From Sporolactobacillus kofuensis (GTDB lineage: Bacteria > Bacillota > Bacilli > Bacillales > Sporolactobacillaceae), in assembly GCF_024125425.1 (NCBI RefSeq), contig NZ_JAMXWN010000016.1, positions 1 through 60,784 on the forward strand: DNA of 60,784 bases, read 5' to 3'. Positions 1-60,784 of the stretch are shown one piece after another. A program made the position numbers and the translations under genes. The notes below the pieces were generated by a model. The model was not told where the DNA came from, ran no database searches, and saw only the letters and a list, made by a program, of their open reading frames with translations. Each line of letters begins with the position of its first letter. Position 1 is the stretch's first letter.

Positions 1-83
1 ATGGTCAAAGTCCGATTGAATATCGGATTTCAACCACCGAGCAAGTCGCTTAAAACTATGTCCAACTTTTGGGGTTCATATCA
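1..83 (+). mobile_element. Right end of an IS3-family (IS150-like) insertion sequence
   Basis: The first 83 bases carry the end of a transposase frame followed by a terminal inverted repeat at 59-83 that begins TGTCCAACTTTTGGGG and ends in TCA. This matches from memory the right end typical of IS150-group elements (TGTC-AACTTTTTGGG...TCA). The left part lies outside the window, so whether the element is complete cannot be judged. The IS end lies only about 100 bases upstream of the YtxH gene, so it may supply or disrupt upstream regulation. Confidence 0.75.
3..53 (+). CDS. IS3-family transposase (OrfB), C-terminal end only
   Basis: Frame 3 encodes GQSPIEYRISTTEQVA and then stops. The motif G-x-S-P-x-x-Y-R is the usual extreme C-terminus of IS3-family DDE transposases (rve integrase core), and it is followed within six bases by the terminal inverted repeat, as expected. 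The rest of the gene is outside the window. No claim can be made about activity. Confidence 0.72.
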   Translation, partial: GQSPIEYRISTTEQVA

Positions 84-189
84 AAACGAGGGTTTTTTCA
101 TGGTTACCATTCAATTAAGTGATAAGCATCGGGCTCTAGGGTATAATAGAGTTAAGAAAAGAAGGCAAAATTAGCGAGGGGTGAACAAT

Positions 190-594
190 TTGGGTAAATT
201 TTTCTCGTACACAATCGGCGCTGTTGTTGGTGGACTTGTTGGCGGCACCATTGTCTTGCTGACCACACCAAAGAAAGGTGAGGAATTCAGAAATGACATA
301 AAGGATGCGGCAAGCACCATTCAACAGCCACTTAAAGATGCGGCCAACAGTATCTCAATGGTCAAAGATCGTGTTATTGCTTTGAAAGATGAGAGTATGC
401 CAATATTGAAATCAACAGTCAGCGACCTTGGTAATCTTTTGCAGGAATGGAAAGAAGATGTGCAGCCCTATCTGACCAAAATTAAAAATAATGTGGTTCA
501 ATTAGAGGCTGCGAAAGATAAATTAGCAAACAAAATGACAGAACATTCTCCTGAGAAGAAACCCGGAGAAGAAGAAACACCGCCTTCACTTTAA
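190..594 (+). CDS. YtxH-domain (YhaH-like) small membrane-anchored protein
   Basis: A 134-residue protein with a glycine-rich hydrophobic N-terminal segment (residues about 5-25), the family hallmark TPKKGEEFR just after it, and a long charged, helical C-terminal half ending in a Glu/Pro-rich tail. YtxH proteins are single-pass, often stress-induced envelope proteins of unknown biochemical role. I prefer TTG at 190 because the SD-like GAGGGGTGA at 176-184 sits six bases before it; a GTG at 181 lies inside that SD. A YtxH-type gene near prsA, as here, also occurs in B. subtilis (yhaH). A Rho-independent terminator follows immediately. Confidence 0.8.
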   Translation: MGKFFSYTIGAVVGGLVGGTIVLLTTPKKGEEFRNDIKDAASTIQQPLKDAANSISMVKDRVIALKDESMPILKSTVSDLGNLLQEWKEDVQPYLTKIKNNVVQLEAAKDKLANKMTEHSPEKKPGEEETPPSL

Positions 595-601
595 TTCATT
601 A

Positions 602-655
602 AAAGAGCGCCCGACCAGATGAGGATGTGACCTCTAAGGTTCGGACGCTCTTTTT
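602..655. terminator. Intrinsic terminator after the YtxH gene
   Basis: Inverted repeat AAAGAGCGCCCGA ... TCGGACGCTCTTT followed by T's. It lies between two convergent genes and could serve the forward YtxH gene and, less clearly, the reverse aminopeptidase gene. Confidence 0.8.
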
Positions 656-758
656 GATCGATTAACAAAAATTGGGCCAAAATCCAGTCCGGATTTTGCA
701 TCAATTGTGCTCCAATCGCTCCTTTATTACGTTAAAAGTACAGTACTTTTTTTTCTTT

Positions 759-1991
759 TTAAAATGCCCACATGCCATTGCGGAATACAGGTTCCCAATC
801 ACCTTCAGCATTTTCTCCATCAATATCCAATTGATCGGAACCGATCATAAAATCAACATGGATCAAGCTTTCATTGACTCCATGTTTCTTTAGTTCATCC
901 GTAGACATTTTCGTTCCGCCATCCAAACATGTCGGATAAGCTTTGCCAATGGCCAAATGACAAGAAGCGTTCTCATCAAATAGAGTAGTAAAGAAGACGA
1001 GACCGGATTTGGATATAGGAGAATTGTTCGGAACAAGCGCTACTTCGCCTAGATAATGTGAGCCGTCATCCGTCTCGATCATATGACTGATCAGTTCCTC
1101 GCCTTCCCGTGCATTGACGCTGGTGATGCGTCCATTCTCGAAACTGATGGACAATTTTTCAATCAGTTTCCCGCCATAGACCAGTGGGCGTGTTGCCATA
1201 ACCGTGCCATTTACTCCTGTTTTCAGTGGTAATGTGAATACTTCTTCTGTAGGGATATTAGGAACAAATGTCGTACCTGCACTGTTCACAGCTGCCCCAC
1301 CACTCCAAAGATAAGCAGGATCAAAAGCAATTTCCAAATCCGTCCCTGGTGCCTTATAATGCAATTTTCTATATTTTTTCTTATTTAAAATGGCTACTTT
1401 CTCAGCAAGCGTCTTCTTATGTTGTTCCCATTCTTGAACCGGATCTGCGCAATCAACGCGGGTCATCTTGAAAATAACATCCCAAAGATCGGCAAGTGCT
1501 AGTTCGCGGATCTTTCCCGGGAATAATTTCTTTGCCCATTCTACCGTAGGATAGATCAAGATGGTCCAGCTGACCCGATCAGACATACGATAATCATAGT
1601 AAGTATTTAAAGCACGCCACATTGTTTCTTGGTCAAGGGCTGCCTTTTTTGGATCAATGCCATCCATCATACCGATTCCCGTCGTTCGAATATCGATGCA
1701 TGCAGCGCCACGTTTTACAAGATCCTCCAGTTTATTTGCCTTCCAGATCGGATACTCACCAATGACATCTTCGGATGCATAATTCAAGCGTAATTGAGTC
1801 AGGTGATCATCAGTCCAATTAAAATACACACGTTTCGCACCGGCTTGATAGGCTTTCTCTGTGACGATCCGAACAAGCTCTCCAGCATCAATCGGTGCCT
1901 TGATCAGCACTTCTTGTCCGCTTTGTACATTCGCACCGACTTTTACTGCTAATTCTGCGTATTTTTCCAGTTTCTGAGCAAAGGTTTTCAA
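759..1991 (-). CDS. ampS: M29-family metallo-aminopeptidase (AmpS/PepS type)
   Basis: 410 residues, the usual length for cytosolic M29 aminopeptidases, which remove N-terminal residues from peptides using two metal ions. The C-terminal half has the expected ligands: Glu316 in GEVALVP, Glu340 and His345 in DENASCHLAIG, and His378/Asp380 in HVDFMIGS. The start is TTG at 1991 behind a GGGGGG-type ribosome site with about eight bases of spacing. It stands alone, convergent with the YtxH gene. It probably acts in intracellular peptide turnover. The exact substrate range cannot be read from sequence. Confidence 0.9.
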   Translation of the reverse strand: MKTFAQKLEKYAELAVKVGANVQSGQEVLIKAPIDAGELVRIVTEKAYQAGAKRVYFNWTDDHLTQLRLNYASEDVIGEYPIWKANKLEDLVKRGAACIDIRTTGIGMMDGIDPKKAALDQETMWRALNTYYDYRMSDRVSWTILIYPTVEWAKKLFPGKIRELALADLWDVIFKMTRVDCADPVQEWEQHKKTLAEKVAILNKKKYRKLHYKAPGTDLEIAFDPAYLWSGGAAVNSAGTTFVPNIPTEEVFTLPLKTGVNGTVMATRPLVYGGKLIEKLSISFENGRITSVNAREGEELISHMIETDDGSHYLGEVALVPNNSPISKSGLVFFTTLFDENASCHLAIGKAYPTCLDGGTKMSTDELKKHGVNESLIHVDFMIGSDQLDIDGENAEGDWEPVFRNGMWAF

Positions 1992-2095
1992 CGCAATCCC
2001 CCCTAATATGGTTCGTGCAAAGCATCAACTTTCTCTGTCTATTCTAACACTTGTATAGGCTATTAATGCAAGCGGTATCAAGGTTAGATCCTACC

Positions 2096-2692
2096 TCAAT
2101 TTGTCTGATGTACGCTGAACGTCACGTCATTCTTCGGCAAATTCATCGTCTCCGCTCGTAAATAAAGGCCTTTTTGAACCTGAACACGAGTCAGATTAAT
2201 ATAGATTTGGCGCTTATTCGGTTGAATAACGACCCATTTAGGGAATTTTGAACCGCTCTTTAGGAAGCTCAGCACTTGTTTGTCAGGCAAGGGCAAACTG
2301 CCTAATTTGACATTTGTCTCTTTCAATACCACGTCACCATTGGAGACGGTTGGCGTAAACGTTAATGAAAAAGGGATTGCTGTAAACAAGAGTTTATATT
2401 TTCCGTTCAGTACCAGCTGGTCATTAATGTCGACATGATAGGATAGCCGTTTATTGCGATTTGAATCGATCTGATCATTGATCATGTTTTCGAGTTGCTG
2501 CTTATTTGCCTGTACAGAAAAAATAGCATGTCCTTGCGTCCGGTCTGTACGCGGCAGTGGTGCATCTTTCGTTGAGAAGCCATTTGTAATCATCCCTACA
2601 ATAACCAATAAGGCAACCACTTCAAGAATGAGAAAAGTTAGAAATGCAAATTTCCACATATTAAGTTTTCCGACATGTCTCGCTGAATTCAA
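2096..2692 (-). CDS. YpmS-like DUF2140 membrane-anchored protein
   Basis: 198 residues: one transmembrane segment at about 13-36, then an extracytoplasmic domain with the DUF2140 pattern of paired beta strands (PLPDKQVLSFL, FPKWVVIQPNKRQIYINL). YpmS-family proteins are conserved in Bacillales and have no assigned reaction. The start TTG at 2692 has AAAGGAAG seven bases upstream. The gene is transcribed away from prsA, and the intergenic space carries repeat copy A. Confidence 0.75.
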   Translation of the reverse strand: MNSARHVGKLNMWKFAFLTFLILEVVALLVIVGMITNGFSTKDAPLPRTDRTQGHAIFSVQANKQQLENMINDQIDSNRNKRLSYHVDINDQLVLNGKYKLLFTAIPFSLTFTPTVSNGDVVLKETNVKLGSLPLPDKQVLSFLKSGSKFPKWVVIQPNKRQIYINLTRVQVQKGLYLRAETMNLPKNDVTFSVHQTN

Positions 2693-3126
2693 TCGAATAC
2701 TTCCTTTCTATTTCTTCCTTATAAGAAAACTGAGGCACGCATAACTTTTGCCCACAATTACGTTTTCTATAATTTTCTTATTATAGCGCATTTCTAATGC
2801 TGTGCGAACCAAATCACGCGCATCGATGAGGAGACTCGCGGATTGCCCGCGGCAAGCGAGCAATCGAAGCGCAATGGATACAAATAAAAACGAGCGGTTT
2901 TTGCCTAGTGTTTACTATTCAGATGACATTCCGAGAATCGCTTGGCACATACAATTTCTAACCCGACCTCGACAATCAATACTCTAATACGTTAAAATGG
3001 ACAGTGTTTACAAGCTGTATTTCATAGAACACAGTAGAAAATATTACTGCGTCATGCGACGGATAACCGCAAGTTGATGCGAAATACTGTTGTAATGTGG
3101 AACATTATAAAATAGGAGTGGACGTC
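2693..3126. other. Intergenic region between divergent ypmS-like gene and prsA
   Basis: 434 bases without a credible gene. It holds the reverse-strand ribosome site of the upstream gene, dispersed repeat copy A (2824-2905) and the prsA leader. Short open frames here lack ribosome sites and coding character. I see no convincing promoter hexamer pair for prsA. Confidence 0.7.
2824..2905 (+). repeat. Dispersed intergenic repeat, copy A (5' part missing or diverged)
   Basis: It contains GAGGAGACTCGCGGATTGCC followed by GGCAAGCGAGCAATCGAAGC, then an A-rich stretch and a GGTTTTTGCC end. The central block is nearly identical to copy B and is recognisable in copies C, D, E and F. CGCGG and CCGCG can pair as a small stem. 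The left half seen in copies B, D and F is not recognisable here. Confidence 0.7.
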
Positions 3127-4017
3127 TTGAAGAAGCTAATGATGGTTCTAGCTGCCGTTATTGTACTCGCAAGCCTTGCAGCCTGCGGTAACGGTGGAGA
3201 TAACGCCGTTGTTGTAAAAACGAAAAGCGGCAATATTACAAAAGAAGATTTTTATAATGAATTGAAGAAAACGAATGGTGAAGCGGTACTTCAGAATCTC
3301 GTCTATGAAAAATTGCTTGAAAAAAAATATAATGTCTCGAAAAAAGCAGTCGACGCGAAATTCAATCAAGTACGCAAAACATTCTCTACTGAAGCTCAAT
3401 TCAAACAAGCACTTGCTCAAAATAATCTGACTGAAGCTCAATTTAGACGTCAGATCAAAGATTCTTTAATGATGACTAAAGCACAGCAAGACGGCGTCAA
3501 GGTTAATGATAAAGTTCTTAAAGATTACTACAATAAGAACAAGATTCAATTAACTGAACTTAAAGCAAGCCACATTTTAATCAAGAGCAAAAAGACTGCC
3601 CAGTCTGTTTTGAAAAAAGTTAAAAGTGGAGCTGACTTCGCAAAACTGGCAAAACAATACTCCATTGATACCGGATCCAAGGATAAAGGCGGCGAGCTTG
3701 GCTGGTTTAAACAATCAACAATGGTACCGGAATTCAGTAATGCAGCGATGAAACTTAAGGTTGGACAGATTAGCCCGCTTGTTTATTCCAGTACTGATGG
3801 CGGTTATCATATCATTAAACTTGAAGGAAAAAAAGATGCTTATAAAGATCTAAAATCTTCAGTTAAAGAAGCTTATCTTGCAAGCAAGGAAAAATCACAA
3901 GATGAAGTGATTAAAAGCCTGATCAAGAAAGCGGATGTTCAAGTTAAAGATAAAGAATTCAAGGACATCTTTGATAGCTCTGCAACAACATCAACTCCAA
4001 CAACTACACAGCAATAA
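3127..4017 (+). CDS. prsA: PrsA peptidyl-prolyl isomerase lipoprotein (extracellular foldase)
   Basis: Membrane-anchored parvulin-type foldase that helps exported proteins fold outside the membrane. The 296-residue product starts at TTG 3127 (AGGAG at 3114-3118) and has a lipoprotein signal MKKLMM...ASLAAC, with Cys20 as lipidation site. The PpiC domain spans roughly residues 130-235 (ASHILIKS, GGELGWF, YHIIKLEG). The tail is Thr/Ser-rich. A strong terminator follows. The position beside yhaL, yhaM and yhaN copies the B. subtilis arrangement, and a CssRS-like secretion-stress system is only a few kilobases away. Confidence 0.95.
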   Translation: MKKLMMVLAAVIVLASLAACGNGGDNAVVVKTKSGNITKEDFYNELKKTNGEAVLQNLVYEKLLEKKYNVSKKAVDAKFNQVRKTFSTEAQFKQALAQNNLTEAQFRRQIKDSLMMTKAQQDGVKVNDKVLKDYYNKNKIQLTELKASHILIKSKKTAQSVLKKVKSGADFAKLAKQYSIDTGSKDKGGELGWFKQSTMVPEFSNAAMKLKVGQISPLVYSSTDGGYHIIKLEGKKDAYKDLKSSVKEAYLASKEKSQDEVIKSLIKKADVQVKDKEFKDIFDSSATTSTPTTTQQ

Positions 4018-4020
4018 AAC

Positions 4021-4066
4021 AAAGAGCCTCAGCAAGAATCAAGTGATTCTGTTGAGGCTCTTTTTG
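4021..4066 (+). terminator. prsA terminator
   Basis: AAAGAGCCTCAGCAAGAATC pairs with GATTCTGTTGAGGCTCTTTTT; a long stem with a U tract begins right after the prsA stop. Confidence 0.92.
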
Positions 4067-4103
4067 ACAGAAAAGATAGCATAAACCTTCTTGCTCAAAA
4101 TGT

Positions 4104-4255
4104 AGCGAAGATGCGAGACGCCTACGGAATCAGGTGCCAGCGAGATCCCGCAGATCTCAGCCTGTACAAGGAAGACTCACGGTTCCATCGTGGCAAGCGA
4201 GTAATCGAATGTAATGAAGACAACATAAGGACTGGACGGCTTTTTGCCCGGTCTT
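4104..4255 (+). repeat. Dispersed intergenic repeat, copy B (long form)
   Basis: Long form: a left block (GATGCGAGACGCC, then CGAGATCCCGCAGATCTCAG), a central block (AAGACTCACGG ... GGCAAGCGAGTAATCGAA), and a right end GGACGGCTTTTTGCC. It lies in the convergent space between prsA and yhaL. The central and right blocks match copy A; the left block matches copies D and F. Confidence 0.72.
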
Positions 4256-4316
4256 TCTTTAACCACTGGGTAACCGAAACATAATCGAAACGAAAAAAGA
4301 TCCGAAAGCCTGTCAA

Positions 4317-4610
4317 TTAAGACATGGCTCTCGGATCTTTGCGGTTTCTACGACGTTCTTTTTCAGCGTCTATTCTTTTCATATACACATTACCTTGCTG
4401 TTCAACCCATTCCTCATCAAGATCCTTATCTTGCTTTGATAAGTGAAAGGCTTGATAACCGCTGAAGATAATTCCGGCTACGACCAAATACACCCACCAA
4501 GCAACACTTTCAATTTTATCAAGTATCGGACCGATCAAACCGAATTGTTGCATCATGAACAGTAAGAAAAGCAAAGCAACTGCAACCAGTGAACGTTTGG
4601 CTTGTTTCAT
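4317..4610 (-). CDS. yhaL: YhaL-family sporulation-associated membrane protein
   Basis: 97 residues with an N-terminal hydrophobic region holding two closely spaced segments (about 7-25 and 37-55), then a charged C-terminal helix (LDEEWVEQQGNVYMKRI). The family (Sporulation_YhaL) is small and has no known reaction. The location between prsA and yhaM supports the assignment. It is somewhat longer than the B. subtilis protein as I remember it. Confidence 0.78.
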   Translation of the reverse strand: MKQAKRSLVAVALLFLLFMMQQFGLIGPILDKIESVAWWVYLVVAGIIFSGYQAFHLSKQDKDLDEEWVEQQGNVYMKRIDAEKERRRNRKDPRAMS

Positions 4611-4707
4611 TGTCTCGCCTCCATCAAGCTCGATGACGTTTGTCCATCATTTGTTTTCACATAGATACTCTATGCGGGAGACAAGGCGTTTATGCTCTAT
4701 TCCGTCC

Positions 4708-5691
4708 TTAATCTTCGTTCTGGTTTATGCCACTTTCCGCTTCGCTTGAATCAAAAGATGGTCGATATAAGGAACGATTATTCATAGCAAAAATTCGTTC
4801 TGAGAATTCACCAGGACGCGTCTTACGAACTGCACGCGTCATCACATTGATCTTCGCATCCATATCATCAAGGATATGCAGGATCTCAGCTTCCTTAAAG
4901 AGCGGCGGTTTTGGACTTCCCCATTCTGGATTTTCATGATGACTAAGTACCATATGTTGTAGCAACAAAACTTCCTCTCGATCGCTAATCCCCAATTCAT
5001 CGGCCGTCTTGCCAATATTATCAATCATAATGGATATATGGCCGAGAAGATTACCAGTTAGCGTATAGCTCGTCGCTGTAACTCCGGATAACTCGACAAG
5101 CTTGCCCATATCATGAATAATGATTCCGGCATAAAGTAAATCTTTATTGATTTCCGGATACATGTTGACGACCGCTTTAGCCATATCGAGCATGCAGCAG
5201 ACATGATAGGCTAACCCTGAAAGAAAATTATGATGAATGCTCACAGCAGCAGGATATTCAAAAAAGTCTTTATGATGCTTTTTTAATAGAGCACGTGTCA
5301 AACGTTGTATAACTGGATTTTTAATCTCAAAAAGATATTGAGTAATCTTCTCATTTAGCTCATCAATAGATAATGGGGCTGCCATAACCAGGTCAGCTTT
5401 ATTAATGGCATCCTCTTCCGAAGCCGGACGAATGGTGCGGATCTTAAATTGATTTCTGCCCCTAAAGGTCGTTATGTCACCTTCAACCAAAACAACAACC
5501 CCAGGTACATAATTATTCTCATCCTCATTCGTGCTTCCCCAAAGCTTCGATTCAATGTCGCCTGTCTTATCCTGAAGCATAATCGTAAGAAAAGGTTTTC
5601 CATTACTTGCCAATCCTTTAGACACGCTTTTTATCAACAGGTATTCATGAACGTGCTCGCCTTCTTTATAAAATGCGATTCCTTTCACCAT
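4708..5691 (-). CDS. yhaM: 3'-5' exoribonuclease YhaM (OB-fold plus HD domain)
   Basis: 327 residues. The N-terminal OB fold (about 15-95; FLTIMLQDKTGDIESKLWG) binds nucleic acid, and the HD phosphohydrolase domain (about 160-285) has HHNFLSGLAYHV, IIIHDMGKLVEL and LQHMVLSHHE, giving the metal-binding histidines and aspartate. YhaM trims the 3' ends of RNA in Firmicutes. The ribosome site AAAGGAAGGG precedes ATG 5691. In B. subtilis yhaM adjoins yhaN; here a two-component system lies between them. Confidence 0.93.
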   Translation of the reverse strand: MVKGIAFYKEGEHVHEYLLIKSVSKGLASNGKPFLTIMLQDKTGDIESKLWGSTNEDENNYVPGVVVLVEGDITTFRGRNQFKIRTIRPASEEDAINKADLVMAAPLSIDELNEKITQYLFEIKNPVIQRLTRALLKKHHKDFFEYPAAVSIHHNFLSGLAYHVCCMLDMAKAVVNMYPEINKDLLYAGIIIHDMGKLVELSGVTATSYTLTGNLLGHISIMIDNIGKTADELGISDREEVLLLQHMVLSHHENPEWGSPKPPLFKEAEILHILDDMDAKINVMTRAVRKTRPGEFSERIFAMNNRSLYRPSFDSSEAESGINQNED

Positions 5692-5788
5692 GAACCCTTC
5701 CTTTCAAAATGGCGCTCTGTGCAGCCATTCTTTTCTCCATGAAAATGCACTGATTGACGGTTAGAAACACGCGTCAGTCAGGTCTTCT

Positions 5789-7183
5789 CTATTCTATCTT
5801 ATCAGATACTCCGTTTTGTTTCTCATGAGGTGGTGCAGGCAGATTCATTTCAAACGCAACACCATCAGCAATGTTCCTAACATTGATCGTACCATGATGA
5901 TTATTGGCAATTTTCTTGACAATTGCCAAACCTAAACCAAATTGACCTTTCTCGCCTTTTTGAAATGGCTCAAACATCACTTTTCGTTCATGATCCGGAA
6001 TAGGTTGCCCATCATTCCTTACGGTAATCACTGTTCTTAATGAGCCATTTCCATCAGCTTCCATCCATATATTATGAACAGCATAGCGCAAGGCATTTTC
6101 TACTAGGTTTTCAAGTACAGTCTGGAGCTGTTCCCGATCTGCATAGACGATGGTCTCGCCACCAGTGACGTGAATTTCTATTGTCGATCGCTGAACCATT
6201 AATCGTTTTCGTACGAGGCTTGCAAGTTCCCCGAAACGAATCCTAGAGTAACGCATCGCTTTGTTCCCTAATGAATCAAAACGAGTAAAATACAGTAATT
6301 TTCGAACACGTTTCTCCATTTGTTGCGATTCTCGAATGATAATGTCCATTGAATCATCCAATCCGCCTTTAGGAAAAATGCCATCCTTCACCGATTGCGC
6401 ATAGCTCTGCACGATCATAATCGGTGTTTTTAATTCGTGAGAAGCTTGTTGGAGAAACACCTTTTGTGATTGATCATAGTTTATTAAGTTGAGACGCATT
6501 TCTTCAAATTGTGCAGAAAGACGTTCAAATTCTACGTCACCTTTCCACTCAAACGGCTTCTCCCAATTCAGTTTCGAGATTTCTTTAAATCGCCTACCCA
6601 GTATATCCAGCGGACGTTTCAAATAACGTGCTAACAAGAAAGCCAAGAATAAGCTGAGAATACTCGCGAGAACAAATGTGAAAATAAGACGACTCCACAA
6701 GCTTTCTGCTAACTCATTATTATAAGTATCCCACATATATGAAATCAGATAACCATTCATTCCATCTATTCGAATGCGTCTCACAACGAAATACATTGTT
6801 GAATTATTGGTCTTAAGCGTATAGCGAGCAAGTAGACTCTTCTGATGCCCGATCTTTCGTTTCATCTTCATCAATGTGGAATGATTCAATTGTGTACGAC
6901 CGATAATCGTTTCAAATTGATTATTTACCATTAGCGTCCAAATAGAGCTGGTTGATTCATGATCATGAACTTTTGCTCCTGGATTATCAACACCATAGCC
7001 CCCGGTTAACTCTTGAAACCCCAACATCTGCTGCACTTCAATGGTTCGATAAGTATTTTCTTTTAATGTGCTTTGTATCGAGTAAGGATAGACAATGATC
7101 AGAATTATTCCGATGAGTAACTCAAGCGACGCAAAGCATATCCAGATTCGCTTCGTCAGAGTCATTTTAAAAGGTAATTTCAT
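5789..7183 (-). CDS. cssS: CssS-like sensor histidine kinase (secretion stress)
   Basis: 464-residue membrane kinase: TM1 about 13-33, extracytoplasmic sensor about 34-165, TM2 about 166-188, HAMP, then the H box SHELKTPIMIVQSYAQ around residue 250 and a HATPase domain with N and G boxes (ENLVENALRYA, GLGLAIVKKI). The phrase SYAQSVKDGIFPKG after the H box is, as I recall it, characteristic of CssS, which detects misfolded exported protein and induces HtrA-type proteases. Its start overlaps the response-regulator stop by four bases. The substrate and signal are inferred from similarity and from the nearby prsA. Confidence 0.78.
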   Translation of the reverse strand: MKLPFKMTLTKRIWICFASLELLIGIILIIVYPYSIQSTLKENTYRTIEVQQMLGFQELTGGYGVDNPGAKVHDHESTSSIWTLMVNNQFETIIGRTQLNHSTLMKMKRKIGHQKSLLARYTLKTNNSTMYFVVRRIRIDGMNGYLISYMWDTYNNELAESLWSRLIFTFVLASILSLFLAFLLARYLKRPLDILGRRFKEISKLNWEKPFEWKGDVEFERLSAQFEEMRLNLINYDQSQKVFLQQASHELKTPIMIVQSYAQSVKDGIFPKGGLDDSMDIIIRESQQMEKRVRKLLYFTRFDSLGNKAMRYSRIRFGELASLVRKRLMVQRSTIEIHVTGGETIVYADREQLQTVLENLVENALRYAVHNIWMEADGNGSLRTVITVRNDGQPIPDHERKVMFEPFQKGEKGQFGLGLAIVKKIANNHHGTINVRNIADGVAFEMNLPAPPHEKQNGVSDKIE

Positions 7184-7857
7184 GAGACAATCCTATATCC
7201 TGAGCCATAGACGGTTTCAAGTGATAAACGCCCCATTTTTCTACGAATTCGCCGAACCACGTCATCCACAGCTCGATCCGAACCTACATAATCCTCACCC
7301 CATACCTCGGTAAGAATATCTTGTCTTGATTTCGCAACATTTACATTTTCCATCAAGTAGAGTAATACATCAAATTCTTTGGTGGTCAGTTCGATGGATT
7401 GGTTTTCTTCATCAAAAACCTTTCGGCGAACGACATCAAGTTGATATTTGGAAACCACCATACGGTTTTCATGGATACCTGCCCCATAGACACGATGAAG
7501 TAGATTTTTCACTCGAATTACAAGTTCTTTTGGTAGAAAAGGCTTGGCCAGATAATCATCACTGCCCAATTCCAGTCCAAGAATTTTATCCAAATCCTGA
7601 TCTCTTGCTGAAATGAAGATTACAGGTTGTTCCGAATGATTCTCCTTAATCTTTCGAATCAAGTCATACCCCGACATACCGGGTAACATAATATCCAATA
7701 TCCATAAATGGACGCCGTTATGCATATAGTCCAACGCTTCTTCAGCTGTATGAAAAACAGAGACTTCCCATCCTTCATTCTCCAAGTACGCTTTTAGAAT
7801 GGAAGACAAACTCTCCTCATCTTCGACTAGATTAATTTTATAGTGTGTCTCAGTCAT
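7180..7857 (-). CDS. cssR: CssR-like OmpR-family response regulator
   Basis: 225 residues: receiver domain with phospho-acceptor Asp55 in HLWILDIMLPG, Lys in DDYLAKPFLP, and a C-terminal winged helix (VDDVVRRIRRKM, ETVYGSGYR). Several blocks (VIFISARDQDLD, LGLELGSDDY, KPFLPKELVIRV) are what I remember from CssR of B. subtilis, so I call it CssR rather than a generic OmpR regulator. It is co-transcribed with the kinase by a four-base overlap. Its targets are probably htrA-like genes outside the window. Confidence 0.8.
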   Translation of the reverse strand: MTETHYKINLVEDEESLSSILKAYLENEGWEVSVFHTAEEALDYMHNGVHLWILDIMLPGMSGYDLIRKIKENHSEQPVIFISARDQDLDKILGLELGSDDYLAKPFLPKELVIRVKNLLHRVYGAGIHENRMVVSKYQLDVVRRKVFDEENQSIELTTKEFDVLLYLMENVNVAKSRQDILTEVWGEDYVGSDRAVDDVVRRIRRKMGRLSLETVYGSGYRIVS

Positions 7858-7959
7858 AGTGAAATCATCCTTATTTGCAACATATTCTAAACAAATTATA
7901 GCATGCAGGCGAACTCAATAAGATAAATGAAATAAATTTCACAAAGAATACGTTCAAAA

Positions 7960-10767
7960 TTAGCCTATTATTGAACTATTCGTCTGTACATTCGTTTGTT
8001 CATTAAGCACGAGTACTTGTTCGGGATGTTCGTGCATGAAGGTGTGCTCATGGCAAGTCAATAAAATGACTTGGCGTTTTTTCGCAACCTCTTTCAGTAT
8101 GCGATACACCTTTTGTGACCTGTCCTGATCAAAATTCACAAAACCATCGTCGATAATTAGCGGAAATGTCTCATAATCACCAAACATCCCCATCAGTGCG
8201 AGGCGAAGTGAAAGATACAATTGTTCTGCAGTTCCTCGGCTCAATTCAACAGCTGAAATGTTCTGCCCATCGCTTCGGCGGACACTAAAGCCATTTTCAT
8301 CGAGCTGAAGACTTTCATAACGTTTATCCGTAATCATTTGGAAATACTGTGATGCTTCATTCATGACCCTTGGCAGCCGATGTTGCCTGTATTGCTCTTT
8401 TGCTTTTTGAATGGCCCAAAATGCTGTCTGATAGACCGCCCAATCTTTTGCAGTTAAATTTGCTTCTGTGCGTAATGCTTGATAACGATCAAGTGTCTGA
8501 CGATATGAGTCATTCTCTTCCATGTTGTCACAGCTGGCTTGATCATTAGCCAGTTGTGCACGTATCGTCCTCATTTTTTCCTTAAGCTCTGCGCTACGCA
8601 TTTTAAACGCTTGTTCCGTATTGCCTTCCCATTTGTGATCATCTAAGTAGGAAAAAAGCGCTTTAAGGCGTGTTTCTGAACCGGCCAAAGTAATAAGCTG
8701 ACTTCTGCATTCTCGGATTTGTTTTTTTAGTTCATGAGCACGTGCAGCATACTCAGCCGCTTGATAAAATTGCTGCTCATTTTCCACATTGGCAAGATGA
8801 AGTAAATGCGTTTTATCTTCGGCAAGCTTAATCATTCGTTTGGTGTAGCGTTCCTTTTGATTTATAAGCATCACACGTTTAGTCAGCAGATCGTCTCTTT
8901 GATTCCTTTTTTCACGGGCCTGATGGTAACACTTCTCTATATAAGGGACATCGCCTTCTGTTAGCCCGAACTTCTGAGCGATTCTGATGCTCTCCTGTTC
9001 AAAGGCTTCATGAGCTTGCAGCAATGGCTGGATCTGTTTCATTAACAGTGCGATTCTATGATCTTTTTCTTTTGCACGCTCAACCAAGTGCACGATATCT
9101 TCTGCCCATTCTAGATGATCCACTGCATACCCATTTTCTCCAAGCCACACGTGCAATTTTTCTTCTCGTTCCTTGCATAACTGAGCGCAGGCCTTAAGCT
9201 GTTCAGATTTTGCTTCGATGCTCATTTTCTCAGTCGTCAATTGATCTGCAATCAATGAGAATTCCGCTAAGTGTCGTTGCTCTTGTTGATCCGCCGAAGA
9301 GCTGTTCCCACTGCCTTGTCTGGAAAAAATAAGGAAACCGCCTGCCATCACTCCACCAAATAGGAAAACAGGAATAGCTGTGAGTGGGGTGATCAACCAT
9401 GCAGAACTAATACTTAGGGCAATGGCTATGACAAGAATTGTCCAAAATACAAAAGATCTCTGTGAAGAATGATTTGCTGGACTCTGTGCCCTAGAAGTCG
9501 TGCGGCTCCCGACAGTCAATGAATCCGCACGCATTTCTTGCATTCGTTTTTCTAGAAAGTGCACCTTTTCCTTAGCACGCTTAATATCTCTTTCACTATC
9601 TTGACAATCCTTCAATTTCTCCTTCCAGACAGCCAATTTCTCTTTTAACTCCGCACTAAGAGAAAATGAGCTTGAAGCATTTCGGATGGACTCAATCGAC
9701 CATTTCGGACCAAGCTGGCGAACAAGCGTTTCAAATTGTGCACGTTGTTCGAGCAGTTCAGCTTTTAATCGATAACGTTCACGTTCATTCTGTTCATGAA
9801 CCGTTGCCTGATGGAAAAGTTGATTTAATGCCGGTTCTTCCTCTAACCATTGCGCATCAACATGAATCACTCGAATCGACTCATCAAGGGTCTCAATCTG
9901 ATCATTCAAAGTAGTGCACTCATCGTGCAAGGTCCGTTCCGTTTTGCATAAATCAACATAGTTTTCTTTCCCGTTTAACGGAAATTCAGGTAAATTCTCT
10001 AGATCCTTCATTTCGGATTCCATGGCTCGAAGGTTTAAAAGGAGCGGTTTCGTTGCGGAGAAAGATGTCCATTGGTGATACTGTTGCTGCAAATTTTTCT
10101 CCTGATTCTCAAGCTCTGCTAAATGTATTTTATTGGTGTTAATATTTTCCTGTAAGGTCTGAAAAGTATCAAGTTTCTGCTCCCACAACTTAAGATCTGC
10201 CGAACAGTTATTAAGATCCGCAAAGAGTTGATTGATCTGCGGCTTTTTCCCACTTTTTTTAAATAATTGGCCACAGTTTTTCTCAAGCATCTGTTCTAAT
10301 TTTCCAAGTGCTCCACTGCCGATCATTCCTGCACCGAGTAGAAGATCATTCAGATCTGTTGGTGTTTTTTGCTCAATATTCCGCAAACCGTCGAGATCAA
10401 AACAAAACACATTCTTGTACAGTATTTGATCCATGCCGCGCATGAATGCGTGAAAATCTCCAGGTGTACCGTTTGCCGAAACTAGGTGTGGATTTTCCCC
10501 AAGTGATCGATCTAATCGATAGGTAACTCCATCATCGGCAATAAAGGATAATGAACCGCCGAATGGTCCGGATTGGTGCTTCCCTTTCCATTTTTCCAGC
10601 ACTTTTTTTTGCGGAAAACCAAAGAGAAGACTAAGAATAAATTGCATCACTGTCGATTTTCCAGCTTCATTCTTACCATAGATGATTGCAAAAGAGGAAG
10701 ACGGCAAAATTATTTTATTCTGCGTAAAACGGCCGAATTGTGCTATTTCCAATGAGGTTATCTTCAT
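7960..10767 (-). CDS. yhaN: YhaN, SMC/Rad50-like AAA ATPase
   Basis: 935 residues: N-terminal Walker A YGKNEAGKST at about 30-40, long coiled coils, two hydrophobic segments in the middle (about 430-475), and a C-terminal ABC signature (ELSRGTAEQLYLSLRLAL) with Walker B LIIDDGFVNFD. The family pairs with the Mre11-like YhaO. The hydrophobic pair suggests membrane association. The N-terminus (MKITSLEIAQFGRF) fits the family. The only in-frame start is ATG 10767, because TAA lies just upstream; the strong SD is 36 bases away with a hairpin between (see findings). Confidence 0.9.
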   Translation of the reverse strand: MKITSLEIAQFGRFTQNKIILPSSSFAIIYGKNEAGKSTVMQFILSLLFGFPQKKVLEKWKGKHQSGPFGGSLSFIADDGVTYRLDRSLGENPHLVSANGTPGDFHAFMRGMDQILYKNVFCFDLDGLRNIEQKTPTDLNDLLLGAGMIGSGALGKLEQMLEKNCGQLFKKSGKKPQINQLFADLNNCSADLKLWEQKLDTFQTLQENINTNKIHLAELENQEKNLQQQYHQWTSFSATKPLLLNLRAMESEMKDLENLPEFPLNGKENYVDLCKTERTLHDECTTLNDQIETLDESIRVIHVDAQWLEEEPALNQLFHQATVHEQNERERYRLKAELLEQRAQFETLVRQLGPKWSIESIRNASSSFSLSAELKEKLAVWKEKLKDCQDSERDIKRAKEKVHFLEKRMQEMRADSLTVGSRTTSRAQSPANHSSQRSFVFWTILVIAIALSISSAWLITPLTAIPVFLFGGVMAGGFLIFSRQGSGNSSSADQQEQRHLAEFSLIADQLTTEKMSIEAKSEQLKACAQLCKEREEKLHVWLGENGYAVDHLEWAEDIVHLVERAKEKDHRIALLMKQIQPLLQAHEAFEQESIRIAQKFGLTEGDVPYIEKCYHQAREKRNQRDDLLTKRVMLINQKERYTKRMIKLAEDKTHLLHLANVENEQQFYQAAEYAARAHELKKQIRECRSQLITLAGSETRLKALFSYLDDHKWEGNTEQAFKMRSAELKEKMRTIRAQLANDQASCDNMEENDSYRQTLDRYQALRTEANLTAKDWAVYQTAFWAIQKAKEQYRQHRLPRVMNEASQYFQMITDKRYESLQLDENGFSVRRSDGQNISAVELSRGTAEQLYLSLRLALMGMFGDYETFPLIIDDGFVNFDQDRSQKVYRILKEVAKKRQVILLTCHEHTFMHEHPEQVLVLNEQTNVQTNSSIIG

Positions 10768-10776
10768 AGGTAAATG

Positions 10777-10798
10777 ACGGCTTTATGCGAATAGCCGT
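10777..10798 (-). promoter_or_regulatory. Hairpin between the yhaN Shine-Dalgarno and its start codon
   Basis: ACGGCT and AGCCGT flank a ten-base loop on the mRNA. AGGAGGTGA (10812-10804, reverse strand) lies five bases before the hairpin, and ATG lies nine bases after it. Folding would cut the SD-to-start distance from 36 to about 14 bases. Confidence 0.55.
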
Positions 10799-10826
10799 TC
10801 CGTTCACCTCCTGACATTCTTATTTA

Positions 10827-12065
10827 TCATTGCTTCTCGATGTCTAGAGAAAGGAGTGCATCTGCAAGCAGTTGCTCACTTTCTGCTCTGATCTGTTGTT
10901 GTTCAGAGGGCGTGAGCGCGGTCAAATACTTTTTTGCGGAGTGGTGATGATAAAGGAGTTCCGTAGCACGATCCACGCTGTCTTGTTCTTCAATAAATCG
11001 AAAAAGATCTCCAACAAAATGTGAACTAGTCATCACTTCCTGTTTGTCCCATACACTCTTGTACGAACATTCCCCCTGAATCAGCCAAATAAAATCAGAC
11101 TGATCTGATTCATCTTCATTTACAGCATCAATTAATTCTTTAACCATATCTTCAACGTCATTGCGTTCTCGCCCTGGATCGGCAAATGAGAACGCGACGC
11201 GTATGAAGCAAGCATGATGCTTTTCTCTAAATTTTTCTTTAAGTTTAGTTAACGCTTCTTCCAGATTTTCTGCAGTTAATGGACCGGTGAAGGGCAGCTT
11301 TTCACGGTCCCAGTAAATAACCGACGTTTGAAAAAAATGTACGTGAGCACCATGAGCATCCAGTTCAACAAGTGATGCGCCCTTTTCTCCCAACTCCGAT
11401 TCTTTAAAAGAAAGACCTTGGATATCGCCGGGATACCAAATTGGTGCCGGGACTGCAAGCTGTTGCCGCTTATGAATGTGACCCAGAGCCCAATAATCAA
11501 ATCCCTTCTCGATTAATTCTTGCTGGGTAAAGGGTGCATACTTACCCGAATCATTAGGATTGCGTTGTTCTCCGTGCAAGAGAGCAATGTGGTAATCTGC
11601 TTGCCCTGTACGGCTATATTGAGCAGCCATATCCGTATGGATCCATCTTTGTTGATAACTAAAACCATACAAATGGACGTGCAATCCATGTGTGGTCTGA
11701 AGTGAAAACATCGAAGGCGTCTCAGGAAAGACATGCACGTTATCTGGAAGTGTAAGATGATTCCATGACTGGTTGATAAAATCATGATTGCCATAGGATA
11801 TATAGACTGGAATTCCAGCTTGCTCTAGCCGTCCCATTTCGCTAATAAACGCTCGTTGTGCCTTAATACTGCGATGACTGTTATCAAAGATGTCTCCAGC
11901 TATGATAAGAAAATCCGCTTTCGAATGAATTGTTTTATCGACCAAATGCCGGAGCGCTTGAAACGTGCTCTCAGCCGCACGTTTGTGAATTTCTTCAGGT
12001 AACGTTGTCAATCCTTCAAATGGGCGATCCAAATGTAAATCAGCAGCGTGAACAAACCGAATCAT
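10827..12065 (-). CDS. yhaO: YhaO, Mre11/SbcD-like metallophosphoesterase
   Basis: 412 residues. Calcineurin-like motifs occur in order: HAADLHLD (about 6-13), IIAGDIFDNSHRS (about 55-67), YGNHDF (about 92-97), LLHGEQ, and GHIHKRQ (about 195-201). This is the Mre11-type dinuclear nuclease fold. The stop is followed within about 15 bases by the SD of yhaN, so the two are one operon. It presumably forms a nuclease/ATPase complex with YhaN in DNA metabolism; the substrate is unknown. Confidence 0.92.
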   Translation of the reverse strand: MIRFVHAADLHLDRPFEGLTTLPEEIHKRAAESTFQALRHLVDKTIHSKADFLIIAGDIFDNSHRSIKAQRAFISEMGRLEQAGIPVYISYGNHDFINQSWNHLTLPDNVHVFPETPSMFSLQTTHGLHVHLYGFSYQQRWIHTDMAAQYSRTGQADYHIALLHGEQRNPNDSGKYAPFTQQELIEKGFDYWALGHIHKRQQLAVPAPIWYPGDIQGLSFKESELGEKGASLVELDAHGAHVHFFQTSVIYWDREKLPFTGPLTAENLEEALTKLKEKFREKHHACFIRVAFSFADPGRERNDVEDMVKELIDAVNEDESDQSDFIWLIQGECSYKSVWDKQEVMTSSHFVGDLFRFIEEQDSVDRATELLYHHHSAKKYLTALTPSEQQQIRAESEQLLADALLSLDIEKQ

Positions 12066-12145
12066 CGAATCCCTACTTCCGTATGTTCGTTTGCTTTCAT
12101 TCTATCATAGCCGATCACATGTTCTCAATTATTTCACAAGAATAC

Positions 12146-12175
12146 AAAAAAACAGCCGTAACCAACGGCTGCCTC
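12146..12175 (-). terminator. Terminator of the Cof-type phosphatase gene
   Basis: Read on the reverse strand, GCAGCCGTTGGTTACGGCTG is followed by seven T's, directly after the reverse-strand phosphatase stop. Confidence 0.85.
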
Positions 12176-12191
12176 AATAACAGTATCGTGA

Positions 12192-13028
12192 TTAATGTAC
12201 ACGAATCTGTTTTCTGAACACTTCACGAACAACATAGGCAACACCCTCCATATCATTGGAGCGTGTAACCCAATCTGCCTTCGCTTTGACTTCCGCAGGC
12301 GCATTACGCACCGCAACACCAAGCCCAACTTTTTCAATCATTTCCGCATCCTGCACACTGTCCCCTACGGCAACAATTTCATGGAGAGGAATTCCGAGCT
12401 GACCCGCAAAAAAGAGCAGCCCATTAAATTTAGATGTGCCTTTACGTACTAATGTTAAACTGTCCGAACTTGTTCGCCAGGCATCGAGGGAAGGAAAATA
12501 ATCATTGATTGACTTTTCTAAGTCATCCATCACTTTCTTGTCTTCCAGTTTCACTTTAACATCTGTAGCGCCTTCATAATTCTCGAGAAGATATTGACTA
12601 AGAGAATCGACGTAGGTGACCGGATAAAAAAGGGGTTCATTCATTCCAATAGTCATTTTAGCAATCAAATTTTTTTGAAGCGGCCGATTGCTAATCGACA
12701 ACCGTTCATGTGACATCTGTATTTGGCATGGATAGGTTTCTAAAAACTCAGCAAGCTGCATCAGCACACTGTGATCAATTTTGCTTGTATATACCGGATG
12801 ATCCATTGAAGAAGAAACAAAGGCACCGCCGTGCGTGATGATGGGTTGTGTTAATCGCAAGGCGCGTGCAACTTTTGCAGCGGAGTGAAAATGACGTTCA
12901 GAGACTAACGTGACAATGACACCTTTTTTCTGCACATACTGAATGGCATCCTTTGTTTGCCGATTAAGCCGATTATTGCTGCTTAACAGGGTTCCATCGA
13001 TGTCCAGTGCAAGTAAGCGATATACCAA
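12192..13028 (-). CDS. Cof-type HAD phosphatase
   Basis: 278 residues. Motif I LALDIDGTL has Asp9 and Asp11; motif II is LVSERH; the C-terminal motif VAVGDSVQDAEMIEKVG is the HAD motif IV; the cap is of the Cof (C2) type. These enzymes dephosphorylate small sugar or cofactor phosphates. The start is TTG 13028 with GAGGGGG upstream. It is monocistronic with its own terminator. Substrate is not predictable. Confidence 0.88.
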   Translation of the reverse strand: MVYRLLALDIDGTLLSSNNRLNRQTKDAIQYVQKKGVIVTLVSERHFHSAAKVARALRLTQPIITHGGAFVSSSMDHPVYTSKIDHSVLMQLAEFLETYPCQIQMSHERLSISNRPLQKNLIAKMTIGMNEPLFYPVTYVDSLSQYLLENYEGATDVKVKLEDKKVMDDLEKSINDYFPSLDAWRTSSDSLTLVRKGTSKFNGLLFFAGQLGIPLHEIVAVGDSVQDAEMIEKVGLGVAVRNAPAEVKAKADWVTRSNDMEGVAYVVREVFRKQIRVH

Positions 13029-13166
13029 GGTTATCCCCCTCTTCGGAATCCATATCAGTACTTCATTCCTGTCAACAGCTTATGTGCTGGGCGAATGAAA
13101 TAGAACCAGGCATCTACATGTCCTGCGAAATCTCATCCGATTCGGTCTAGGTCCTTTTTTTAAATA

Positions 13167-13199
13167 GCAAAAAGGGAACAGTAAGCAACCGTTCCCTTT
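13167..13199 (-). terminator. SASP gene terminator
   Basis: AAAGGGAACGG and CTGTTCCCTTT pair on the reverse transcript, followed by T's, a few bases after the SASP stop. Confidence 0.85.
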
Positions 13200-13223
13200 A
13201 TTAATTATTTAAATTTATTCGGA

Positions 13224-13418
13224 TTATTTCTGGTACCCACCAAATTGAGATTGAGCTTGAGCTACCAAACGTTTCGTAATTTCTCCACCAACCGAACCAT
13301 TTGCTCTTGATGTTGTATCCGGTCCCAGGTTTACTCCAAATTCACGAGCAATTTCTTCTTTCATCTGATTAACTGCTTGTTGTACACCTGGCACGACTAA
13401 TTGATTTGAATTTGCCAT
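13224..13418 (-). CDS. Alpha/beta-type small acid-soluble spore protein
   Basis: 64 residues. The core has EEIAREFGV, containing the usual GPR protease cleavage site, and [14 protein letters not shown], the DNA-binding signature. These proteins coat and protect spore DNA and are degraded at germination. The start is ATG 13418 with a strong GGGAGGTG ribosome site. An in-frame extension upstream has no SD and is rejected. This is direct evidence for an endospore former. I looked for a sigma-G promoter and found nothing clear. Confidence 0.95.
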
Positions 13419-13526
13419 GTGTTTCACCTCCCTTACACGCCTATTCTGTGCCGTCTCTGTTTTCCATATGCAGAATAACATTTGGAAAGTTCTAGGAAAC
13501 AGAAGATTGGCGAGAGGTACACGCAA

Positions 13527-14072
13527 TCAGATCTTTTTGAGCTCACCCGTTTTCGGATCAATGACCAGACCAATTACCGGAGTTCCTTCCGGAAGTAAAG
13601 GATGATTTTTAACGATCGTCACGCTTTTTTGGACTTCTTCTTCAACTGATTGAAAACCATTTAACCATTGGTCAAGATCCACACCTTGCTCACGTACCGT
13701 AGCAAACTTTTGATCACTGACACCGCGTTGTTTAATATCGTCAACCATTTTATGTCCATGTAATCCATGCATGCCACAATTCGTGTGTCCGATAATGTAC
13801 ACTGCTTCAGAGCCAAGCTCATACAGTGACACAAGAATACTCTTCATCGTATTACTGTACGGAGACTCAACCATCCCGCCGGCGGACTTCAGCATAATCG
13901 CATCGCCATTTTTAACATCTAATGCTTTAGGCAAAAGTTCAATTAATCGGCAGTCCATACATGAGACAATTGTCATTTTTTTTACTGGACGACTCGGCGC
14001 TTCATACGGTCTATAGGATTCGTTTTTAACAAAGTGTTGATTATAATCCAGTATTTCTTCTAGCTGTGACAT
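13527..14072 (-). CDS. Beta-class carbonic anhydrase
   Basis: 181 residues, a compact type II-like beta carbonic anhydrase interconverting CO2 and bicarbonate. Zinc and catalytic residues are present: Cys38, Asp40 and Arg42 in SCMDCRL, and His96 and Cys99 in GHTNCGMHG. The start ATG 14072 has GAGGAAG upstream. It resembles the B. subtilis YtiB group. It lies about 110 bases upstream of the SASP start in the same direction, though separate promoters are more likely. Confidence 0.9.
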   Translation of the reverse strand: MSQLEEILDYNQHFVKNESYRPYEAPSRPVKKMTIVSCMDCRLIELLPKALDVKNGDAIMLKSAGGMVESPYSNTMKSILVSLYELGSEAVYIIGHTNCGMHGLHGHKMVDDIKQRGVSDQKFATVREQGVDLDQWLNGFQSVEEEVQKSVTIVKNHPLLPEGTPVIGLVIDPKTGELKKI

Positions 14073-14198
14073 AGTTACTTCCTCCAAGTCAAGTATAAAG
14101 ATCACAGTTAATCATAAAATAAAATGCAACAATATGCCAATACTCAACCTTACTTTTTCTACATTTTTAACTACTTTCTCGTCGTTCGTAAAGAAAAG

Positions 14199-14236
14199 AA
14201 AAAACCGTCCCCTCTATTCGAGGAAACGGTTTTTTC
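14199..14236 (-). terminator. Cold shock gene terminator
   Basis: Symmetric stem AAAAAACCGT ... ACGGTTTTTT, with the U tract in the direction of the reverse-strand csp gene. Confidence 0.85.
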
Positions 14237-14249
14237 TGTAAAAAATTAA

Positions 14250-14450
14250 TTACAGCTTTGTAACGTTAGCTGCTTGAGGGCCACGGTTGCCTTCAACGAT
14301 TTCAAATTCTACTGCTTGACCTTCGTCAAGAGTCTTGAATCCGTCAGTTTGGATTGCGCTAAAATGAACGAATACGTCATTTTCGCCCGGAACTTCGATG
14401 AAGCCGAAACCTTTGTCACTGTTAAACCATTTTACTGTACCTGTTTTCAC
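14250..14450 (-). CDS. cspB: Cold shock protein (CspA/CspB family)
   Basis: 66 residues, a single cold-shock domain with both RNA-binding motifs: KGFGFIEV (RNP1) and VFVHFSAI (RNP2). It is an RNA chaperone binding single-stranded nucleic acid in the cytoplasm. The ribosome site is TAGGAGG. A gap of more than 600 bases upstream leaves room for the long 5' leader typical of csp mRNAs. The choice of cspB over other paralogue names is by similarity only. Confidence 0.93.
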
Positions 14451-15064
14451 GAAGAAAACCTCCTAATAATAAGTGGATGTTCAAATGCTTGAACGCACTT
14501 AAGTTTGATATATGCGTATGTTTTATCTGGCGTAACTTTTCCCACCAGCGTCGAATGTATATCCGGCACTTTAAGGTTCTTCCCGCAGAAATAAAAAATT
14601 CACATATTATAAAAAGTATCAATAAAAAAGTACCACACATTGATAATCCTTTTATAATACGTGAATTATAAATGTTCCTCTTTATCATACGTTCAATCAT
14701 AAAATTTAGACCTAATCGAAACAAACCAAAACCAAAAACAATAATCGGCATATTCGGCGCCGAAACAACGAAAGCCCTACCTCTCTTCCATCCTTACGGT
14801 TCCTCTGACCGAGCCAGTATGATTCAGCGCAATGTGCAATCAGCTTTTCATACTATTCGTTTCAAAGTATCTCCAAATCAACGACAGTATATTCATGAAA
14901 ACCATAAAAATCTTGTCTTTCACATTAGGTCTATTTTAGTATAGATGCTCCAATTCAAAAAGTCAAATAAGAAAAAGCCTTTTCTCATCAATTTATAAGC
15001 GCGCAAAAGTTGTATAAACACGTATATATGCTTATAATTACTTATGCATTAATGGGAGGTGGTA
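14451..15064. other. Intergenic region between divergent csp and deoR genes
   Basis: About 610 AT-rich bases. The left part is probably the csp promoter and long mRNA leader. At 15010-15038 there is a good forward promoter (listed separately). Open frames of up to about 109 codons occur on both strands, but they lack ribosome sites and have no protein-like composition, so I do not call genes. Confidence 0.6.
15010..15038 (+). promoter_or_regulatory. Promoter of the deoR-HAD operon
   Basis: TTGTAT, 17-base spacer, TATAAT, located 27 bases before the deoR start and matching the sigma-A consensus spacing. Confidence 0.65.
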
Positions 15065-15826
15065 ATGATTTATCAGGAAGAACGTCTCGTCACTATTCTT
15101 AACTATTTAAAAGAAAATCGGAGTATGTCCACATCAGACATTTGCGACCTTTATCACGTATCGCGGGATACCGCACGTCGAGATATCGTAAGACTTGTTG
15201 AACAAGGGGCAGCTATTCGTACCCATGGCGGCATTGCCTTGCTCAATTTGCATCATGATATTCTTGCATATCGAGATCGACTGCAGACCTATTCCGATGA
15301 AAAGATGAGGATCGGTCAACAAGCAACGACGCTACTCCAAGAAAAAGGCTGCTACTTTTTCAATGCATCAACCACCATATCCTGTTTGGCTAAACAATTG
15401 GATAAGAACGTTACAGTATTTACCCAATCTTTGGATGTTGCTGAACTTTTATCACGGAACGAACACCACTCAACTGTCCATTTGTTTGGTGGACGTCTGA
15501 ACACAAGCAATCGATTTTTCTTTAGTCTCACAAGTATGAAAGAACTAGAAAACATTCATTTTGACAGTGCTTTTCTCGGCGTTGCAGCAATCACTGAAGA
15601 TGGTCTGTATTATCAAGATCAGGAAGATGCGTGGATCACGCAACTCGTCGCAAAACAATCTGCATGCACCGTCATTCTTGCAGATCATAAGAAAATCCGT
15701 GCAGAGGGACGATTCAAATCATTAAATTGGGGACAATTTGATGTCCTCATCACGGATCAGCCTTTACCTGATCAGATGAATAAGATCGCTTTAGAAAATG
15801 GGACACAAGTTGTGATTGCAAAATAA
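15065..15826 (+). CDS. DeoR-family transcriptional regulator
   Basis: 253 residues: N-terminal DeoR helix-turn-helix (residues about 20-42; DICDLYHVSRDTARRDI, then GAAIRTHGG) and a C-terminal sugar-phosphate sensing domain (FNASTTISCLAKQL, LFGGRLN, DSAFLGVAAI, ILADHKKI). It likely represses a sugar-phosphate gene set in the absence of a phosphorylated ligand. I use ATG 15065, since GGGAGGTGG covers an earlier GTG. The HAD phosphatase gene follows after 46 bases and is probably in the same operon. Confidence 0.9.
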   Translation: MIYQEERLVTILNYLKENRSMSTSDICDLYHVSRDTARRDIVRLVEQGAAIRTHGGIALLNLHHDILAYRDRLQTYSDEKMRIGQQATTLLQEKGCYFFNASTTISCLAKQLDKNVTVFTQSLDVAELLSRNEHHSTVHLFGGRLNTSNRFFFSLTSMKELENIHFDSAFLGVAAITEDGLYYQDQEDAWITQLVAKQSACTVILADHKKIRAEGRFKSLNWGQFDVLITDQPLPDQMNKIALENGTQVVIAK

Positions 15827-15872
15827 ATCACAGGAACCCATCATCCATGAATTTAATAAAGGAGTGCTTTCT

Positions 15873-16706
15873 ATGTCTGTTAAAATGATTTTCAGTGATA
15901 TTGATGGAACACTCATAAATTCAAATCATGTCCTCACAACAAAAACAATTCAAGCGATCAAGGCATGCACGAAGCGTAACATTCCATTCATCCTCGTTTC
16001 TGCACGCATGCCGAGGGGCATTTTTCCTCTGCAGAAGCAACTGGGTTTAACCGACCCTATTGTTTGCTACAGCGGAGCGCTTATTATTCATTCAAAACAA
16101 ACAGAGCTGACAGACGCACCATTATTGAACGTGTCCATGGGTACCGATAGTGTTAATACGATTTACGGACAAATTTGTAATCGCTTTCCTAATATTAGCT
16201 TTTCTGCGTACAGCTTTGATCAATGGCTCGTTTCAAACACTGATGATCCATGGATCGATCAGGAATACGCAATTGCCGGTACTCCAATGACTTTGTATGA
16301 TTTTCATGATGAACATTCGGCCGCAGAAATTCCTCCAATCCATAAGGTGCTCTGTATGGGTGATCCGGTGCAAATTGATCACTTCCATCAATCCCTGAGT
16401 GCACTTGATTTACAAGTAGTGATGGTCAAGTCAAAACCTACGTATCTCGAAATTATGGCTGATCATGTCAGCAAAGCAAGTGCGATGCAACTACTTTTGA
16501 ACAACTATAACATTCGTCGTGATGAAACCCTTGCATTTGGCGATAATTACAATGACTTGGATATGCTTCGCTTCGCTGGGATCGGTGTTGCTATGGAGAA
16601 CGCCCCAGGAATTGTAAAAGGCGCTGCAGATTTCGTGACGCTCTCCAATGATCAAGACGGCATTCAAGCAGCTTTGGATCGATTTGGTCTTCTTCACAAT
16701 GAGTAA
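15873..16706 (+). CDS. Cof-type HAD phosphatase, in operon with DeoR regulator
   Basis: 277 residues. HAD motif I IFSDIDGTLINS near the N-terminus, motif II LVSARMPRG, and the C-terminal FGDNYNDLDMLRFAGIGVAM. The start ATG 15873 has AAAGGAG upstream; an in-frame extension overlapping deoR lacks an SD. Pairing with a DeoR regulator suggests a sugar-phosphate substrate, which remains inference. This is the second of two Cof-type phosphatases in the window and is clearly diverged from the one at 12-13 kb. Confidence 0.88.
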   Translation: MSVKMIFSDIDGTLINSNHVLTTKTIQAIKACTKRNIPFILVSARMPRGIFPLQKQLGLTDPIVCYSGALIIHSKQTELTDAPLLNVSMGTDSVNTIYGQICNRFPNISFSAYSFDQWLVSNTDDPWIDQEYAIAGTPMTLYDFHDEHSAAEIPPIHKVLCMGDPVQIDHFHQSLSALDLQVVMVKSKPTYLEIMADHVSKASAMQLLLNNYNIRRDETLAFGDNYNDLDMLRFAGIGVAMENAPGIVKGAADFVTLSNDQDGIQAALDRFGLLHNE

Positions 16707-16722
16707 TGGTTCTTATCATTAG

Positions 16723-16762
16723 AAAAGGTCCGATAAAGGGAAGAACCCCTTCATCGGACCTT
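16723..16762. terminator. Bidirectional terminator between convergent genes
   Basis: AAGGTCCGATAAAGGG pairs with CCCCTTCATCGGACCTT. It sits between the forward HAD gene and the reverse zinc-finger gene. Confidence 0.82.
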
Positions 16763-16776
16763 CTGATCTTTCCTTG

Positions 16777-17082
16777 TCAATCAAAGAGATCGCCAAGCAT
16801 ATCCATAACCGATTTTTTCTTTTTTCTGTGCGCGTACCCGCCTTTATAATGTTCTTTATCATAATAGTTACCCTTTCGATAATCATCATTGTACATTTTT
16901 CGATCGTCATGATCCTCATATTTGTCATCATAGGACGAACGTGCTTCCTTTACCCTACTTGATACTTTATCCAGTTCTCCTCGGTCGAGCCAAACACCTT
17001 TGCAACTTGGGCAAATATCGATCAGCACGCCATCCTTTTCAACTTCTTTCATTCGTACAGCTTCACATACTGGGCAAAACAT
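16777..17082 (-). CDS. TFIIB-type zinc-ribbon protein with Tyr/Asp-rich tail
   Basis: 101 residues. Residues 1-45 form a zf-TFIIB-like ribbon with two CxxC pairs (FCPVCEA and ICPSCKGVWLDRGELD). The rest is low complexity, rich in Asp, Tyr, Lys and Arg, ending in a short helix MDMLGDLFD. Proteins of this type are widespread and uncharacterised. The start ATG 17082 is favoured by GGGAGGA. It is divergent from pflB and shares that intergenic region. Confidence 0.8.
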   Translation of the reverse strand: MFCPVCEAVRMKEVEKDGVLIDICPSCKGVWLDRGELDKVSSRVKEARSSYDDKYEDHDDRKMYNDDYRKGNYYDKEHYKGGYAHRKKKKSVMDMLGDLFD

Positions 17083-17199
17083 GAAACCACTTCCTCCCAT
17101 ATGATTTACTTATAGATTACCAGAAATTTGATGGTTGCGCTTTCTTTCTAAATCATTTTCACAACTCCATTCACAAAATAGCCAATAATATACAGTTGT

Positions 17200-17209
17200 A
17201 TTGTTAACA
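17200..17209. promoter_or_regulatory. Palindrome TTGTTAACAA upstream of pflB
   Basis: A perfect ten-base palindrome about 50 bases upstream of the likely -10 element. It resembles a shortened Rex-type (redox) half-site pair, TTGTTAA/TTAACAA, but lacks the usual spacer, so the regulator is uncertain. Confidence 0.3.
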
Positions 17210-17226
17210 AAAAAGTCATAATCGAA

Positions 17227-17242
17227 TTGTAAGCGTTATCAT
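17227..17242 (+). promoter_or_regulatory. Catabolite-responsive element (cre) upstream of pflB
   Basis: TTGTAAGCGTTATCAT matches the published cre consensus WTGNAARCGNWWWCAW at every position. It ends ten bases before a TATAAT at 17252-17257, inside the promoter, which implies direct CcpA control of pflB. Confidence 0.8.
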
Positions 17243-17319
17243 CTGATATTATATAATTAAGATGTGCTCAAGGATAATGCGTTCAAATAATCGACCATTT
17301 AAATGAGGAGATGAACGAC

Positions 17320-19575
17320 ATGGAAGCAGTAATTAAGGGAAGTAAGTACGGATCCGCCTGGGATGGATTCGTGGATGGCATTTGGAAAAATGAAATTGAC
17401 GTTCGAGACTTTATTATGAAAAACATACACGGGTATACGGAAGACGAGTCATTCCTTGCCGGACCAACAAAGAATACTGAATTACTTTGGAAACAGGTTA
17501 TGGAACTTTCTGAACGGGAACGAAAAAACGGCGGCGTTCTGGATATGGACACTGAAATTGTATCGACGATTACCTCCCATAAGCCAGGCTATCTAAATCG
17601 ATCACTCGAGAAAATTGTCGGTGTACAAACCGATGCGCCGTTCAAACGCTCATTGATGCCTTTTGGTGGCATTCGTATGGCAAAACAAGCTTGTGAATCG
17701 TATGGATATACAATGAGTGACGAAGTGAATCATATTTTTACAGACTATAGAAAAACACATAACCAAGGTGTTTTTGATGCCTATACTGATGAAATGAAAC
17801 TTGCTCGTCACGTGGGCATTATCACAGGTCTTCCTGATGCTTATGGGCGTGGACGGATCATTGGCGACTACCGCCGTATCGCGCTTTACGGCATTGATTT
17901 TCTGATTGATCAAAAGAAAATCGACAAGCAAACCACGAGCCGCAAAATGAGCGAAGACATCATTCGCCTGAGAGAAGAGCTGACTGAACAGATTCGTGCC
18001 TTAGAAGATATTAAAAAAATGGCTGCAAGCTATGGTTTTGATATCTCCAAGCCGGCATCAAATGCACATGAAGCATTCCAATGGTTGTACTTCGGTTATC
18101 TTGCTGCCGTCAAAGAACAAAACGGCGCTGCAATGAGCCTTGGTCGAACCTCGTCTTTCCTTGATATTTATATTGAACGTGATTTGGCGAACCATAGTTT
18201 AACTGAAGAAGAAGCACAAGAGCTGGTCGACCATTTTGTGATGAAATTACGTTTGGTGAAATTTGCACGTACACCAGATTATAACGAATTATTCAGCGGT
18301 GATCCGACATGGGTAACAGAATCCATTGGCGGAATGTCTGTTGACGGACGCACACTCGTTACGAAAAATTCATTCCGATTCTTGCACACACTGGAAAATC
18401 TCGGCCCAGCTCCAGAACCTAACCTGACTGTTCTTTGGTCTGAACAACTACCAAAAGCATTCAAGCAATATTGTGCCAAAATCTCGATTAAAACGAGTGC
18501 AATTCAGTATGAGAATGATGATCTGATGCGCGTACAATACGGCGATGATTATGGCATTGCTTGCTGTGTATCTGCTATGCGGATTGGGAAACAGATGCAG
18601 TTCTTCGGTGCACGCGCAAACTTAGCAAAAACATTGCTCTATGCGATTAATGGCGGCATTGACGAAATCAAGAAGGTTCAAGTTGCTCCAGCACTTGCTC
18701 CAATCACAAGTGACGTCCTGAATTATGATGAGGTCATGATGAAATTTGATCGGATGATGGATTGGTTGTCTGATCTTTATATCAATACATTAAATGTCAT
18801 TCACTATATGCATGATAAGTACTCCTACGAACGCAGCGAGATGGCACTCCATGATACGCATATTCTGCGCACGATGGCAACCGGTATTGCTGGACTGAGT
18901 GTTGCCGCAGACTCACTCAGTGCCATAAAATATGCAAAGGTTCATGTACAACGTGATGATGATGGCCTTGCAGTCGGTTTTACCATTGAAGGCGATTTTC
19001 CAAAATACGGAAATAATGATGATCGCGTCGATTCCATTGCGGTTGACCTTGTTGAACGGTTCATGAATAAGCTTAAGAAAGTTGATACCTACCGTGACTC
19101 TGTTCAGACTTTATCAATATTGACGATCACCTCAAACGTTGTCTACGGCAAGAAAACGGGTAGCACTCCGGATGGACGTTTACGCGGTGAAGCTTTCGCC
19201 CCTGGAGCGAACCCAATGCATGGTCGGGATAGCAAAGGTGCACTTGCTTCTCTATCATCGGTTGCAAAACTGCCGTACCGTTATTCGCTCGATGGTATTT
19301 CAAATACATTTTCGATTGTTCCACAAGCTCTGGGAAAAGATGACGCAGTACGTGAAGCTAATTTGGATGCAATGCTTGATGGATACGCGGTAAAAGGGGG
19401 TCATCATATTAATATCAATGTATTTAACCGCGAGACACTGATTGATGCGATGGATCATCCGGAGAAGTATCCGCAACTAACGATTCGTGTTTCAGGGTAT
19501 GCCGTAAACTTCATTAAACTTACACGTGAGCAACAATTGGAAGTGCTGCATCGTACGTTCCACCAATCAATATGA
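17320..19575 (+). CDS. pflB: Formate C-acetyltransferase (pyruvate formate-lyase)
   Basis: 751 residues, full length. It cleaves pyruvate with CoA to acetyl-CoA and formate under anaerobic conditions. The catalytic cysteine pair Cys415-Cys416 is in GIACCVSAM, and the glycyl radical is Gly726 in RVSGYAVNF near the C-terminus. The start ATG 17320 has GAGGAG nine bases upstream; an ATG at 17311 abuts that SD and is less likely. A perfect cre site overlaps the promoter. pflA follows after 48 bases. The enzyme is inactivated by oxygen, pointing to anaerobic mixed-acid metabolism. Confidence 0.97.
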
Positions 19576-19623
19576 GTTCTATTCTTTTGCTAGGCATGCG
19601 TTTTGAGAAGGAAGGTGCTGCTT

Positions 19624-20385
19624 GTGATTCTCGGAAATATTCACTCAATTGAATCGTTCGGCACCGTTGATGGACCTGGCATCCGATATGTTGTCTTTAT
19701 GCAAGGATGCCCACTCCGATGCAAGTATTGCCACAATGTCGATACTCGAACTATTGGATCGGGAAAACAAATCAGCGTGGACCAGATCATCAGTGAATTG
19801 AAAGACTATCTGCCGTTTATTCAGTCCTCAGGCGGTGGTATCACCGTAAGCGGCGGCGAAGCATTGCTGCAAATGCCTTTTCTGCAAGAGCTTTTCAAGG
19901 CATGCAAAGCAATTGGTGTTCATACTGCACTTGATACGTCTGGTTGCTGCTATGTGGATGCTCCATTCTTCCACAAGCAATTTGACGAACTTGCCAAATA
20001 CACGGATCTTGTCCTTTTGGATATTAAGGAAATCAATGCCGAACGTCATAAATGGCTGACCGGGCAGCCAAACAAACATATTCTTGCTTTTGCAAAATTG
20101 TTATCTGAGAAACAAATTCCGGTCTGGATCAGACATGTGCTCGTCCCAACCGTTACCGATTCTGAAAAAGATTTAACTGATCTTGGCGCGTTCATCAACA
20201 CGCTGAATAATGTTGAACGTGTTGAAATACTGCCCTATCATAAAATGGGTGTGTTCAAATGGGAAGCGATGGGACTTGACTATCCACTTGAAGGCATCGA
20301 ACCTCCAACAGACTCCGATGTGAAGCGTGCGGCACAGTTCATTCAGCAAAATCTGGCAAAGCCGCTCGTTGCAATACCTCAATAA
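19624..20385 (+). CDS. pflA: Pyruvate formate-lyase activating enzyme (radical SAM)
   Basis: 253 residues from GTG 19624 (GAAGGAAGG upstream). The radical-SAM cluster motif CxxxCxxC is Cys29, Cys33 and Cys36 in GCPLRCKYCHN; GGGITVSGGEALLQ is the SAM-binding GGE region. It installs the glycyl radical on PflB using a [4Fe-4S] cluster and S-adenosylmethionine. It lies directly downstream of pflB and ends in a terminator, so the two form a closed operon. Confidence 0.96.
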   Translation: MILGNIHSIESFGTVDGPGIRYVVFMQGCPLRCKYCHNVDTRTIGSGKQISVDQIISELKDYLPFIQSSGGGITVSGGEALLQMPFLQELFKACKAIGVHTALDTSGCCYVDAPFFHKQFDELAKYTDLVLLDIKEINAERHKWLTGQPNKHILAFAKLLSEKQIPVWIRHVLVPTVTDSEKDLTDLGAFINTLNNVERVEILPYHKMGVFKWEAMGLDYPLEGIEPPTDSDVKRAAQFIQQNLAKPLVAIPQ

Positions 20386-20394
20386 CATTAATTA

Positions 20395-20432
20395 AGAGAG
20401 CACTGCGCAGTACATGCGTGGTGCTCTCTTTC
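20395..20432 (+). terminator. pflBA operon terminator
   Basis: AGAGAGCAC pairs with GTGCTCTCTTT, just after the pflA stop. Confidence 0.82.
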
Positions 20433-20447
20433 TGTGTGGAAAAACAC

Positions 20448-21017
20448 TTATTTTGAATACGTTCTTACATGAGGTGGAACATAGGTCTCGATAAACGTCT
20501 TGATTTCATCAAATGAATCAGAAATAAGAACTTTTTTGCGATCTTCTGATGAAAGGAACCCTTCATCCACCATTTGATCAAAAAAGCGACCGATTAAGTC
20601 GTAATAACCATTCACATTAAGGAAAATGCATGGGCTGGCATTCTCTCCAAGCCGAGCCCAAGAAATTGCTTCGGATATCTCTTCAAGTGTTCCTGGCCCT
20701 CCAGGCAATGCCATACAGCAATCAGATAAATCCATCATTTTCTTTTTCCGTTCATCCATATCATTGACAACGACTAGCCGGCTCAATTGATCATGGGCAA
20801 TTTCTCGATCAACGAGAAATTGGGGCATCACGCCTATTACTTTCCCGCCATGATCCAGCACCGTATCAGCAACGATTCCCATTAAGCCTACTTTCCCACC
20901 GCCATAGACCAATTCACACTGCGCGTCCGTGATCCATTTTGCTAGTTTTACCGCATAGTCTTCATAAATCGGGTTCTTCCCTTTGCTCGCACCACAATAC
21001 ACTGCAATCCTTTTCAC
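20448..21017 (-). CDS. LOG-family protein (TIGR00730, cytokinin riboside phosphorylase-like)
   Basis: 189 residues from GTG 21017 (GGGAG upstream; the longer in-frame extension lacks a ribosome site). It has the Rossmann-type N-terminus IAVYCGASKG, LVYGGGKVGLMG, and the family signature ALPGGPGTLEEISEA. LOG-like proteins hydrolyse nucleoside 5'-monophosphates to base plus ribose phosphate; the in vivo role in Firmicutes is unclear. It is convergent with pflA and divergent from murR. Confidence 0.88.
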   Translation of the reverse strand: MKRIAVYCGASKGKNPIYEDYAVKLAKWITDAQCELVYGGGKVGLMGIVADTVLDHGGKVIGVMPQFLVDREIAHDQLSRLVVVNDMDERKKKMMDLSDCCMALPGGPGTLEEISEAISWARLGENASPCIFLNVNGYYDLIGRFFDQMVDEGFLSSEDRKKVLISDSFDEIKTFIETYVPPHVRTYSK

Positions 21018-21166
21018 GTTTGTTCTCCCTTCTCTTACAAACTCTATGATTAATATAACATGGATAGCGCATCGCATTGGCACATCGAGAACTAGCATTT
21101 TACAAGTAGTACCTAACTTCATCAGTTCTAATCGACTATATTTTCCCTACTCTTTTCTTCTTTTCT

Positions 21167-21195
21167 TGCAACCCTTCTCAATCAATAATATGATT
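21167..21195 (+). promoter_or_regulatory. Promoter of murR
   Basis: TTGCAA, 17-base spacer, TATGAT: a near-consensus sigma-A promoter 50 bases before the TTG start. Confidence 0.65.
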
Positions 21196-21244
21196 AGGTA
21201 AATATGGAGCAATGCGCATGCATTCCTTAATGGAGGACGACCAA

Positions 21245-22093
21245 TTGAGTTCACTGATACAGCAAATAAAAAATCGTCTGAACCACTTATCCGAAGCAGA
21301 AAAAAGAGTGGGCGCTTATATTACGAAGTATCCGGAACTTGTGCCAAACATGACATCCAAAGACCTCTCGATTAAGGCCGATGTAAGTGAAGCAAGTGTT
21401 GTACGCTTCTGTAAATCGATTGGTGCAGCAAATTTCAAAACCTTTAAACTTGAATTGGCAAAAGAACTCACACTTTCTCATGAAGATCTCACCGATTTTT
21501 CAAGCCTTCAGAAAAAGGATTCACCTTACGATCTTTTCTGTAAAGTTACCCAATTAAATAAAAGAGCAATTGAATCAACCCAGCTTTCCCTCGAAAGAAA
21601 AAATTTTGAAAAGGCTGTGGAACATCTTCTGTCAGCAGATCGGATTATTTTTTTTGGTGTTGGCGGATCATCCATTGCTGCTATTGACGGAAGTTATAAA
21701 TTTTCGAGACTGGGTTATCATTCAGTAATGACTCCGGATTTTCATCAACTCGCCGCTACAATCCCCTTTCTAACATCCTCATCCGTATTCGTTGCGGTAA
21801 GTATGTCAGGAAAAACAAAAGACATACTCCAACTTGCAAAACTGATGAAGAATAAAAACGCGTGTATCATAGCGATTACCAATGCGCAAAATTCTCCACT
21901 TTTTAAGCTATCTGATATTCAACTTTGTACGCCCGTTGTGGAGCAAGACTTTCGGATCGGCAGTATTGCATCAATCATGACACAACTGAACATCATCGAT
22001 GCACTCTATCTCAGCGTGTTCCATCTCTCCGGTAATCAACTGGTTGACCAATACCGTGAAGCGCGTGAAGCAGTCATTAAATTTCGACGATAA
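21245..22093 (+). CDS. murR: MurR/RpiR-family regulator of MurNAc use
   Basis: 282 residues: N-terminal RpiR helix-turn-helix (about 1-75; EASVVRFCKSIG) and a C-terminal SIS sugar-phosphate-binding domain (IIFFGVGGSSIAA, FVAVSMSGKTKD). I choose TTG 21245, since GGAGGA lies at 21232-21237; ATGs at 21212 and 21218 are served only by a weaker GGAG. In this setting it should sense MurNAc-6-phosphate and control the following murQ-murP-mupG unit, which has its own promoter and a TGAAA-n5-TTTCA palindrome. Confidence 0.88.
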   Translation: MSSLIQQIKNRLNHLSEAEKRVGAYITKYPELVPNMTSKDLSIKADVSEASVVRFCKSIGAANFKTFKLELAKELTLSHEDLTDFSSLQKKDSPYDLFCKVTQLNKRAIESTQLSLERKNFEKAVEHLLSADRIIFFGVGGSSIAAIDGSYKFSRLGYHSVMTPDFHQLAATIPFLTSSSVFVAVSMSGKTKDILQLAKLMKNKNACIIAITNAQNSPLFKLSDIQLCTPVVEQDFRIGSIASIMTQLNIIDALYLSVFHLSGNQLVDQYREAREAVIKFRR

Positions 22094-22126
22094 ATGGCCA
22101 ACCATGAGCGTTTATTTGCTCATTTA

Positions 22127-22141
22127 TGAAACTTAATTTCA
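22127..22141. promoter_or_regulatory. Putative MurR operator upstream of murQ
   Basis: Perfect inverted repeat TGAAA-CTTAA-TTTCA, 18 bases before the -35 of the murQ promoter. RpiR-type regulators often bind such TGAAA/TTTCA repeats. Assignment to MurR rests on position. Confidence 0.45.
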
Positions 22142-22159
22142 TTATTTTTATCTAATATA

Positions 22160-22187
22160 TTGACTTTTTATTTCAATTTAATAGAAT
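22160..22187 (+). promoter_or_regulatory. Promoter of murQ-murP-mupG
   Basis: TTGACT, 16-base spacer, TAGAAT, 45 bases before the GTG start of murQ. Confidence 0.65.
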
Positions 22188-22232
22188 ATTAGTAATAAAC
22201 ATAATAAAGAAAACAGAAAAGGTGTGTTTGCA

Positions 22233-23126
22233 GTGACTGAAAACCTCTCTACCGAAAGCCGAAATCAGAACACGATGAACCTCGACACCATGTCCCTGCA
22301 TGAATTATTAGCATTAATGAATCATGAAGATCAAACCGTACCTCTAGCCATTCAAAAATCGCTACCAGCGATTAAAAAAGCTGTCGAATGCGTGGTTTCC
22401 TCATTCCAAGCAGGAGGCAGGTTAATCTACATAGGTGCGGGTACAAGTGGAAGACTCGGTGTTCTCGACGCATCGGAATGTCTGCCTACATTCAGCGTTT
22501 CTACACGGATGGTGAAAGGGATCATTGCTGGTGGAGAAAAGGCATTGACGACGGCTATCGAAGGCGCAGAGGATAACGAGAAACTGGGAGGTGAAGATCT
22601 ACAGAGACAAGCGATCAGTAAATTGGATACTGTTATCGGTATCGCTGCTAGTGGGCGAACACCCTATGTGATTGGCGGACTTAATTATGCACGAAGCCAA
22701 GGAGCAAAAACGATAAGTCTTGCCTGTAATACGCACGCAGAAATTAGTCACGATGCAGATGTCGCTATTGAAATTGAAACAGGTCCAGAAGTGCTGACAG
22801 GCTCAACGCGACTAAAAGCCGGTACCGCTCAGAAACTGGTCCTTAATATGATTTCCACTGCAGCCATGGTTCAGATTGGAAAAGTTTACGGAAATTTAAT
22901 GGTAGACCTGCAGCCATCGAATAAAAAGTTGATCGAGCGATCGAAGCGCATCATTATGCAGGCTACGGGTTGCGCTTTTGAAACGGCGCAGCATCAATTT
23001 GAAGATGCGCATCACAATGTTAAAGCTGCTATCGTCATGATCTTACTTAATTGTTCCTATGAAAATGCGATTGATCAATTACACGAAGCAAAGGGCTTTA
23101 TTCGAAAAACCTTGAAGGAGGAATGA
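22233..23126 (+). CDS. murQ: N-acetylmuramic acid 6-phosphate etherase
   Basis: 297 residues from GTG 22233 (AAAAGG upstream). SIS-fold lyase that removes the D-lactyl ether from MurNAc-6-phosphate to give GlcNAc-6-phosphate. The signature GAGTSGRLGVLDASECLPT is present, as are the IEGAEDN and RLKAGTAQKLVLNM blocks, and length is normal. It overlaps murP by four bases (ATGA), showing tight translational coupling. Its place after murR fits cell-wall sugar recycling. Confidence 0.96.
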   Translation: MTENLSTESRNQNTMNLDTMSLHELLALMNHEDQTVPLAIQKSLPAIKKAVECVVSSFQAGGRLIYIGAGTSGRLGVLDASECLPTFSVSTRMVKGIIAGGEKALTTAIEGAEDNEKLGGEDLQRQAISKLDTVIGIAASGRTPYVIGGLNYARSQGAKTISLACNTHAEISHDADVAIEIETGPEVLTGSTRLKAGTAQKLVLNMISTAAMVQIGKVYGNLMVDLQPSNKKLIERSKRIIMQATGCAFETAQHQFEDAHHNVKAAIVMILLNCSYENAIDQLHEAKGFIRKTLKEE

Positions 23127-24511
23127 ATGAAATGAAAAAGGAACAACAGATGGCAGCATCAATTATGGAGTACATTGGTGGCAAAGATAATATTCAGAAA
23201 ATTATGTTTTGCCAGACACGATTACGTTTGTCCGTCATTCAAAAAAATTCTGCTGATCTTGAAAAAATCAAAGGGATCAATGGAGTCATGGGTGTTGTTG
23301 ATGATGACACGATTCAAGTTGTTGTCGGCCCAGGAACAGTTAACAAAGTTGCTGATGAATTAAGTTCCTTAACCGGACTTGCTATTGGCGAAGAAAATAA
23401 TCCTGATGATTTAACGCTTAGCGAACGCGCAGCGATAAATAAACAAAACATCAAAGACAAAACCAAGAAGACACCAATTAAACAGCTGTTAAGAAAGATT
23501 GGCAACATCTTCATTCCACTCATTCCCGGTCTCGTTGCCTCCGGACTCATTAACGGAATTGCTAACTTTGCAATAAACGCTGGGGCAAATCCCAAATCAA
23601 CCCTACTTTCCATCTTGGTTTTGATCGGGAGCAGTATTTTCACCTTTCTTGCTATTCTTGTCGGTTGGAATACAGCCAAAGAATTTAATGGAACTCCTGT
23701 TCTTGGCGCCATCATGGGCATGATCTTATTTAATCCAATGCTCGCAAATATCACCATTTACGGAGCACCATTAACCCCCGGACGTGGTGGCCTGTTTGGC
23801 GTTATCTTTGCAGCTTGGCTTGTTACAGTCATCGAAAAACAAGTCCGAAAAGGCGTTCCAACGAGCATCGATATTATCCTAACGCCTCTTATTTCACTCT
23901 TAATTGTCGGCCTTCTCTCTCTCTATGCCATTCAGCCGCTATTCGGTATCTTCTCAGATGGAATTACGAGTGGTATTCAAGCCATACTAAATATTGGTGG
24001 CGTTGTTTCCGGGGCACTGCTCTCTGGCTTCTTCCTTCCTTTAGTCATGGTCGGCTTGCATCAAGGTTTGACACCTATCCACCTCGACCTGATTCATCGG
24101 TTCGGGTATACGAGTTTGCTCCCAGTACTAGCTATGGCCGGAGCAGGACAAGTCGGTGCTGCTATTGCGATCTATGTGAAAACAAAAAGTCAGAAATTAA
24201 AGAACAATATCAAAGGCGGGCTTCCCGTCGGATTTCTTGGTATCGGTGAACCTCTGCTTTACGGTGTCACCCTCCCACTCGGCAGACCGTTTATCACTGC
24301 CTGCATTGGTGCAGCATTTGGCGGCGCATTCCAAGCAGCCATGCACACTGGCGCAGTAGGCATCGGTGTTTCTGGTCTTTCTTTAATCCCGCTGATTGCA
24401 CAAAATAAATACATCTATTACTTTATCGGTCTTGTCATTGCGTACGTCGTAGGGTTTATCCTAACCTACTTGTTCGGTTACAATGAAAAAATGGCAGAAA
24501 ATATTAAATAA
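23123..24511 (+). CDS. murP: MurNAc-specific PTS EIIBC permease
   Basis: 462 residues: an EIIB domain at about 1-90 with phosphorylated Cys30 in MFCQTRLRLSV, then an EIIC membrane domain with about ten hydrophobic segments and the GIGEPLLYGVTLP signature. It imports and phosphorylates MurNAc in one step, giving MurNAc-6-phosphate for MurQ. No EIIA domain is fused, so it must borrow a glucose-type EIIA. The specificity is inferred from family and neighbours. AAGGAGGA precedes the start. Confidence 0.93.
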   Translation: MNEMKKEQQMAASIMEYIGGKDNIQKIMFCQTRLRLSVIQKNSADLEKIKGINGVMGVVDDDTIQVVVGPGTVNKVADELSSLTGLAIGEENNPDDLTLSERAAINKQNIKDKTKKTPIKQLLRKIGNIFIPLIPGLVASGLINGIANFAINAGANPKSTLLSILVLIGSSIFTFLAILVGWNTAKEFNGTPVLGAIMGMILFNPMLANITIYGAPLTPGRGGLFGVIFAAWLVTVIEKQVRKGVPTSIDIILTPLISLLIVGLLSLYAIQPLFGIFSDGITSGIQAILNIGGVVSGALLSGFFLPLVMVGLHQGLTPIHLDLIHRFGYTSLLPVLAMAGAGQVGAAIAIYVKTKSQKLKNNIKGGLPVGFLGIGEPLLYGVTLPLGRPFITACIGAAFGGAFQAAMHTGAVGIGVSGLSLIPLIAQNKYIYYFIGLVIAYVVGFILTYLFGYNEKMAENIK

Positions 24512-24525
24512 AAGATTTGAGTATT

Positions 24526-24573
24526 AATGAGAGATGGAGTAGGTTAACGACAAGACCTCCTTCATCTCTCATT
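24526..24573 (+). promoter_or_regulatory. Intra-operon hairpin between murP and mupG
   Basis: AATGAGAGATGGAG pairs with CTCC-TTCATCTCTCATT. No U tract follows, so it is more likely an mRNA stability or processing element than a terminator. Confidence 0.5.
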
Positions 24574-24599
24574 ATTTATCTCTGAAAGGAAGTAGCCAA

Positions 24600-25664
24600 A
24601 TGCTTGGTTTCTCAATTTATTTAAATCAATCCATAAACAAGCAGCAGAAAAGAATTGAAAATTATCAGGCACATGGCTTTGACATGATTTTCACTTCTTT
24701 GCACATTCCTGAAGAAGATGCTGGAGTGTATCAGCAGCGTCTTTATGATTTGGGTGCGTTGGCAAAAGCGTTTAAATTGGATGTAATCGTTGATATCGAT
24801 GCCCATTCTTTAAATGATTTCCATCTTTCTCTAAATGAAGTCAATCACATCACACAATTTGGTATTACTGCTCTTCGTTTAGACGATGGATTTGATGAGG
24901 AAACCACTGCTGCCTTATCGAATCAAATGCCAATCGTGCTGAATGCCAGCACACTCACTGCCGAGTCATTAAAAAAAATGGCGGACAAGGGATTGAATAC
25001 CAACAAGGTTACCGCCTGCCATAATTTCTATCCACGTCCTGAGACCGGTCTGTCCCGAGAAGCGTTCCAAAAAAGTAATCAACTGTTTAAAAAGTCAGGT
25101 TTGTCGGTTGCCGCTTTTTTCCCAGGGGATCAAGACTTGCGTGGACCGATCTATAAAGGCTTGCCAACACTCGAAGATCACCGCCAATGCTCACCATTTA
25201 CCGCTTTTTTAGATTTATGCCAAGAAGATGTTGATCTAGTGATACTTGGTGACCCAGGTATAAGTAATCGTGCACTTCACCAAATTTCCGAATGGAAAGA
25301 AGAAGGAAGCGTATTGCTTCATGCACACCCCCTAATAAGTGATGCTGCCATACTCCAGGCGGCGTCTGTAGTGCAGTCAAATCGTCCGGACGAAGCACGC
25401 GATTGCATTCGCTCTCAGGAGTCCAGACAAAAGCAACTGATTAAGCCACCGGTCTTCTCTCACAATGCGGGACCAAGACCGATCGGCTCTGTAACTGTTG
25501 ACAATCAGCTTTACGGACGATATCAAGGTGAAATTCAGATTACAAAAAGACAGTTACCTTTGGATCCAAAAGTAACTGTCATTGGCAAAATTATTGATGA
25601 AGATCTCCCTCTGCTGTCCTTCATTCATGGGCGCACTAAATTTCAAATTGAGTGGATCAAGTAA
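24600..25664 (+). CDS. mupG: 6-phospho-N-acetylmuramidase MupG (DUF871)
   Basis: 354 residues: an N-terminal TIM-barrel (about 1-240; GFDMIFTSLHIPEE, LRLDDGF, KVTACHNFYPRPETGL) and a C-terminal beta domain (HNAGPRPIGSVTVDNQLYGRY). MupG proteins hydrolyse MurNAc-6P-GlcNAc disaccharides taken up from peptidoglycan turnover. The position after murP supports this over a generic DUF871 label. The AAAGGAAG ribosome site is eight bases upstream of ATG. A terminator closes the operon. No NagZ- or AmiE-like gene accompanies it. Confidence 0.9.
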   Translation: MLGFSIYLNQSINKQQKRIENYQAHGFDMIFTSLHIPEEDAGVYQQRLYDLGALAKAFKLDVIVDIDAHSLNDFHLSLNEVNHITQFGITALRLDDGFDEETTAALSNQMPIVLNASTLTAESLKKMADKGLNTNKVTACHNFYPRPETGLSREAFQKSNQLFKKSGLSVAAFFPGDQDLRGPIYKGLPTLEDHRQCSPFTAFLDLCQEDVDLVILGDPGISNRALHQISEWKEEGSVLLHAHPLISDAAILQAASVVQSNRPDEARDCIRSQESRQKQLIKPPVFSHNAGPRPIGSVTVDNQLYGRYQGEIQITKRQLPLDPKVTVIGKIIDEDLPLLSFIHGRTKFQIEWIK

Positions 25665-25729
25665 GGACGAAATAGAAAACCCTCTCAGGGAATTCGTTCA
25701 TTATCGGTGCAAGACATAGACATTCTTGG

Positions 25730-25780
25730 GCACCTGTTCAGACACATGTGTATGATTCTGAACAGGTGCTCTATTTTTTT
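25730..25780 (+). terminator. mur operon terminator
   Basis: GCACCTGTTCAGA pairs with TCTGAACAGGTGC and is followed by a T-rich run. Confidence 0.9.
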
Positions 25781-25832
25781 GTTCCGTATCAAATCATGGA
25801 TTTTGGTATATCTGTAGCTTGCACCTTTAAGA

Positions 25833-27251
25833 TTAGCTATCTAATCTTTTCCGTTTCATTTCACCACTCTCAAAACTAAACAATGTCGGATGATCCTCGA
25901 TGATCGTCTGAAGATGGACGGGTCTCCCCCACAACTGAACGAGATAGTTCAGTACACCTTCCAAGTCTCGAGTATCCAGTTCTGTACCTTCGTATCGGTG
26001 TTTCAATAACAATTCGCCATTGTTCTGGTAGTCACCATTTTCAACAACAATATAGGGAAATCCACCGTTAATCCGCATTGACACAAGCTGATCACGGACA
26101 CTGATCCATTCCTTATCGGTAATGGTGTAATTGTCCCCTTTCTTCTCAAACAGAAACAGATCTTCTTGTTGCACCAGTTTCTTAGATAAGTAATTTCGAA
26201 TAAAAGATTGATCAGACTCAAGTTCTCGAACTTCAAAAATTTTATCGCGTCCCGAATTTTCCTTAACACCAACGTTCATCATCTCTTCACTGGGATGATT
26301 GTACGTTTCTTCAATATCCTCAAAAATTTTCAGCCCTAAATAGTAGGGATTAAGGCTTTGCTGGGAAGGCTGCACAACCTGAGCATTCAATTTCGCAAAC
26401 TCTACAGCCTCCGACGATGTCAGATCTAATTCACGTATAATCCGGGCATGCCAATAAGAAGCCCATCCCTCATTCATGATTTTTGTTTCGAGCTGAGGCC
26501 AAAAGTAGAGCATCTCCTCACGAAGCATGGTCAATATATCTCTCTGCCAATCGTCAAGCACTTTACTGTACTCCTCAATAAAAAAGAGCAAATCCTTCTC
26601 CGGTCGGTTCGGAAATTTGGTTGACTCCACTGTTTCTTTTGTTGCGTCTTCAGGATCATCCAAGTTGAGAAGATCCTGATATTCAGACAACGGTTTCTTT
26701 CGTTTCTTAATTTGTTTTCCCGGCTTGCTATCTAGCCAATCACCTTTGCGAATAATCCGAGGGTCGACATGTTCCTGAATAGCCAGTACCGCATCGATAA
26801 AATGTTCAACATTCTTGCTCCCGTATTTTTCCTCGTAGTTATGAATCCGTTCTGCCGTCGCACTCATACTTTCTACCATGTCACGTCTCGTATTGATAAA
26901 GCGCACATTATTTTTGAAAAAATCACAATGGGCCAGCACATGGGCGACAATCATCTTATTTTGAATCAGGCTGTTTGTATTGAGTAGAAATGCGTAGCAA
27001 GGGTTCGAGTTAATTACTAATTCATAGATTTTACTTAACCCGAGGTCATACTGTAATTTCATCTTATAAAATTGCTTGCCGAAGCTCCAATGTGAGAAGC
27101 GTGTCGGCATTCCGTAAGCACCAAATGTATAAATAATCTCTGCAGGACAGATTTCATAGCGCATGGGGTAGAAGTCCAGACCGAATCCTTTAGCAATTTC
27201 CGTGATTTCGCTGATTGATCGTTCAAGTTCCTGATGATCATCTTTTTTCAT
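25833..27251 (-). CDS. spoVR: SpoVR stage V sporulation protein
   Basis: 472 residues, the normal length. Family blocks include [21 protein letters not shown] near the N-terminus (quoted in part), [18 protein letters not shown] in the middle and [18 protein letters not shown] near the end. SpoVR is needed for normal spore cortex formation in Bacillus, and its family is often functionally linked to PrkA and YhbH, both present elsewhere in this window. I prefer ATG 27251 with GAAAGGATG upstream. A sigma-E-like promoter lies 54-83 bases upstream. Confidence 0.95.
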
Positions 27252-27304
27252 GAATACAGCATCCTTTCTGAACTGTCTCACCTTAGAAAATGACTTTATT
27301 CTTC

Positions 27305-27334
27305 ATCTTATGAACCTGACCAATCGGAATATGC
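27305..27334 (-). promoter_or_regulatory. Sigma-E-like promoter of spoVR
   Basis: On the reverse strand, GCATATT (a good sigma-E -35), a 15-base spacer and CATAAGAT (compare the CATACA-T -10). It lies upstream of a known mother-cell gene family, which raises the likelihood. Confidence 0.55.
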
Positions 27335-27365
27335 CGCGAGAATCGGTAGGAAAATACATTTCACA

Positions 27366-27407
27366 AAAAAAATAAGGCAAGCCAACATGTGCTGGTTGCC
27401 TTATTTC
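27366..27407 (-). terminator. Terminator of the moxR-DUF58-transglutaminase operon
   Basis: On the reverse strand AATAAGGCAACCAGCACATG is complemented by the following CATGTTGGCTTGCCTTATT, then eight T's. It lies about 230 bases after the operon's last stop, beyond repeat copy C. Confidence 0.85.
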
Positions 27408-27430
27408 TACGAAAAAAAGCTGGGAAAAAA

Positions 27431-27500
27431 ACGCTCAATCCTTACTTTGAATCCATTATGTTTCGATTACTCTCTTGCCGCAAGCGTCTCGCATCATCGC
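27431..27500 (-). repeat. Dispersed intergenic repeat, copy C (short, internally deleted form)
   Basis: Read on the reverse strand, GATGCGAGACGC (the start of long copy B) is fused directly to TTGCGGCAAGAGAGTAATCG (the right part of copies A and B), followed by AATGGATTCAAAGTAAGGA and a GCGTTTTTTT end. About 75 bases present in copy B are absent. Confidence 0.68.
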
Positions 27501-27637
27501 TGTATTTTTTAAAACTAAGTAGCACATTTTATCGTTTCATTCGAGTGGTGTCCGGCAGCCCATGCAGATCATGAATGCCTCTTACCTATATCAAAGAGCT
27601 GGATCGTCTTTTATTGCTACGCGCCTAATCCATAACT

Positions 27638-29914
27638 TTACTTTTCAAAGTGTGAGCCAAGATCCTGAATTAGTCTATGAAGCGATTGATGATCAATCAA
27701 TGACCCTTGCGTGTGTTTCTCATAAAGGAGTTGCTCATAGGCATCTGTTAATTTCTGCATTTTAGTGTCCGATAACTTCTCATCCACTCGATTGGCGAAT
27801 TCCCTTAATGTTTCAGTATCCTTGCGTTTTAAGCCATGTAAAGCCATAAGGCTGAGCAGTCCAAGATAGGCCCGCTGAAAATCCTGCTCGTTGTGTACAT
27901 TGATGTGCTGGATTTTCTTCAATTTAATTTTGGTCAGCCACCGTTTTCGTGTGCATACCGCAACAAACGTGCATGTAATAATAAGGGCAAATACAATCCA
28001 TGCCATAGGCAACCCATTCACATGTCCTTTCGATATGTGTTCTTGTGATGCCTTGTTTTTCTGATCACTACGTTGTTGCTGTGATTCATTTGTGTGCTTT
28101 TGCGCTTGCTGTTGCCGCCGGTCTGTTGATGCAGATGTACCAGAGGATTGACCCTGCTTGCTTTCCGAACCATGCACAGATTTGCCTGATTGCGATGCTT
28201 TTGTCTTATCCGTGGAAGACGAACTGGCAAACTGATTTGGATTGTTGAACGACGGAGTTGGCTCAAAGCTTATCCAACCACTTCCTGGAAAATAGACTTC
28301 TCCCCAAGAATGGGCATCTTCATTTGTAATTTGATATTTATTGAGATAGACCTGTTTACCCTTCACTTTATCTTTAACTTGGCCTTGATACTCTCCAGTC
28401 GTGAACCCTTTCACCCAACGAGCAGGAATGCCGCTTGCTCGAAGCAGAATAACCATGGACGTAGAAAAATTATCACAGTATCCGACTTTTGAATCAAATA
28501 AAAATTGATCAACATAGTCCTGTCCTTTTGCCGGACGCGGTACATGTTCCGTTGAATAGGTGAAGCGTGAGGAACGTAAGTAATCGACGACCGCCTTTAC
28601 TTGATCATATCGATTAGACTTCCCAGCTGTCAGACTTTGTCCCAAATTGATGACACGGCTCGGTAATGAATCGGGAAGCTGTAAATACCGTTTACGGATT
28701 ACCTCAGGATCAGTTGTGGCCGTTGATTGACGCAAGCGCTGCATTTGATAAATTGGCTCGTCATAGACCAGTTGTTCCGAAGACACCCATTGCTCATTCG
28801 TGGTCAATACCTGACCTGTTGTCTGTTCATAGTTCAAGTGTCTCCCAGGTACACGAACCTGCACTGGTTGGCCGGTGTAGGGCAGGATTGCCGGGCTTTC
28901 TTTAGAAAAATGTATTGTAGCTGTCTCGCGATTTGTTCGCGTTTGCTTCCCATATAAGCCAACCAATGATGATAAGGACTGATTTTCGTTAATTGGCAAA
29001 TAGAAATGATTGCTATCATCCCAACCATGTCCCGTATAGTAATCTTTGTATGCGACACGCCAATATCCGGGGTTGCCGCTGATGTTCGCTGTAAACAACG
29101 GTGTTGTATCCATATTGAGCGATCCACCAAGCCGTGAGTCATCTTGATCATAACCAATACGCTGATTATCTGAGAAGAAAGAACCCTTTTGAACGAATGG
29201 GAATGAAAGACTGCTCAAGTAATTGGAAGGTGTGTTCCAATGTACGGTAGGCTTCGGTACCAATAGTGCAAACAGCAACAGCACGACTCCAAGAACAAGT
29301 CCGGAGGTAAACCATGAAATTGTTTGTTTTATCGTTTGTGGCTTAGACGTACTGTACGTGAATAGAGTCCATTTATTGAGTATCACTAATAGCAGTGATG
29401 CGATCGTAACCATGATCATTGATCGATCGGCGTTAAAAGAGGTAAATGTATCGATTAAGGCAAGGCTTAGAATCGCTAGAGTGATCAAAAGACCCACGTG
29501 TCCATTAGCCAGCCAATGTCGAATGCCAAACAAAATAAATCCGAAAAGAATGAAAAACAGAAATGCAGTGAACGGGTCACTGAGTAAATAGAATTGTCCT
29601 TGCCACACATGACCAAAATTTCTTATGAGCTCTGCATACAATGGACGCATCCAATGAAGCGAAAACAGCTGTTCATTTCGATAGAAATAGAAATGTAACT
29701 GAAACAGAATCATAATTCCGCAGGTACTCGCACTGACCCATCTTGGACATTTGAAATAAAACATCAGCACCATTGCAAGAATAAAGAGGAACCACAGCCG
29801 AGTAGAATTCAGGATTGTCAATACAAAGACCGGTTGCAGACTTGTCCATAAGATAATGAATGTCAAGAGATAGATCAGAAAGCGTACCAACCGTTGCATT
29901 GAAAAGATGTGCAT
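27638..29914 (-). CDS. Membrane transglutaminase-like protein (TgpA type, DUF3488/DUF4129)
   Basis: 758 residues: six or so N-terminal transmembrane helices (residues 1-210), an extracytoplasmic transglutaminase domain with Cys in KVGYCDNFSTSM, His in NEDAHSWGEVYF and Asp/Glu in SFEPTPSF, a Ser/Gln/Lys-rich linker, one C-terminal membrane helix (GLPMAWIVFALII) and a cytoplasmic DUF4129 tail. The start ATG 29914 follows AGGTGAG and lies just past the DUF58 stop. It forms a three-gene operon with moxR and DUF58. The family's substrate is unknown. Confidence 0.88.
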   Translation of the reverse strand: MHIFSMQRLVRFLIYLLTFIILWTSLQPVFVLTILNSTRLWFLFILAMVLMFYFKCPRWVSASTCGIMILFQLHFYFYRNEQLFSLHWMRPLYAELIRNFGHVWQGQFYLLSDPFTAFLFFILFGFILFGIRHWLANGHVGLLITLAILSLALIDTFTSFNADRSMIMVTIASLLLVILNKWTLFTYSTSKPQTIKQTISWFTSGLVLGVVLLLFALLVPKPTVHWNTPSNYLSSLSFPFVQKGSFFSDNQRIGYDQDDSRLGGSLNMDTTPLFTANISGNPGYWRVAYKDYYTGHGWDDSNHFYLPINENQSLSSLVGLYGKQTRTNRETATIHFSKESPAILPYTGQPVQVRVPGRHLNYEQTTGQVLTTNEQWVSSEQLVYDEPIYQMQRLRQSTATTDPEVIRKRYLQLPDSLPSRVINLGQSLTAGKSNRYDQVKAVVDYLRSSRFTYSTEHVPRPAKGQDYVDQFLFDSKVGYCDNFSTSMVILLRASGIPARWVKGFTTGEYQGQVKDKVKGKQVYLNKYQITNEDAHSWGEVYFPGSGWISFEPTPSFNNPNQFASSSSTDKTKASQSGKSVHGSESKQGQSSGTSASTDRRQQQAQKHTNESQQQRSDQKNKASQEHISKGHVNGLPMAWIVFALIITCTFVAVCTRKRWLTKIKLKKIQHINVHNEQDFQRAYLGLLSLMALHGLKRKDTETLREFANRVDEKLSDTKMQKLTDAYEQLLYEKHTQGSLIDHQSLHRLIQDLGSHFEK

Positions 29915-29915
29915 T

Positions 29916-31091
29916 TCACTCACCTGCCTTTTCCCGAGATTGCTCAACTCTTGGCAGAACATTTAAGGTAAACCAAGCAGTGTTCATGTGTTTCATCTTC
30001 GTGTGACCAGTGTTTTCAGTTAGAAAGAACATGGTTTGGTGTTGTCTTGAAATGTTGGCAAACTGTTTCATTGACGCTGCGAGTTTGGAATCCGTACTTA
30101 CCGCATAACCCATTTTCCTCTTATTTCCAGACATGACCACATCTTCAATGGTCAGCGCTTGTTCCTTCGTTAATTCTGCAAGGGCACGAAAAGCAGAGGT
30201 TAATGCCTGCCGTGCAGTCGCATGGAGAAGGAGCGGTTTTCCCTCTATTCGATACGTCAAAAGCACAGTCACACCCTGTCCGATCAATGCTTTAACTAAA
30301 GAGGCAGTGCATGACACTGCATCGTCAAAAAGTTGATCTGAATCCTGATCACTGCATACAAGGGCAACAGAGGCAAGAAGCTCACGTTCAGTTTCAAACT
30401 GTTTGGTTACAAGCACGTTCGTTCTCGCTGTTGATTTCCAATCAAGCCAGGAAGGACGATCATTCGGACGATAAGTCCGTACCCCGGAAAAACCGGATCG
30501 ATCCGTTTCTTGTGCGGTTTGATACAATCCTTGCTGTCGAAGACTAAGAGCCGATAGCGAGAGATAGTGAAGTTGTGGATAGACATAGACCGTTGATGTA
30601 CACGGTAAACGGACGGTCTTCTCAAAGAATCCGAATGGATCACTCACGTTAAGAACAACGCCAGTAAAAACACATTTTCCCCGTTGAACATGAGTGAGCA
30701 TCAAAGTAAACGTAGCTTCACGTCCGAACCAAACAAGTAGACCATCCGACTTTTCATTTGATAAGACAAAAGGATGCTTAGTGTCCTCATGAACCGTAAC
30801 AAGAAAGAATGGGAGCAGCCAACGTCTTTTTAACTTAATCTCTGTATGGATCGTATCTCCAGAAAAATAGTGTGATTTCTTAATGGAGCGCTCCACTTGA
30901 ACGGATTGAAAAGGATAAAGAAGAAGCAGCGCAACATAGAACACAATTGGAAGAAACAAGGAGAAGAGAAACCAGCCCAAAAAGCCTCCTTGACTAAGTG
31001 CAAAAAGAAACAGTAGGGCACCAACGCTGAAGAGAAGTACGAAACGTCCAGCAGTGCCCTGCATCCATTTAGTCACTACAGTGCCGATCAT
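29916..31091 (-). CDS. DUF58 membrane protein
   Basis: 391 residues with two N-terminal hydrophobic segments (about 17-60) and the DUF58 signature TYRPNDRPSWLDWKSTARTN near residue 205, followed by a von Willebrand-like C-terminal region. DUF58 proteins typically accompany MoxR ATPases and transglutaminase-like proteins and may act in maturation of envelope factors. ATG overlaps the moxR stop by four bases. The molecular activity is unknown. Confidence 0.88.
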   Translation of the reverse strand: MIGTVVTKWMQGTAGRFVLLFSVGALLFLFALSQGGFLGWFLFSLFLPIVFYVALLLLYPFQSVQVERSIKKSHYFSGDTIHTEIKLKRRWLLPFFLVTVHEDTKHPFVLSNEKSDGLLVWFGREATFTLMLTHVQRGKCVFTGVVLNVSDPFGFFEKTVRLPCTSTVYVYPQLHYLSLSALSLRQQGLYQTAQETDRSGFSGVRTYRPNDRPSWLDWKSTARTNVLVTKQFETERELLASVALVCSDQDSDQLFDDAVSCTASLVKALIGQGVTVLLTYRIEGKPLLLHATARQALTSAFRALAELTKEQALTIEDVVMSGNKRKMGYAVSTDSKLAASMKQFANISRQHQTMFFLTENTGHTKMKHMNTAWFTLNVLPRVEQSREKAGE

Positions 31092-32053
31092 TTCACTGTT
31101 TCTCTCTTCATAACCGGAACTTTAATGGTTTCTATTAGATCCCCGATTAGCTCTTTACCATTCTGGTGATCATAAAGTGCTTCTTGATTCAAGAGCAAAC
31201 GGTGACCAAGAACATAAGGAGCTACAGCTTTCACATCATCCGGGATTGCATAATCACGCTGCTCAATAAATGCATACGCTTGTACCGCCTGAAATAAGGC
31301 GATTGTCCCGCGCGGACTGACGCCAAGTGTGATTAAAGGATGAGCACGTGTCGCTTCAATAAGATCCATAATGTAGTTTTTCATTTCTTCAGATACATAG
31401 ACAGAAGAAACCTGATGGCGAAGTTTCAGGATATCGGTAACCGACAAAATTGGTGTTAACCGGCGAAGAGGATCTTGATCTTGAACACGGTTCAGGAGAG
31501 ACAGTTCATCCTTACGATCCGGATAACCCATTGATAATTTTATTAAAAAACGATCAAGCTGAGCCTCAGGTAATGCATAGGTTCCTTCATAGTCTACAGG
31601 GTTCTGCGTCGCCATAACGAAAAAGAGTTCAGGAAGATCCCTAGTCACACCGTCAACCGTAACATGACCCTCGGCCATTCCTTCAAGCAGTGCAGATTGA
31701 GTCTTCGGTGATGTTCGGTTGATCTCATCTGCAAGAATAATATTCCCCATGAGTGGTCCAGGTCGAAACTCAAATTGTCCTTTTTTTTGATTGTAAATCG
31801 ACAATCCGGTAATGTCGGACGGGAGCAAATCAGGCGTGAATTGAATACGTTTAAAGTCCGCACCTACAGACTTTGCAATCGCATGAACCAAGACCGTTTT
31901 GCCTACACCAGGGATGTCTTCGATCAATACATGACCGCCTGCCAGAAGTGCAACGGATATTAGTTTCACAACATGTCTTTTTCCAACAACAACAGTTTCC
32001 ACATGATCAATAAGATCTGAAATCAAATGGTGCATAGCTACACGTGAATTCAT
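31088..32053 (-). CDS. MoxR-type AAA+ ATPase
   Basis: 321 residues. Walker A IEDIPGVGKTVL (about 42-53), Walker B IILADEINRTSPK (about 106-118), sensor and arginine motifs (FVMATQNPVDYEGTYALPEA), and a C-terminal lid. MoxR ATPases are chaperones for partner assembly, here probably the DUF58 protein. I prefer ATG 32053 with GAGGGA upstream; ATG 32095 lacks an SD and lies next to the likely promoter's transcription start. Confidence 0.92.
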   Translation of the reverse strand: MNSRVAMHHLISDLIDHVETVVVGKRHVVKLISVALLAGGHVLIEDIPGVGKTVLVHAIAKSVGADFKRIQFTPDLLPSDITGLSIYNQKKGQFEFRPGPLMGNIILADEINRTSPKTQSALLEGMAEGHVTVDGVTRDLPELFFVMATQNPVDYEGTYALPEAQLDRFLIKLSMGYPDRKDELSLLNRVQDQDPLRRLTPILSVTDILKLRHQVSSVYVSEEMKNYIMDLIEATRAHPLITLGVSPRGTIALFQAVQAYAFIEQRDYAIPDDVKAVAPYVLGHRLLLNQEALYDHQNGKELIGDLIETIKVPVMKRETVK

Positions 32054-32189
32054 AACTTCCCTCGATTCCGATAATTTTCCGATTATTTCAACCATTTAAT
32101 TCTATTGTACAGAAATCATGCGCGCATTTCCAAAACTATCAGTCATTTACTTACAAAATGCAAACATATTGGAACGAAACGAGTAGTAA

Positions 32190-32211
32190 GAAAAACCGGG
32201 CTAAGCCCGGT
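32190..32211 (-). terminator. Second, isolated terminator-like hairpin
   Basis: ACCGGGCTTAGCCCGGT followed by TTTTC on the reverse strand. It is about 220 bases beyond the hemAT terminator, with no gene between. Confidence 0.65.
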
Positions 32212-32432
32212 CCTCGTCTGTCACGATTAATAGAATTCTTATTGTTTGTCAGATTCAGATTAGTTTCTTCAAAACATTTGCGTCAGCTTGCTCATAAAAA
32301 AATTAAGAAGAAACATTACACTGTTCGCGCGTATCTGTTGTTTTTCGAGCATAAGCCCGATCCCATTGTCATAAACATAAATTTTTGTGCAGCATCAACA
32401 CGTCACGATTAAAATGAAATTCCTAAACAATG

Positions 32433-32467
32433 AAAAAAGAACACACGGCTTATCCGTCTGTTCTTTT
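32433..32467 (-). terminator. hemAT terminator
   Basis: On the reverse strand AAAAGAACAGACGG pairs with CCGTGTGTTCTTTT, with a U tract. Confidence 0.85.
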
Positions 32468-32496
32468 CCGTATTTATTTTGTATCGTTAGGAACAC

Positions 32497-33783
32497 TTAT
32501 AATTTGTTCTTCAATTGTTCTGCTGACGCAACCAATGTTTCAACACCTTTGCTTAACTCATGAGTAATTTCAGCAAGTTTGTCAATACTCTGATCCGTCA
32601 CAGAAGAAAGACGGCTATTCTGATCAGCAGAATCGATAATTCCTTCAAAGCGTTCTCCAGTGTGCGTCGACTCCTCCATACTTTTCTGGATGATTGAGGT
32701 GGTCTTCTCAAGAGAACCGACGACATTGCCTGTAACTGTTGCCGATCTTTTGATCAGTTCAGAAATTTGGCCCATCGCGTTGTTGGTTGCTTCAGCTAAT
32801 TTTTGAATTTCCTGAGCCACGACCGTAAATCCCTTGCCGTATTCACCAGCTCTCGCTGCTTCAATCGCTGAATTAATTGCGAGAATATGTGTCTGTTCGG
32901 AGATGTCTTTGACGAGTACCGTAACTTCTTCGATCTGTTTCGATGAGGTTTCCAACTCCGCAACCATTTTTCCTGTATCTTGTACGGAAGTATTGGCAGC
33001 CATCACTTGAACAAACAGTTGTTCAAGCTGCTCCTGACCCTCCGCAGCATGCTTTTTTGTATTCTCGGAGTACTCACTTCTTTGGTTTGAATTCGCTCTT
33101 ACCCTCTTGAACTGATTTTGCAAATGATCGACCAGTTGTTTGCTCCGCTCGGATAATGCGATTAAGTCATCACTGACACCAAGAATGGATGTTTTCAAAT
33201 CAGTACGACCAATTTCATATTCTTTCTTCAGTGATTTCTCATACTCGTTGTCATAGGCTTCGAGGACAAGCTGTTGCTCGAAACTGATCAATTTATTAAT
33301 GCAGCGAATCGCGCAATCAACATCTTGGGTAGATGGACCATGTTTTAAAACGATTTCAATTAAATTCGATAATAAACTTTGAAATGTCCCCATGTAGTAC
33401 TGTGGTGTCAGGCCAATACGAAAGTGCATAACCCCAACGCGGTATCTTCGATCCAGAAAAGCCTTGTCAATGACCCCAGAGAACAGTTCCAGCACATGCG
33501 TCGCTAACGTCCTGCTTAACTTTTCAACCGAACTATAGTTATCAATGATTTTTCGCAATGAGTCAATCTTAGAAAAACTCTCATAAAATTCTTCCGCTAT
33601 TCGATTAATCTCTTTTTCAACGAGTGGATGAAGCATCTTCATGACTTGAAGATCTGCATCGGTGATGCGAAGCATCTGGATTTTCTCAAGGACAAGTGAA
33701 TCCGTGACATCAATGGTCACTTTCTCTGATTTCGCTTTATCAATCCAAGATTGCTTGCTTGCTCTTTTTTTTAATAACGGCAT
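32497..33783 (-). CDS. hemAT: HemAT-type globin-coupled oxygen chemoreceptor
   Basis: 428 residues, soluble. Residues about 25-185 are a globin-sensor domain: proximal heme ligand His120 in [10 protein letters not shown] and distal Tyr67 in EEFYES align with the known His and Tyr of B. subtilis HemAT. Residues about 200-428 are a methyl-accepting signalling hairpin with tip [20 protein letters not shown]. It should bind oxygen and signal to CheA/CheW. It is downstream of a related globin-coupled GGDEF-EAL gene on the same strand, with its own terminator. Confidence 0.93.
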
Positions 33784-33917
33784 CTTTGCCCTCCCCTATC
33801 TTGTCCTTATGGCATGCGACAAAAGCACTGCTCCACGCACAGACAAGATCAGTACATTGATCAAATGTATGATAGTTCCAGTGTACCAGTTTTTTATGAA
33901 AACCGACGATTCTTCAC

Positions 33918-33940
33918 AATTTAGCCATAATTTAGCCATA
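33918..33940. repeat. Tandem 11-base repeat
   Basis: AATTTAGCCAT occurs twice back to back, starting right after the stop of the GGDEF-EAL gene in the direction of transcription. Function unknown; it may be chance slippage. Confidence 0.6.
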
Positions 33941-33942
33941 AT

Positions 33943-35799
33943 TCACGCCAAATATTTAATGGAAAATTCATCCTCTGCCAAGGGCTGACTGTAATAGTAG
34001 CCTTGAATCACCTGACAGCGACAAGATTCGATCGCTTTTAATTGCTCCTTTGTTTCAATTCCTTCCACAATAACATCGATCCACAAATGTTCAGCCATGG
34101 AGACAATCGCAGCAACAATTGCTTGATCTCGACTACTTTCAGCAATATCCATCACAAAGGACCGATCAATTTTCAACTGATTGATCGGCAAGCTTTTCAA
34201 ATAGCTGAGCGAACTATAACCGGTCCCAAAATCATCGAGACTGACCCCTATACCGATCGATCGAATCTCACTTAATACCCGCATTGAACGGTCGAGATCA
34301 TCTGCCATGGTCGATTCAGTGATTTCCAGTTCAAGGTACTTAGGGTTAAGTCCACTTGTTTCAAGGATATGCCACAATTTTTTTACAAGCATGTCATCAT
34401 GAAATTGATTAAATGATAGATTAACCGAAATCGGAACCTTTGGTGCTCCATGATCATGCCAATACTTCATCTGTTTGCATGCTTTTTTCAACACCCACCA
34501 GCTAATATCTCGGATCATCCCTGTTTCTTCAGCGACGGAGATAAAACCACTCGGCGGAACAACCCCCTTCTTCGGATGCATCCATCGAATGAGGGCTTCT
34601 ACGCCAGTAAGTTTGCTGCTTTGCGCATTCACTTGAGGTTGATAATAAAGAACAAATTGATGATTGTATAAGGCTGTCTGCAATTCATTTTCTGTATTCA
34701 CTTTTTCTAGAAGTTGCTGATGCAAGTGATTGTTGTAAAAGAAATAACTGTCCCGGTTTCTCTTCTTCGCTTCACGTAAAGCAGCGTCGGCGCTCGCCTG
34801 AATTTGAACACTCGTTTCTCCGTCAAAGGGATATTCGGAGATACCAATACTAAATGTCCCGTAGATTTCTTTTCCCCCTATATGAAAGGGATTCTCAGAT
34901 GCCTGAATGAGCGTCTCCGCCAAATAAACCAATCCTCGCTTATTCAGACAATCTTCACAAACAATCATGAATTCATCACTGCTTATCCGGAACAGATCGG
35001 CATTGTAGTTTCTGAGAACGCCATTTATTCGCTCTGATAATGAAATCAGCAATTCATTTCCTGATGTTCGCCCGAAGATCTCATTGATAATTTTTAGTCG
35101 ATTTATATTGATTTTAAGCAATGAAAAAGTCCGCTTTGTCTGTGTGCGCATGTCAATCAATCGAGCAATGGTTTCATCAGCCAACAGATTATTTGGAAGT
35201 TCAGTAAGTGCATCATGATAGGCTTTGAATCGCATTTGTTCTTCTTTTTTCGCTTCAATAGCCGCCTTCTTGATTTGATAGCGATCCATCACCACTTGAT
35301 GTTCCAAATTCAAGATTTTTCCCAATGAATGCTCAATGCTTTCGACATAGTTCCATGGTCCGACTACTTGTTTGATGCTTTCTAAAAGAAATTTATGAAA
35401 ATGATAGAAACAAGCTACCTGATCCGCAAGACTGAATGCTTGTTCATAAAAAAAGTCCGCTTTTGCTTTGCAGCTAATAATAAAGTTTTGATCAATCCTT
35501 CCACTGAAAACCACTTCTACCTGTCCACGATAGACAATTTGTAATTTCTCGAGTACTGTTTGTGGAATGATCGTACTTTGTCCTCTAAACAACTCAGTAA
35601 CAACTTGACTCATCTGCTCCGCAATAGGCTCACGGTATCTCATCATTAACGGCTTTACCCAATTCAAAATTTGCAGATCTAATTGCTCAAGATGCAAAAT
35701 TCTAATCTGCTGCCGCGTATGCTCATCATTGATTGAAAGATCAACTTCCTGAGTCTTAATCTCTTTCAACCATTTCTCTTGATCCATAAACTCGCTCAT
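33943..35799 (-). CDS. Globin-coupled GGDEF-EAL protein lacking the heme histidine
   Basis: 618 residues: globin-sensor-like domain (about 15-175), then GGDEF (about 195-355) and EAL (about 370-615) domains for cyclic-di-GMP. Aligned with HemAT on SGRIDQNF, the proximal ligand position is Phe117 rather than His. The GGDEF signature is SSDEF, so cyclase activity is doubtful. The EAL domain keeps VEALIRW, SVNLSFNQF, LEITES, LDDFGTGYSS and VEGIET, so phosphodiesterase activity is plausible. The start ATG 35799 follows GAGGGTG. It is the upstream neighbour of hemAT, 159 bases apart. Confidence 0.87.
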   Translation of the reverse strand: MSEFMDQEKWLKEIKTQEVDLSINDEHTRQQIRILHLEQLDLQILNWVKPLMMRYREPIAEQMSQVVTELFRGQSTIIPQTVLEKLQIVYRGQVEVVFSGRIDQNFIISCKAKADFFYEQAFSLADQVACFYHFHKFLLESIKQVVGPWNYVESIEHSLGKILNLEHQVVMDRYQIKKAAIEAKKEEQMRFKAYHDALTELPNNLLADETIARLIDMRTQTKRTFSLLKININRLKIINEIFGRTSGNELLISLSERINGVLRNYNADLFRISSDEFMIVCEDCLNKRGLVYLAETLIQASENPFHIGGKEIYGTFSIGISEYPFDGETSVQIQASADAALREAKKRNRDSYFFYNNHLHQQLLEKVNTENELQTALYNHQFVLYYQPQVNAQSSKLTGVEALIRWMHPKKGVVPPSGFISVAEETGMIRDISWWVLKKACKQMKYWHDHGAPKVPISVNLSFNQFHDDMLVKKLWHILETSGLNPKYLELEITESTMADDLDRSMRVLSEIRSIGIGVSLDDFGTGYSSLSYLKSLPINQLKIDRSFVMDIAESSRDQAIVAAIVSMAEHLWIDVIVEGIETKEQLKAIESCRCQVIQGYYYSQPLAEDEFSIKYLA

Positions 35800-35989
35800 T
35801 GTTCTCGTTCACCCTCGTGGTTTCAAAGCTGCAAAGACCTTCTTATGGAGAATTGTCCACAATGTCTTTATCGTCACACCGTATCGAAATGTGAATGAAC
35901 TGAACCGTACTTTTATGTACTTTTTTGTGACAACCAAGCGTTGACGATAATAATATTTCATGCTAAGCTAACTCTTAATTAAATGAAAA

Positions 35990-36105
35990 CTCTTATAAAG
36001 AGTGGCGGAGGGACTGGCCCAATGAAGCCCGGCAACCTTTCATTTCTAATGAAAAGGTGCTAATTCCAGCAAGATCTCATCTCAAGAGGTCTTGAAAGAT
36101 AAGAG
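35990..36105 (+). ncRNA. SAM-I riboswitch (S-box) aptamer
   Basis: Canonical layout: P1 strands CTCTTAT (35990-35996) and ATAAGAG (36099-36105), core GGAGGGACTGGCCC, then TGAAGCCCGGCAACC, and the P3 hairpin CCTTTCATTTCTAATGAAAAGG. It binds S-adenosylmethionine and turns off the downstream metE by favouring the terminator at 36123-36158. Confidence 0.96.
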
Positions 36106-36122
36106 GGTGCGGATGATTGATC

Positions 36123-36158
36123 AAGCCTCTCTAGAATATAGAGAGGCTTTTGTTTGTT
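36123..36158 (+). terminator. SAM riboswitch expression-platform terminator
   Basis: AAGCCTCTC and GAGAGGCTT flank a short loop and are followed by T-rich sequence, 39 bases before metE. Confidence 0.88.
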
Positions 36159-36196
36159 CCCTCAAACAAACCCTACGATGTACAGGAGGACAAAGG

Positions 36197-38500
36197 ATGA
36201 GCAAAGTAAAAAGTGCCAATCTTGGTTATCCAAGGATTGGTGAGAAGCGGGAATGGAAAAAGGCACTTGAACACTACTGGGCGGGTAAAATCACAAAGGA
36301 AGACTTCTTGGAAACCGTAAAGACATTGCGCCTCAGCTATTTAAAGAAACAAAAGGATCTCGGACTTGACCTCATTCCGGTTGGCGATTTCAGCTTATAC
36401 GATCACGTGCTTGATACGGCTGTATTATTTGGATTGGTTCCTGAACGATTCCGGACAGATGAAAAAGAAGTGTCACTAGAAACCTACTTTTCTATCGCTC
36501 GAGGCAGCAAGAATGCAGAAGCATCTGAAATGACGAAGTGGTTCAATACAAATTACCACTACATTGTTCCGGAAATCAGCAACGATACAAAACCTTATCT
36601 GACCAGCAATCGACTTGTTGCGTTATTTAATGAAGCTAAAGAAGCTTTCGGGATTACCACAAAACCTGTGATTGTCGGGCCGATCACATTGCTTAAATTA
36701 GCAAAGGGCTATGATCAAGATCATTTCCAGACACTTCTTACTGCTTTAATTCCACTTTATGTTCAAGTTCTTAGTGAATTGAAAGCAGCAGGCGCAGAAT
36801 GGGTACAGATTGATGAACCTATTCTTGTCAAAGAACAAACCGCAGAAGATCTGGTGCTTTTCCAGGACACCTACCAGACAATCAAGAACGGCGTTCCTAA
36901 TCTTAATCTACTCCTGCAAACGTATTTCGAAGCGGTGGATGACTATGAGAAGGTGGTTCAACTTCCTGTTGATGGTATCGGACTTGACTTTGTCTATGGA
37001 AAGGAAGCAAATTTGGCAGCCATTAAAACTTTTGGATTTCCTAAAGAAAAAGTACTCGCTGCCGGCGTCATAGATGGTCGAAACGTCTGGAAAACAGATT
37101 TATCAGCTGCGTTTCAAGAATTGAAAACACTGCTCGGATTTACCGGCGGAAATGACAAACTGTGGGTGACTGCTTCATCGAGTCTGCTCCACGTTCCGGT
37201 GACCGTTTCAAATGAAAGCGAGCTTGATCCAGTGCTCGCCAATGCCCTTTCTTTTGCAGATGAAAAAATAACAGAAATCGTCACTTTGGTAAATGGACTA
37301 AATAAGGGCGAAAGCGCCATAGAAACAGAGCTCGATAAAAATAGTGATGATCTTCTCGCTCTTCAGCAGTCCGCACACCGCAATAATAATGAGGTTCAAG
37401 AAGAACTGAGCCAATTAGGCGAAGAATTGCCTGCACGTCCGGGCTCTTATAGACTGCGCCAGCAAATCCAAACAGATGCATTCAAACTCCCGCCGCTACC
37501 GACAACAACCATTGGTAGTTTTCCTCAGACTACTGAAGTTCGTCAAGCACGACGAAATTGGAGAAAAGGAGACTGGACTGAGGAACAGTACGAACAATTT
37601 GTTAACGATGAGACAGCAAAATGGATTCAAATTCAGGAGGATCTCGGAATCGATGTGCTCGTTCACGGTGAATTTGAGCGAAATGACATGGTTGAATATT
37701 TTGGTGAAAAGTTGGCTGGTTTTGCCTTTACACGCTTTGGCTGGGTTCAATCATACGGGTCGCGATGTGTTAAGCCACCACTGATTTTCGGCGACGTATC
37801 ATGGATCGCACCGATGACAGTCAGGGAGAGCGCTTATGCGCAATCATTGACTCAGAAACCAGTTAAAGGCATGCTTACCGGCCCAGTGACCATCTACAAC
37901 TGGTCATTTGTTCGAAATGATATCAGTCAAGCGGATGTCTTCAATCAGATCGCACTTGCTCTGAGGAAAGAAGTACATGCACTGGAGGAAGCAAATATTC
38001 GGATGATCCAGGTCGATGAACCAGCGCTGCGTGAAGGATTACCGCTGAAAGACGAAAAGAAAGCAGACTACCTTCATGATGCTGTTTATTCATTCAGGCT
38101 TGCAACATCCTTTGTGAATAACGACACGCAAATTCACACACATATGTGTTATTCCGAATTTAATGAAATCATTGATACAATTGACGCTCTAGATACCGAT
38201 GTGATCTCCATTGAAGCTGCACGCAGTCATGGCGAAATCATTTCTACATTTGAGGATTTCGCTTACAAGAAGGGAATCGGTCTCGGTGTCTATGATATTC
38301 ACAGCCCGCGCATTCCAAGTGTTGCGGAAATGAAAAGCTATGCGGAACGTGCGCTCAAGGTACTTGATCCGAAGGTGGTATGGATCAATCCAGACTGTGG
38401 ACTGAAGACTCGCCGGATTGAAGAAACCATTCCTGCATTGAAAAATATGGTTGAAGCCGCCCATGAAGTGCGTAAAGAACTCAGCAACCCTGTTGGCTAA
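36197..38500 (+). CDS. metE: Cobalamin-independent methionine synthase
   Basis: 767 residues, full length. It transfers the methyl group of methyltetrahydropteroyl-triglutamate to homocysteine. Zinc ligands are His649 and Cys651 in HTHMCYSEF, Glu673 in SIEAARS and Cys734 in PDCGLKTR. The N-terminal half carries the duplicated barrel with NLGYPRIG at the start. The start ATG 36197 has GGAGGA seven bases upstream. It stands alone under a SAM-I riboswitch and ends in a terminator, so it is made when methionine/SAM is low. Confidence 0.97.
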   Translation: MSKVKSANLGYPRIGEKREWKKALEHYWAGKITKEDFLETVKTLRLSYLKKQKDLGLDLIPVGDFSLYDHVLDTAVLFGLVPERFRTDEKEVSLETYFSIARGSKNAEASEMTKWFNTNYHYIVPEISNDTKPYLTSNRLVALFNEAKEAFGITTKPVIVGPITLLKLAKGYDQDHFQTLLTALIPLYVQVLSELKAAGAEWVQIDEPILVKEQTAEDLVLFQDTYQTIKNGVPNLNLLLQTYFEAVDDYEKVVQLPVDGIGLDFVYGKEANLAAIKTFGFPKEKVLAAGVIDGRNVWKTDLSAAFQELKTLLGFTGGNDKLWVTASSSLLHVPVTVSNESELDPVLANALSFADEKITEIVTLVNGLNKGESAIETELDKNSDDLLALQQSAHRNNNEVQEELSQLGEELPARPGSYRLRQQIQTDAFKLPPLPTTTIGSFPQTTEVRQARRNWRKGDWTEEQYEQFVNDETAKWIQIQEDLGIDVLVHGEFERNDMVEYFGEKLAGFAFTRFGWVQSYGSRCVKPPLIFGDVSWIAPMTVRESAYAQSLTQKPVKGMLTGPVTIYNWSFVRNDISQADVFNQIALALRKEVHALEEANIRMIQVDEPALREGLPLKDEKKADYLHDAVYSFRLATSFVNNDTQIHTHMCYSEFNEIIDTIDALDTDVISIEAARSHGEIISTFEDFAYKKGIGLGVYDIHSPRIPSVAEMKSYAERALKVLDPKVVWINPDCGLKTRRIEETIPALKNMVEAAHEVRKELSNPVG

Positions 38501-38551
38501 TCATTGACTATAGGAACATTTTACGACGATTTGATATTTTTCAGCATTGAT

Positions 38552-38585
38552 AAAGACTGGGCAAAAACTGCCCAGTCTTTCTTTT
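38552..38585 (+). terminator. metE terminator
   Basis: AAAGACTGGGC and GCCCAGTCTTT pair, followed by T's. Confidence 0.9.
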
Positions 38586-38676
38586 CTATTAATTGTGCTT
38601 CGATCGCTCGCTATGATCAGTCCAATTTATTGTCATCCGGTCATTGCATTTTTACGCAAAAAAGTTTCTTTACTTG

Positions 38677-38706
38677 TAAAAAAAGAGCCCTGCGGCTCTT
38701 TTTTTA
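38677..38706. terminator. prfC terminator, nearly symmetric
   Basis: AAAAAAAGAGCC and GGCTCTTTTTTT pair around a short loop; it follows the reverse-strand prfC stop. Confidence 0.85.
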
Positions 38707-38717
38707 ATGGTTCGCTT

Positions 38718-40295
38718 TTACATATTATGACTTGAATCTCGAAGTTCGATTTTCGGATGCTTTTGCTGAAACCAGCGCAGCGAAAAATCATTTTCAAAAA
38801 TAATGACCGGTCGATCCTTATAATCTGCAACAATTAGGTTGTTTGAATTGCGGCGTAATTCCTCTGCGTCGTCTCGATTTGCGATCCATTTGGCAACCTG
38901 ATGCGGCATATGTTCAATGTCCAGATCCACCCCATATTCCGCCTGCATACGATAGACGAACACATCGAATTGCAGCGTGCCGACAACACCAAGAATCGTT
39001 TCTTCATATTGGGTTTTATAGACTTGAATCGCACCTTCCTGAGCGAGCTGGCTAACTCCTTTCAAGAAGTGCTTCTGTTTCATTGCATTTTTTGCACGTA
39101 CTTTAGCAAAATGTTCTGGGGAGAACTGCGGCAGTGCTCCGAAATTAAAGGTATCTTTGTTGCCGCATACCGTGTCGCCAATTTGATAGAATCCCGTATC
39201 ATACAGACCAACAATATCTCCAGGATATGCATCATCAATCAATTCTCGACTATCTGCAAAGAACTGTTGCGGTTGTGCAAGCTTCAGTTGTTTGCCAGTT
39301 CGATCGAGATAGACACTCATCCCTTTTTCAAACTTTCCGGAGCATATGCGCAAGAACGCAATTCGGTCACGATGTGCCGGATTCATGTTTGCCTGAATCT
39401 TAAATACAAATCCGGAGAAATTTGGATCATCAGGCTGAACAACCCCTTCACTCGACTGACGAGGCTGCGGCTGTGGTGCAAGTTTCAGATAATGTTCCAA
39501 AAATGTCGGCACACCAAAGCTCGAAATGGCACTACCAAAGAAAACAGGTGTCTGCTTGCCGGCTTTCACTGCTTCAAGATCAAAGCTGCTCCCTGCTTCA
39601 TCCAAGAGCATCAAATTTTCCTCGAGTTGGCTGAGCGTATAATCATCAACTGTATCTTTGAGAATGTCACTCAGTTCATCAACCTCACCCAGCGCCTGAA
39701 CCTGACGTTCTCGCTTCTCGTTGTACCACTCAATCTTGTGTTCTTGACGATCGTAGACACCGCGAAATGCCTGTCCCATACCAATGGGATAATTCACCGG
39801 GTAAGATTCAATTCCGAGCACTTCTTCAATCTCTTCAAACAGTTCGAGTGGCTCTTTGCCTTGTCGGTCCAACTTGTTGATAAATGTGAAGATTGGAATG
39901 CCGCGATCTCGGCAGACTTTGAACAATTTGATCGTCTGTGGTTCGACCCCTTTAGCGGCATCGATAATCATCACGACACTATCTACAGCCATTAACGTTC
40001 GATAGGTGTCTTCACTAAAGTCCTGGTGCCCAGGTGTATCCAGAATGTTTATTTTATATCCATCATATTCAAATTGCATGACACTCGATGTGACTGAGAT
40101 TCCTCTCTTCTTTTCCAGTTCCATCCAGTCTGATGTCGCAAATTTTTCAGCTTTTCGCGACTTCACCGCACCAGCCGTTCGAATGGCCCCACCGAGTACC
40201 AGCAGTTTTTCTGTCAACGTCGTTTTACCGGCATCCGGATGAGAAATAATTGCGAAGGTTCGACGTCTTTTTAATTCCTGCTGTAACTGATTCAT
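38718..40295 (-). CDS. prfC: Peptide chain release factor 3 (GTPase)
   Basis: 525 residues. Translation GTPase with G1 [13 protein letters not shown], switch region [12 protein letters not shown]3 [10 protein letters not shown]4 FINKLD, then beta-barrel domains. RF3 recycles RF1/RF2 from the ribosome after peptide release. The length and order match RF3 rather than EF-G. The ribosome site TAGGAGG precedes ATG 40295. It has its own leader with a small GC hairpin (CGGGAC ... GTCCCG) after the pgcA terminator. Confidence 0.96.
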
Positions 40296-40353
40296 GTTTT
40301 CCTCCTACTTAAATATCAAATCGTCCGGGACAGAAGTAAGTCCCGCACTCAAG

Positions 40354-40390
40354 AAAAAGGCACTCGCCGGCTTCCATCGCCAAAGTGCCC
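40354..40390 (-). terminator. pgcA terminator
   Basis: On the reverse strand GGGCACTTTGGC and GCCGGCGAGTGCC form a stem followed by TTTTTC. Confidence 0.78.
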
Positions 40391-40538
40391 GATTTACGTG
40401 GCCTTTGATCTCATGTTGCCATTATTGCGAATGCTTTTTCATTCATTCTCTTTTAATTATATACATAAAACACTTGATTCATAAATCCCGAACATGCATG
40501 GATCTGGGATCAATTTTCAAAGAGTAGTAAGATGTTGC

Positions 40539-42281
40539 TCATTTGCTGACCAGACCGTGCACACGCTCCATAACTGCTTTCTTCAATGCATCAAACTTCT
40601 GATCACGATCCTTCGCGTCACTGCCCTTTACACCAAAATAAAACTTAATCTTTGGTTCGGTACCTGAAGGACGAAGACAGAACCATGCACCATCAGCCAG
40701 CTTGTATTTTAGAACATTGGAAACCGGAAGTGTTATGGCAGATGTTGTTCCTGTCAGAACGTTCACGGATTCTGACTTCTTATAATCTTCAATGACAGCC
40801 ACCGGTACGCCGGCAACTTCAGCAGGCGGTTGTGTGCGGAAATCGTTCATGATTGAGTCAATTTCTGCCTTACCTTGAATGCCCTTCAAAGTCAATGATT
40901 CCAATCCTTCTTCAAAATAGCCATAAGTCTTATAGACATCCTGCAATGCATCATAGAAAGACTTCCCTTGCGCTTTAAAATAAGCTGCAGCTTCGCAAGC
41001 GAACAGAGCAGCTTGAACCGCATCTTTGTCACGGACAAAAGCGCCGATCAAATAGCCATAGCTTTCTTCATAGCCAAACAGAAACTGATGTGCCCCGCTC
41101 AATTCATATTCATGAATCTTTTCGCCGATAAATTTGAAACCAGTGAGTGTATCGAGCGTTGGAATACCAAACGCTGCAGCGATGGTACGACCGATCTCAG
41201 AGGTCACAATCGTCTTCACTACGATACCGTTTTCCGGCAGCAATCCTTTTTCCTTTTTCTGTGTTAAGAGATAGTTTAAAAGGACAGCGCCTGTCTGATT
41301 TCCGGTCAATACAACATATTCGCCTTGCTCGTTCTTTACGGCAACACCTAACCGGTCGGAGTCAGGGTCCGTGCCGATTAACAAGTCGGCGTTCAATTTT
41401 TTACCATAGTCAATCGCAATTTTGAACGCAGCATGCTCTTCAGGGTTTGGTGATTTCACCGTTGAGAATTCAGGATCAGGGTCGGCTTGTTCTTTCACGA
41501 CCGTCACATTTGAAAAGCCCCAGTTTTTCAAACCATTCACAATTGGATGATAGCTGGTGCCATGGAGCGGCGTATAGACAATTTTGAGATCTGATCCGAC
41601 TTTTTTGATCGTTTCCGGATTCAGAGACAACGTCTTTACTTGTTCTTGATAAGCCTGATCAACCGTCTCACCGATGACTTCCAGTAAACCTGAATCTTTC
41701 AGTGCCTGCTCGTCTCCAACTTTAACTTTCAATTCATCCTCAACCGAAGCGACATAACGAATCACTTCATCAGCTTCTGCAGGTGGCAGCTGGCCTCCGA
41801 ATTCGTTATAGACTTTATATCCGTTATACTGAGGCGGATTATGGCTGGCTGTTATCACAATGCCTGAGAAAGCGTTCAGATAACGAACCGCAAAAGATAA
41901 AACAGGCGTTGGGCGGAGCGCATCGAAAATGTACGTTTTGATCCCATGCGCACCTAATGTCTTCGCCGCTTCTAACGTAAATTCAGCAGAAAAATGTCTT
42001 GGATCATGGGCAATGACAACGCCGCGTTGCATTGCCTTCTCCCCAGCATTCAGAATATACCTGGCAAGACCTTCGGAAGCCTTGCGGATGGTATAGATAT
42101 TCAGGCGGTTAGTCCCAGGACCGATTTCTCCACGCATACCACCTGTACCAAATTCCAAATTTGTATAAAAACAATCTTCCAATTTTGCCGGATCCTTTGC
42201 AATCGCATCCAGTTCTGTTCTAAGATCCGGATCCAGATGATCATCTTTCAGCCATTTCTCATATACTGTTTCCCAACCCAT
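40539..42281 (-). CDS. pgcA: Alpha-phosphoglucomutase (PgcA type)
   Basis: 580 residues, four-domain phosphohexomutase. The catalytic phosphoserine is in [14 protein letters not shown] (about residue 145), the metal loop is [11 protein letters not shown], the sugar-recognition loop is GYEESYGYL, and the phosphate-binding loop is [13 protein letters not shown]. It interconverts glucose-1- and glucose-6-phosphate for UDP-glucose, glycolipid and teichoic acid synthesis. PgcA-type length distinguishes it from phosphoglucosamine mutase. Confidence 0.94.
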
Positions 42282-42476
42282 AAGTTCACCCCGTTAATTA
42301 GAAAATCTACAGTCTACCCTATTGATGCCAATTCTATTATATACCAAAAATAAATAGAACGCTGTCATGCTTTTTAAAGGAGGTTAAAGCAAATAAATGC
42401 TCTGAGCCGAAAATCAGCACAAGAAATTAATAAACCTAGTGAAAAAGCTATGTACATGTCCTAATTAACACTATGT

Positions 42477-43151
42477 TTATGCTTTCGTTCTGAGCTCAGG
42501 AGAGAAGTAACGGACTATTTTCTCCAAAGACATATCTTGCAACGATTTGAAACAACCGTCCACGTGACCAAAAGGCATTTGCTTCGTGACGGCATTCGGT
42601 ACGACAATGCAATACATACCCGCGCGTTTGGCAGCCAAGGACCCATTAAAAGAATCTTCAATCGCAATGGCTTCTTTCGGCTGTACACCAAGACTCTCTA
42701 ATGATTTTATATAAAGAGCGGGATCTGGTTTCACTTTTAGAACATCATCCCAAGATTTTATACTCTGAAAGTAATCGGAAATGCCGAGGCGGCTCAGATG
42801 TTTGCGTGGCCACTCGCCTTTCGAACTGGTTGCAAGGCCGATTTTCAATCCAAGGCGCTTGGCTTGTTCAAGTACTGATTTCACACCAGGAAGTACCTCT
42901 TCCTCATCAACAAGCTGATTAAAAAGTGCATCACGTTCTTTATAAAAAGCCTCATTGTCTATAGTCACATGTGCGTGCTCTTCAAGGTAGTCGATCGAAT
43001 TAAATCCATGCTGCGTGCCAATGGCTTGGCTCCAAATACTCAACGGCAAATCCAAATTATATTTCCGATACATCTTTTGCATCACGAGGTACATGAGACG
43101 CTCACTATCTAAGATCACACCGTCGAAATCAAATACAATTGCTTTAATCAT
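42477..43151 (-). CDS. HAD hydrolase of the beta-phosphoglucomutase/phosphatase group
   Basis: 224 residues from ATG 43151. Motif I IVFDFDGVILDSE (Asp8 and Asp10), helical C1 cap, motif II LATSSKGEW, Lys in KVKPDPALY, motif IV AIEDSFNGSLAAKRAG. This group includes beta-phosphoglucomutases and sugar phosphatases. It lies upstream of pgcA by position but reads in the same reverse direction with a 195-base gap before the pgcA start, so co-transcription is not shown. The substrate is open. Confidence 0.88.
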   Translation of the reverse strand: MIKAIVFDFDGVILDSERLMYLVMQKMYRKYNLDLPLSIWSQAIGTQHGFNSIDYLEEHAHVTIDNEAFYKERDALFNQLVDEEEVLPGVKSVLEQAKRLGLKIGLATSSKGEWPRKHLSRLGISDYFQSIKSWDDVLKVKPDPALYIKSLESLGVQPKEAIAIEDSFNGSLAAKRAGMYCIVVPNAVTKQMPFGHVDGCFKSLQDMSLEKIVRYFSPELRTKA

Positions 43152-43321
43152 CAAATACAACCCTTCTTAGTTGGTCTCTTTGTTCATTTTAACATGTGTG
43201 TTTTCTATTTCTACATAAGTCACAAATTCTTTTTAATTAATTGTTTTCATGATCATCTCACGGAATTAGGCACCTTCTTTATTTTTCTTAGGTTAAAGCG
43301 AGCAAAGTTTGATTCGTCGTG

Positions 43322-43330
43322 CATACACTA
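43322..43330 (+). promoter_or_regulatory. Possible sigma-E -10 element of yhbH
   Basis: GCATACACTAAA contains CATACACT, matching the sigma-E -10 consensus CATACA-T. The -35 is not clear. The prkA upstream region holds almost the same sequence. Confidence 0.4.
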
Positions 43331-43401
43331 AATTAATCAACCCTCAAAGCAGACCGTCACTTGAGACTGGATCATGATTCAAATTAAAGGAGGGATTTCT
43401 T

Positions 43402-44556
43402 ATGAGTAGTTTTCTAATTTCCGAAGAACAGTGGGATCTTCATCAAAAAGGCGAACAAGATCAGCGCCGCCATACAGAAAAAGTAAGAGAGGCAATCAAG
43501 AATAATCTCCCGGATCTGATCAGCAGTGAGAGCATCATCCTGTCCGATGGAAAGAAAATGACGCGAATCCCCATCCGCTCCTTGGACGAGTATAAACTGC
43601 GTTATAACTATGATAAAACCAAGCATGTTGGTCAAGGAGATGGAAAAAGCAAAGTTGGCGATGTCATTGGCAAAGCCCCAGGCAAACAGCAAGCTCCAGG
43701 CACTGGTAAAGATAAAGCAGGAGATCGACCCGGTATCGACTATTACGAAGCAAAAGTTTCGATAATGGAAATCGAAAATCTATTTTTCAAAGAACTTGAA
43801 CTTCCGCATTTGAAAAGAAAGCAGGAGCCGGACATTGTCGTCGAGAGCATTGATTATCGGGATATTCGACGTAAAGGACTTATGGGCAACATTGATAAAC
43901 GCCGCACCATCCTTTCAGCAATTAAGCGAAACGCAAAATCAGGAAAAACTCAAATTCATCCGATTCGTGAAGAAGATTTGCGCTTCAAAACTTGGGAAAC
44001 AATTGTCAAACCCGAAAGCCGTGCGGTTGTTCTCGCGCTCATGGATACTAGTGGCTCCATGGGGGTGTGGGAAAAATATATTGCCCGAAGTTTCTTCTTC
44101 TGGATGAGCCGTTTCCTTCGAACAAAATACGAAAAGGTTTCTATTCAATTCATTGCCCACCATACCGAAGCAACAGTCGTCAGTGAAGAAGATTTCTTTT
44201 CAAAAGGGGAAAGTGGCGGAACAATATGTTCCTCAGCTTATGTCAAAGCGTTGGAATTAATTAATTCTACTTACCCACCATCCAAATATAATATCTATCC
44301 TTTTCATTTTTCCGACGGGGATAATCTCTCATCTGATAATCCGAAATGTACCCGGCTTGTTAATGAGATTATGGATATCACTGACTTCTTCGGTTATGGT
44401 GAAATCAATCCCTACCATCGATCAAGCACGCTAATGAGCGCTTATCGGACGATCAAAAATGATGCCTTCCACTCATTTATTCTCAAACAGAAAAGCGACG
44501 TCTATCATGCGATGAAGTATTTCTTTCAGAAGAATCCTGAAAATCAAGTCATTTAA
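43402..44556 (+). CDS. yhbH: YhbH (DUF444) sporulation protein
   Basis: 384 residues. DUF444 family with a von Willebrand A-like C-terminal half ([19 protein letters not shown], then [10 protein letters not shown] and [13 protein letters not shown]) and a Gly/Lys-rich linker around residues 75-110. It works with PrkA and SpoVR in sporulation in Bacillus; the biochemical role is unknown. AAAGGAGGG precedes ATG. In B. subtilis it directly follows prkA; here it is convergent with prkA and separated by two signal peptidase genes and an orphan. Confidence 0.93.
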
Positions 44557-44741
44557 CGAAACCGCCCAGTTCTTGGCTGTCACCCTCATACGCTTCATTC
44601 ACTTAACTTGTGCTTTACATGACACTTCAGTTGCTCGCGATCAACAGGAATCTTGCACTTTCGTGGTGCGCCTAAATTTTGGTGAAGGGTTGCCGTTCAT
44701 CCTAGTGACTAAGTCCAAAATTTTATACTTTTAAATATGAC

Positions 44742-44764
44742 AAAAACGCCTGAGAAGGCGTTTT
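44742..44764 (-). terminator. Terminator overlapping the first signal peptidase stop codon
   Basis: AAAACGCC and GGCGTTTT flank a short loop; the stem covers the stop codon of the reverse-strand gene. Confidence 0.82.
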
Positions 44765-45332
44765 AATTACGATTAATGATTCCAAAATGATTTGACGGCC
44801 AGTACCGTAGATCTACTTTACCGACGACTTTCTTTTCGCTGATAAACCCAATCTGAGGGACACGGCTGTCGGTGCTATTTTGGCGGTTATCCCCCATAAC
44901 CCAGAGCATCCCGTTCGGAACTCTTTCTTTTCCGGTTAACTCTTTTAATGTAAAATCCCAAGTCAATTGACCGGAAAGCATATGGCGCTTCTCTTCATTT
45001 AAAAACGGTTCTTTGATCGGTTTCCCATTAACATACAACTGATCATTCTTATAGCGAATCGAGTCGCCCGGAAGACCGATCACGCGTTTTACATAGTCAT
45101 CCGTCTTGGTCGCATGGAAGATTACGACATCAAATCGTTTCGGCTGAGATAATTTATAATTAATTTTATTCACAATCAACCGGTCGCCATTATTTAGTGT
45201 AGGTTCCATCGATGGTCCATCAACAATGTAGTTGCCCAGTATAAACGTCCGAACAACAATAACGATCAGGATCGAAAGTGCAATCGCCCGGAACCAGGCA
45301 AATGTTTCGCTTCTCTTTTTCTTTTGACTCAT
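44763..45332 (-). CDS. Type I signal peptidase, paralogue 1
   Basis: 189 residues. One N-terminal membrane segment (about 14-33) and an extracytoplasmic catalytic domain with Ser41 in GPSMEPTL and Lys82 in DYVKRVIGLPGD, plus box E GDNRQNSTDSR. It removes signal peptides from secreted proteins. I use ATG 45332 with GGGAG upstream. It is a close relative of the gene at 46065-46637, so this is a local duplication with the orphan gene between. Confidence 0.93.
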   Translation of the reverse strand: MSQKKKRSETFAWFRAIALSILIVIVVRTFILGNYIVDGPSMEPTLNNGDRLIVNKINYKLSQPKRFDVVIFHATKTDDYVKRVIGLPGDSIRYKNDQLYVNGKPIKEPFLNEEKRHMLSGQLTWDFTLKELTGKERVPNGMLWVMGDNRQNSTDSRVPQIGFISEKKVVGKVDLRYWPSNHFGIINRN

Positions 45333-45549
45333 GCGGCAACGACTCCCATAGTACATTCAGTAGATTATTCACGATCTCTAGATCTGATTATGCCTATCCG
45401 AGAACTCTTCACAAGGTGATGACGTATGAAACACACCCTGAATTCTTACGGATATTTGATATACGTATGATCCTTTACTCTTGTTACATGTTTCATATAT
45501 AAGTAGCATTTCTTCATCAGCAGCACCCTTGCCACCCCTTACTTGTGCA

Positions 45550-45798
45550 TTAGATAAGCGCATCATCAGGGGGTTCTTGATAATTAAGAAGTTCTTTCCA
45601 CGTCATGCCGCGCCTGATACACTCGTTATAAACGGCGATCACTCCGCCCATTTCATGAACTCCCTGTGGGTAGCCGGTTGGTACCATCAGCCCTATTGGT
45701 TCCCCGCCTACCTTATCGTTATATTCTAGGTACGCTCTGCCTTCTGCGGTTTGTTCATAATGTTTTCTATCTTCCGGTGTTAGTCTAATCCTCACCAT
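45550..45798 (-). CDS. Orphan small protein between the signal peptidases
   Basis: 82 residues; I do not recognise the family. It is acidic and soluble with no signal or membrane segment: N-terminal charged helix (RLTPEDRKHYEQTAEGRAYL), a Gly/Pro-rich middle (VGGEPIGLMVPTGYPQG) and a C-terminal helix MTWKELLNYQEPPDD. AAGGGGTGATG is a credible ribosome site. Coding looks real from composition and SD, but there is no functional clue other than position. Confidence 0.6.
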   Translation of the reverse strand: MVRIRLTPEDRKHYEQTAEGRAYLEYNDKVGGEPIGLMVPTGYPQGVHEMGGVIAVYNECIRRGMTWKELLNYQEPPDDALI

Positions 45799-46025
45799 GA
45801 AGCATCACCCCTTATGGGTACTCATTATCATGATTAAGCACATAGTCTTGCAATTGACTGTATTGCATGAAAGTTTTCAAAGTTTTTGCGTATCAGTTCA
45901 GCTATCGTTTCTAACAGAATTGAACCTTCCGCAAAGAGAAGCAAGCTTAAGCTTAATCATGCCTGCTAGACACCCGTCTTCACTCTTTGGGGACCATACA
46001 CTCAGCTTTTCCGACACGAATAAAT

Positions 46026-46057
46026 GAAAAAGAGCGTCGACCGAGTACGACGCCCTT
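46026..46057 (-). terminator. Second signal peptidase terminator
   Basis: On the reverse strand GGGCGTCGTACTCGGTCGAC continues into GCTCTTTTTC; the stem is GCGTCG/CGACGC. Confidence 0.8.
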
Positions 46058-46064
46058 GAATTGA

Positions 46065-46637
46065 TTATCTTGGCAAGGAAATGAGATGAAGTACTGTCCA
46101 CTCATTAAATGGCCAGTAGCGAACCGCAACTTTGCCAACAACTGATTTTTCCTGAATAAAGCCAAAGTATCGGCTATCTTCACTATTTTGGCGGTTGTCA
46201 CCCATGACCCATAATTCACCCTTAGGCACACGCAGCTGACCTGTTTTCGATTTTAGACTGAAATTTTCAGTGAGCTGCTCTCCCTTGGGCAGAGCGTTCT
46301 TGTATTCCTGCAAGTATGGCTCTGGAACAGCCTTTCCATTGACGTAGAGTTGGTCGTCCTTGTAAGAAATCGTGTCACCAGGCAAACCGATGATCCGTTT
46401 CACATAATCATCGGTTTTGGTCGCGTGAAAGACGATGATATCAAACCGATGCGGACTGGAAATCCTGTATCCAATCTTATTGACGATCAATCGATTACCG
46501 TCTTGTAATGTCGGCATCATTGATTCGCCGCGGACAATGTAGTTACTGAAAATAAAATGGCGGACGAGTAGAGCGATCAATGCAGCAATTGCAATTGCTC
46601 TGATCCAACTCCAAAATTCTCTCTTCGTTTTACTCAT
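46065..46637 (-). CDS. Type I signal peptidase, paralogue 2
   Basis: 190 residues. N-terminal membrane segment about 12-30, Ser39 in RGESMMPTL, Lys80 in DYVKRIIGLPGD, box E GDNRQNSEDSR. The two paralogues share long identical blocks (VFHATKTDDYVKR, QLYVNGK, LWVMGDNRQNS) but differ in the substrate-side Ser41/Ser39 flanks and C-terminal tails, so their substrates may differ. It is transcribed in the same direction as prkA, which ends 110 bases upstream. Confidence 0.93.
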   Translation of the reverse strand: MSKTKREFWSWIRAIAIAALIALLVRHFIFSNYIVRGESMMPTLQDGNRLIVNKIGYRISSPHRFDIIVFHATKTDDYVKRIIGLPGDTISYKDDQLYVNGKAVPEPYLQEYKNALPKGEQLTENFSLKSKTGQLRVPKGELWVMGDNRQNSEDSRYFGFIQEKSVVGKVAVRYWPFNEWTVLHLISLPR

Positions 46638-46747
46638 GGATGGATTAAATGCCCCTTCTTCAAGAGGGTGTGTTCGAAAGACTGGGAATCGAACTGGCCC
46701 TTTATTTGCCTGCCAATACCAATCCCCACAACAGTTGACCTCAGCGA

Positions 46748-48643
46748 TCAGCGATTGAGCAAGCTTCCTACATATCTTAATAATTCGTTTGCCGATGTCG
46801 TATTATAACCGTATTCATCAACAAGTCTGGCAATAACTTCATTAATTCTTTTGAGCTGATTCTCGTCCGGGGTCTTGCTCGATGTCGTGATTTTAACTAC
46901 ATCTTTCAAATCAGCGAACAATTTCTTCTGAATCGCCTCTTTCAAGCGCTCATGAGATTGATAATTAAATCGTTTTCCTTTCCTTGCATAGGCTGAAATA
47001 CGAATTAAGATCTCTTCTCTGAATGCTTTTTTGGCATTTTCCGAGATACCGATTTGTTCCTCAATCGAACGCATTAGCTTTTCATCAGGATCAATTTCAT
47101 CTCCAGTAATCGGATCAAAAATTTTACTGCTGTTGCAATACGCTTCTACGTTATCCAGATAGTTATCCATTAATGTCTTCGCCGATTCCTCAAAAGAATA
47201 GACAAACGCCTTCTGGACCTCACTCTTTGCCATTTCATCATACTCACGTCGCGCAAGCGCAATGAACTCTGAGAAATGGGTACGGTCTTCGTCCGTGATC
47301 GACGGATGCTGATCAAGTCCTTCTTTTATTGAGCGCAGAATATCCAGGGCATTGATTGACGGAATTCCCTTCTTAATAATTGCCGAAGAAATTCGGTTAA
47401 TGACGTAGCGCGGGTCAATGCCGCTCATCCCTTCATCGGAGAACTCATACTTCAGTTCTTTAATGTCCGCCTCATTGAACCCTTCAACAATTTCTCCGTC
47501 ATACAAGCGCATTTTCTTAAGTAGATCAATGCCTCTGCTCTTCGATTCTTTTAAGCGGGTCAGAATTGAAAAGACAGCTGCCGTTCTCAATGCGTGTGGC
47601 GCAATATGGACATTAGCAACATCGCTCTCAGAGATCAGTTTTTCATAGATCTTCTCTTCTTCACTCACTCTGAGGTTATAAGGAACAGGCATGACAATCA
47701 TACGTGAATGAAGGGCTTCATTCTTTTTATTGCTGATAAACGTTCGATACTCGGTTTCATTAGTATGAGCGACAATCAATTCATCCGCAGAAATCAGTGC
47801 AAACCGTCCTGCCTTAAAATTGCCTTCCTGTGTGAGCGAGAGCAAATGCCAAAGAAATTTCTCATCGCACTTGAGCATTTCTTGAAATTCCATCAATCCA
47901 CGGTTTGCCTTATTCAATTCCCCATCGAAACGATACGCGCGTGGATCTGATTCTGAACCATATTCAGCGATGGTTGAAAAATCAATACTCCCTGTCAAAT
48001 CGGCAATATCTTGCGATTTCGGATCAGAAGGGCTGAACGTGCCGATACCCACGCGTTTATCTTCGGACAGAAAGATCCGTTCGACCGGTACGTCTTCGAT
48101 TTTTCCACCATACTCTTTTTCAAGGCGCATCGCATTCAGTGGTGAAAGATTCCCTTCGATTCGGATACCCGTCTCCTTGAAGAAGTCTTCGCGAAGATGT
48201 GGCGGGATCAGATGCAGCGGGTCTTCATGCATCGGGCAATCTTTAATGGCGTAGATTGCCCCTTCATCCGTCCATGAATATCTTTCAAGTCCCCGCTTAA
48301 GCATGGTAACAAGTGTCGATTTTCCACCGCTTACCGGACCCATCAGGAGCAAAATGCGCTTTTTCACATCTAATCTTCTGGCTGCCGGATGAAAATATTC
48401 CTCGACCAATCGTTCGATCGCTTCATCTAAGCCAAAGATCTGACCGTCAAAGAAATGATAATGCTTGTGCCCATCCTTCTCGGTGACACCAGCAGAAATG
48501 ATCATCTGATAGACGCGCGAGTGTGCGGATTGTTCAATCATCGGATTCTTCTTCACGAGTTCCAAGTAGTCTGCAAACGTACCGTCCCACTTCAACTGTT
48601 CTTCATAGTCGCGGAATTGTTTGAGTTTATCAAGAAAGTTCAT
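46748..48643 (-). CDS. prkA: PrkA serine protein kinase/AAA ATPase
   Basis: 631 residues: an N-terminal AAA core with P-loop GPVSGGKSTLVTML (about 103-116), Walker B-like region and the PrkA C-terminal domain. PrkA is a sporulation-associated protein linked to YhbH and SpoVR and variously described as kinase or protease. ATG 48643 follows GGGGGG. Just upstream, GCATACACTTAAG resembles a sigma-E -10 and closely matches the yhbH upstream region. trmL and an amidase gene upstream preserve the B. subtilis neighbourhood. Confidence 0.94.
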   Translation of the reverse strand: MNFLDKLKQFRDYEEQLKWDGTFADYLELVKKNPMIEQSAHSRVYQMIISAGVTEKDGHKHYHFFDGQIFGLDEAIERLVEEYFHPAARRLDVKKRILLLMGPVSGGKSTLVTMLKRGLERYSWTDEGAIYAIKDCPMHEDPLHLIPPHLREDFFKETGIRIEGNLSPLNAMRLEKEYGGKIEDVPVERIFLSEDKRVGIGTFSPSDPKSQDIADLTGSIDFSTIAEYGSESDPRAYRFDGELNKANRGLMEFQEMLKCDEKFLWHLLSLTQEGNFKAGRFALISADELIVAHTNETEYRTFISNKKNEALHSRMIVMPVPYNLRVSEEEKIYEKLISESDVANVHIAPHALRTAAVFSILTRLKESKSRGIDLLKKMRLYDGEIVEGFNEADIKELKYEFSDEGMSGIDPRYVINRISSAIIKKGIPSINALDILRSIKEGLDQHPSITDEDRTHFSEFIALARREYDEMAKSEVQKAFVYSFEESAKTLMDNYLDNVEAYCNSSKIFDPITGDEIDPDEKLMRSIEEQIGISENAKKAFREEILIRISAYARKGKRFNYQSHERLKEAIQKKLFADLKDVVKITTSSKTPDENQLKRINEVIARLVDEYGYNTTSANELLRYVGSLLNR

Positions 48644-48689
48644 TGTATCCCCCCCAGAAAAGAATCACCTAAGATTCACTCATGTACTT

Positions 48690-48698
48690 AAGTGTATG
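48690..48698 (-). promoter_or_regulatory. Possible sigma-E -10 element of prkA
   Basis: Reverse-strand CATACACTT within TGCATACACTTAAG, about 50 bases before ATG. A -35 is not obvious. Confidence 0.4.
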
Positions 48699-48873
48699 CA
48701 GGCAGTTGCTAATCTTTCATGGAAACTAGGGACGGATACAGAATGTCCTTAATGATTTGATAGGTAAACCGATCAATTCAACAATAAAACCGGGAAGATG
48801 CCTATAAAAAATAATTTGTTTGCGCGTCACGCACAGATCATCATCTAAAATCTATATGAGAAAAGATGCGCCC

Positions 48874-49347
48874 TCAAGATAAACCTGGGAAACGCTGCTG
48901 ACGCAACGCTTCATAGATGATAATCGCCGCCGAATTCGATAAGTTGAGTGATCGAATCGCACCGGTCATGGGAAGGCGCACACAACGGTTCTGGTATTGG
49001 CTGATAAATTCCTTTGGCAATCCAGTTGTTTCGCGGCCGAAAAAGAAAAAGTATTCTTTACTCGGATCACTATAATCAAAATCATCATAGGGACGGCTAC
49101 CATCAGTCTCAACAAGATAATAGTCACCCTCCGGATGCTTCGAGAAAAAATCATCAAGCGAGTCATAATAATGAAGGTCTACAGAAGACCAATAATCCAG
49201 CCCCGCCCGTTTCAAATGCTTATCATCTGTTGAAAATCCAAGTGGACGAATAAGATGAAGACCACTATGTGTGCCGGCACAAGTCCGAGCAATGTTTCCT
49301 GTATTTGGTGGAATAAGGGGTTGATAGAGAACAACGTGATTACCCAT
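48874..49347 (-). CDS. trmL: tRNA 2'-O-methyltransferase TrmL (SPOUT family)
   Basis: 157 residues. SPOUT fold with NTGNIARTC near the N-terminus, FFFGRETTGLPKEF (motif 2) and RSLNLSNSAAIIIYEALRQ (motif 3). It methylates the wobble nucleotide of certain leucine tRNAs. The start is either ATG 49347 or TTG 49356; both follow AGGAGTG, and I choose ATG. Its position between the amidase gene and prkA is conserved with B. subtilis (cspR). Confidence 0.92.
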   Translation of the reverse strand: MGNHVVLYQPLIPPNTGNIARTCAGTHSGLHLIRPLGFSTDDKHLKRAGLDYWSSVDLHYYDSLDDFFSKHPEGDYYLVETDGSRPYDDFDYSDPSKEYFFFFGRETTGLPKEFISQYQNRCVRLPMTGAIRSLNLSNSAAIIIYEALRQQRFPGLS

Positions 49348-49513
49348 ATGTGACAAACACTCCTAAGTTCTGTTCAATTTCCGTGGTCTTTATTCAAAAT
49401 AATAACTAGGTATCGCTATTTGCGTGGTTTGACTATCGTTTCGCGCGCTTTATTTTTTCGCAAATGTGGATTTTCAAGCATAATCCAAGCCATCCGCTAA
49501 AATTTTATCGCAT

Positions 49514-49536
49514 AAAAAAAGGCCGGAGTGGCCAAC
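49514..49536 (-). terminator. Amidase gene terminator
   Basis: GGCCACTCCGGCC followed by seven T's on the reverse strand. Confidence 0.75.
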
Positions 49537-49597
49537 TGCATAAATAATAAACACAGTGAAAACCGAACTAATTATAGCACAACCACACGCACTAAAA

Positions 49598-50494
49598 TCA
49601 TAGTTCATCTTGGATATGGAAAAATTTGTACTTAATCTGTTTCGTATAAGCCGGCGAATCTGTATATGCCCAGGAACGATGGCGTGCATCATAGGTATGC
49701 GCATTAACCAAAGGAAAACCTGCAGGATCCATAGCAGTCACAATCGTGTTATGGTTCCAATGCCCGTCCCCCTCGAAATCGTAACAGATCACATCTCCAG
49801 GCACGAGTTGATCGGCACTGCTTTTCTCGAGTGCACCAATAACGCTTTTATCTCGGCTCAAATACCAGCGCAGACTGTTCGCAACTGTCCAGCTGAAGCT
49901 CCAATTGGTTTGCTGCTGCCACCAGCCTCTACTGCGTATCGGCTCGCCCCACATCTGAATACCGCCGGCATGAAGGCATTGAGAGATAAAATTAGTGCAA
50001 TCATCAAGTACCATCGGATACTGTGGATTTCTGCGATTCCACCAGAGATCGGCATAGCGAACCGCTTTAAGACGGTCATACTTACGTGATCGGCTGCTCA
50101 GCGGTGGCTCATATGCCGTTTCACGACTGCTAATTATTTCGTGATCAGTACCTAATGGGATAAGCTGGTCAGCGACTAGACGATTTTCTCGAATGACAGC
50201 CCGACGTAGTTCATTTCTTTCTTCCAGATAGAAATCATCTTTTAACTTAATTAACCATTGGCTATGCAGCGTGTAATCAAGAATGAGATCTTCACGCTTG
50301 GTTTCAAGCGCTGTTTTTTCGGCACGAACAAGAACATGTTCGATCTCTGCCCCCTGCTCCTGCAGTGCTTGTTTCTTATTCCCTACACATCTTTGTTCCT
50401 CATCTTTTATTGGAAGCTGATGCATTTCTTTGTCGTCAACCCAGCAATCACCCAACATTTCTAAATGTTTCTGAAAGGCCTCTGTCCAATCCAA
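49598..50494 (-). CDS. Amidase_6-domain (YhbB-like) protein
   Basis: 298 residues. No signal peptide. The N-terminal third is charged and helical; residues about 145-295 form a CHAP/Amidase_6-like domain with Cys in DDCTNFISQCLHAGG, His in GHWNHNTIVT and NAHTYDARH near the end, plus Trp-rich blocks (GWWQQQTNWSFSW). Related YhbB-type proteins are expressed in sporulation. A role as a cell-wall hydrolase is a family inference. It precedes trmL as in B. subtilis. Confidence 0.82.
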   Translation of the reverse strand: MDWTEAFQKHLEMLGDCWVDDKEMHQLPIKDEEQRCVGNKKQALQEQGAEIEHVLVRAEKTALETKREDLILDYTLHSQWLIKLKDDFYLEERNELRRAVIRENRLVADQLIPLGTDHEIISSRETAYEPPLSSRSRKYDRLKAVRYADLWWNRRNPQYPMVLDDCTNFISQCLHAGGIQMWGEPIRSRGWWQQQTNWSFSWTVANSLRWYLSRDKSVIGALEKSSADQLVPGDVICYDFEGDGHWNHNTIVTAMDPAGFPLVNAHTYDARHRSWAYTDSPAYTKQIKYKFFHIQDEL

Positions 50495-50553
50495 TTGAAT
50501 TCCCCGCTTTGTATGGTATCGTTACAGCCTACGCGAGGTCATTCCAGAATATG

Positions 50554-51099
50554 TTATCCATTTATAATTGTTTGAATTTCCTGTCCGTTCGTTTCAAGTT
50601 CCAATAATGCCTTTTTTACACTGATCCCTCCACCATAGCCGATCAATGCTCCATTGGAACCGATCACACGGTGGCAAGGGACAACAATTGGGATCGGATT
50701 ACGGTTATTTGCCATGCCAATTGCTCGGACACCTTTCGGATTCTGAACGGCTTTGGCTATGTCTTTATAGGATCTTGTTTCGCCATAGGGAATGTCTGCA
50801 AGTGCGGTCCAGACCTTCTGCTGAAAATCTGTACCTTTCATCAGAAGTTTGAGTGAAAAAGAGGTACGTGAACCTGAAAAATACTCCCGTAATTGCTTCG
50901 CCGTTTCCGCACACTGCACCTCATCCATCTTCAGAAGCACAGGAAAATCATATTTTTCCGCCCAGCGCAATAACTGCTCTTTATTGTCAGCCAATGAACC
51001 GAAATCAAGATGGCATAATTGTCCTTCATAGACCGTGAGCGTCAGTTTACCGATCACCGTTTCGATTTCATCAACTGCAAGATAGTCTTGTCTGTTCAT
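50554..51099 (-). CDS. ogt: Methylated-DNA-protein-cysteine methyltransferase
   Basis: 181 residues. The acceptor cysteine is in IPIVVPCHRVIGSNG, followed by YGGGISVKKALLELE; the recognition helix is AVQNPKGVRAIGMANNRNP. It repairs O6-methylguanine by irreversible methyl transfer. It is divergent from the B3/B4-domain gene, with about 175 bases between. Confidence 0.94.
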   Translation of the reverse strand: MNRQDYLAVDEIETVIGKLTLTVYEGQLCHLDFGSLADNKEQLLRWAEKYDFPVLLKMDEVQCAETAKQLREYFSGSRTSFSLKLLMKGTDFQQKVWTALADIPYGETRSYKDIAKAVQNPKGVRAIGMANNRNPIPIVVPCHRVIGSNGALIGYGGGISVKKALLELETNGQEIQTIING

Positions 51100-51275
51100 C
51101 GCTATACTCCTCTACTCACAATTTTTTCATACGATCATCTTAGGAACAACCGAGTAACATCCTCTTACACTCATTTTAACAAAACCATACGTACAAATGA
51201 TCGACTTTTTCAAGAAATTCCGATCATTTGTGATACACTAGCTGTAGATCGATCTTTTCAATCAGGAGGTTCGCC

Positions 51276-51944
51276 ATGCTTGAAATTTCCATTTCTTCTT
51301 CCTTGAAAGATGCAGTGAACGATTTTAAAATTGGTGTCATCCATTATCAAAACATCGTCGTTGACACGCTACCTCCGCTTATTGGTGATCGCTTGCCACT
51401 CTATTATGAAACTATTCAGCTGTCTTTGCAGGAGCATCCGGTCAGTGAAGTACCTGGTGTTGCAGAGTGGCGATCTATTTTTAAGAAAGTCGGCACAGAT
51501 CCATCACGCTATCGTCCATCGCAAGAGGCACTATTGCGTAAGATCAAAAAGGATGGTGTCCCGCATTTCGTCCATTCTGCCGTTGATCTGATTAATTTCT
51601 TCAGTGTTCAGCATGGCATTCCAATGGGGATTTACGATTTGGATCATCTCTCCGAACCCATTCAGATTACCATTGGATCAGATCAGGACAGCTATCCGGG
51701 ATTAAATGGCCGCGTGATGCATCTATCTGGAAAAATCGTTTCTGTGGATCGTACCGGCGCATTCGGCAGCCCGATCGTCGATTCAAAGCGTACGTGCGTA
51801 ACCGAACAAACAACGAATGCATTGCAAATCGTCTACATCCGTCCTTCCATGGAACTGGAAGAAGCCAAGCAGTTGATTCAAAAAATGGCGGAAATGTTCA
51901 CGCAAGTCCATGGTGGAAATCATGAATGGAAATTAATGAACTAG
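51276..51944 (+). CDS. B3/B4 tRNA-binding-domain protein (PheT-like editing domain)
   Basis: 222 residues, a free-standing B3/B4 domain as in the beta subunit of phenylalanyl-tRNA synthetase (VAEWRSIFKKVGTDPSRYRP, LINFFSVQHGIPMGIYDLD, PIVDSKRTCVTEQTTNAL). Such proteins may hydrolyse mischarged tRNA or act on D-amino acid substrates; the target is unproven. TCAGGAGG precedes ATG. The orphan gene follows 42 bases later, likely in the same unit. Confidence 0.85.
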   Translation: MLEISISSSLKDAVNDFKIGVIHYQNIVVDTLPPLIGDRLPLYYETIQLSLQEHPVSEVPGVAEWRSIFKKVGTDPSRYRPSQEALLRKIKKDGVPHFVHSAVDLINFFSVQHGIPMGIYDLDHLSEPIQITIGSDQDSYPGLNGRVMHLSGKIVSVDRTGAFGSPIVDSKRTCVTEQTTNALQIVYIRPSMELEEAKQLIQKMAEMFTQVHGGNHEWKLMN

Positions 51945-51986
51945 AATACATTTATTTGTAGAGAAATTTCGATTAGGGGGAGAAAA

Positions 51987-52232
51987 ATGAATTCTGACCT
52001 GTTCAGCATTGATTACTTCAAAGAGGCCTTGCACCTGCAGATCAAAAAAAATAATGGTGTTCAAACGCCTGTGCAGACCATGAATAGTTATTACCATACC
52101 GTGATTTCAGCGATCATTCAGGATCGAATCAATAAGAACTTTGAATTGATACGACGAATCCGCAATCTTGATAGTGCGTATAAATCGGTAAAAGAAGAAA
52201 TTTCCGAACACCAAAACATCCCTCAACAATAA
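51987..52232 (+). CDS. Orphan small helical protein
   Basis: 81 residues, unrecognised. It is largely helical and charged (FSIDYFKEALHLQIKKNNG, IIQDRINKNFELIRRIRN) with no membrane segment or signal. The SD GGGGGAG is well placed before ATG, and the gene sits just after the B3/B4 gene, ending at a perfect hairpin terminator. The spacing and SD support a real gene; function is unknown. Confidence 0.65.
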   Translation: MNSDLFSIDYFKEALHLQIKKNNGVQTPVQTMNSYYHTVISAIIQDRINKNFELIRRIRNLDSAYKSVKEEISEHQNIPQQ

Positions 52233-52243
52233 CCAAGAGACGC

Positions 52244-52275
52244 AAACAGCGCAGTGAGTACTCACTGCGCTGTTT
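52244..52275. terminator. Perfect palindromic bidirectional terminator
   Basis: AAACAGCGCAGTGAGT is directly followed by its exact reverse complement, between convergent genes. Confidence 0.9.
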
Positions 52276-52288
52276 CTATAACCGTTCT

Positions 52289-53215
52289 TTATTGAGCTGC
52301 CCGGAATCCGGCTTTCGTTGCTGCACTGCGCGTCTGAAAACAAATCTCCGCTTTCGTCACCTTGTAATAACGATCTGAGGGCATATGATATATTTTTCCG
52401 CGTTCAGAAATATTTCCTTTTATCGAACCCTTACAGTTTCCATTTTGATCGGGTGAAAATTGCCCTGGACCCCGAGCAGCAGATGCGCTGCCTGTCGTCT
52501 GACTCTGACTACGCCCATGCTTCGTCTCTTCATAGGCCTGAGTCCCTTTCATGACTTCCGGATGGTAACCATTGGCTTGAGCATACCCAGCGACAGACCA
52601 GATGCCCCATTTCTTCTCTCGCGCCTGCTGTTCAACCGCCCGATACTGATCCAAGTACTTTGTATTCGGCGGAAATATATAAGCAACCCGTGCAAGCCCA
52701 CGCGCAAGCTGTAACTCCTCAAACGATTTTCCATCGATAAACACATACGCAAGCAGCCGCCCGTATTTATCATGTCCACCATTCTTCGCAAGTTCAAGTG
52801 TCACCGTCTTCCCATCCAACAATTGATGAGCATACGCACTTGCCTCAGGTCCATAGGGCTGCACGCCAAGCCGAGGATGGTGGGTTTCCGGTGTATCAAT
52901 CAAGAGGACGCGTACCGTTGTCACCTTCTGCTGATACAGCACCTGAAATGTATCACCATCAACAACCTTAACGATCTTTGCGCGTACACCTTGTGCAGGT
53001 GTCTGATTCGATTTTACTGATACGGCTGTTCCACTGCTCGCCACCGATGCATCTGCTGAACGAGACTCCACTGAACTGGAGTCTGTTGACTGTGATGCCG
53101 TTTGTGTTGTGCTTGTGCTGTCAGTAGTTCCTCCATCTGCTAAGGGCTCGCAGCCCACGAGTAGCAGTACGGAGCATAGGATAAATAGCCCTTGAACAAT
53201 CTTGTTTTTAATCAT
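52289..53215 (-). CDS. Secreted lipoprotein thermonuclease (SNase domain plus C-terminal anchor-like domain)
   Basis: 308 residues. Lipoprotein signal ending LLLVGC (Cys22), a Ser/Thr-rich linker (about 30-75), and an SNase domain (about 80-215) with KVVDGDTF, VRVLLIDTPE and KYGRLLAYVF, which hold the catalytic Asp, Arg and Glu set. The C-terminal 45 residues (CKGSIKGNISERG, YHMPSDRYY, ICFQTRSAATKAGF) match a domain often found at the end of secreted nucleases. It probably degrades extracellular DNA or RNA, tethered to the membrane. Confidence 0.92.
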   Translation of the reverse strand: MIKNKIVQGLFILCSVLLLVGCEPLADGGTTDSTSTTQTASQSTDSSSVESRSADASVASSGTAVSVKSNQTPAQGVRAKIVKVVDGDTFQVLYQQKVTTVRVLLIDTPETHHPRLGVQPYGPEASAYAHQLLDGKTVTLELAKNGGHDKYGRLLAYVFIDGKSFEELQLARGLARVAYIFPPNTKYLDQYRAVEQQAREKKWGIWSVAGYAQANGYHPEVMKGTQAYEETKHGRSQSQTTGSASAARGPGQFSPDQNGNCKGSIKGNISERGKIYHMPSDRYYKVTKAEICFQTRSAATKAGFRAAQ

Positions 53216-53251
53216 TTCTTCCCCCGCTCACTTCTTTTCCTTCCGGACAGT

Positions 53252-53282
53252 AAAAGCGACCACACCTGTCAATGGGTCGCTT
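53252..53282 (-). terminator. Terminator-like hairpin downstream of the Fnr-like gene
   Basis: AAGCGACC ... GGTCGCTT with a short T run on the reverse strand. It lies beyond repeat copy D and could end the Fnr-like transcript. Confidence 0.6.
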
Positions 53283-53385
53283 CGTAGAAACCTGGCGTAG
53301 CCAAGTCCTGAATTCTATTATACTAAATTCAAACTTTCTTTGTTACCTAGTGATGCGCACAGTATCGAGTAACTTTTTCTCGGTT

Positions 53386-53482
53386 GGAGCTTTCGATGCT
53401 CGCTTCTCGTGGGCGATCCGTGAGCCTCCTCGGTCAACCATGCTATCTGCCGGGTCTCACTTGGCTCGCGCTCCCACAGTCA
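53386..53482 (-). repeat. Dispersed intergenic repeat, copy D (long form)
   Basis: Read on the reverse strand: GGGAGCGCGAGCCAAGTGAG, then ACCCGGCAGA, ACCGAGGAGGCTCACGGATC and AGAAGCGAGCATCGAAAGC. Order and spacing of blocks match copies B and F. Confidence 0.68.
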
Positions 53483-53488
53483 ACTGCA

Positions 53489-54211
53489 TTATAATCGGCA
53501 AATGTTCAGTGGACAACGATCCTCGCAATGACAAATTTCTTTAATATACTTCAAGTCTTTGATCACAATCGACCCATGATAATAGTCGATGGCGCCATCA
53601 TTCTTCCACGATTGCAACATGCGATTCACCGTTTCACGTGTCGAGCCAATTAATTGAGCCAGATCGGAATTTGTTAAACTAATCGTATAGTGAATGCCAT
53701 CCTCTTCCGTTTTGCTGTATCCATGAAGCATGCGAAGTAGCGTTGATGCGAGTGCTCCATTCTTACCATAGAAAAGCAAATCACGCATTTTGACTTGAGT
53801 GAATTGCCCCATCATGCCAATCCATTTCATGAATTCAAAGGATAGACTTGAATTCGTAAGTAGTTGCGGCTCAAGATCCTTCTCTGAAATCAAGCCGATC
53901 GTACACTCTGTTACTGCAGTTGCTGTATAAGCACACTCCATGCTCCCCAAACAACTGATCTCACCAAATAAGTCCCCGTCCATGAAATAGTGAAGCACGA
54001 GATCTCTTCCATCGTAAGCCGATTTGAATACTTTCACACGACCGCTAATCACAAAGAAAAGCTTGTCGGAATGATCGCCTTCCCAAAAAATATTCGAACC
54101 TTTTTTGAAAGTCGTCTCAGTCATCATCGATTTCAGCGTCTGCAAACTCTGTCGTGAAAACATGCATGTATTGTTCAATCCGTCCTGTTTCAAGCAAGCG
54201 ACTTCTTCCAT
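53489..54211 (-). CDS. Crp/Fnr-family regulator with C-terminal cysteine cluster
   Basis: 240 residues: cyclic-nucleotide-binding-like beta barrel (about 35-145), dimer helix, and HTH with recognition helix GSTRETVNRMLQSW. The last 15 residues hold four cysteines, CHCEDRCPLNIC, reminiscent of the C-terminal [4Fe-4S] ligands of Bacillus Fnr, so it could sense oxygen. I use ATG 54211. Possible targets include anaerobic genes such as pflB, but I found no clear TGTGA-n6-TCACA site in this window. Repeat copy D follows the stop. Confidence 0.85.
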   Translation of the reverse strand: MEEVACLKQDGLNNTCMFSRQSLQTLKSMMTETTFKKGSNIFWEGDHSDKLFFVISGRVKVFKSAYDGRDLVLHYFMDGDLFGEISCLGSMECAYTATAVTECTIGLISEKDLEPQLLTNSSLSFEFMKWIGMMGQFTQVKMRDLLFYGKNGALASTLLRMLHGYSKTEEDGIHYTISLTNSDLAQLIGSTRETVNRMLQSWKNDGAIDYYHGSIVIKDLKYIKEICHCEDRCPLNICRL

Positions 54212-54434
54212 AGCATTCACGCCCTTATCATTCAATAACCCTTTTCTTTCATTATACAAGAGGAATCCTTAATTTTTTCTCGAAAGTGTGACGAAAATCA
54301 TACACCTGAGCCAATCGGATTTGCGTTGATGGTAAAATTTCGTTTCTCGTTTGAATCGAGCAAGAAACGGTCATGTTATAATAGGAACAGTACGTTGCAT
54401 GAACGACGATGAACGTTAGAAAGAAGGAAATCAT

Positions 54435-55295
54435 TTGGCAGAGCTTATCGCCGGAACAGTTGCCGAACTTGAAGTTTCACATAAGGCACCTTTCGGCTAT
54501 TTTCTTACCGATGGCAATCAAGAAGTGTTGCTGCACGACAATGATGTGACCGGCAAACTTACTGAGAAGGAAAAGGCGACCGTATTTCTTTATCAAGATC
54601 ATCAGGGCAGACTTGCGGCAACGATGACCATTCCTGAAATTACGATGAGCACTTTTGGCTGGGCAACCGCCGTCACATTAAGGAAGAAATATGGGGTTTT
54701 CGTCGACATTGGGATCAGTAAAGATATTTTACTCTCAAAAGATGATCTCCCTGATGAATGGTTCTACTGGCCACAGCCTGGAGACAAGATCTACTGCAGC
54801 CTGAAGTTTGACAAAAAGCAGCGGTTATTCGCCAGACTAGCTGACGAGACGGTAATCAATACATTGTCCGTACCGGCACCTGCTGAATTACGGAATAAAA
54901 ATGTTCAGGCAAAAGTTTATCGCCTGCTCCTAAACGGTGCGCATGTTCTGACCGACGAAGGGTACATTGGATTCATCCATCAATCCGAAACAACCGATCG
55001 TCTGCGTGTCGGAGAAGCAGTGGAATGTCGCGTTATTGCTGTTAAGGAAAATGGAACGTTGAATCTTTCCATGCGTCCAAGAAGCTACGAGACAATTGAT
55101 CAGAATGTGGACAAGATTGTGTCCTACATGGAAAGTCGCGACGGCGCCATGCCTTATTGGGACAAGAGCCTACCCGAAGATATCAAACAGCGCTTTGACA
55201 TCAGCAAAGGCGACTTTAAGAAAGCACTCGGTCAATTAATGAAAGAAGGAAAACTCGATCAGAAAGACGGATGGAGTTATTTGAAACAAGAGTGA
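54435..55295 (+). CDS. cvfB: CvfB-family S1 RNA-binding protein
   Basis: 286 residues from TTG 54435 (AGAAGGAAA upstream). Three S1-like domains (about 1-65, 70-140 and 145-215; KYGVFVDIGISKDILL and GYIGFIHQSETTDRL are typical strands) and a C-terminal winged helix (DISKGDFKKALGQLMKEG). CvfB influences virulence factor expression in Staphylococcus by RNA binding; in Bacillus (YitL) the role is unknown. It is monocistronic. Confidence 0.92.
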   Translation: MAELIAGTVAELEVSHKAPFGYFLTDGNQEVLLHDNDVTGKLTEKEKATVFLYQDHQGRLAATMTIPEITMSTFGWATAVTLRKKYGVFVDIGISKDILLSKDDLPDEWFYWPQPGDKIYCSLKFDKKQRLFARLADETVINTLSVPAPAELRNKNVQAKVYRLLLNGAHVLTDEGYIGFIHQSETTDRLRVGEAVECRVIAVKENGTLNLSMRPRSYETIDQNVDKIVSYMESRDGAMPYWDKSLPEDIKQRFDISKGDFKKALGQLMKEGKLDQKDGWSYLKQE

Positions 55296-55311
55296 ATTGT
55301 AGGAGAAAATT

Positions 55312-55358
55312 GAGGTTGTCTCATCATCGAAACCGATGGATGACACAGCCTCTTTTTC
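55312..55358 (+). terminator. cvfB terminator
   Basis: GAGGTTGTCTCATC and GATGACACAGCCTC pair with one mismatch region, then TTTTTC. Confidence 0.82.
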
Positions 55359-55361
55359 AAT

Positions 55362-55402
55362 AAAAAAACGTGAAGAGAAAAGATCAACCTTTTCTCTCCA
55401 CG
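55362..55402 (-). terminator. znu operon terminator
   Basis: On the reverse strand CGTGGAGAGAAAAGG pairs with CTTTTCTCTTCACG, then seven T's. Confidence 0.88.
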
Positions 55403-55418
55403 CATTCATGATTCGTTT

Positions 55419-56237
55419 TCAACTTCTTGTGACCGCTGTGCGCCTGCGCTCCATAAGGCGATGATAGATCATCCCGATAAAGTAGACGATCGATACAAAG
55501 CATACGATGAAGAAGCTGACGGGGGCATTCGTATAATACCCGACCGTTAAGCCGAACCAGACACCGAGTACAGCAATCACTACAGAGAGCAGAATCATGA
55601 TAAAAATCGACTGTGTATAGAAACGAGCAGCAGCAGCCGGTATCGTCATGAGTGCGAATACGAGCAACGCGCCGACAATTTGTACGGTGACACTCACTGC
55701 AATGGCCATGAGTAGGAGAAAGCCAATCGAAATCCAGCGAATCGGCAACCCGGCCGCTTGCGCGCCTAACTGGTCAAAGGAATCGAATTTAAGCCATCGA
55801 TACCCAATCGCCAGTGCGAGAAGAACAACGATAGTGAGTATAATGATCTGTCCGACATCCTGTAAGTCGATGCCGACAACGCTACCAAACAAAATGGTCT
55901 TGGTAAAAGTCGCCTGGACATTCGATAGGGACAGAAAAAGAATACCTAGACCGAGGGCAAGGCTGAGAATCACACTCACAGAAGCATCCCGCCGAAACAT
56001 GCGAACACCGAGTTGCCCAACCCCTAACGCGCCAAGAAGTGTAAAGAGTAATAATCCAAGGAGCGGATCAATGCCGGCAAATACAGCGAAAGAGGCACCT
56101 GCGAAACCGATATGTGAAAATGTATGCGCGATAAAAGAAAGATTTCTTCCTATGATAAAAACACCAATCGCACCGCACATAATGGCGATCAACGTTCCAG
56201 CGATAAACGCATGCTGCATGAAATCGTATTGAAACAT
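55419..56237 (-). CDS. znuB: Zinc ABC transporter membrane permease
   Basis: 272 residues with about eight membrane helices, in the ABC-3 metal permease family. HTFSHIGFAGASFAVFAGID near residue 38 and ALMTIPAAAARF near residue 195 are family marks. It moves zinc across the membrane with ZnuA and ZnuC. It follows znuC by 68 bases and ends the operon. The zinc specificity comes from the upstream Zur-like boxes rather than from the sequence alone. Confidence 0.92.
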   Translation of the reverse strand: MFQYDFMQHAFIAGTLIAIMCGAIGVFIIGRNLSFIAHTFSHIGFAGASFAVFAGIDPLLGLLLFTLLGALGVGQLGVRMFRRDASVSVILSLALGLGILFLSLSNVQATFTKTILFGSVVGIDLQDVGQIIILTIVVLLALAIGYRWLKFDSFDQLGAQAAGLPIRWISIGFLLLMAIAVSVTVQIVGALLVFALMTIPAAAARFYTQSIFIMILLSVVIAVLGVWFGLTVGYYTNAPVSFFIVCFVSIVYFIGMIYHRLMERRRTAVTRS

Positions 56238-56305
56238 TCGAATGGAAACCTCCAGGCTGCAAAATGACCGGTTGATCGATCATTAGTTCTCGTTTAATTA
56301 CTTTT

Positions 56306-57079
56306 TTACTTTACCGTTTCACTGAATTGAGCATGAATCATAGGATCAACCGAGATGGTAGATTCATGATCCATTGACAGTTCGGAATGATAATAATAGT
56401 GCAACGTTTCCGGCTGATCCAAAACCTCTGTACTCTCAGCAATCTCGTAGCGTCCGGGTGCAATCAGTAATAACCGATCGGCATACTCTTTAACAAGGTG
56501 CAGATCATGGCTAATAAAGATGACCGCAACATGCCATTCTCGTGCAACTTTTTTCACAAGCTTCATCATTTCTTCTTGCGCTGCAGGATCTAGGTTTGCT
56601 GTTGATTCGTCTAAAAGCAATAAATCCGGATAACGGACAAGTGCTTGTGCGAGAAAAGCGCGCTGCCTTTCTCCACCGGACAGCTTTCCAATCGATTTCT
56701 TTGCAAAACGCAGTGTATCTGTAAATTCCATGATCTCTTTCAAGGATTTTCTTTCCTTCTTCGAAAGCCATGGCAATAATCCTGAAGACTGACCAAGAGA
56801 AATAAAGTCTTTTGTTTCGATTGGTGTCTCATCATCAATGACGCGCGATTGTGGCACATAACCAATAACCGCTTTTTTCTGATCACTTTCAATCTGTACC
56901 GAACCAGATTGGGGCTTTAATAAGCCCAAAATACATTTCAACAAGGTGGATTTTCCCGCCCCGTTTGGACCAATAACGGCAAAGAGTTCGCCCGCAGACA
57001 CATCGAGAGACAGATCTTGAAGCACGTCTTGGCCGTTAAAACTGACTTGTAAATGATCCACACGAACGTTCTTCAGCAT
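56306..57079 (-). CDS. znuC: Zinc ABC transporter ATPase
   Basis: 257 residues from ATG 57079 (AAGGGGGGAT upstream). Walker A GPNGAGKSTLLKC (about 37-49), signature LSGGERQRAFLAQAL, Walker B LLLLDESTANLD. It powers ZnuB. The gene is 26 bases after the znuA stop. The C-terminus has histidines (EHTLHYYYHSEL-like region) as in some metal ABC ATPases. Confidence 0.93.
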   Translation of the reverse strand: MLKNVRVDHLQVSFNGQDVLQDLSLDVSAGELFAVIGPNGAGKSTLLKCILGLLKPQSGSVQIESDQKKAVIGYVPQSRVIDDETPIETKDFISLGQSSGLLPWLSKKERKSLKEIMEFTDTLRFAKKSIGKLSGGERQRAFLAQALVRYPDLLLLDESTANLDPAAQEEMMKLVKKVAREWHVAVIFISHDLHLVKEYADRLLLIAPGRYEIAESTEVLDQPETLHYYYHSELSMDHESTISVDPMIHAQFSETVK

Positions 57080-57105
57080 CAAAAATCCCCCCTTGCTTCT
57101 TATCA

Positions 57106-58017
57106 TTACTTGTTTTGCGCTTTATTTATCTGAGCTAATTGATCAAGCATCCACGATTTATAATTCTTACCGGCAGGCAGTGTCTCCGTCACTTTAATGA
57201 CCGGAACGCTGTGCTTATTTGCAAGACTAACCATTTTTTCAACCGTTGGACTCATCTCTTGAGTATTCGTAACGAAGAAGGCAATCTTTTTCTTCTTAAT
57301 GTCTTGCTGCATTTGCGCGATATCCTTTGGCGAAGGATCGGATTCTTCTTCGACCGCTTGTTCAAAGTGATTATTCGCAACTTTATAGCCGAGCGCTTCA
57401 AGCATGTAATCAAACACAGGCTCGGAAACGTCAACTAATTTATTATCCGATCTTTTTCTTAGTTTTGCAACTTCTTCATTAATAGGTTTCAAGGTTGTGA
57501 TGAACGTTGCGGCATTTTCTTTATATTGATCTGCATGGGCGGAATCAATTTTGGCAAGTTGATCAGCGAGATGATGAGCAAGTGCAGGCAATGTTTCTGG
57601 TTGATACCAAAGATGTTCGTTGTCACCATTCTTCTTGTTCATCACGTCTTCACCAACACGAATCACCTGATTATCTTTCTTGTTGGATACAAGTCTTCCC
57701 ATCCAATCATCATAACCAATACCATTGTAGATCACTAGATTTGCACGACTTACTACCCGAGCGGTCTGAGGTGTTGCTTCGAAATCATGCGGATCCATGT
57801 TCGGTTTATTCAGGATCGATGTCACCGTCACATGGTTTCCTCCGACTGCTTTGGCGACTTCTCCATAGAAATCTTCAGCAGATACAATACTTATTTTCTT
57901 TGACTCTGAATTATTGCCGTTCGATGCAGACTTGCTTCCGCAGCCTGAAAGAATACCGGCGAGTAAAATCAATACGCTCATAAAAAGCGTTACCTTCAGT
58001 GAACGTCGTTTTATCAC
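57106..58017 (-). CDS. znuA: Zinc-binding lipoprotein of the ABC transporter
   Basis: 303 residues from GTG 58017 (GGAGGT ten bases upstream). Lipobox LLAGILSGC, then a cluster A-1 metal-binding fold with likely ligands His in NMDPHDFEAT, His in NEHLWYQPE and acidic residues in VEEESDP. The long His-rich loop seen in many ZnuA proteins is not obvious. First gene of the operon, with a consensus promoter and two Zur-like palindromes upstream. Confidence 0.92.
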   Translation of the reverse strand: MIKRRSLKVTLFMSVLILLAGILSGCGSKSASNGNNSESKKISIVSAEDFYGEVAKAVGGNHVTVTSILNKPNMDPHDFEATPQTARVVSRANLVIYNGIGYDDWMGRLVSNKKDNQVIRVGEDVMNKKNGDNEHLWYQPETLPALAHHLADQLAKIDSAHADQYKENAATFITTLKPINEEVAKLRKRSDNKLVDVSEPVFDYMLEALGYKVANNHFEQAVEEESDPSPKDIAQMQQDIKKKKIAFFVTNTQEMSPTVEKMVSLANKHSVPVIKVTETLPAGKNYKSWMLDQLAQINKAQNK

Positions 58018-58052
58018 GATAGTAGTAACCTCCACAAACTGATATGTATGGT

Positions 58053-58073
58053 AAAACGCAACAATTACGATTT
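58053..58073. promoter_or_regulatory. Zur-box-like palindrome 1 (znuA leader)
   Basis: The reverse strand reads AAATCGTAAT then TGTTGCGTTTT. It fits the Bacillus Zur pattern TCGTAAT-n-ATTACGA in 7 of 10 right-arm positions, with a perfect left arm. It lies just downstream of the -10. Confidence 0.65.
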
Positions 58074-58085
58074 GATCACAAAACT

Positions 58086-58106
58086 AAATAGTAACCATTG
58101 CGTTTT
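58086..58106. promoter_or_regulatory. Zur-box-like palindrome 2 within the znuA promoter
   Basis: AAATAGTAAC then CATTGCGTTTT. It overlaps the spacer and -10 of the znuA promoter, an expected place for repression. Confidence 0.6.
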
Positions 58107-58116
58107 ATTCTGTCAA
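58088..58116 (-). promoter_or_regulatory. znuA promoter
   Basis: Reverse strand: TTGACA, 17 bases, TACTAT. A near-consensus sigma-A promoter about 70 bases before the GTG start. Confidence 0.75.
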
Positions 58117-58187
58117 GCATTGCTTCTCGCATTTTATGTTCTCAATAAGTTCGAACACTCATTACTATTTTTCGATTATCTTCATTA

Positions 58188-58457
58188 TTACCAACTTGCT
58201 TTTTTCACACCAGGGATTTGGCCTTTGTAGGCATACTCACGAAAAGCAATTCGCGACATGTTAAACTTTCGCATATAGCCATGAGGGCGACCGGTTAACG
58301 GACAACGATGATGCAAGCGCGTTGGCGATGCATCACGTGGCAGTTGGGCAAGCGCGATATAATCCTTTTTTTCTTTAAGCTCGCGTCTGAGTTCCGCATA
58401 CTTAGCAACAAGCGCTTCACGCTTCAGTTCTTTAACCACTTTAGATTTTTTTGCCAT
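58188..58457 (-). CDS. rpsN: Zinc-independent 30S ribosomal protein S14 paralogue
   Basis: 89 residues, the longer cysteine-poor S14 form: only one cysteine ([14 protein letters not shown]) instead of the two CxxC pairs of the zinc-binding 61-residue form. Such copies replace zinc S14 when zinc is scarce, freeing zinc. The start ATG 58457 follows AGAAAGGA; the longer in-frame extension is leader. A Zur-like palindrome with 19 of 21 consensus bases lies 131 bases upstream of ATG, and znuACB is next door. Confidence 0.95.
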
Positions 58458-58587
58458 AACTGTATCCTTTCTTTTTTTATTTGCTTTGTTAAAATCTGCT
58501 GTTGTTATTCTTTTTTTATTGCCATGCATCTTACACATTGCCTTTGGTCAGAAAAACAATAGTAACTGTTAACAAAGTTATTTTATC

Positions 58588-58608
58588 AAATCGTAACCAT
58601 TTCGATTT
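58588..58608. promoter_or_regulatory. Zur-box-like palindrome 3 upstream of rpsN
   Basis: AAATCGTAAC then CATTTCGATTT, the best of the three, matching AAATCGTAAT-n-ATTACGATTT at all but two positions. It could also affect the divergent rpiB-like gene. Confidence 0.75.
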
Positions 58609-58749
58609 ACAATAACTATTAAAACACTATTCTTCCATCAGTGCAAGCAATCCGTGTAAGAATAGAGTGGATTGGTGACACACATTGATGAAAGAGCGCA
58701 GAATATCTATACTATACTAAGTATGAGACACAAGATGGAGGAATGCAGA

Positions 58750-59220
58750 TTGAAGATTGCAATGGCAAGTGATCATGCAGGCTATGAATTAAAAGGTGAA
58801 ATTAAGGCTTGGCTCGAAAGTGAAGGACATGAAGTCATTGATTTTGGAACAGATAGCAAAGAATCCTGTGATTTATCTGATTATGTATACCCAGCTTCTC
58901 TCGCTGTCGCAAAAGGTGAAGCCGATCGAGGCATTTTTGTTGATGGTGTCGGCTATGGGAGTGCATTAATTGCGAACCGTATCTACGGATTGAACGCAGC
59001 AGTTTGTCAGGATCCTTTCTGTGCCAAACTGGCGCGGCAACATACGGATAGCAATGTACTGTGCATCGGTGGAAAGATTATCGGTTCAGGCATAGCACTT
59101 GAAATCGTTAATGTTTGGATGCATACCGATGTGCTCAGCGGAATCGAAAAATATACGAATCGAATTAAAAAGGTTCAAGCAATTTCAGAGAAACATCTAA
59201 AAAAACTTTCTGAGATCTAA
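58750..59220 (+). CDS. RpiB/LacA/LacB-family protein without the catalytic cysteine
   Basis: 156 residues from TTG 58750 (GGAGGA six bases upstream). N-terminus IAMASDHAGYELK is typical of ribose-5-phosphate isomerase B and galactose-6-phosphate isomerase subunits. The usual CGTGIG active-site loop reads DGVGYGSALIANR, so the catalytic cysteine is replaced by Asp. Downstream blocks (AAVCQDPFCAKLARQH, LCIGGKIIGSGIALEIV) are conserved. It may be a distinct isomerase subclass or non-catalytic; I do not assign a substrate. It has a strong terminator. Confidence 0.85.
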   Translation: MKIAMASDHAGYELKGEIKAWLESEGHEVIDFGTDSKESCDLSDYVYPASLAVAKGEADRGIFVDGVGYGSALIANRIYGLNAAVCQDPFCAKLARQHTDSNVLCIGGKIIGSGIALEIVNVWMHTDVLSGIEKYTNRIKKVQAISEKHLKKLSEI

Positions 59221-59248
59221 ACCGCTAAATGAAACGTCATGAACATGC

Positions 59249-59280
59249 AACAGCCTCTTTTTTTAGAGGCTGTTTTTTTT
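59249..59280 (+). terminator. Terminator of the RpiB-like gene
   Basis: AACAGCCTCT and AGAGGCTGTT around a T-rich loop, then eight T's. Confidence 0.9.
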
Positions 59281-59302
59281 ATATATAGGCTTAGTTAAAA
59301 AA

Positions 59303-59370
59303 TCGGCTGTTGTCTTTTTATTGTTTATTGCGATGTGCTGGCTTGCTGCGGGCGTCTCTCGCATTGTATG
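59303..59370 (-). repeat. Dispersed intergenic repeat, copy E (short form)
   Basis: Reverse strand: AATGCGAGAGACGCC, then CGCAGCAAGCCAGCACATCG and an A-rich stretch ending near CAGCCGATTTTTTAAC. The architecture is the same as short copy C. Confidence 0.55.
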
Positions 59371-59604
59371 AAAACTAGTGATTCATACAATTTTAAGAAT
59401 GCCCTGCCAAAATAGTTTACATAGAAAGGTTTATCCGCCGCATTAAACCTGAAAGTAAAAAAACAACGCGGTCTCAGACTGAACCAATGATTACATTATT
59501 ACATCCTTTTTTCAAACTTAAGAACTCTGTATGACAATGCTAATCTCTGATTGAAAGGAAACGAAACTCCTATGATAACTAGTGAAAAAGGAGAGGAGAA
59601 AATC

Positions 59605-60600
59605 ATGCCCAAGGTCAGAAACAGCTACTTTGACAACGCCAAGTTCTTCTTGATTTTGCTTGTCGTGTTTGGACATAGTCTCACTAATCTTAAGTCTGAT
59701 TCGCCGGTCATCAATTCACTGTACACGTTTATTTTTATTTTCCATATGCCTGCCTTCATTCTTATTTCCGGTTTTTTCTCAAAACGTTTTAATAAGCAAG
59801 GCTACGTGAAAAATGTATTAAAGAATACACTTATTCCTTATCTCATCTTCCAGACAATCTACTCTATTTTTTATTATGCTACTGGTTACGACAAAAGATT
59901 GACACTTGATCTTATCGACCCACATTGGACCCTTTGGTTCTTGATTAGCATCCTCTGTTGGAAATTGATGATCATTCCGTTCGCCAAACTTGGCAAATGG
60001 GGTTTCCCTATCGCGGTCATGCTTGGGATCTGTGCCGGATATTTCGATATGATTGGCACGGACTACAGTGCATCACGCACGCTCGCTTTCTTCCCTTTCT
60101 TCTATCTTGGTTACTTACTCAAGAAGGAGTATTTCATGAATGTGCTCACACGTGTGCCTGTGAAAATCGCCGGATTAGCAGTCCTTGCTGGGGTATATCT
60201 TGCTTGCCGCTATCTCTTTCCGAATGACCTGCAGGATTGGGTCCTTCATGACTCCTCATACCATGCGTTCGGTTTATCGAGAACAGAAGGAAGCTTCGTT
60301 AGACTCGGAGTCTATTGTGTCACCTTGCTCACCATTTTTGCGTTCATGTCTTTAATTCCAAAAAGAAAATGCATCGTTACCGGACTTGGCAAAAATACGC
60401 TCTACATTTACCTTCTCCATGGCTTTTTCATTAAAACCTTGGTACTTTTCCCAATCTATGATCAGATTCAGAATCTTTACCAATACACATTCTTGTTCGC
60501 CGGATCCCTTGCACTTTGCTATTTACTTGCGAGTCGTCCGGTGCGATTATGTACCAAACCAATTATTGAAATGAAAATGCCGCATCTGCAACAGCAGTGA
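59605..60600 (+). CDS. Acyltransferase family 3 membrane protein
   Basis: 331 residues with about ten membrane helices. Acyltransferase-3 marks: NSYFDNAKFFLILLVVFGHS at the N-terminus, FIFHMPAFILISGFFSKRF, WTLWFLISIL and YIYLLHGFFIK near the end. Such proteins O-acylate cell-wall or membrane glycans; no fused SGNH domain is present. The start ATG 59605 has the strong SD AAAGGAGAGGAG; TTG 59551 and ATG 59572 are weaker alternatives. Confidence 0.87.
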   Translation: MPKVRNSYFDNAKFFLILLVVFGHSLTNLKSDSPVINSLYTFIFIFHMPAFILISGFFSKRFNKQGYVKNVLKNTLIPYLIFQTIYSIFYYATGYDKRLTLDLIDPHWTLWFLISILCWKLMIIPFAKLGKWGFPIAVMLGICAGYFDMIGTDYSASRTLAFFPFFYLGYLLKKEYFMNVLTRVPVKIAGLAVLAGVYLACRYLFPNDLQDWVLHDSSYHAFGLSRTEGSFVRLGVYCVTLLTIFAFMSLIPKRKCIVTGLGKNTLYIYLLHGFFIKTLVLFPIYDQIQNLYQYTFLFAGSLALCYLLASRPVRLCTKPIIEMKMPHLQQQ

Positions 60601-60644
60601 AAAACAATGTAAGAAGATGCTAGACCAAAAAGGGATCACTAACT

Positions 60645-60745
60645 ATGCTGCGCTACGGTTGCTCGCTTTTCGCGGACAATCCAGGAGCCTCTTCGGCTGA
60701 ACCAGTAAGGCTTGTGGGGTCTCCTCCAGCTCGCTCCCTGTGCGC
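60645..60745 (-). repeat. Dispersed intergenic repeat, copy F (long form)
   Basis: Reverse strand: CAGGGAGCGAGCTGGAGGAG, ACCCCACAAG, AGCCGAAGAGGCTCCTGGAT and CGAAAAGCGAGCAACCGTAG. It closely follows the block order of copies B and D, and is next to the window's right edge. Confidence 0.68.
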
Positions 60746-60784
60746 TTAGTTCAAAACTTACCCTATAAAGAGGGTTTCTCAAAG

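Follow-up and report, generated by a model that had tools for sequence, protein, structure and literature searches.

The closest described systems are short interspersed repeats of other bacteria. According to PMC3049150, the BOX, RUP and SPRITE repeats of Streptococcus pneumoniae are judged mostly parasitic by its authors, and the mobilisation of BOX and RUP is tied to host IS elements via similar ends. PMC3733652 presents REPs as hairpins of 20–40 bp and classes bcr1, which is also named in PMC2267715, with MITEs. For Bacillus halodurans, Petrillo et al. 2008 (PMC2267715) describe Bhal-1, a 74-base stem-loop family of 36 copies.

Here we analyse a repeat family of Sporolactobacillus kofuensis, starting from a stretch of 60,784 nucleotides (contig NZ_JAMXWN010000016.1, hereafter the window). 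It resembles bcr1, an interspersed repeat of Bacillus, in size and in its mobile-element traits; unlike bcr1, compared by description and reportedly specific to the Bacillus cereus group by the title of a 2004 study by Okstad, it spans many genera. As described in PMC3049150, BOX, RUP and SPRITE share with it the properties of being short, structured, non-coding, high-copy, intergenic and 3′-enriched, and BOX is likewise modular (boxA-B-C there) with one module variable in copy number. The present family differs from BOX and RUP, in a comparison by description only, in that it belongs to a different order and that no such IS was found here (PMC3049150). Bhal-1 could be a piece of the present family, a match that is likewise by description only (PMC2267715). 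Like the REP and BIME elements of PMC3733652, the repeat has numerous palindromic copies between genes, part of them arranged in arrays, but its core exceeds 100 bases with three nested helices and has no RAYT link; neither a repeat-flanked Y1 gene nor a tagged palindrome of 20–40 bp was seen.

We searched with R1, a covariance model of the core with 108 positions and 21 pairs, built from 52 sequences. Running R1 on the window alone gave the scores below; copies A, C, D and F were absent from its building set.

2786–2870, + strand: copy A, truncated core with the 3′ half well kept (18.7 bits, E 0.0035; marginal)
2871–2915, + strand: copy A, 3′ module of an A-rich stretch and a T-rich end (by-eye comparison with other copies)
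4022–4065, + strand: intrinsic-terminator-like hairpin (by eye) and T-run (4061–4065) just before copy B
4066–4104, + strand: copy B, A/T-rich 5′ module resembling the 5′ module of other S. kofuensis copies
4105–4211, + strand: copy B, structured core with helices P1, P2 and P3 (86.5 bits, E 2.3e-23; not an independent score, because copy B is among the sequences from which R1 was built)
4212–4260, + strand: copy B, 3′ module with a terminator-like hairpin and a T-rich run at its end (by eye)
27404–27459, − strand: copy C, 3′ module with a T-rich end (by eye)
27460–27500, − strand: copy C, deletion form with the P2 arms joined and the inner stem gone (32.9 bits, E 2.1e-7; 67 positions of the model missing)
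53390–53495, − strand: copy D, full core with different flanking modules (74.0 bits, E 1.2e-19)
59303–59370, − strand: copy E, possible remnant only (short blocks by eye)
60652–60762, − strand: copy F, full-length, degenerate core (36.1 bits, E 2.4e-8)

The hairpin before copy B belongs to the upstream co-directional gene (ORF 3097–4017). The first-pass annotation had listed at least six copies in the window, of which B, D, F and C are clear and A is marginal; R1 run on the window alone did not find E with E values allowed up to 10, so that this copy can be no more than a decayed remnant. A further R1 match, the sixth (22578–22624, E 0.11), is at chance level.

The family is a true dispersed intergenic repeat, as had been claimed for it, and its shared blocks are far beyond chance. 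The 2.96 Mb genome contains the 18-base block GGCAAGCGAGYAATCGAA, with up to two mismatches, at 82 places and the reversed pattern at none. The genome search with a covariance model, a check proposed in the first-pass annotation, returned many further copies and brought the total in S. kofuensis to 140, a lower bound. Neither a lack of further copies nor scores like those of shuffled sequence, the two outcomes named beforehand as telling against the family, overturned it. A crude ORF caller placed 25 of the 140 copy midpoints inside an ORF of at least 100 aa; 24 of these ORFs are shorter than 170 aa and probably spurious, and the other, of 359 aa, is overlapped at its end. Rfam 15 yielded SAM and BsrC alone for the whole window at gathering thresholds, with no match to the repeat, and five matches for five stretches at E up to 5, none of them over a copy. 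The family was not met in the literature searched for it.

A single strand of the core, about 105–120 bases long, folds into three nested, long-range and covarying helices, with P1 outermost, P2 in the middle and P3 innermost. The S. kofuensis copies have 28 two-sided cells against 8.6 after shuffling, a count reached in 0 of 500 shuffles, and 98 matches from 76 other loci have 353 two-sided changes against 99 (0 of 500). Controls with slid positions in the same 98 matches gave at most 0.054, compared with 0.432 for the fold. The covariation that was to be looked for is present, but in another fold than the one proposed: the local pairing of CTC with GAG and of inner GG with CC showed no two-sided change in 51 distinct rows, and covariation no higher than in shuffles. 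We also rejected an alternative hairpin, TGCGGG/CCCGCA, which is 85.4% paired, yet exactly as in shuffled sequence (1 two-sided cell versus 1.2). RNAalifold returned no structure from the raw alignment under default scoring and, with ribosum scoring, one structure per strand at similar energies. Pairs of G.U outnumber A.C mildly (48 versus 27 and 194 versus 145; p 0.020 and 0.009); a tRNA yardstick gave 9 G.U and 0 A.C of 149, from 7 tRNAs only and with ARAGORN itself favouring good pairs. An excess this mild discriminates neither between the two strands nor between DNA and RNA as the folded form.

Most copies in S. kofuensis lie 3′ of a gene. The upstream gene is co-directional in 114 of 140 cases, and at tandem-gene sites 80 copies run with the genes and 7 against. 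The earlier statement that copies occupy both strands is correct, but their orientation is non-random and follows transcription. Although 117 of the 140 copies are on the majority strand of their contig, replication was rejected as the cause of orientation, as minority-strand copies still follow genes 7 to 2 (tandem-gene sites on contigs with at least five copies; small numbers). Intrinsic terminators immediately precede 72 of the 140 copies; the shuffling control (0.6 expected) is too easy, a control on gene ends in the window found a terminator at 14 of 49 ORFs of at least 150 aa, and in tandem arrays some upstream terminators are part of the preceding copy. Under a strict rule, 31 of 140 copies carry a terminator-like hairpin no more than 75 nt 3′ of the core.

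This sense orientation, the hairpins 3′ of the core and the G.U excess would suit a host-useful RNA of mRNA 3′ ends (a terminator, an exonuclease barrier or a released 3′ RNA), kept because it helps and spread only secondarily. We consider that reading unlikely, as placement turns over among congeners and among relatives of Sutcliffiella horikoshii, and selection against promoter insertions would yield the same 3′ preference. The other Bacillales also lack the terminator neighbourhood (a terminator by 17 of 118 elements versus 146 of 705 gene ends), and their sense bias is less pronounced (28 versus 16). The mRNA-end role suggested at first thus holds as a position, 3′ of genes and behind terminators, but is not shown as a function.

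Empty orthologous sites in S. horikoshii relatives bear out the mobile-element character that had been listed among the options. At site 1, 3 of 15 readable loci are filled, 2 are partly filled and 9 are short (20–28 nt); site 2 holds, across 11 loci, three different interiors flanked by the same ends, and 3 loci hold none. Detailed reading covered only one such filled and empty site. A short site could also arise by loss of a copy; insertion over deletion is favoured by the divergent loci L310–L312, which have no copy at site 1. Many copies in these relatives are 91–98% identical to copies elsewhere in the same genomes. The dispersed copies of S. kofuensis are old (nearest identity 87% at the median and 95% at best), so recent movement is shown only in other genomes. 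Around one gene, 5 of 15 congeners, S. kofuensis included, carry copies, in differing places. Tandem duplication, inner-stem deletion and site turnover were also seen, and at one site whole cores have been exchanged with the fold kept. In being interspersed, non-coding and moved to new sites, the family agrees with MITEs.

By eye, ends of the GCTGTTGATT/AATCAACAGC type occur in Sutcliffiella relatives, and the type I ends of S. kofuensis show no clear terminal inverted repeat. In a check for an autonomous relative with matching ends, a 3′ end pattern turned up at 115 places in four genomes, with an R1 core at 29 of 30 loci inspected; these 29 include L347, with its core about 340 bases off, and the one locus without a core is L364. 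The suggested search for target-site duplications gave no clear one: nothing was evident beyond a few A's at the site read in detail, and 18 further copies inspected by eye had no consistent flanking direct repeat.

We propose, with good though not full confidence, that the repeat is a non-autonomous, structure-conserved mobile interspersed repeat of Bacillales. It would comprise a core with a covarying fold flanked by short end modules, which differ between subfamilies. An enzyme supplied in trans would recognise the folded single strand, whether DNA or RNA, and place new copies chiefly 3′ of genes; those sites that it accepts in Sporolactobacillus may often lie directly behind intrinsic terminators. 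A more specific version seems to us decidedly unlikely: that the conserved identity is the folded core and not the ends, with cores swapped as units and pairing kept, terminator placement confined to one genus, and a mover that reads the folded single strand, possibly by reverse-transcriptase insertion of an RNA copy.

Which enzyme would do this bears on two further readings. A REP-type system, moved by a Y1 (RAYT/IS200-like) transposase with a single-stranded hairpin as its substrate, would agree with a hairpin-rich, intergenic repeat that has no evident target duplication, and Y1 proteins occur in 51 of 58 genomes. Four element-bearing genomes nevertheless have no Y1 match (G001, with at least 67 elements, G022 with 45, G031 with 22 and G038 with 17), the single Y1 match of S. 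kofuensis sits in a 3.3 kb stretch free of repeat blocks, and an element lies within about 2 kb at only 1 of 20 more distant Y1 loci in 13 genomes. A Y1/RAYT mobiliser, neither required nor adjacent, was rejected as extremely improbable, and the search for a matching transposase, envisaged in the first-pass annotation, found none of this kind. Group IIC introns choose terminators, and a reverse transcriptase of group II intron type might place RNA copies behind them in the manner of SINEs; the RNA-like fold, the sense orientation behind terminators in S. kofuensis and an intron-like maturase fragment in its genome (L069, by eye) are in keeping with this. We hold such retro-insertion to be very improbable, given that the terminator preference is missing in other Bacillales, that the G.U excess is only mild and that the link between a reverse transcriptase and the repeat is conjecture.

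If the family is indeed a non-autonomous mobile repeat, one folded element is present in many Bacillales genomes at tens to more than 100 copies each, and an order-wide family absent from Rfam 15 would join the structured bacterial repeats, with effects on the annotation of intergenic RNA and terminators. The sharp question would then be which enzyme moves it; the relatives of S. horikoshii, with their empty sites and near-identical copies, make this testable.

Of the 57 relatives, 45 carry the family, across many genera of Bacillales, in line with the initial suggestion of similar repeats in that order; none of 118 other genomes of the phylum does. With one Metabacillus copy as the query, 0 of 50,697 phage records and 18 of 72,556 plasmid records contained a match. 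Several of the plasmid matches are one zwf-gnd-pgi stretch, which we take as hitch-hiking.

Most of the repeats first noticed in the window belong to a family of structured, probably non-autonomous elements. The kind is already known; this family stands out by a core conserved across the order and by ends that are interchangeable. Similar GC-rich repeats are present in Bacillus genomes. The copies searched had no match in Rfam, and the family was undescribed in the literature searched, in which subscription papers were poorly covered. Bhal-1 (Petrillo et al., PMC2267715) might be part of the family. The Rfam search matched two other RNAs in the window:
35990-36105, + strand, SAM riboswitch (92.9 bits)
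14755-14842, + strand, BsrC small RNA family (62.8 bits, cut-off 38)

Searching the Sporolactobacillus kofuensis genome with GGCAAGCGAGYAATCGAA and up to two mismatches gave 82 matches (51 forward and 31 reverse), against none in either direction for the reversed pattern. A recognisable 5′ block was present in 59, and removal of seven internally deleted or truncated copies left 52 core sequences, the alignment of which (A2) was used to build a covariance model (R1) of 108 positions and 21 pairs. Using R1 (E ≤ 0.001), we found at least 140 copies, a lower bound because 150 of 532 candidates were scored; the family described in the first-pass annotation has many further copies, some in tandem arrays with a unit of ~170–195 bp. 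Among the six window copies listed there, B, C, D and F were recovered by R1, A was marginal and E was not recovered.

R1 matches occurred in 46 of 58 genomes, including this one (45 of 57 relatives), and in 30 of 42 genera; the remaining 12 genomes had no match under stricter filters and with at most 67 candidates scored per genome. None of 118 other genomes from the phylum, three of them in the class of S. kofuensis, matched when up to 32 candidates were scored per genome, leaving S. kofuensis alone among 119. A pattern scan gave at least 120 stretches; of the 120 listed, 117 were from Bacillales, judging order from record names, and the other three came from an Arthrobacter, a Gemmatimonadales MAG and ‘Pseudomonas sp. 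ISL-84’. When 20 named genomes were picked from this list, R1 matches numbered between 4 and at least 150 per genome, with 134 and 140 in two Sutcliffiella horikoshii strains. Plasmids of four genera (L293–L296, ~3001–3115) share a zwf-gnd-pgi stretch with an element copy behind gnd, followed in two (L294 and L295) by a Tn3 family transposase gene.

The core folds into three helices: P1 pairs both core ends, P2 pairs GCC-T-GCGGG with CCCGC-GGC, and P3 is formed by GTGAG (or GCGAG) and CTCAC (or CTCGC). In A2, paired cells (90.3% versus 88.0% shuffled), cells with both partners changed (28 versus 8.6) and covariation score (0.168 versus 0.130) were each equalled in 0 of 500 shuffles, and pairs showing two-sided change (9 versus 4.9) in 9 of 500. 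We repeated the test on 98 R1 matches in 76 of the 120 pattern-scan loci, excluding L113, three Sporolactobacillus loci and L180–L219. Pairing was 93.1% versus 73.1% shuffled, two-sided cells numbered 353 versus 99.0, and the covariation score was 0.432 versus 0.121 (all 0 of 500; slid versions ≤0.054), in an alignment fitted to R1 and with the GAG/CTC end of P3, though not P1 and P2, fixed by the locus-picking pattern. The fold originally proposed (CTC/GAG plus inner GG/CC) was without covariation, as was a competing hairpin, TGCGGG/CCCGCA. On the loop side of P3, GAGGAGG, resembling a Shine-Dalgarno sequence, is nearly constant opposite ACCCCGCAG inside P3, partly owing to pattern choice in one of the two alignments compared. 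G.U exceeded A.C both in S. kofuensis copies (194 versus 145 of 2,422 cells; p = 0.009) and at other loci (48 versus 27 of 1,925; p = 0.020), an excess that leans slightly towards the sense strand and is far from decisive between RNA and DNA because both mismatches accumulate alike in decaying copies.

End modules were sorted by eye among the copies listed and by regular expressions, which assigned the 140 copies to types I (35), II (16), III (5) and other (84). Around the common core, type I has a T/A-rich 5′ module and a terminator-like 3′ module, type II has other 5′ modules and type III has ends like terminal inverted repeats. Searching by 3′ end pattern, we found the R1 core at 29 of 30 loci (non-adjacent at L347) and none at L364. 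At least seven S. kofuensis copies of 40–42 nt (100 of 119 stretches examined) lack the inner stem and have joined arms. By eye, copies at L321, L326, L328, L332, L336, L337 and L338 are nested in larger inverted ends like GGCCACTGAAAAA / TTTTTCAGTGGCC. Copies from Oceanobacillus, Allobacillus and Alkalibacillus carry additional sequence containing CGGTCACGTCCTGTGACC, which either separates P2 from P3 or replaces the 5′ part. These variants are:
L013, L017, L025, L038, L056, L064 and window copy C, inner stem absent
L152:450-614, CGGTCACGTCCTGTGACC-bearing copy
L163, L178, L104 and L176, similar text

Mobility was assessed by comparing S. horikoshii CH28_1T (L116:3800-7900) with 26 genomes (itself and 25 relatives, among them biET1), from which 20 loci were fetched. 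At site 1, the 15 readable loci held a full element (L299, L300 and L301), an internally deleted element (L307 and L309), 20–28 element-free nt (nine loci) or 76 unrelated nt (one). Empty sites read CATGTTTTC-AAAACAAATTTCC and filled sites CATGTTTTCAA-[about 142 nt]-AAACAAATTTCC, with no long direct repeat as a target duplication; insertion is favoured because the divergent loci L310–L312 lack the element. Site 2 was occupied in 11 loci by elements with identical ends and three interiors (7, 1 and 3 loci), each preserving P2 and P3 pairing by eye, and was unoccupied in three. Such unrelated-looking interiors at one orthologous site (L299–L309) indicate that cores are apparently exchanged as units. 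Elsewhere in those genomes, this subfamily showed 89–98% identity among the matches listed. In S. kofuensis, 106 of 140 copies had a dispersed partner over at least 90 nt (nearest identity median 87%, best 95%), and copies lie near the gene at 3097-4017 in 5 of 15 congeners, itself included, at differing positions.

A matching transposase, sought in the Y1 family (PF01797), was not found: Y1 was present in 51 of 58 genomes, and four (G001, G022, G031 and G038) hold elements without a Y1 match. The single S. kofuensis match, IS200-like by eye, lies in a 3.3-kb stretch in which the repeat blocks were not found; this 134-aa, seemingly frame-shifted ORF (L069:1468-1872, contig C12) is near an intron-maturase-like fragment, by eye. 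Among 20 more distant, RAYT-like (by eye) Y1 loci from 13 genomes, one had an element.

Placement was scored for all 140 copies found, with crude ORF calls as genes. Both neighbours were co-directional in 80; upstream co-directional with downstream opposite occurred in 25, the converse in 13, both opposite in 7 and incomplete arrangements in 15. The upstream gene was co-directional for 114, opposite for 22 and unknown for 4, and an intrinsic-terminator-like hairpin with a T-run lay within 110 nt upstream of 66, 3 and 3 of these, respectively (72 of 140; baseline, 14 of 49 ORF ends within the window). Other Bacillales had no terminator preference (17 of 118 elements versus 146 of 705 gene ends) and a weaker sense bias (28 tandem-gene sites with versus 16 against; upstream gene co-directional in 52 of 83 and opposite in 22 of 83). 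In S. kofuensis, the distance from the T-run end was short and clustered for type I (32–43 nt in 10 of 16 copies) and 60–82 nt in 10 of 16 type II copies.
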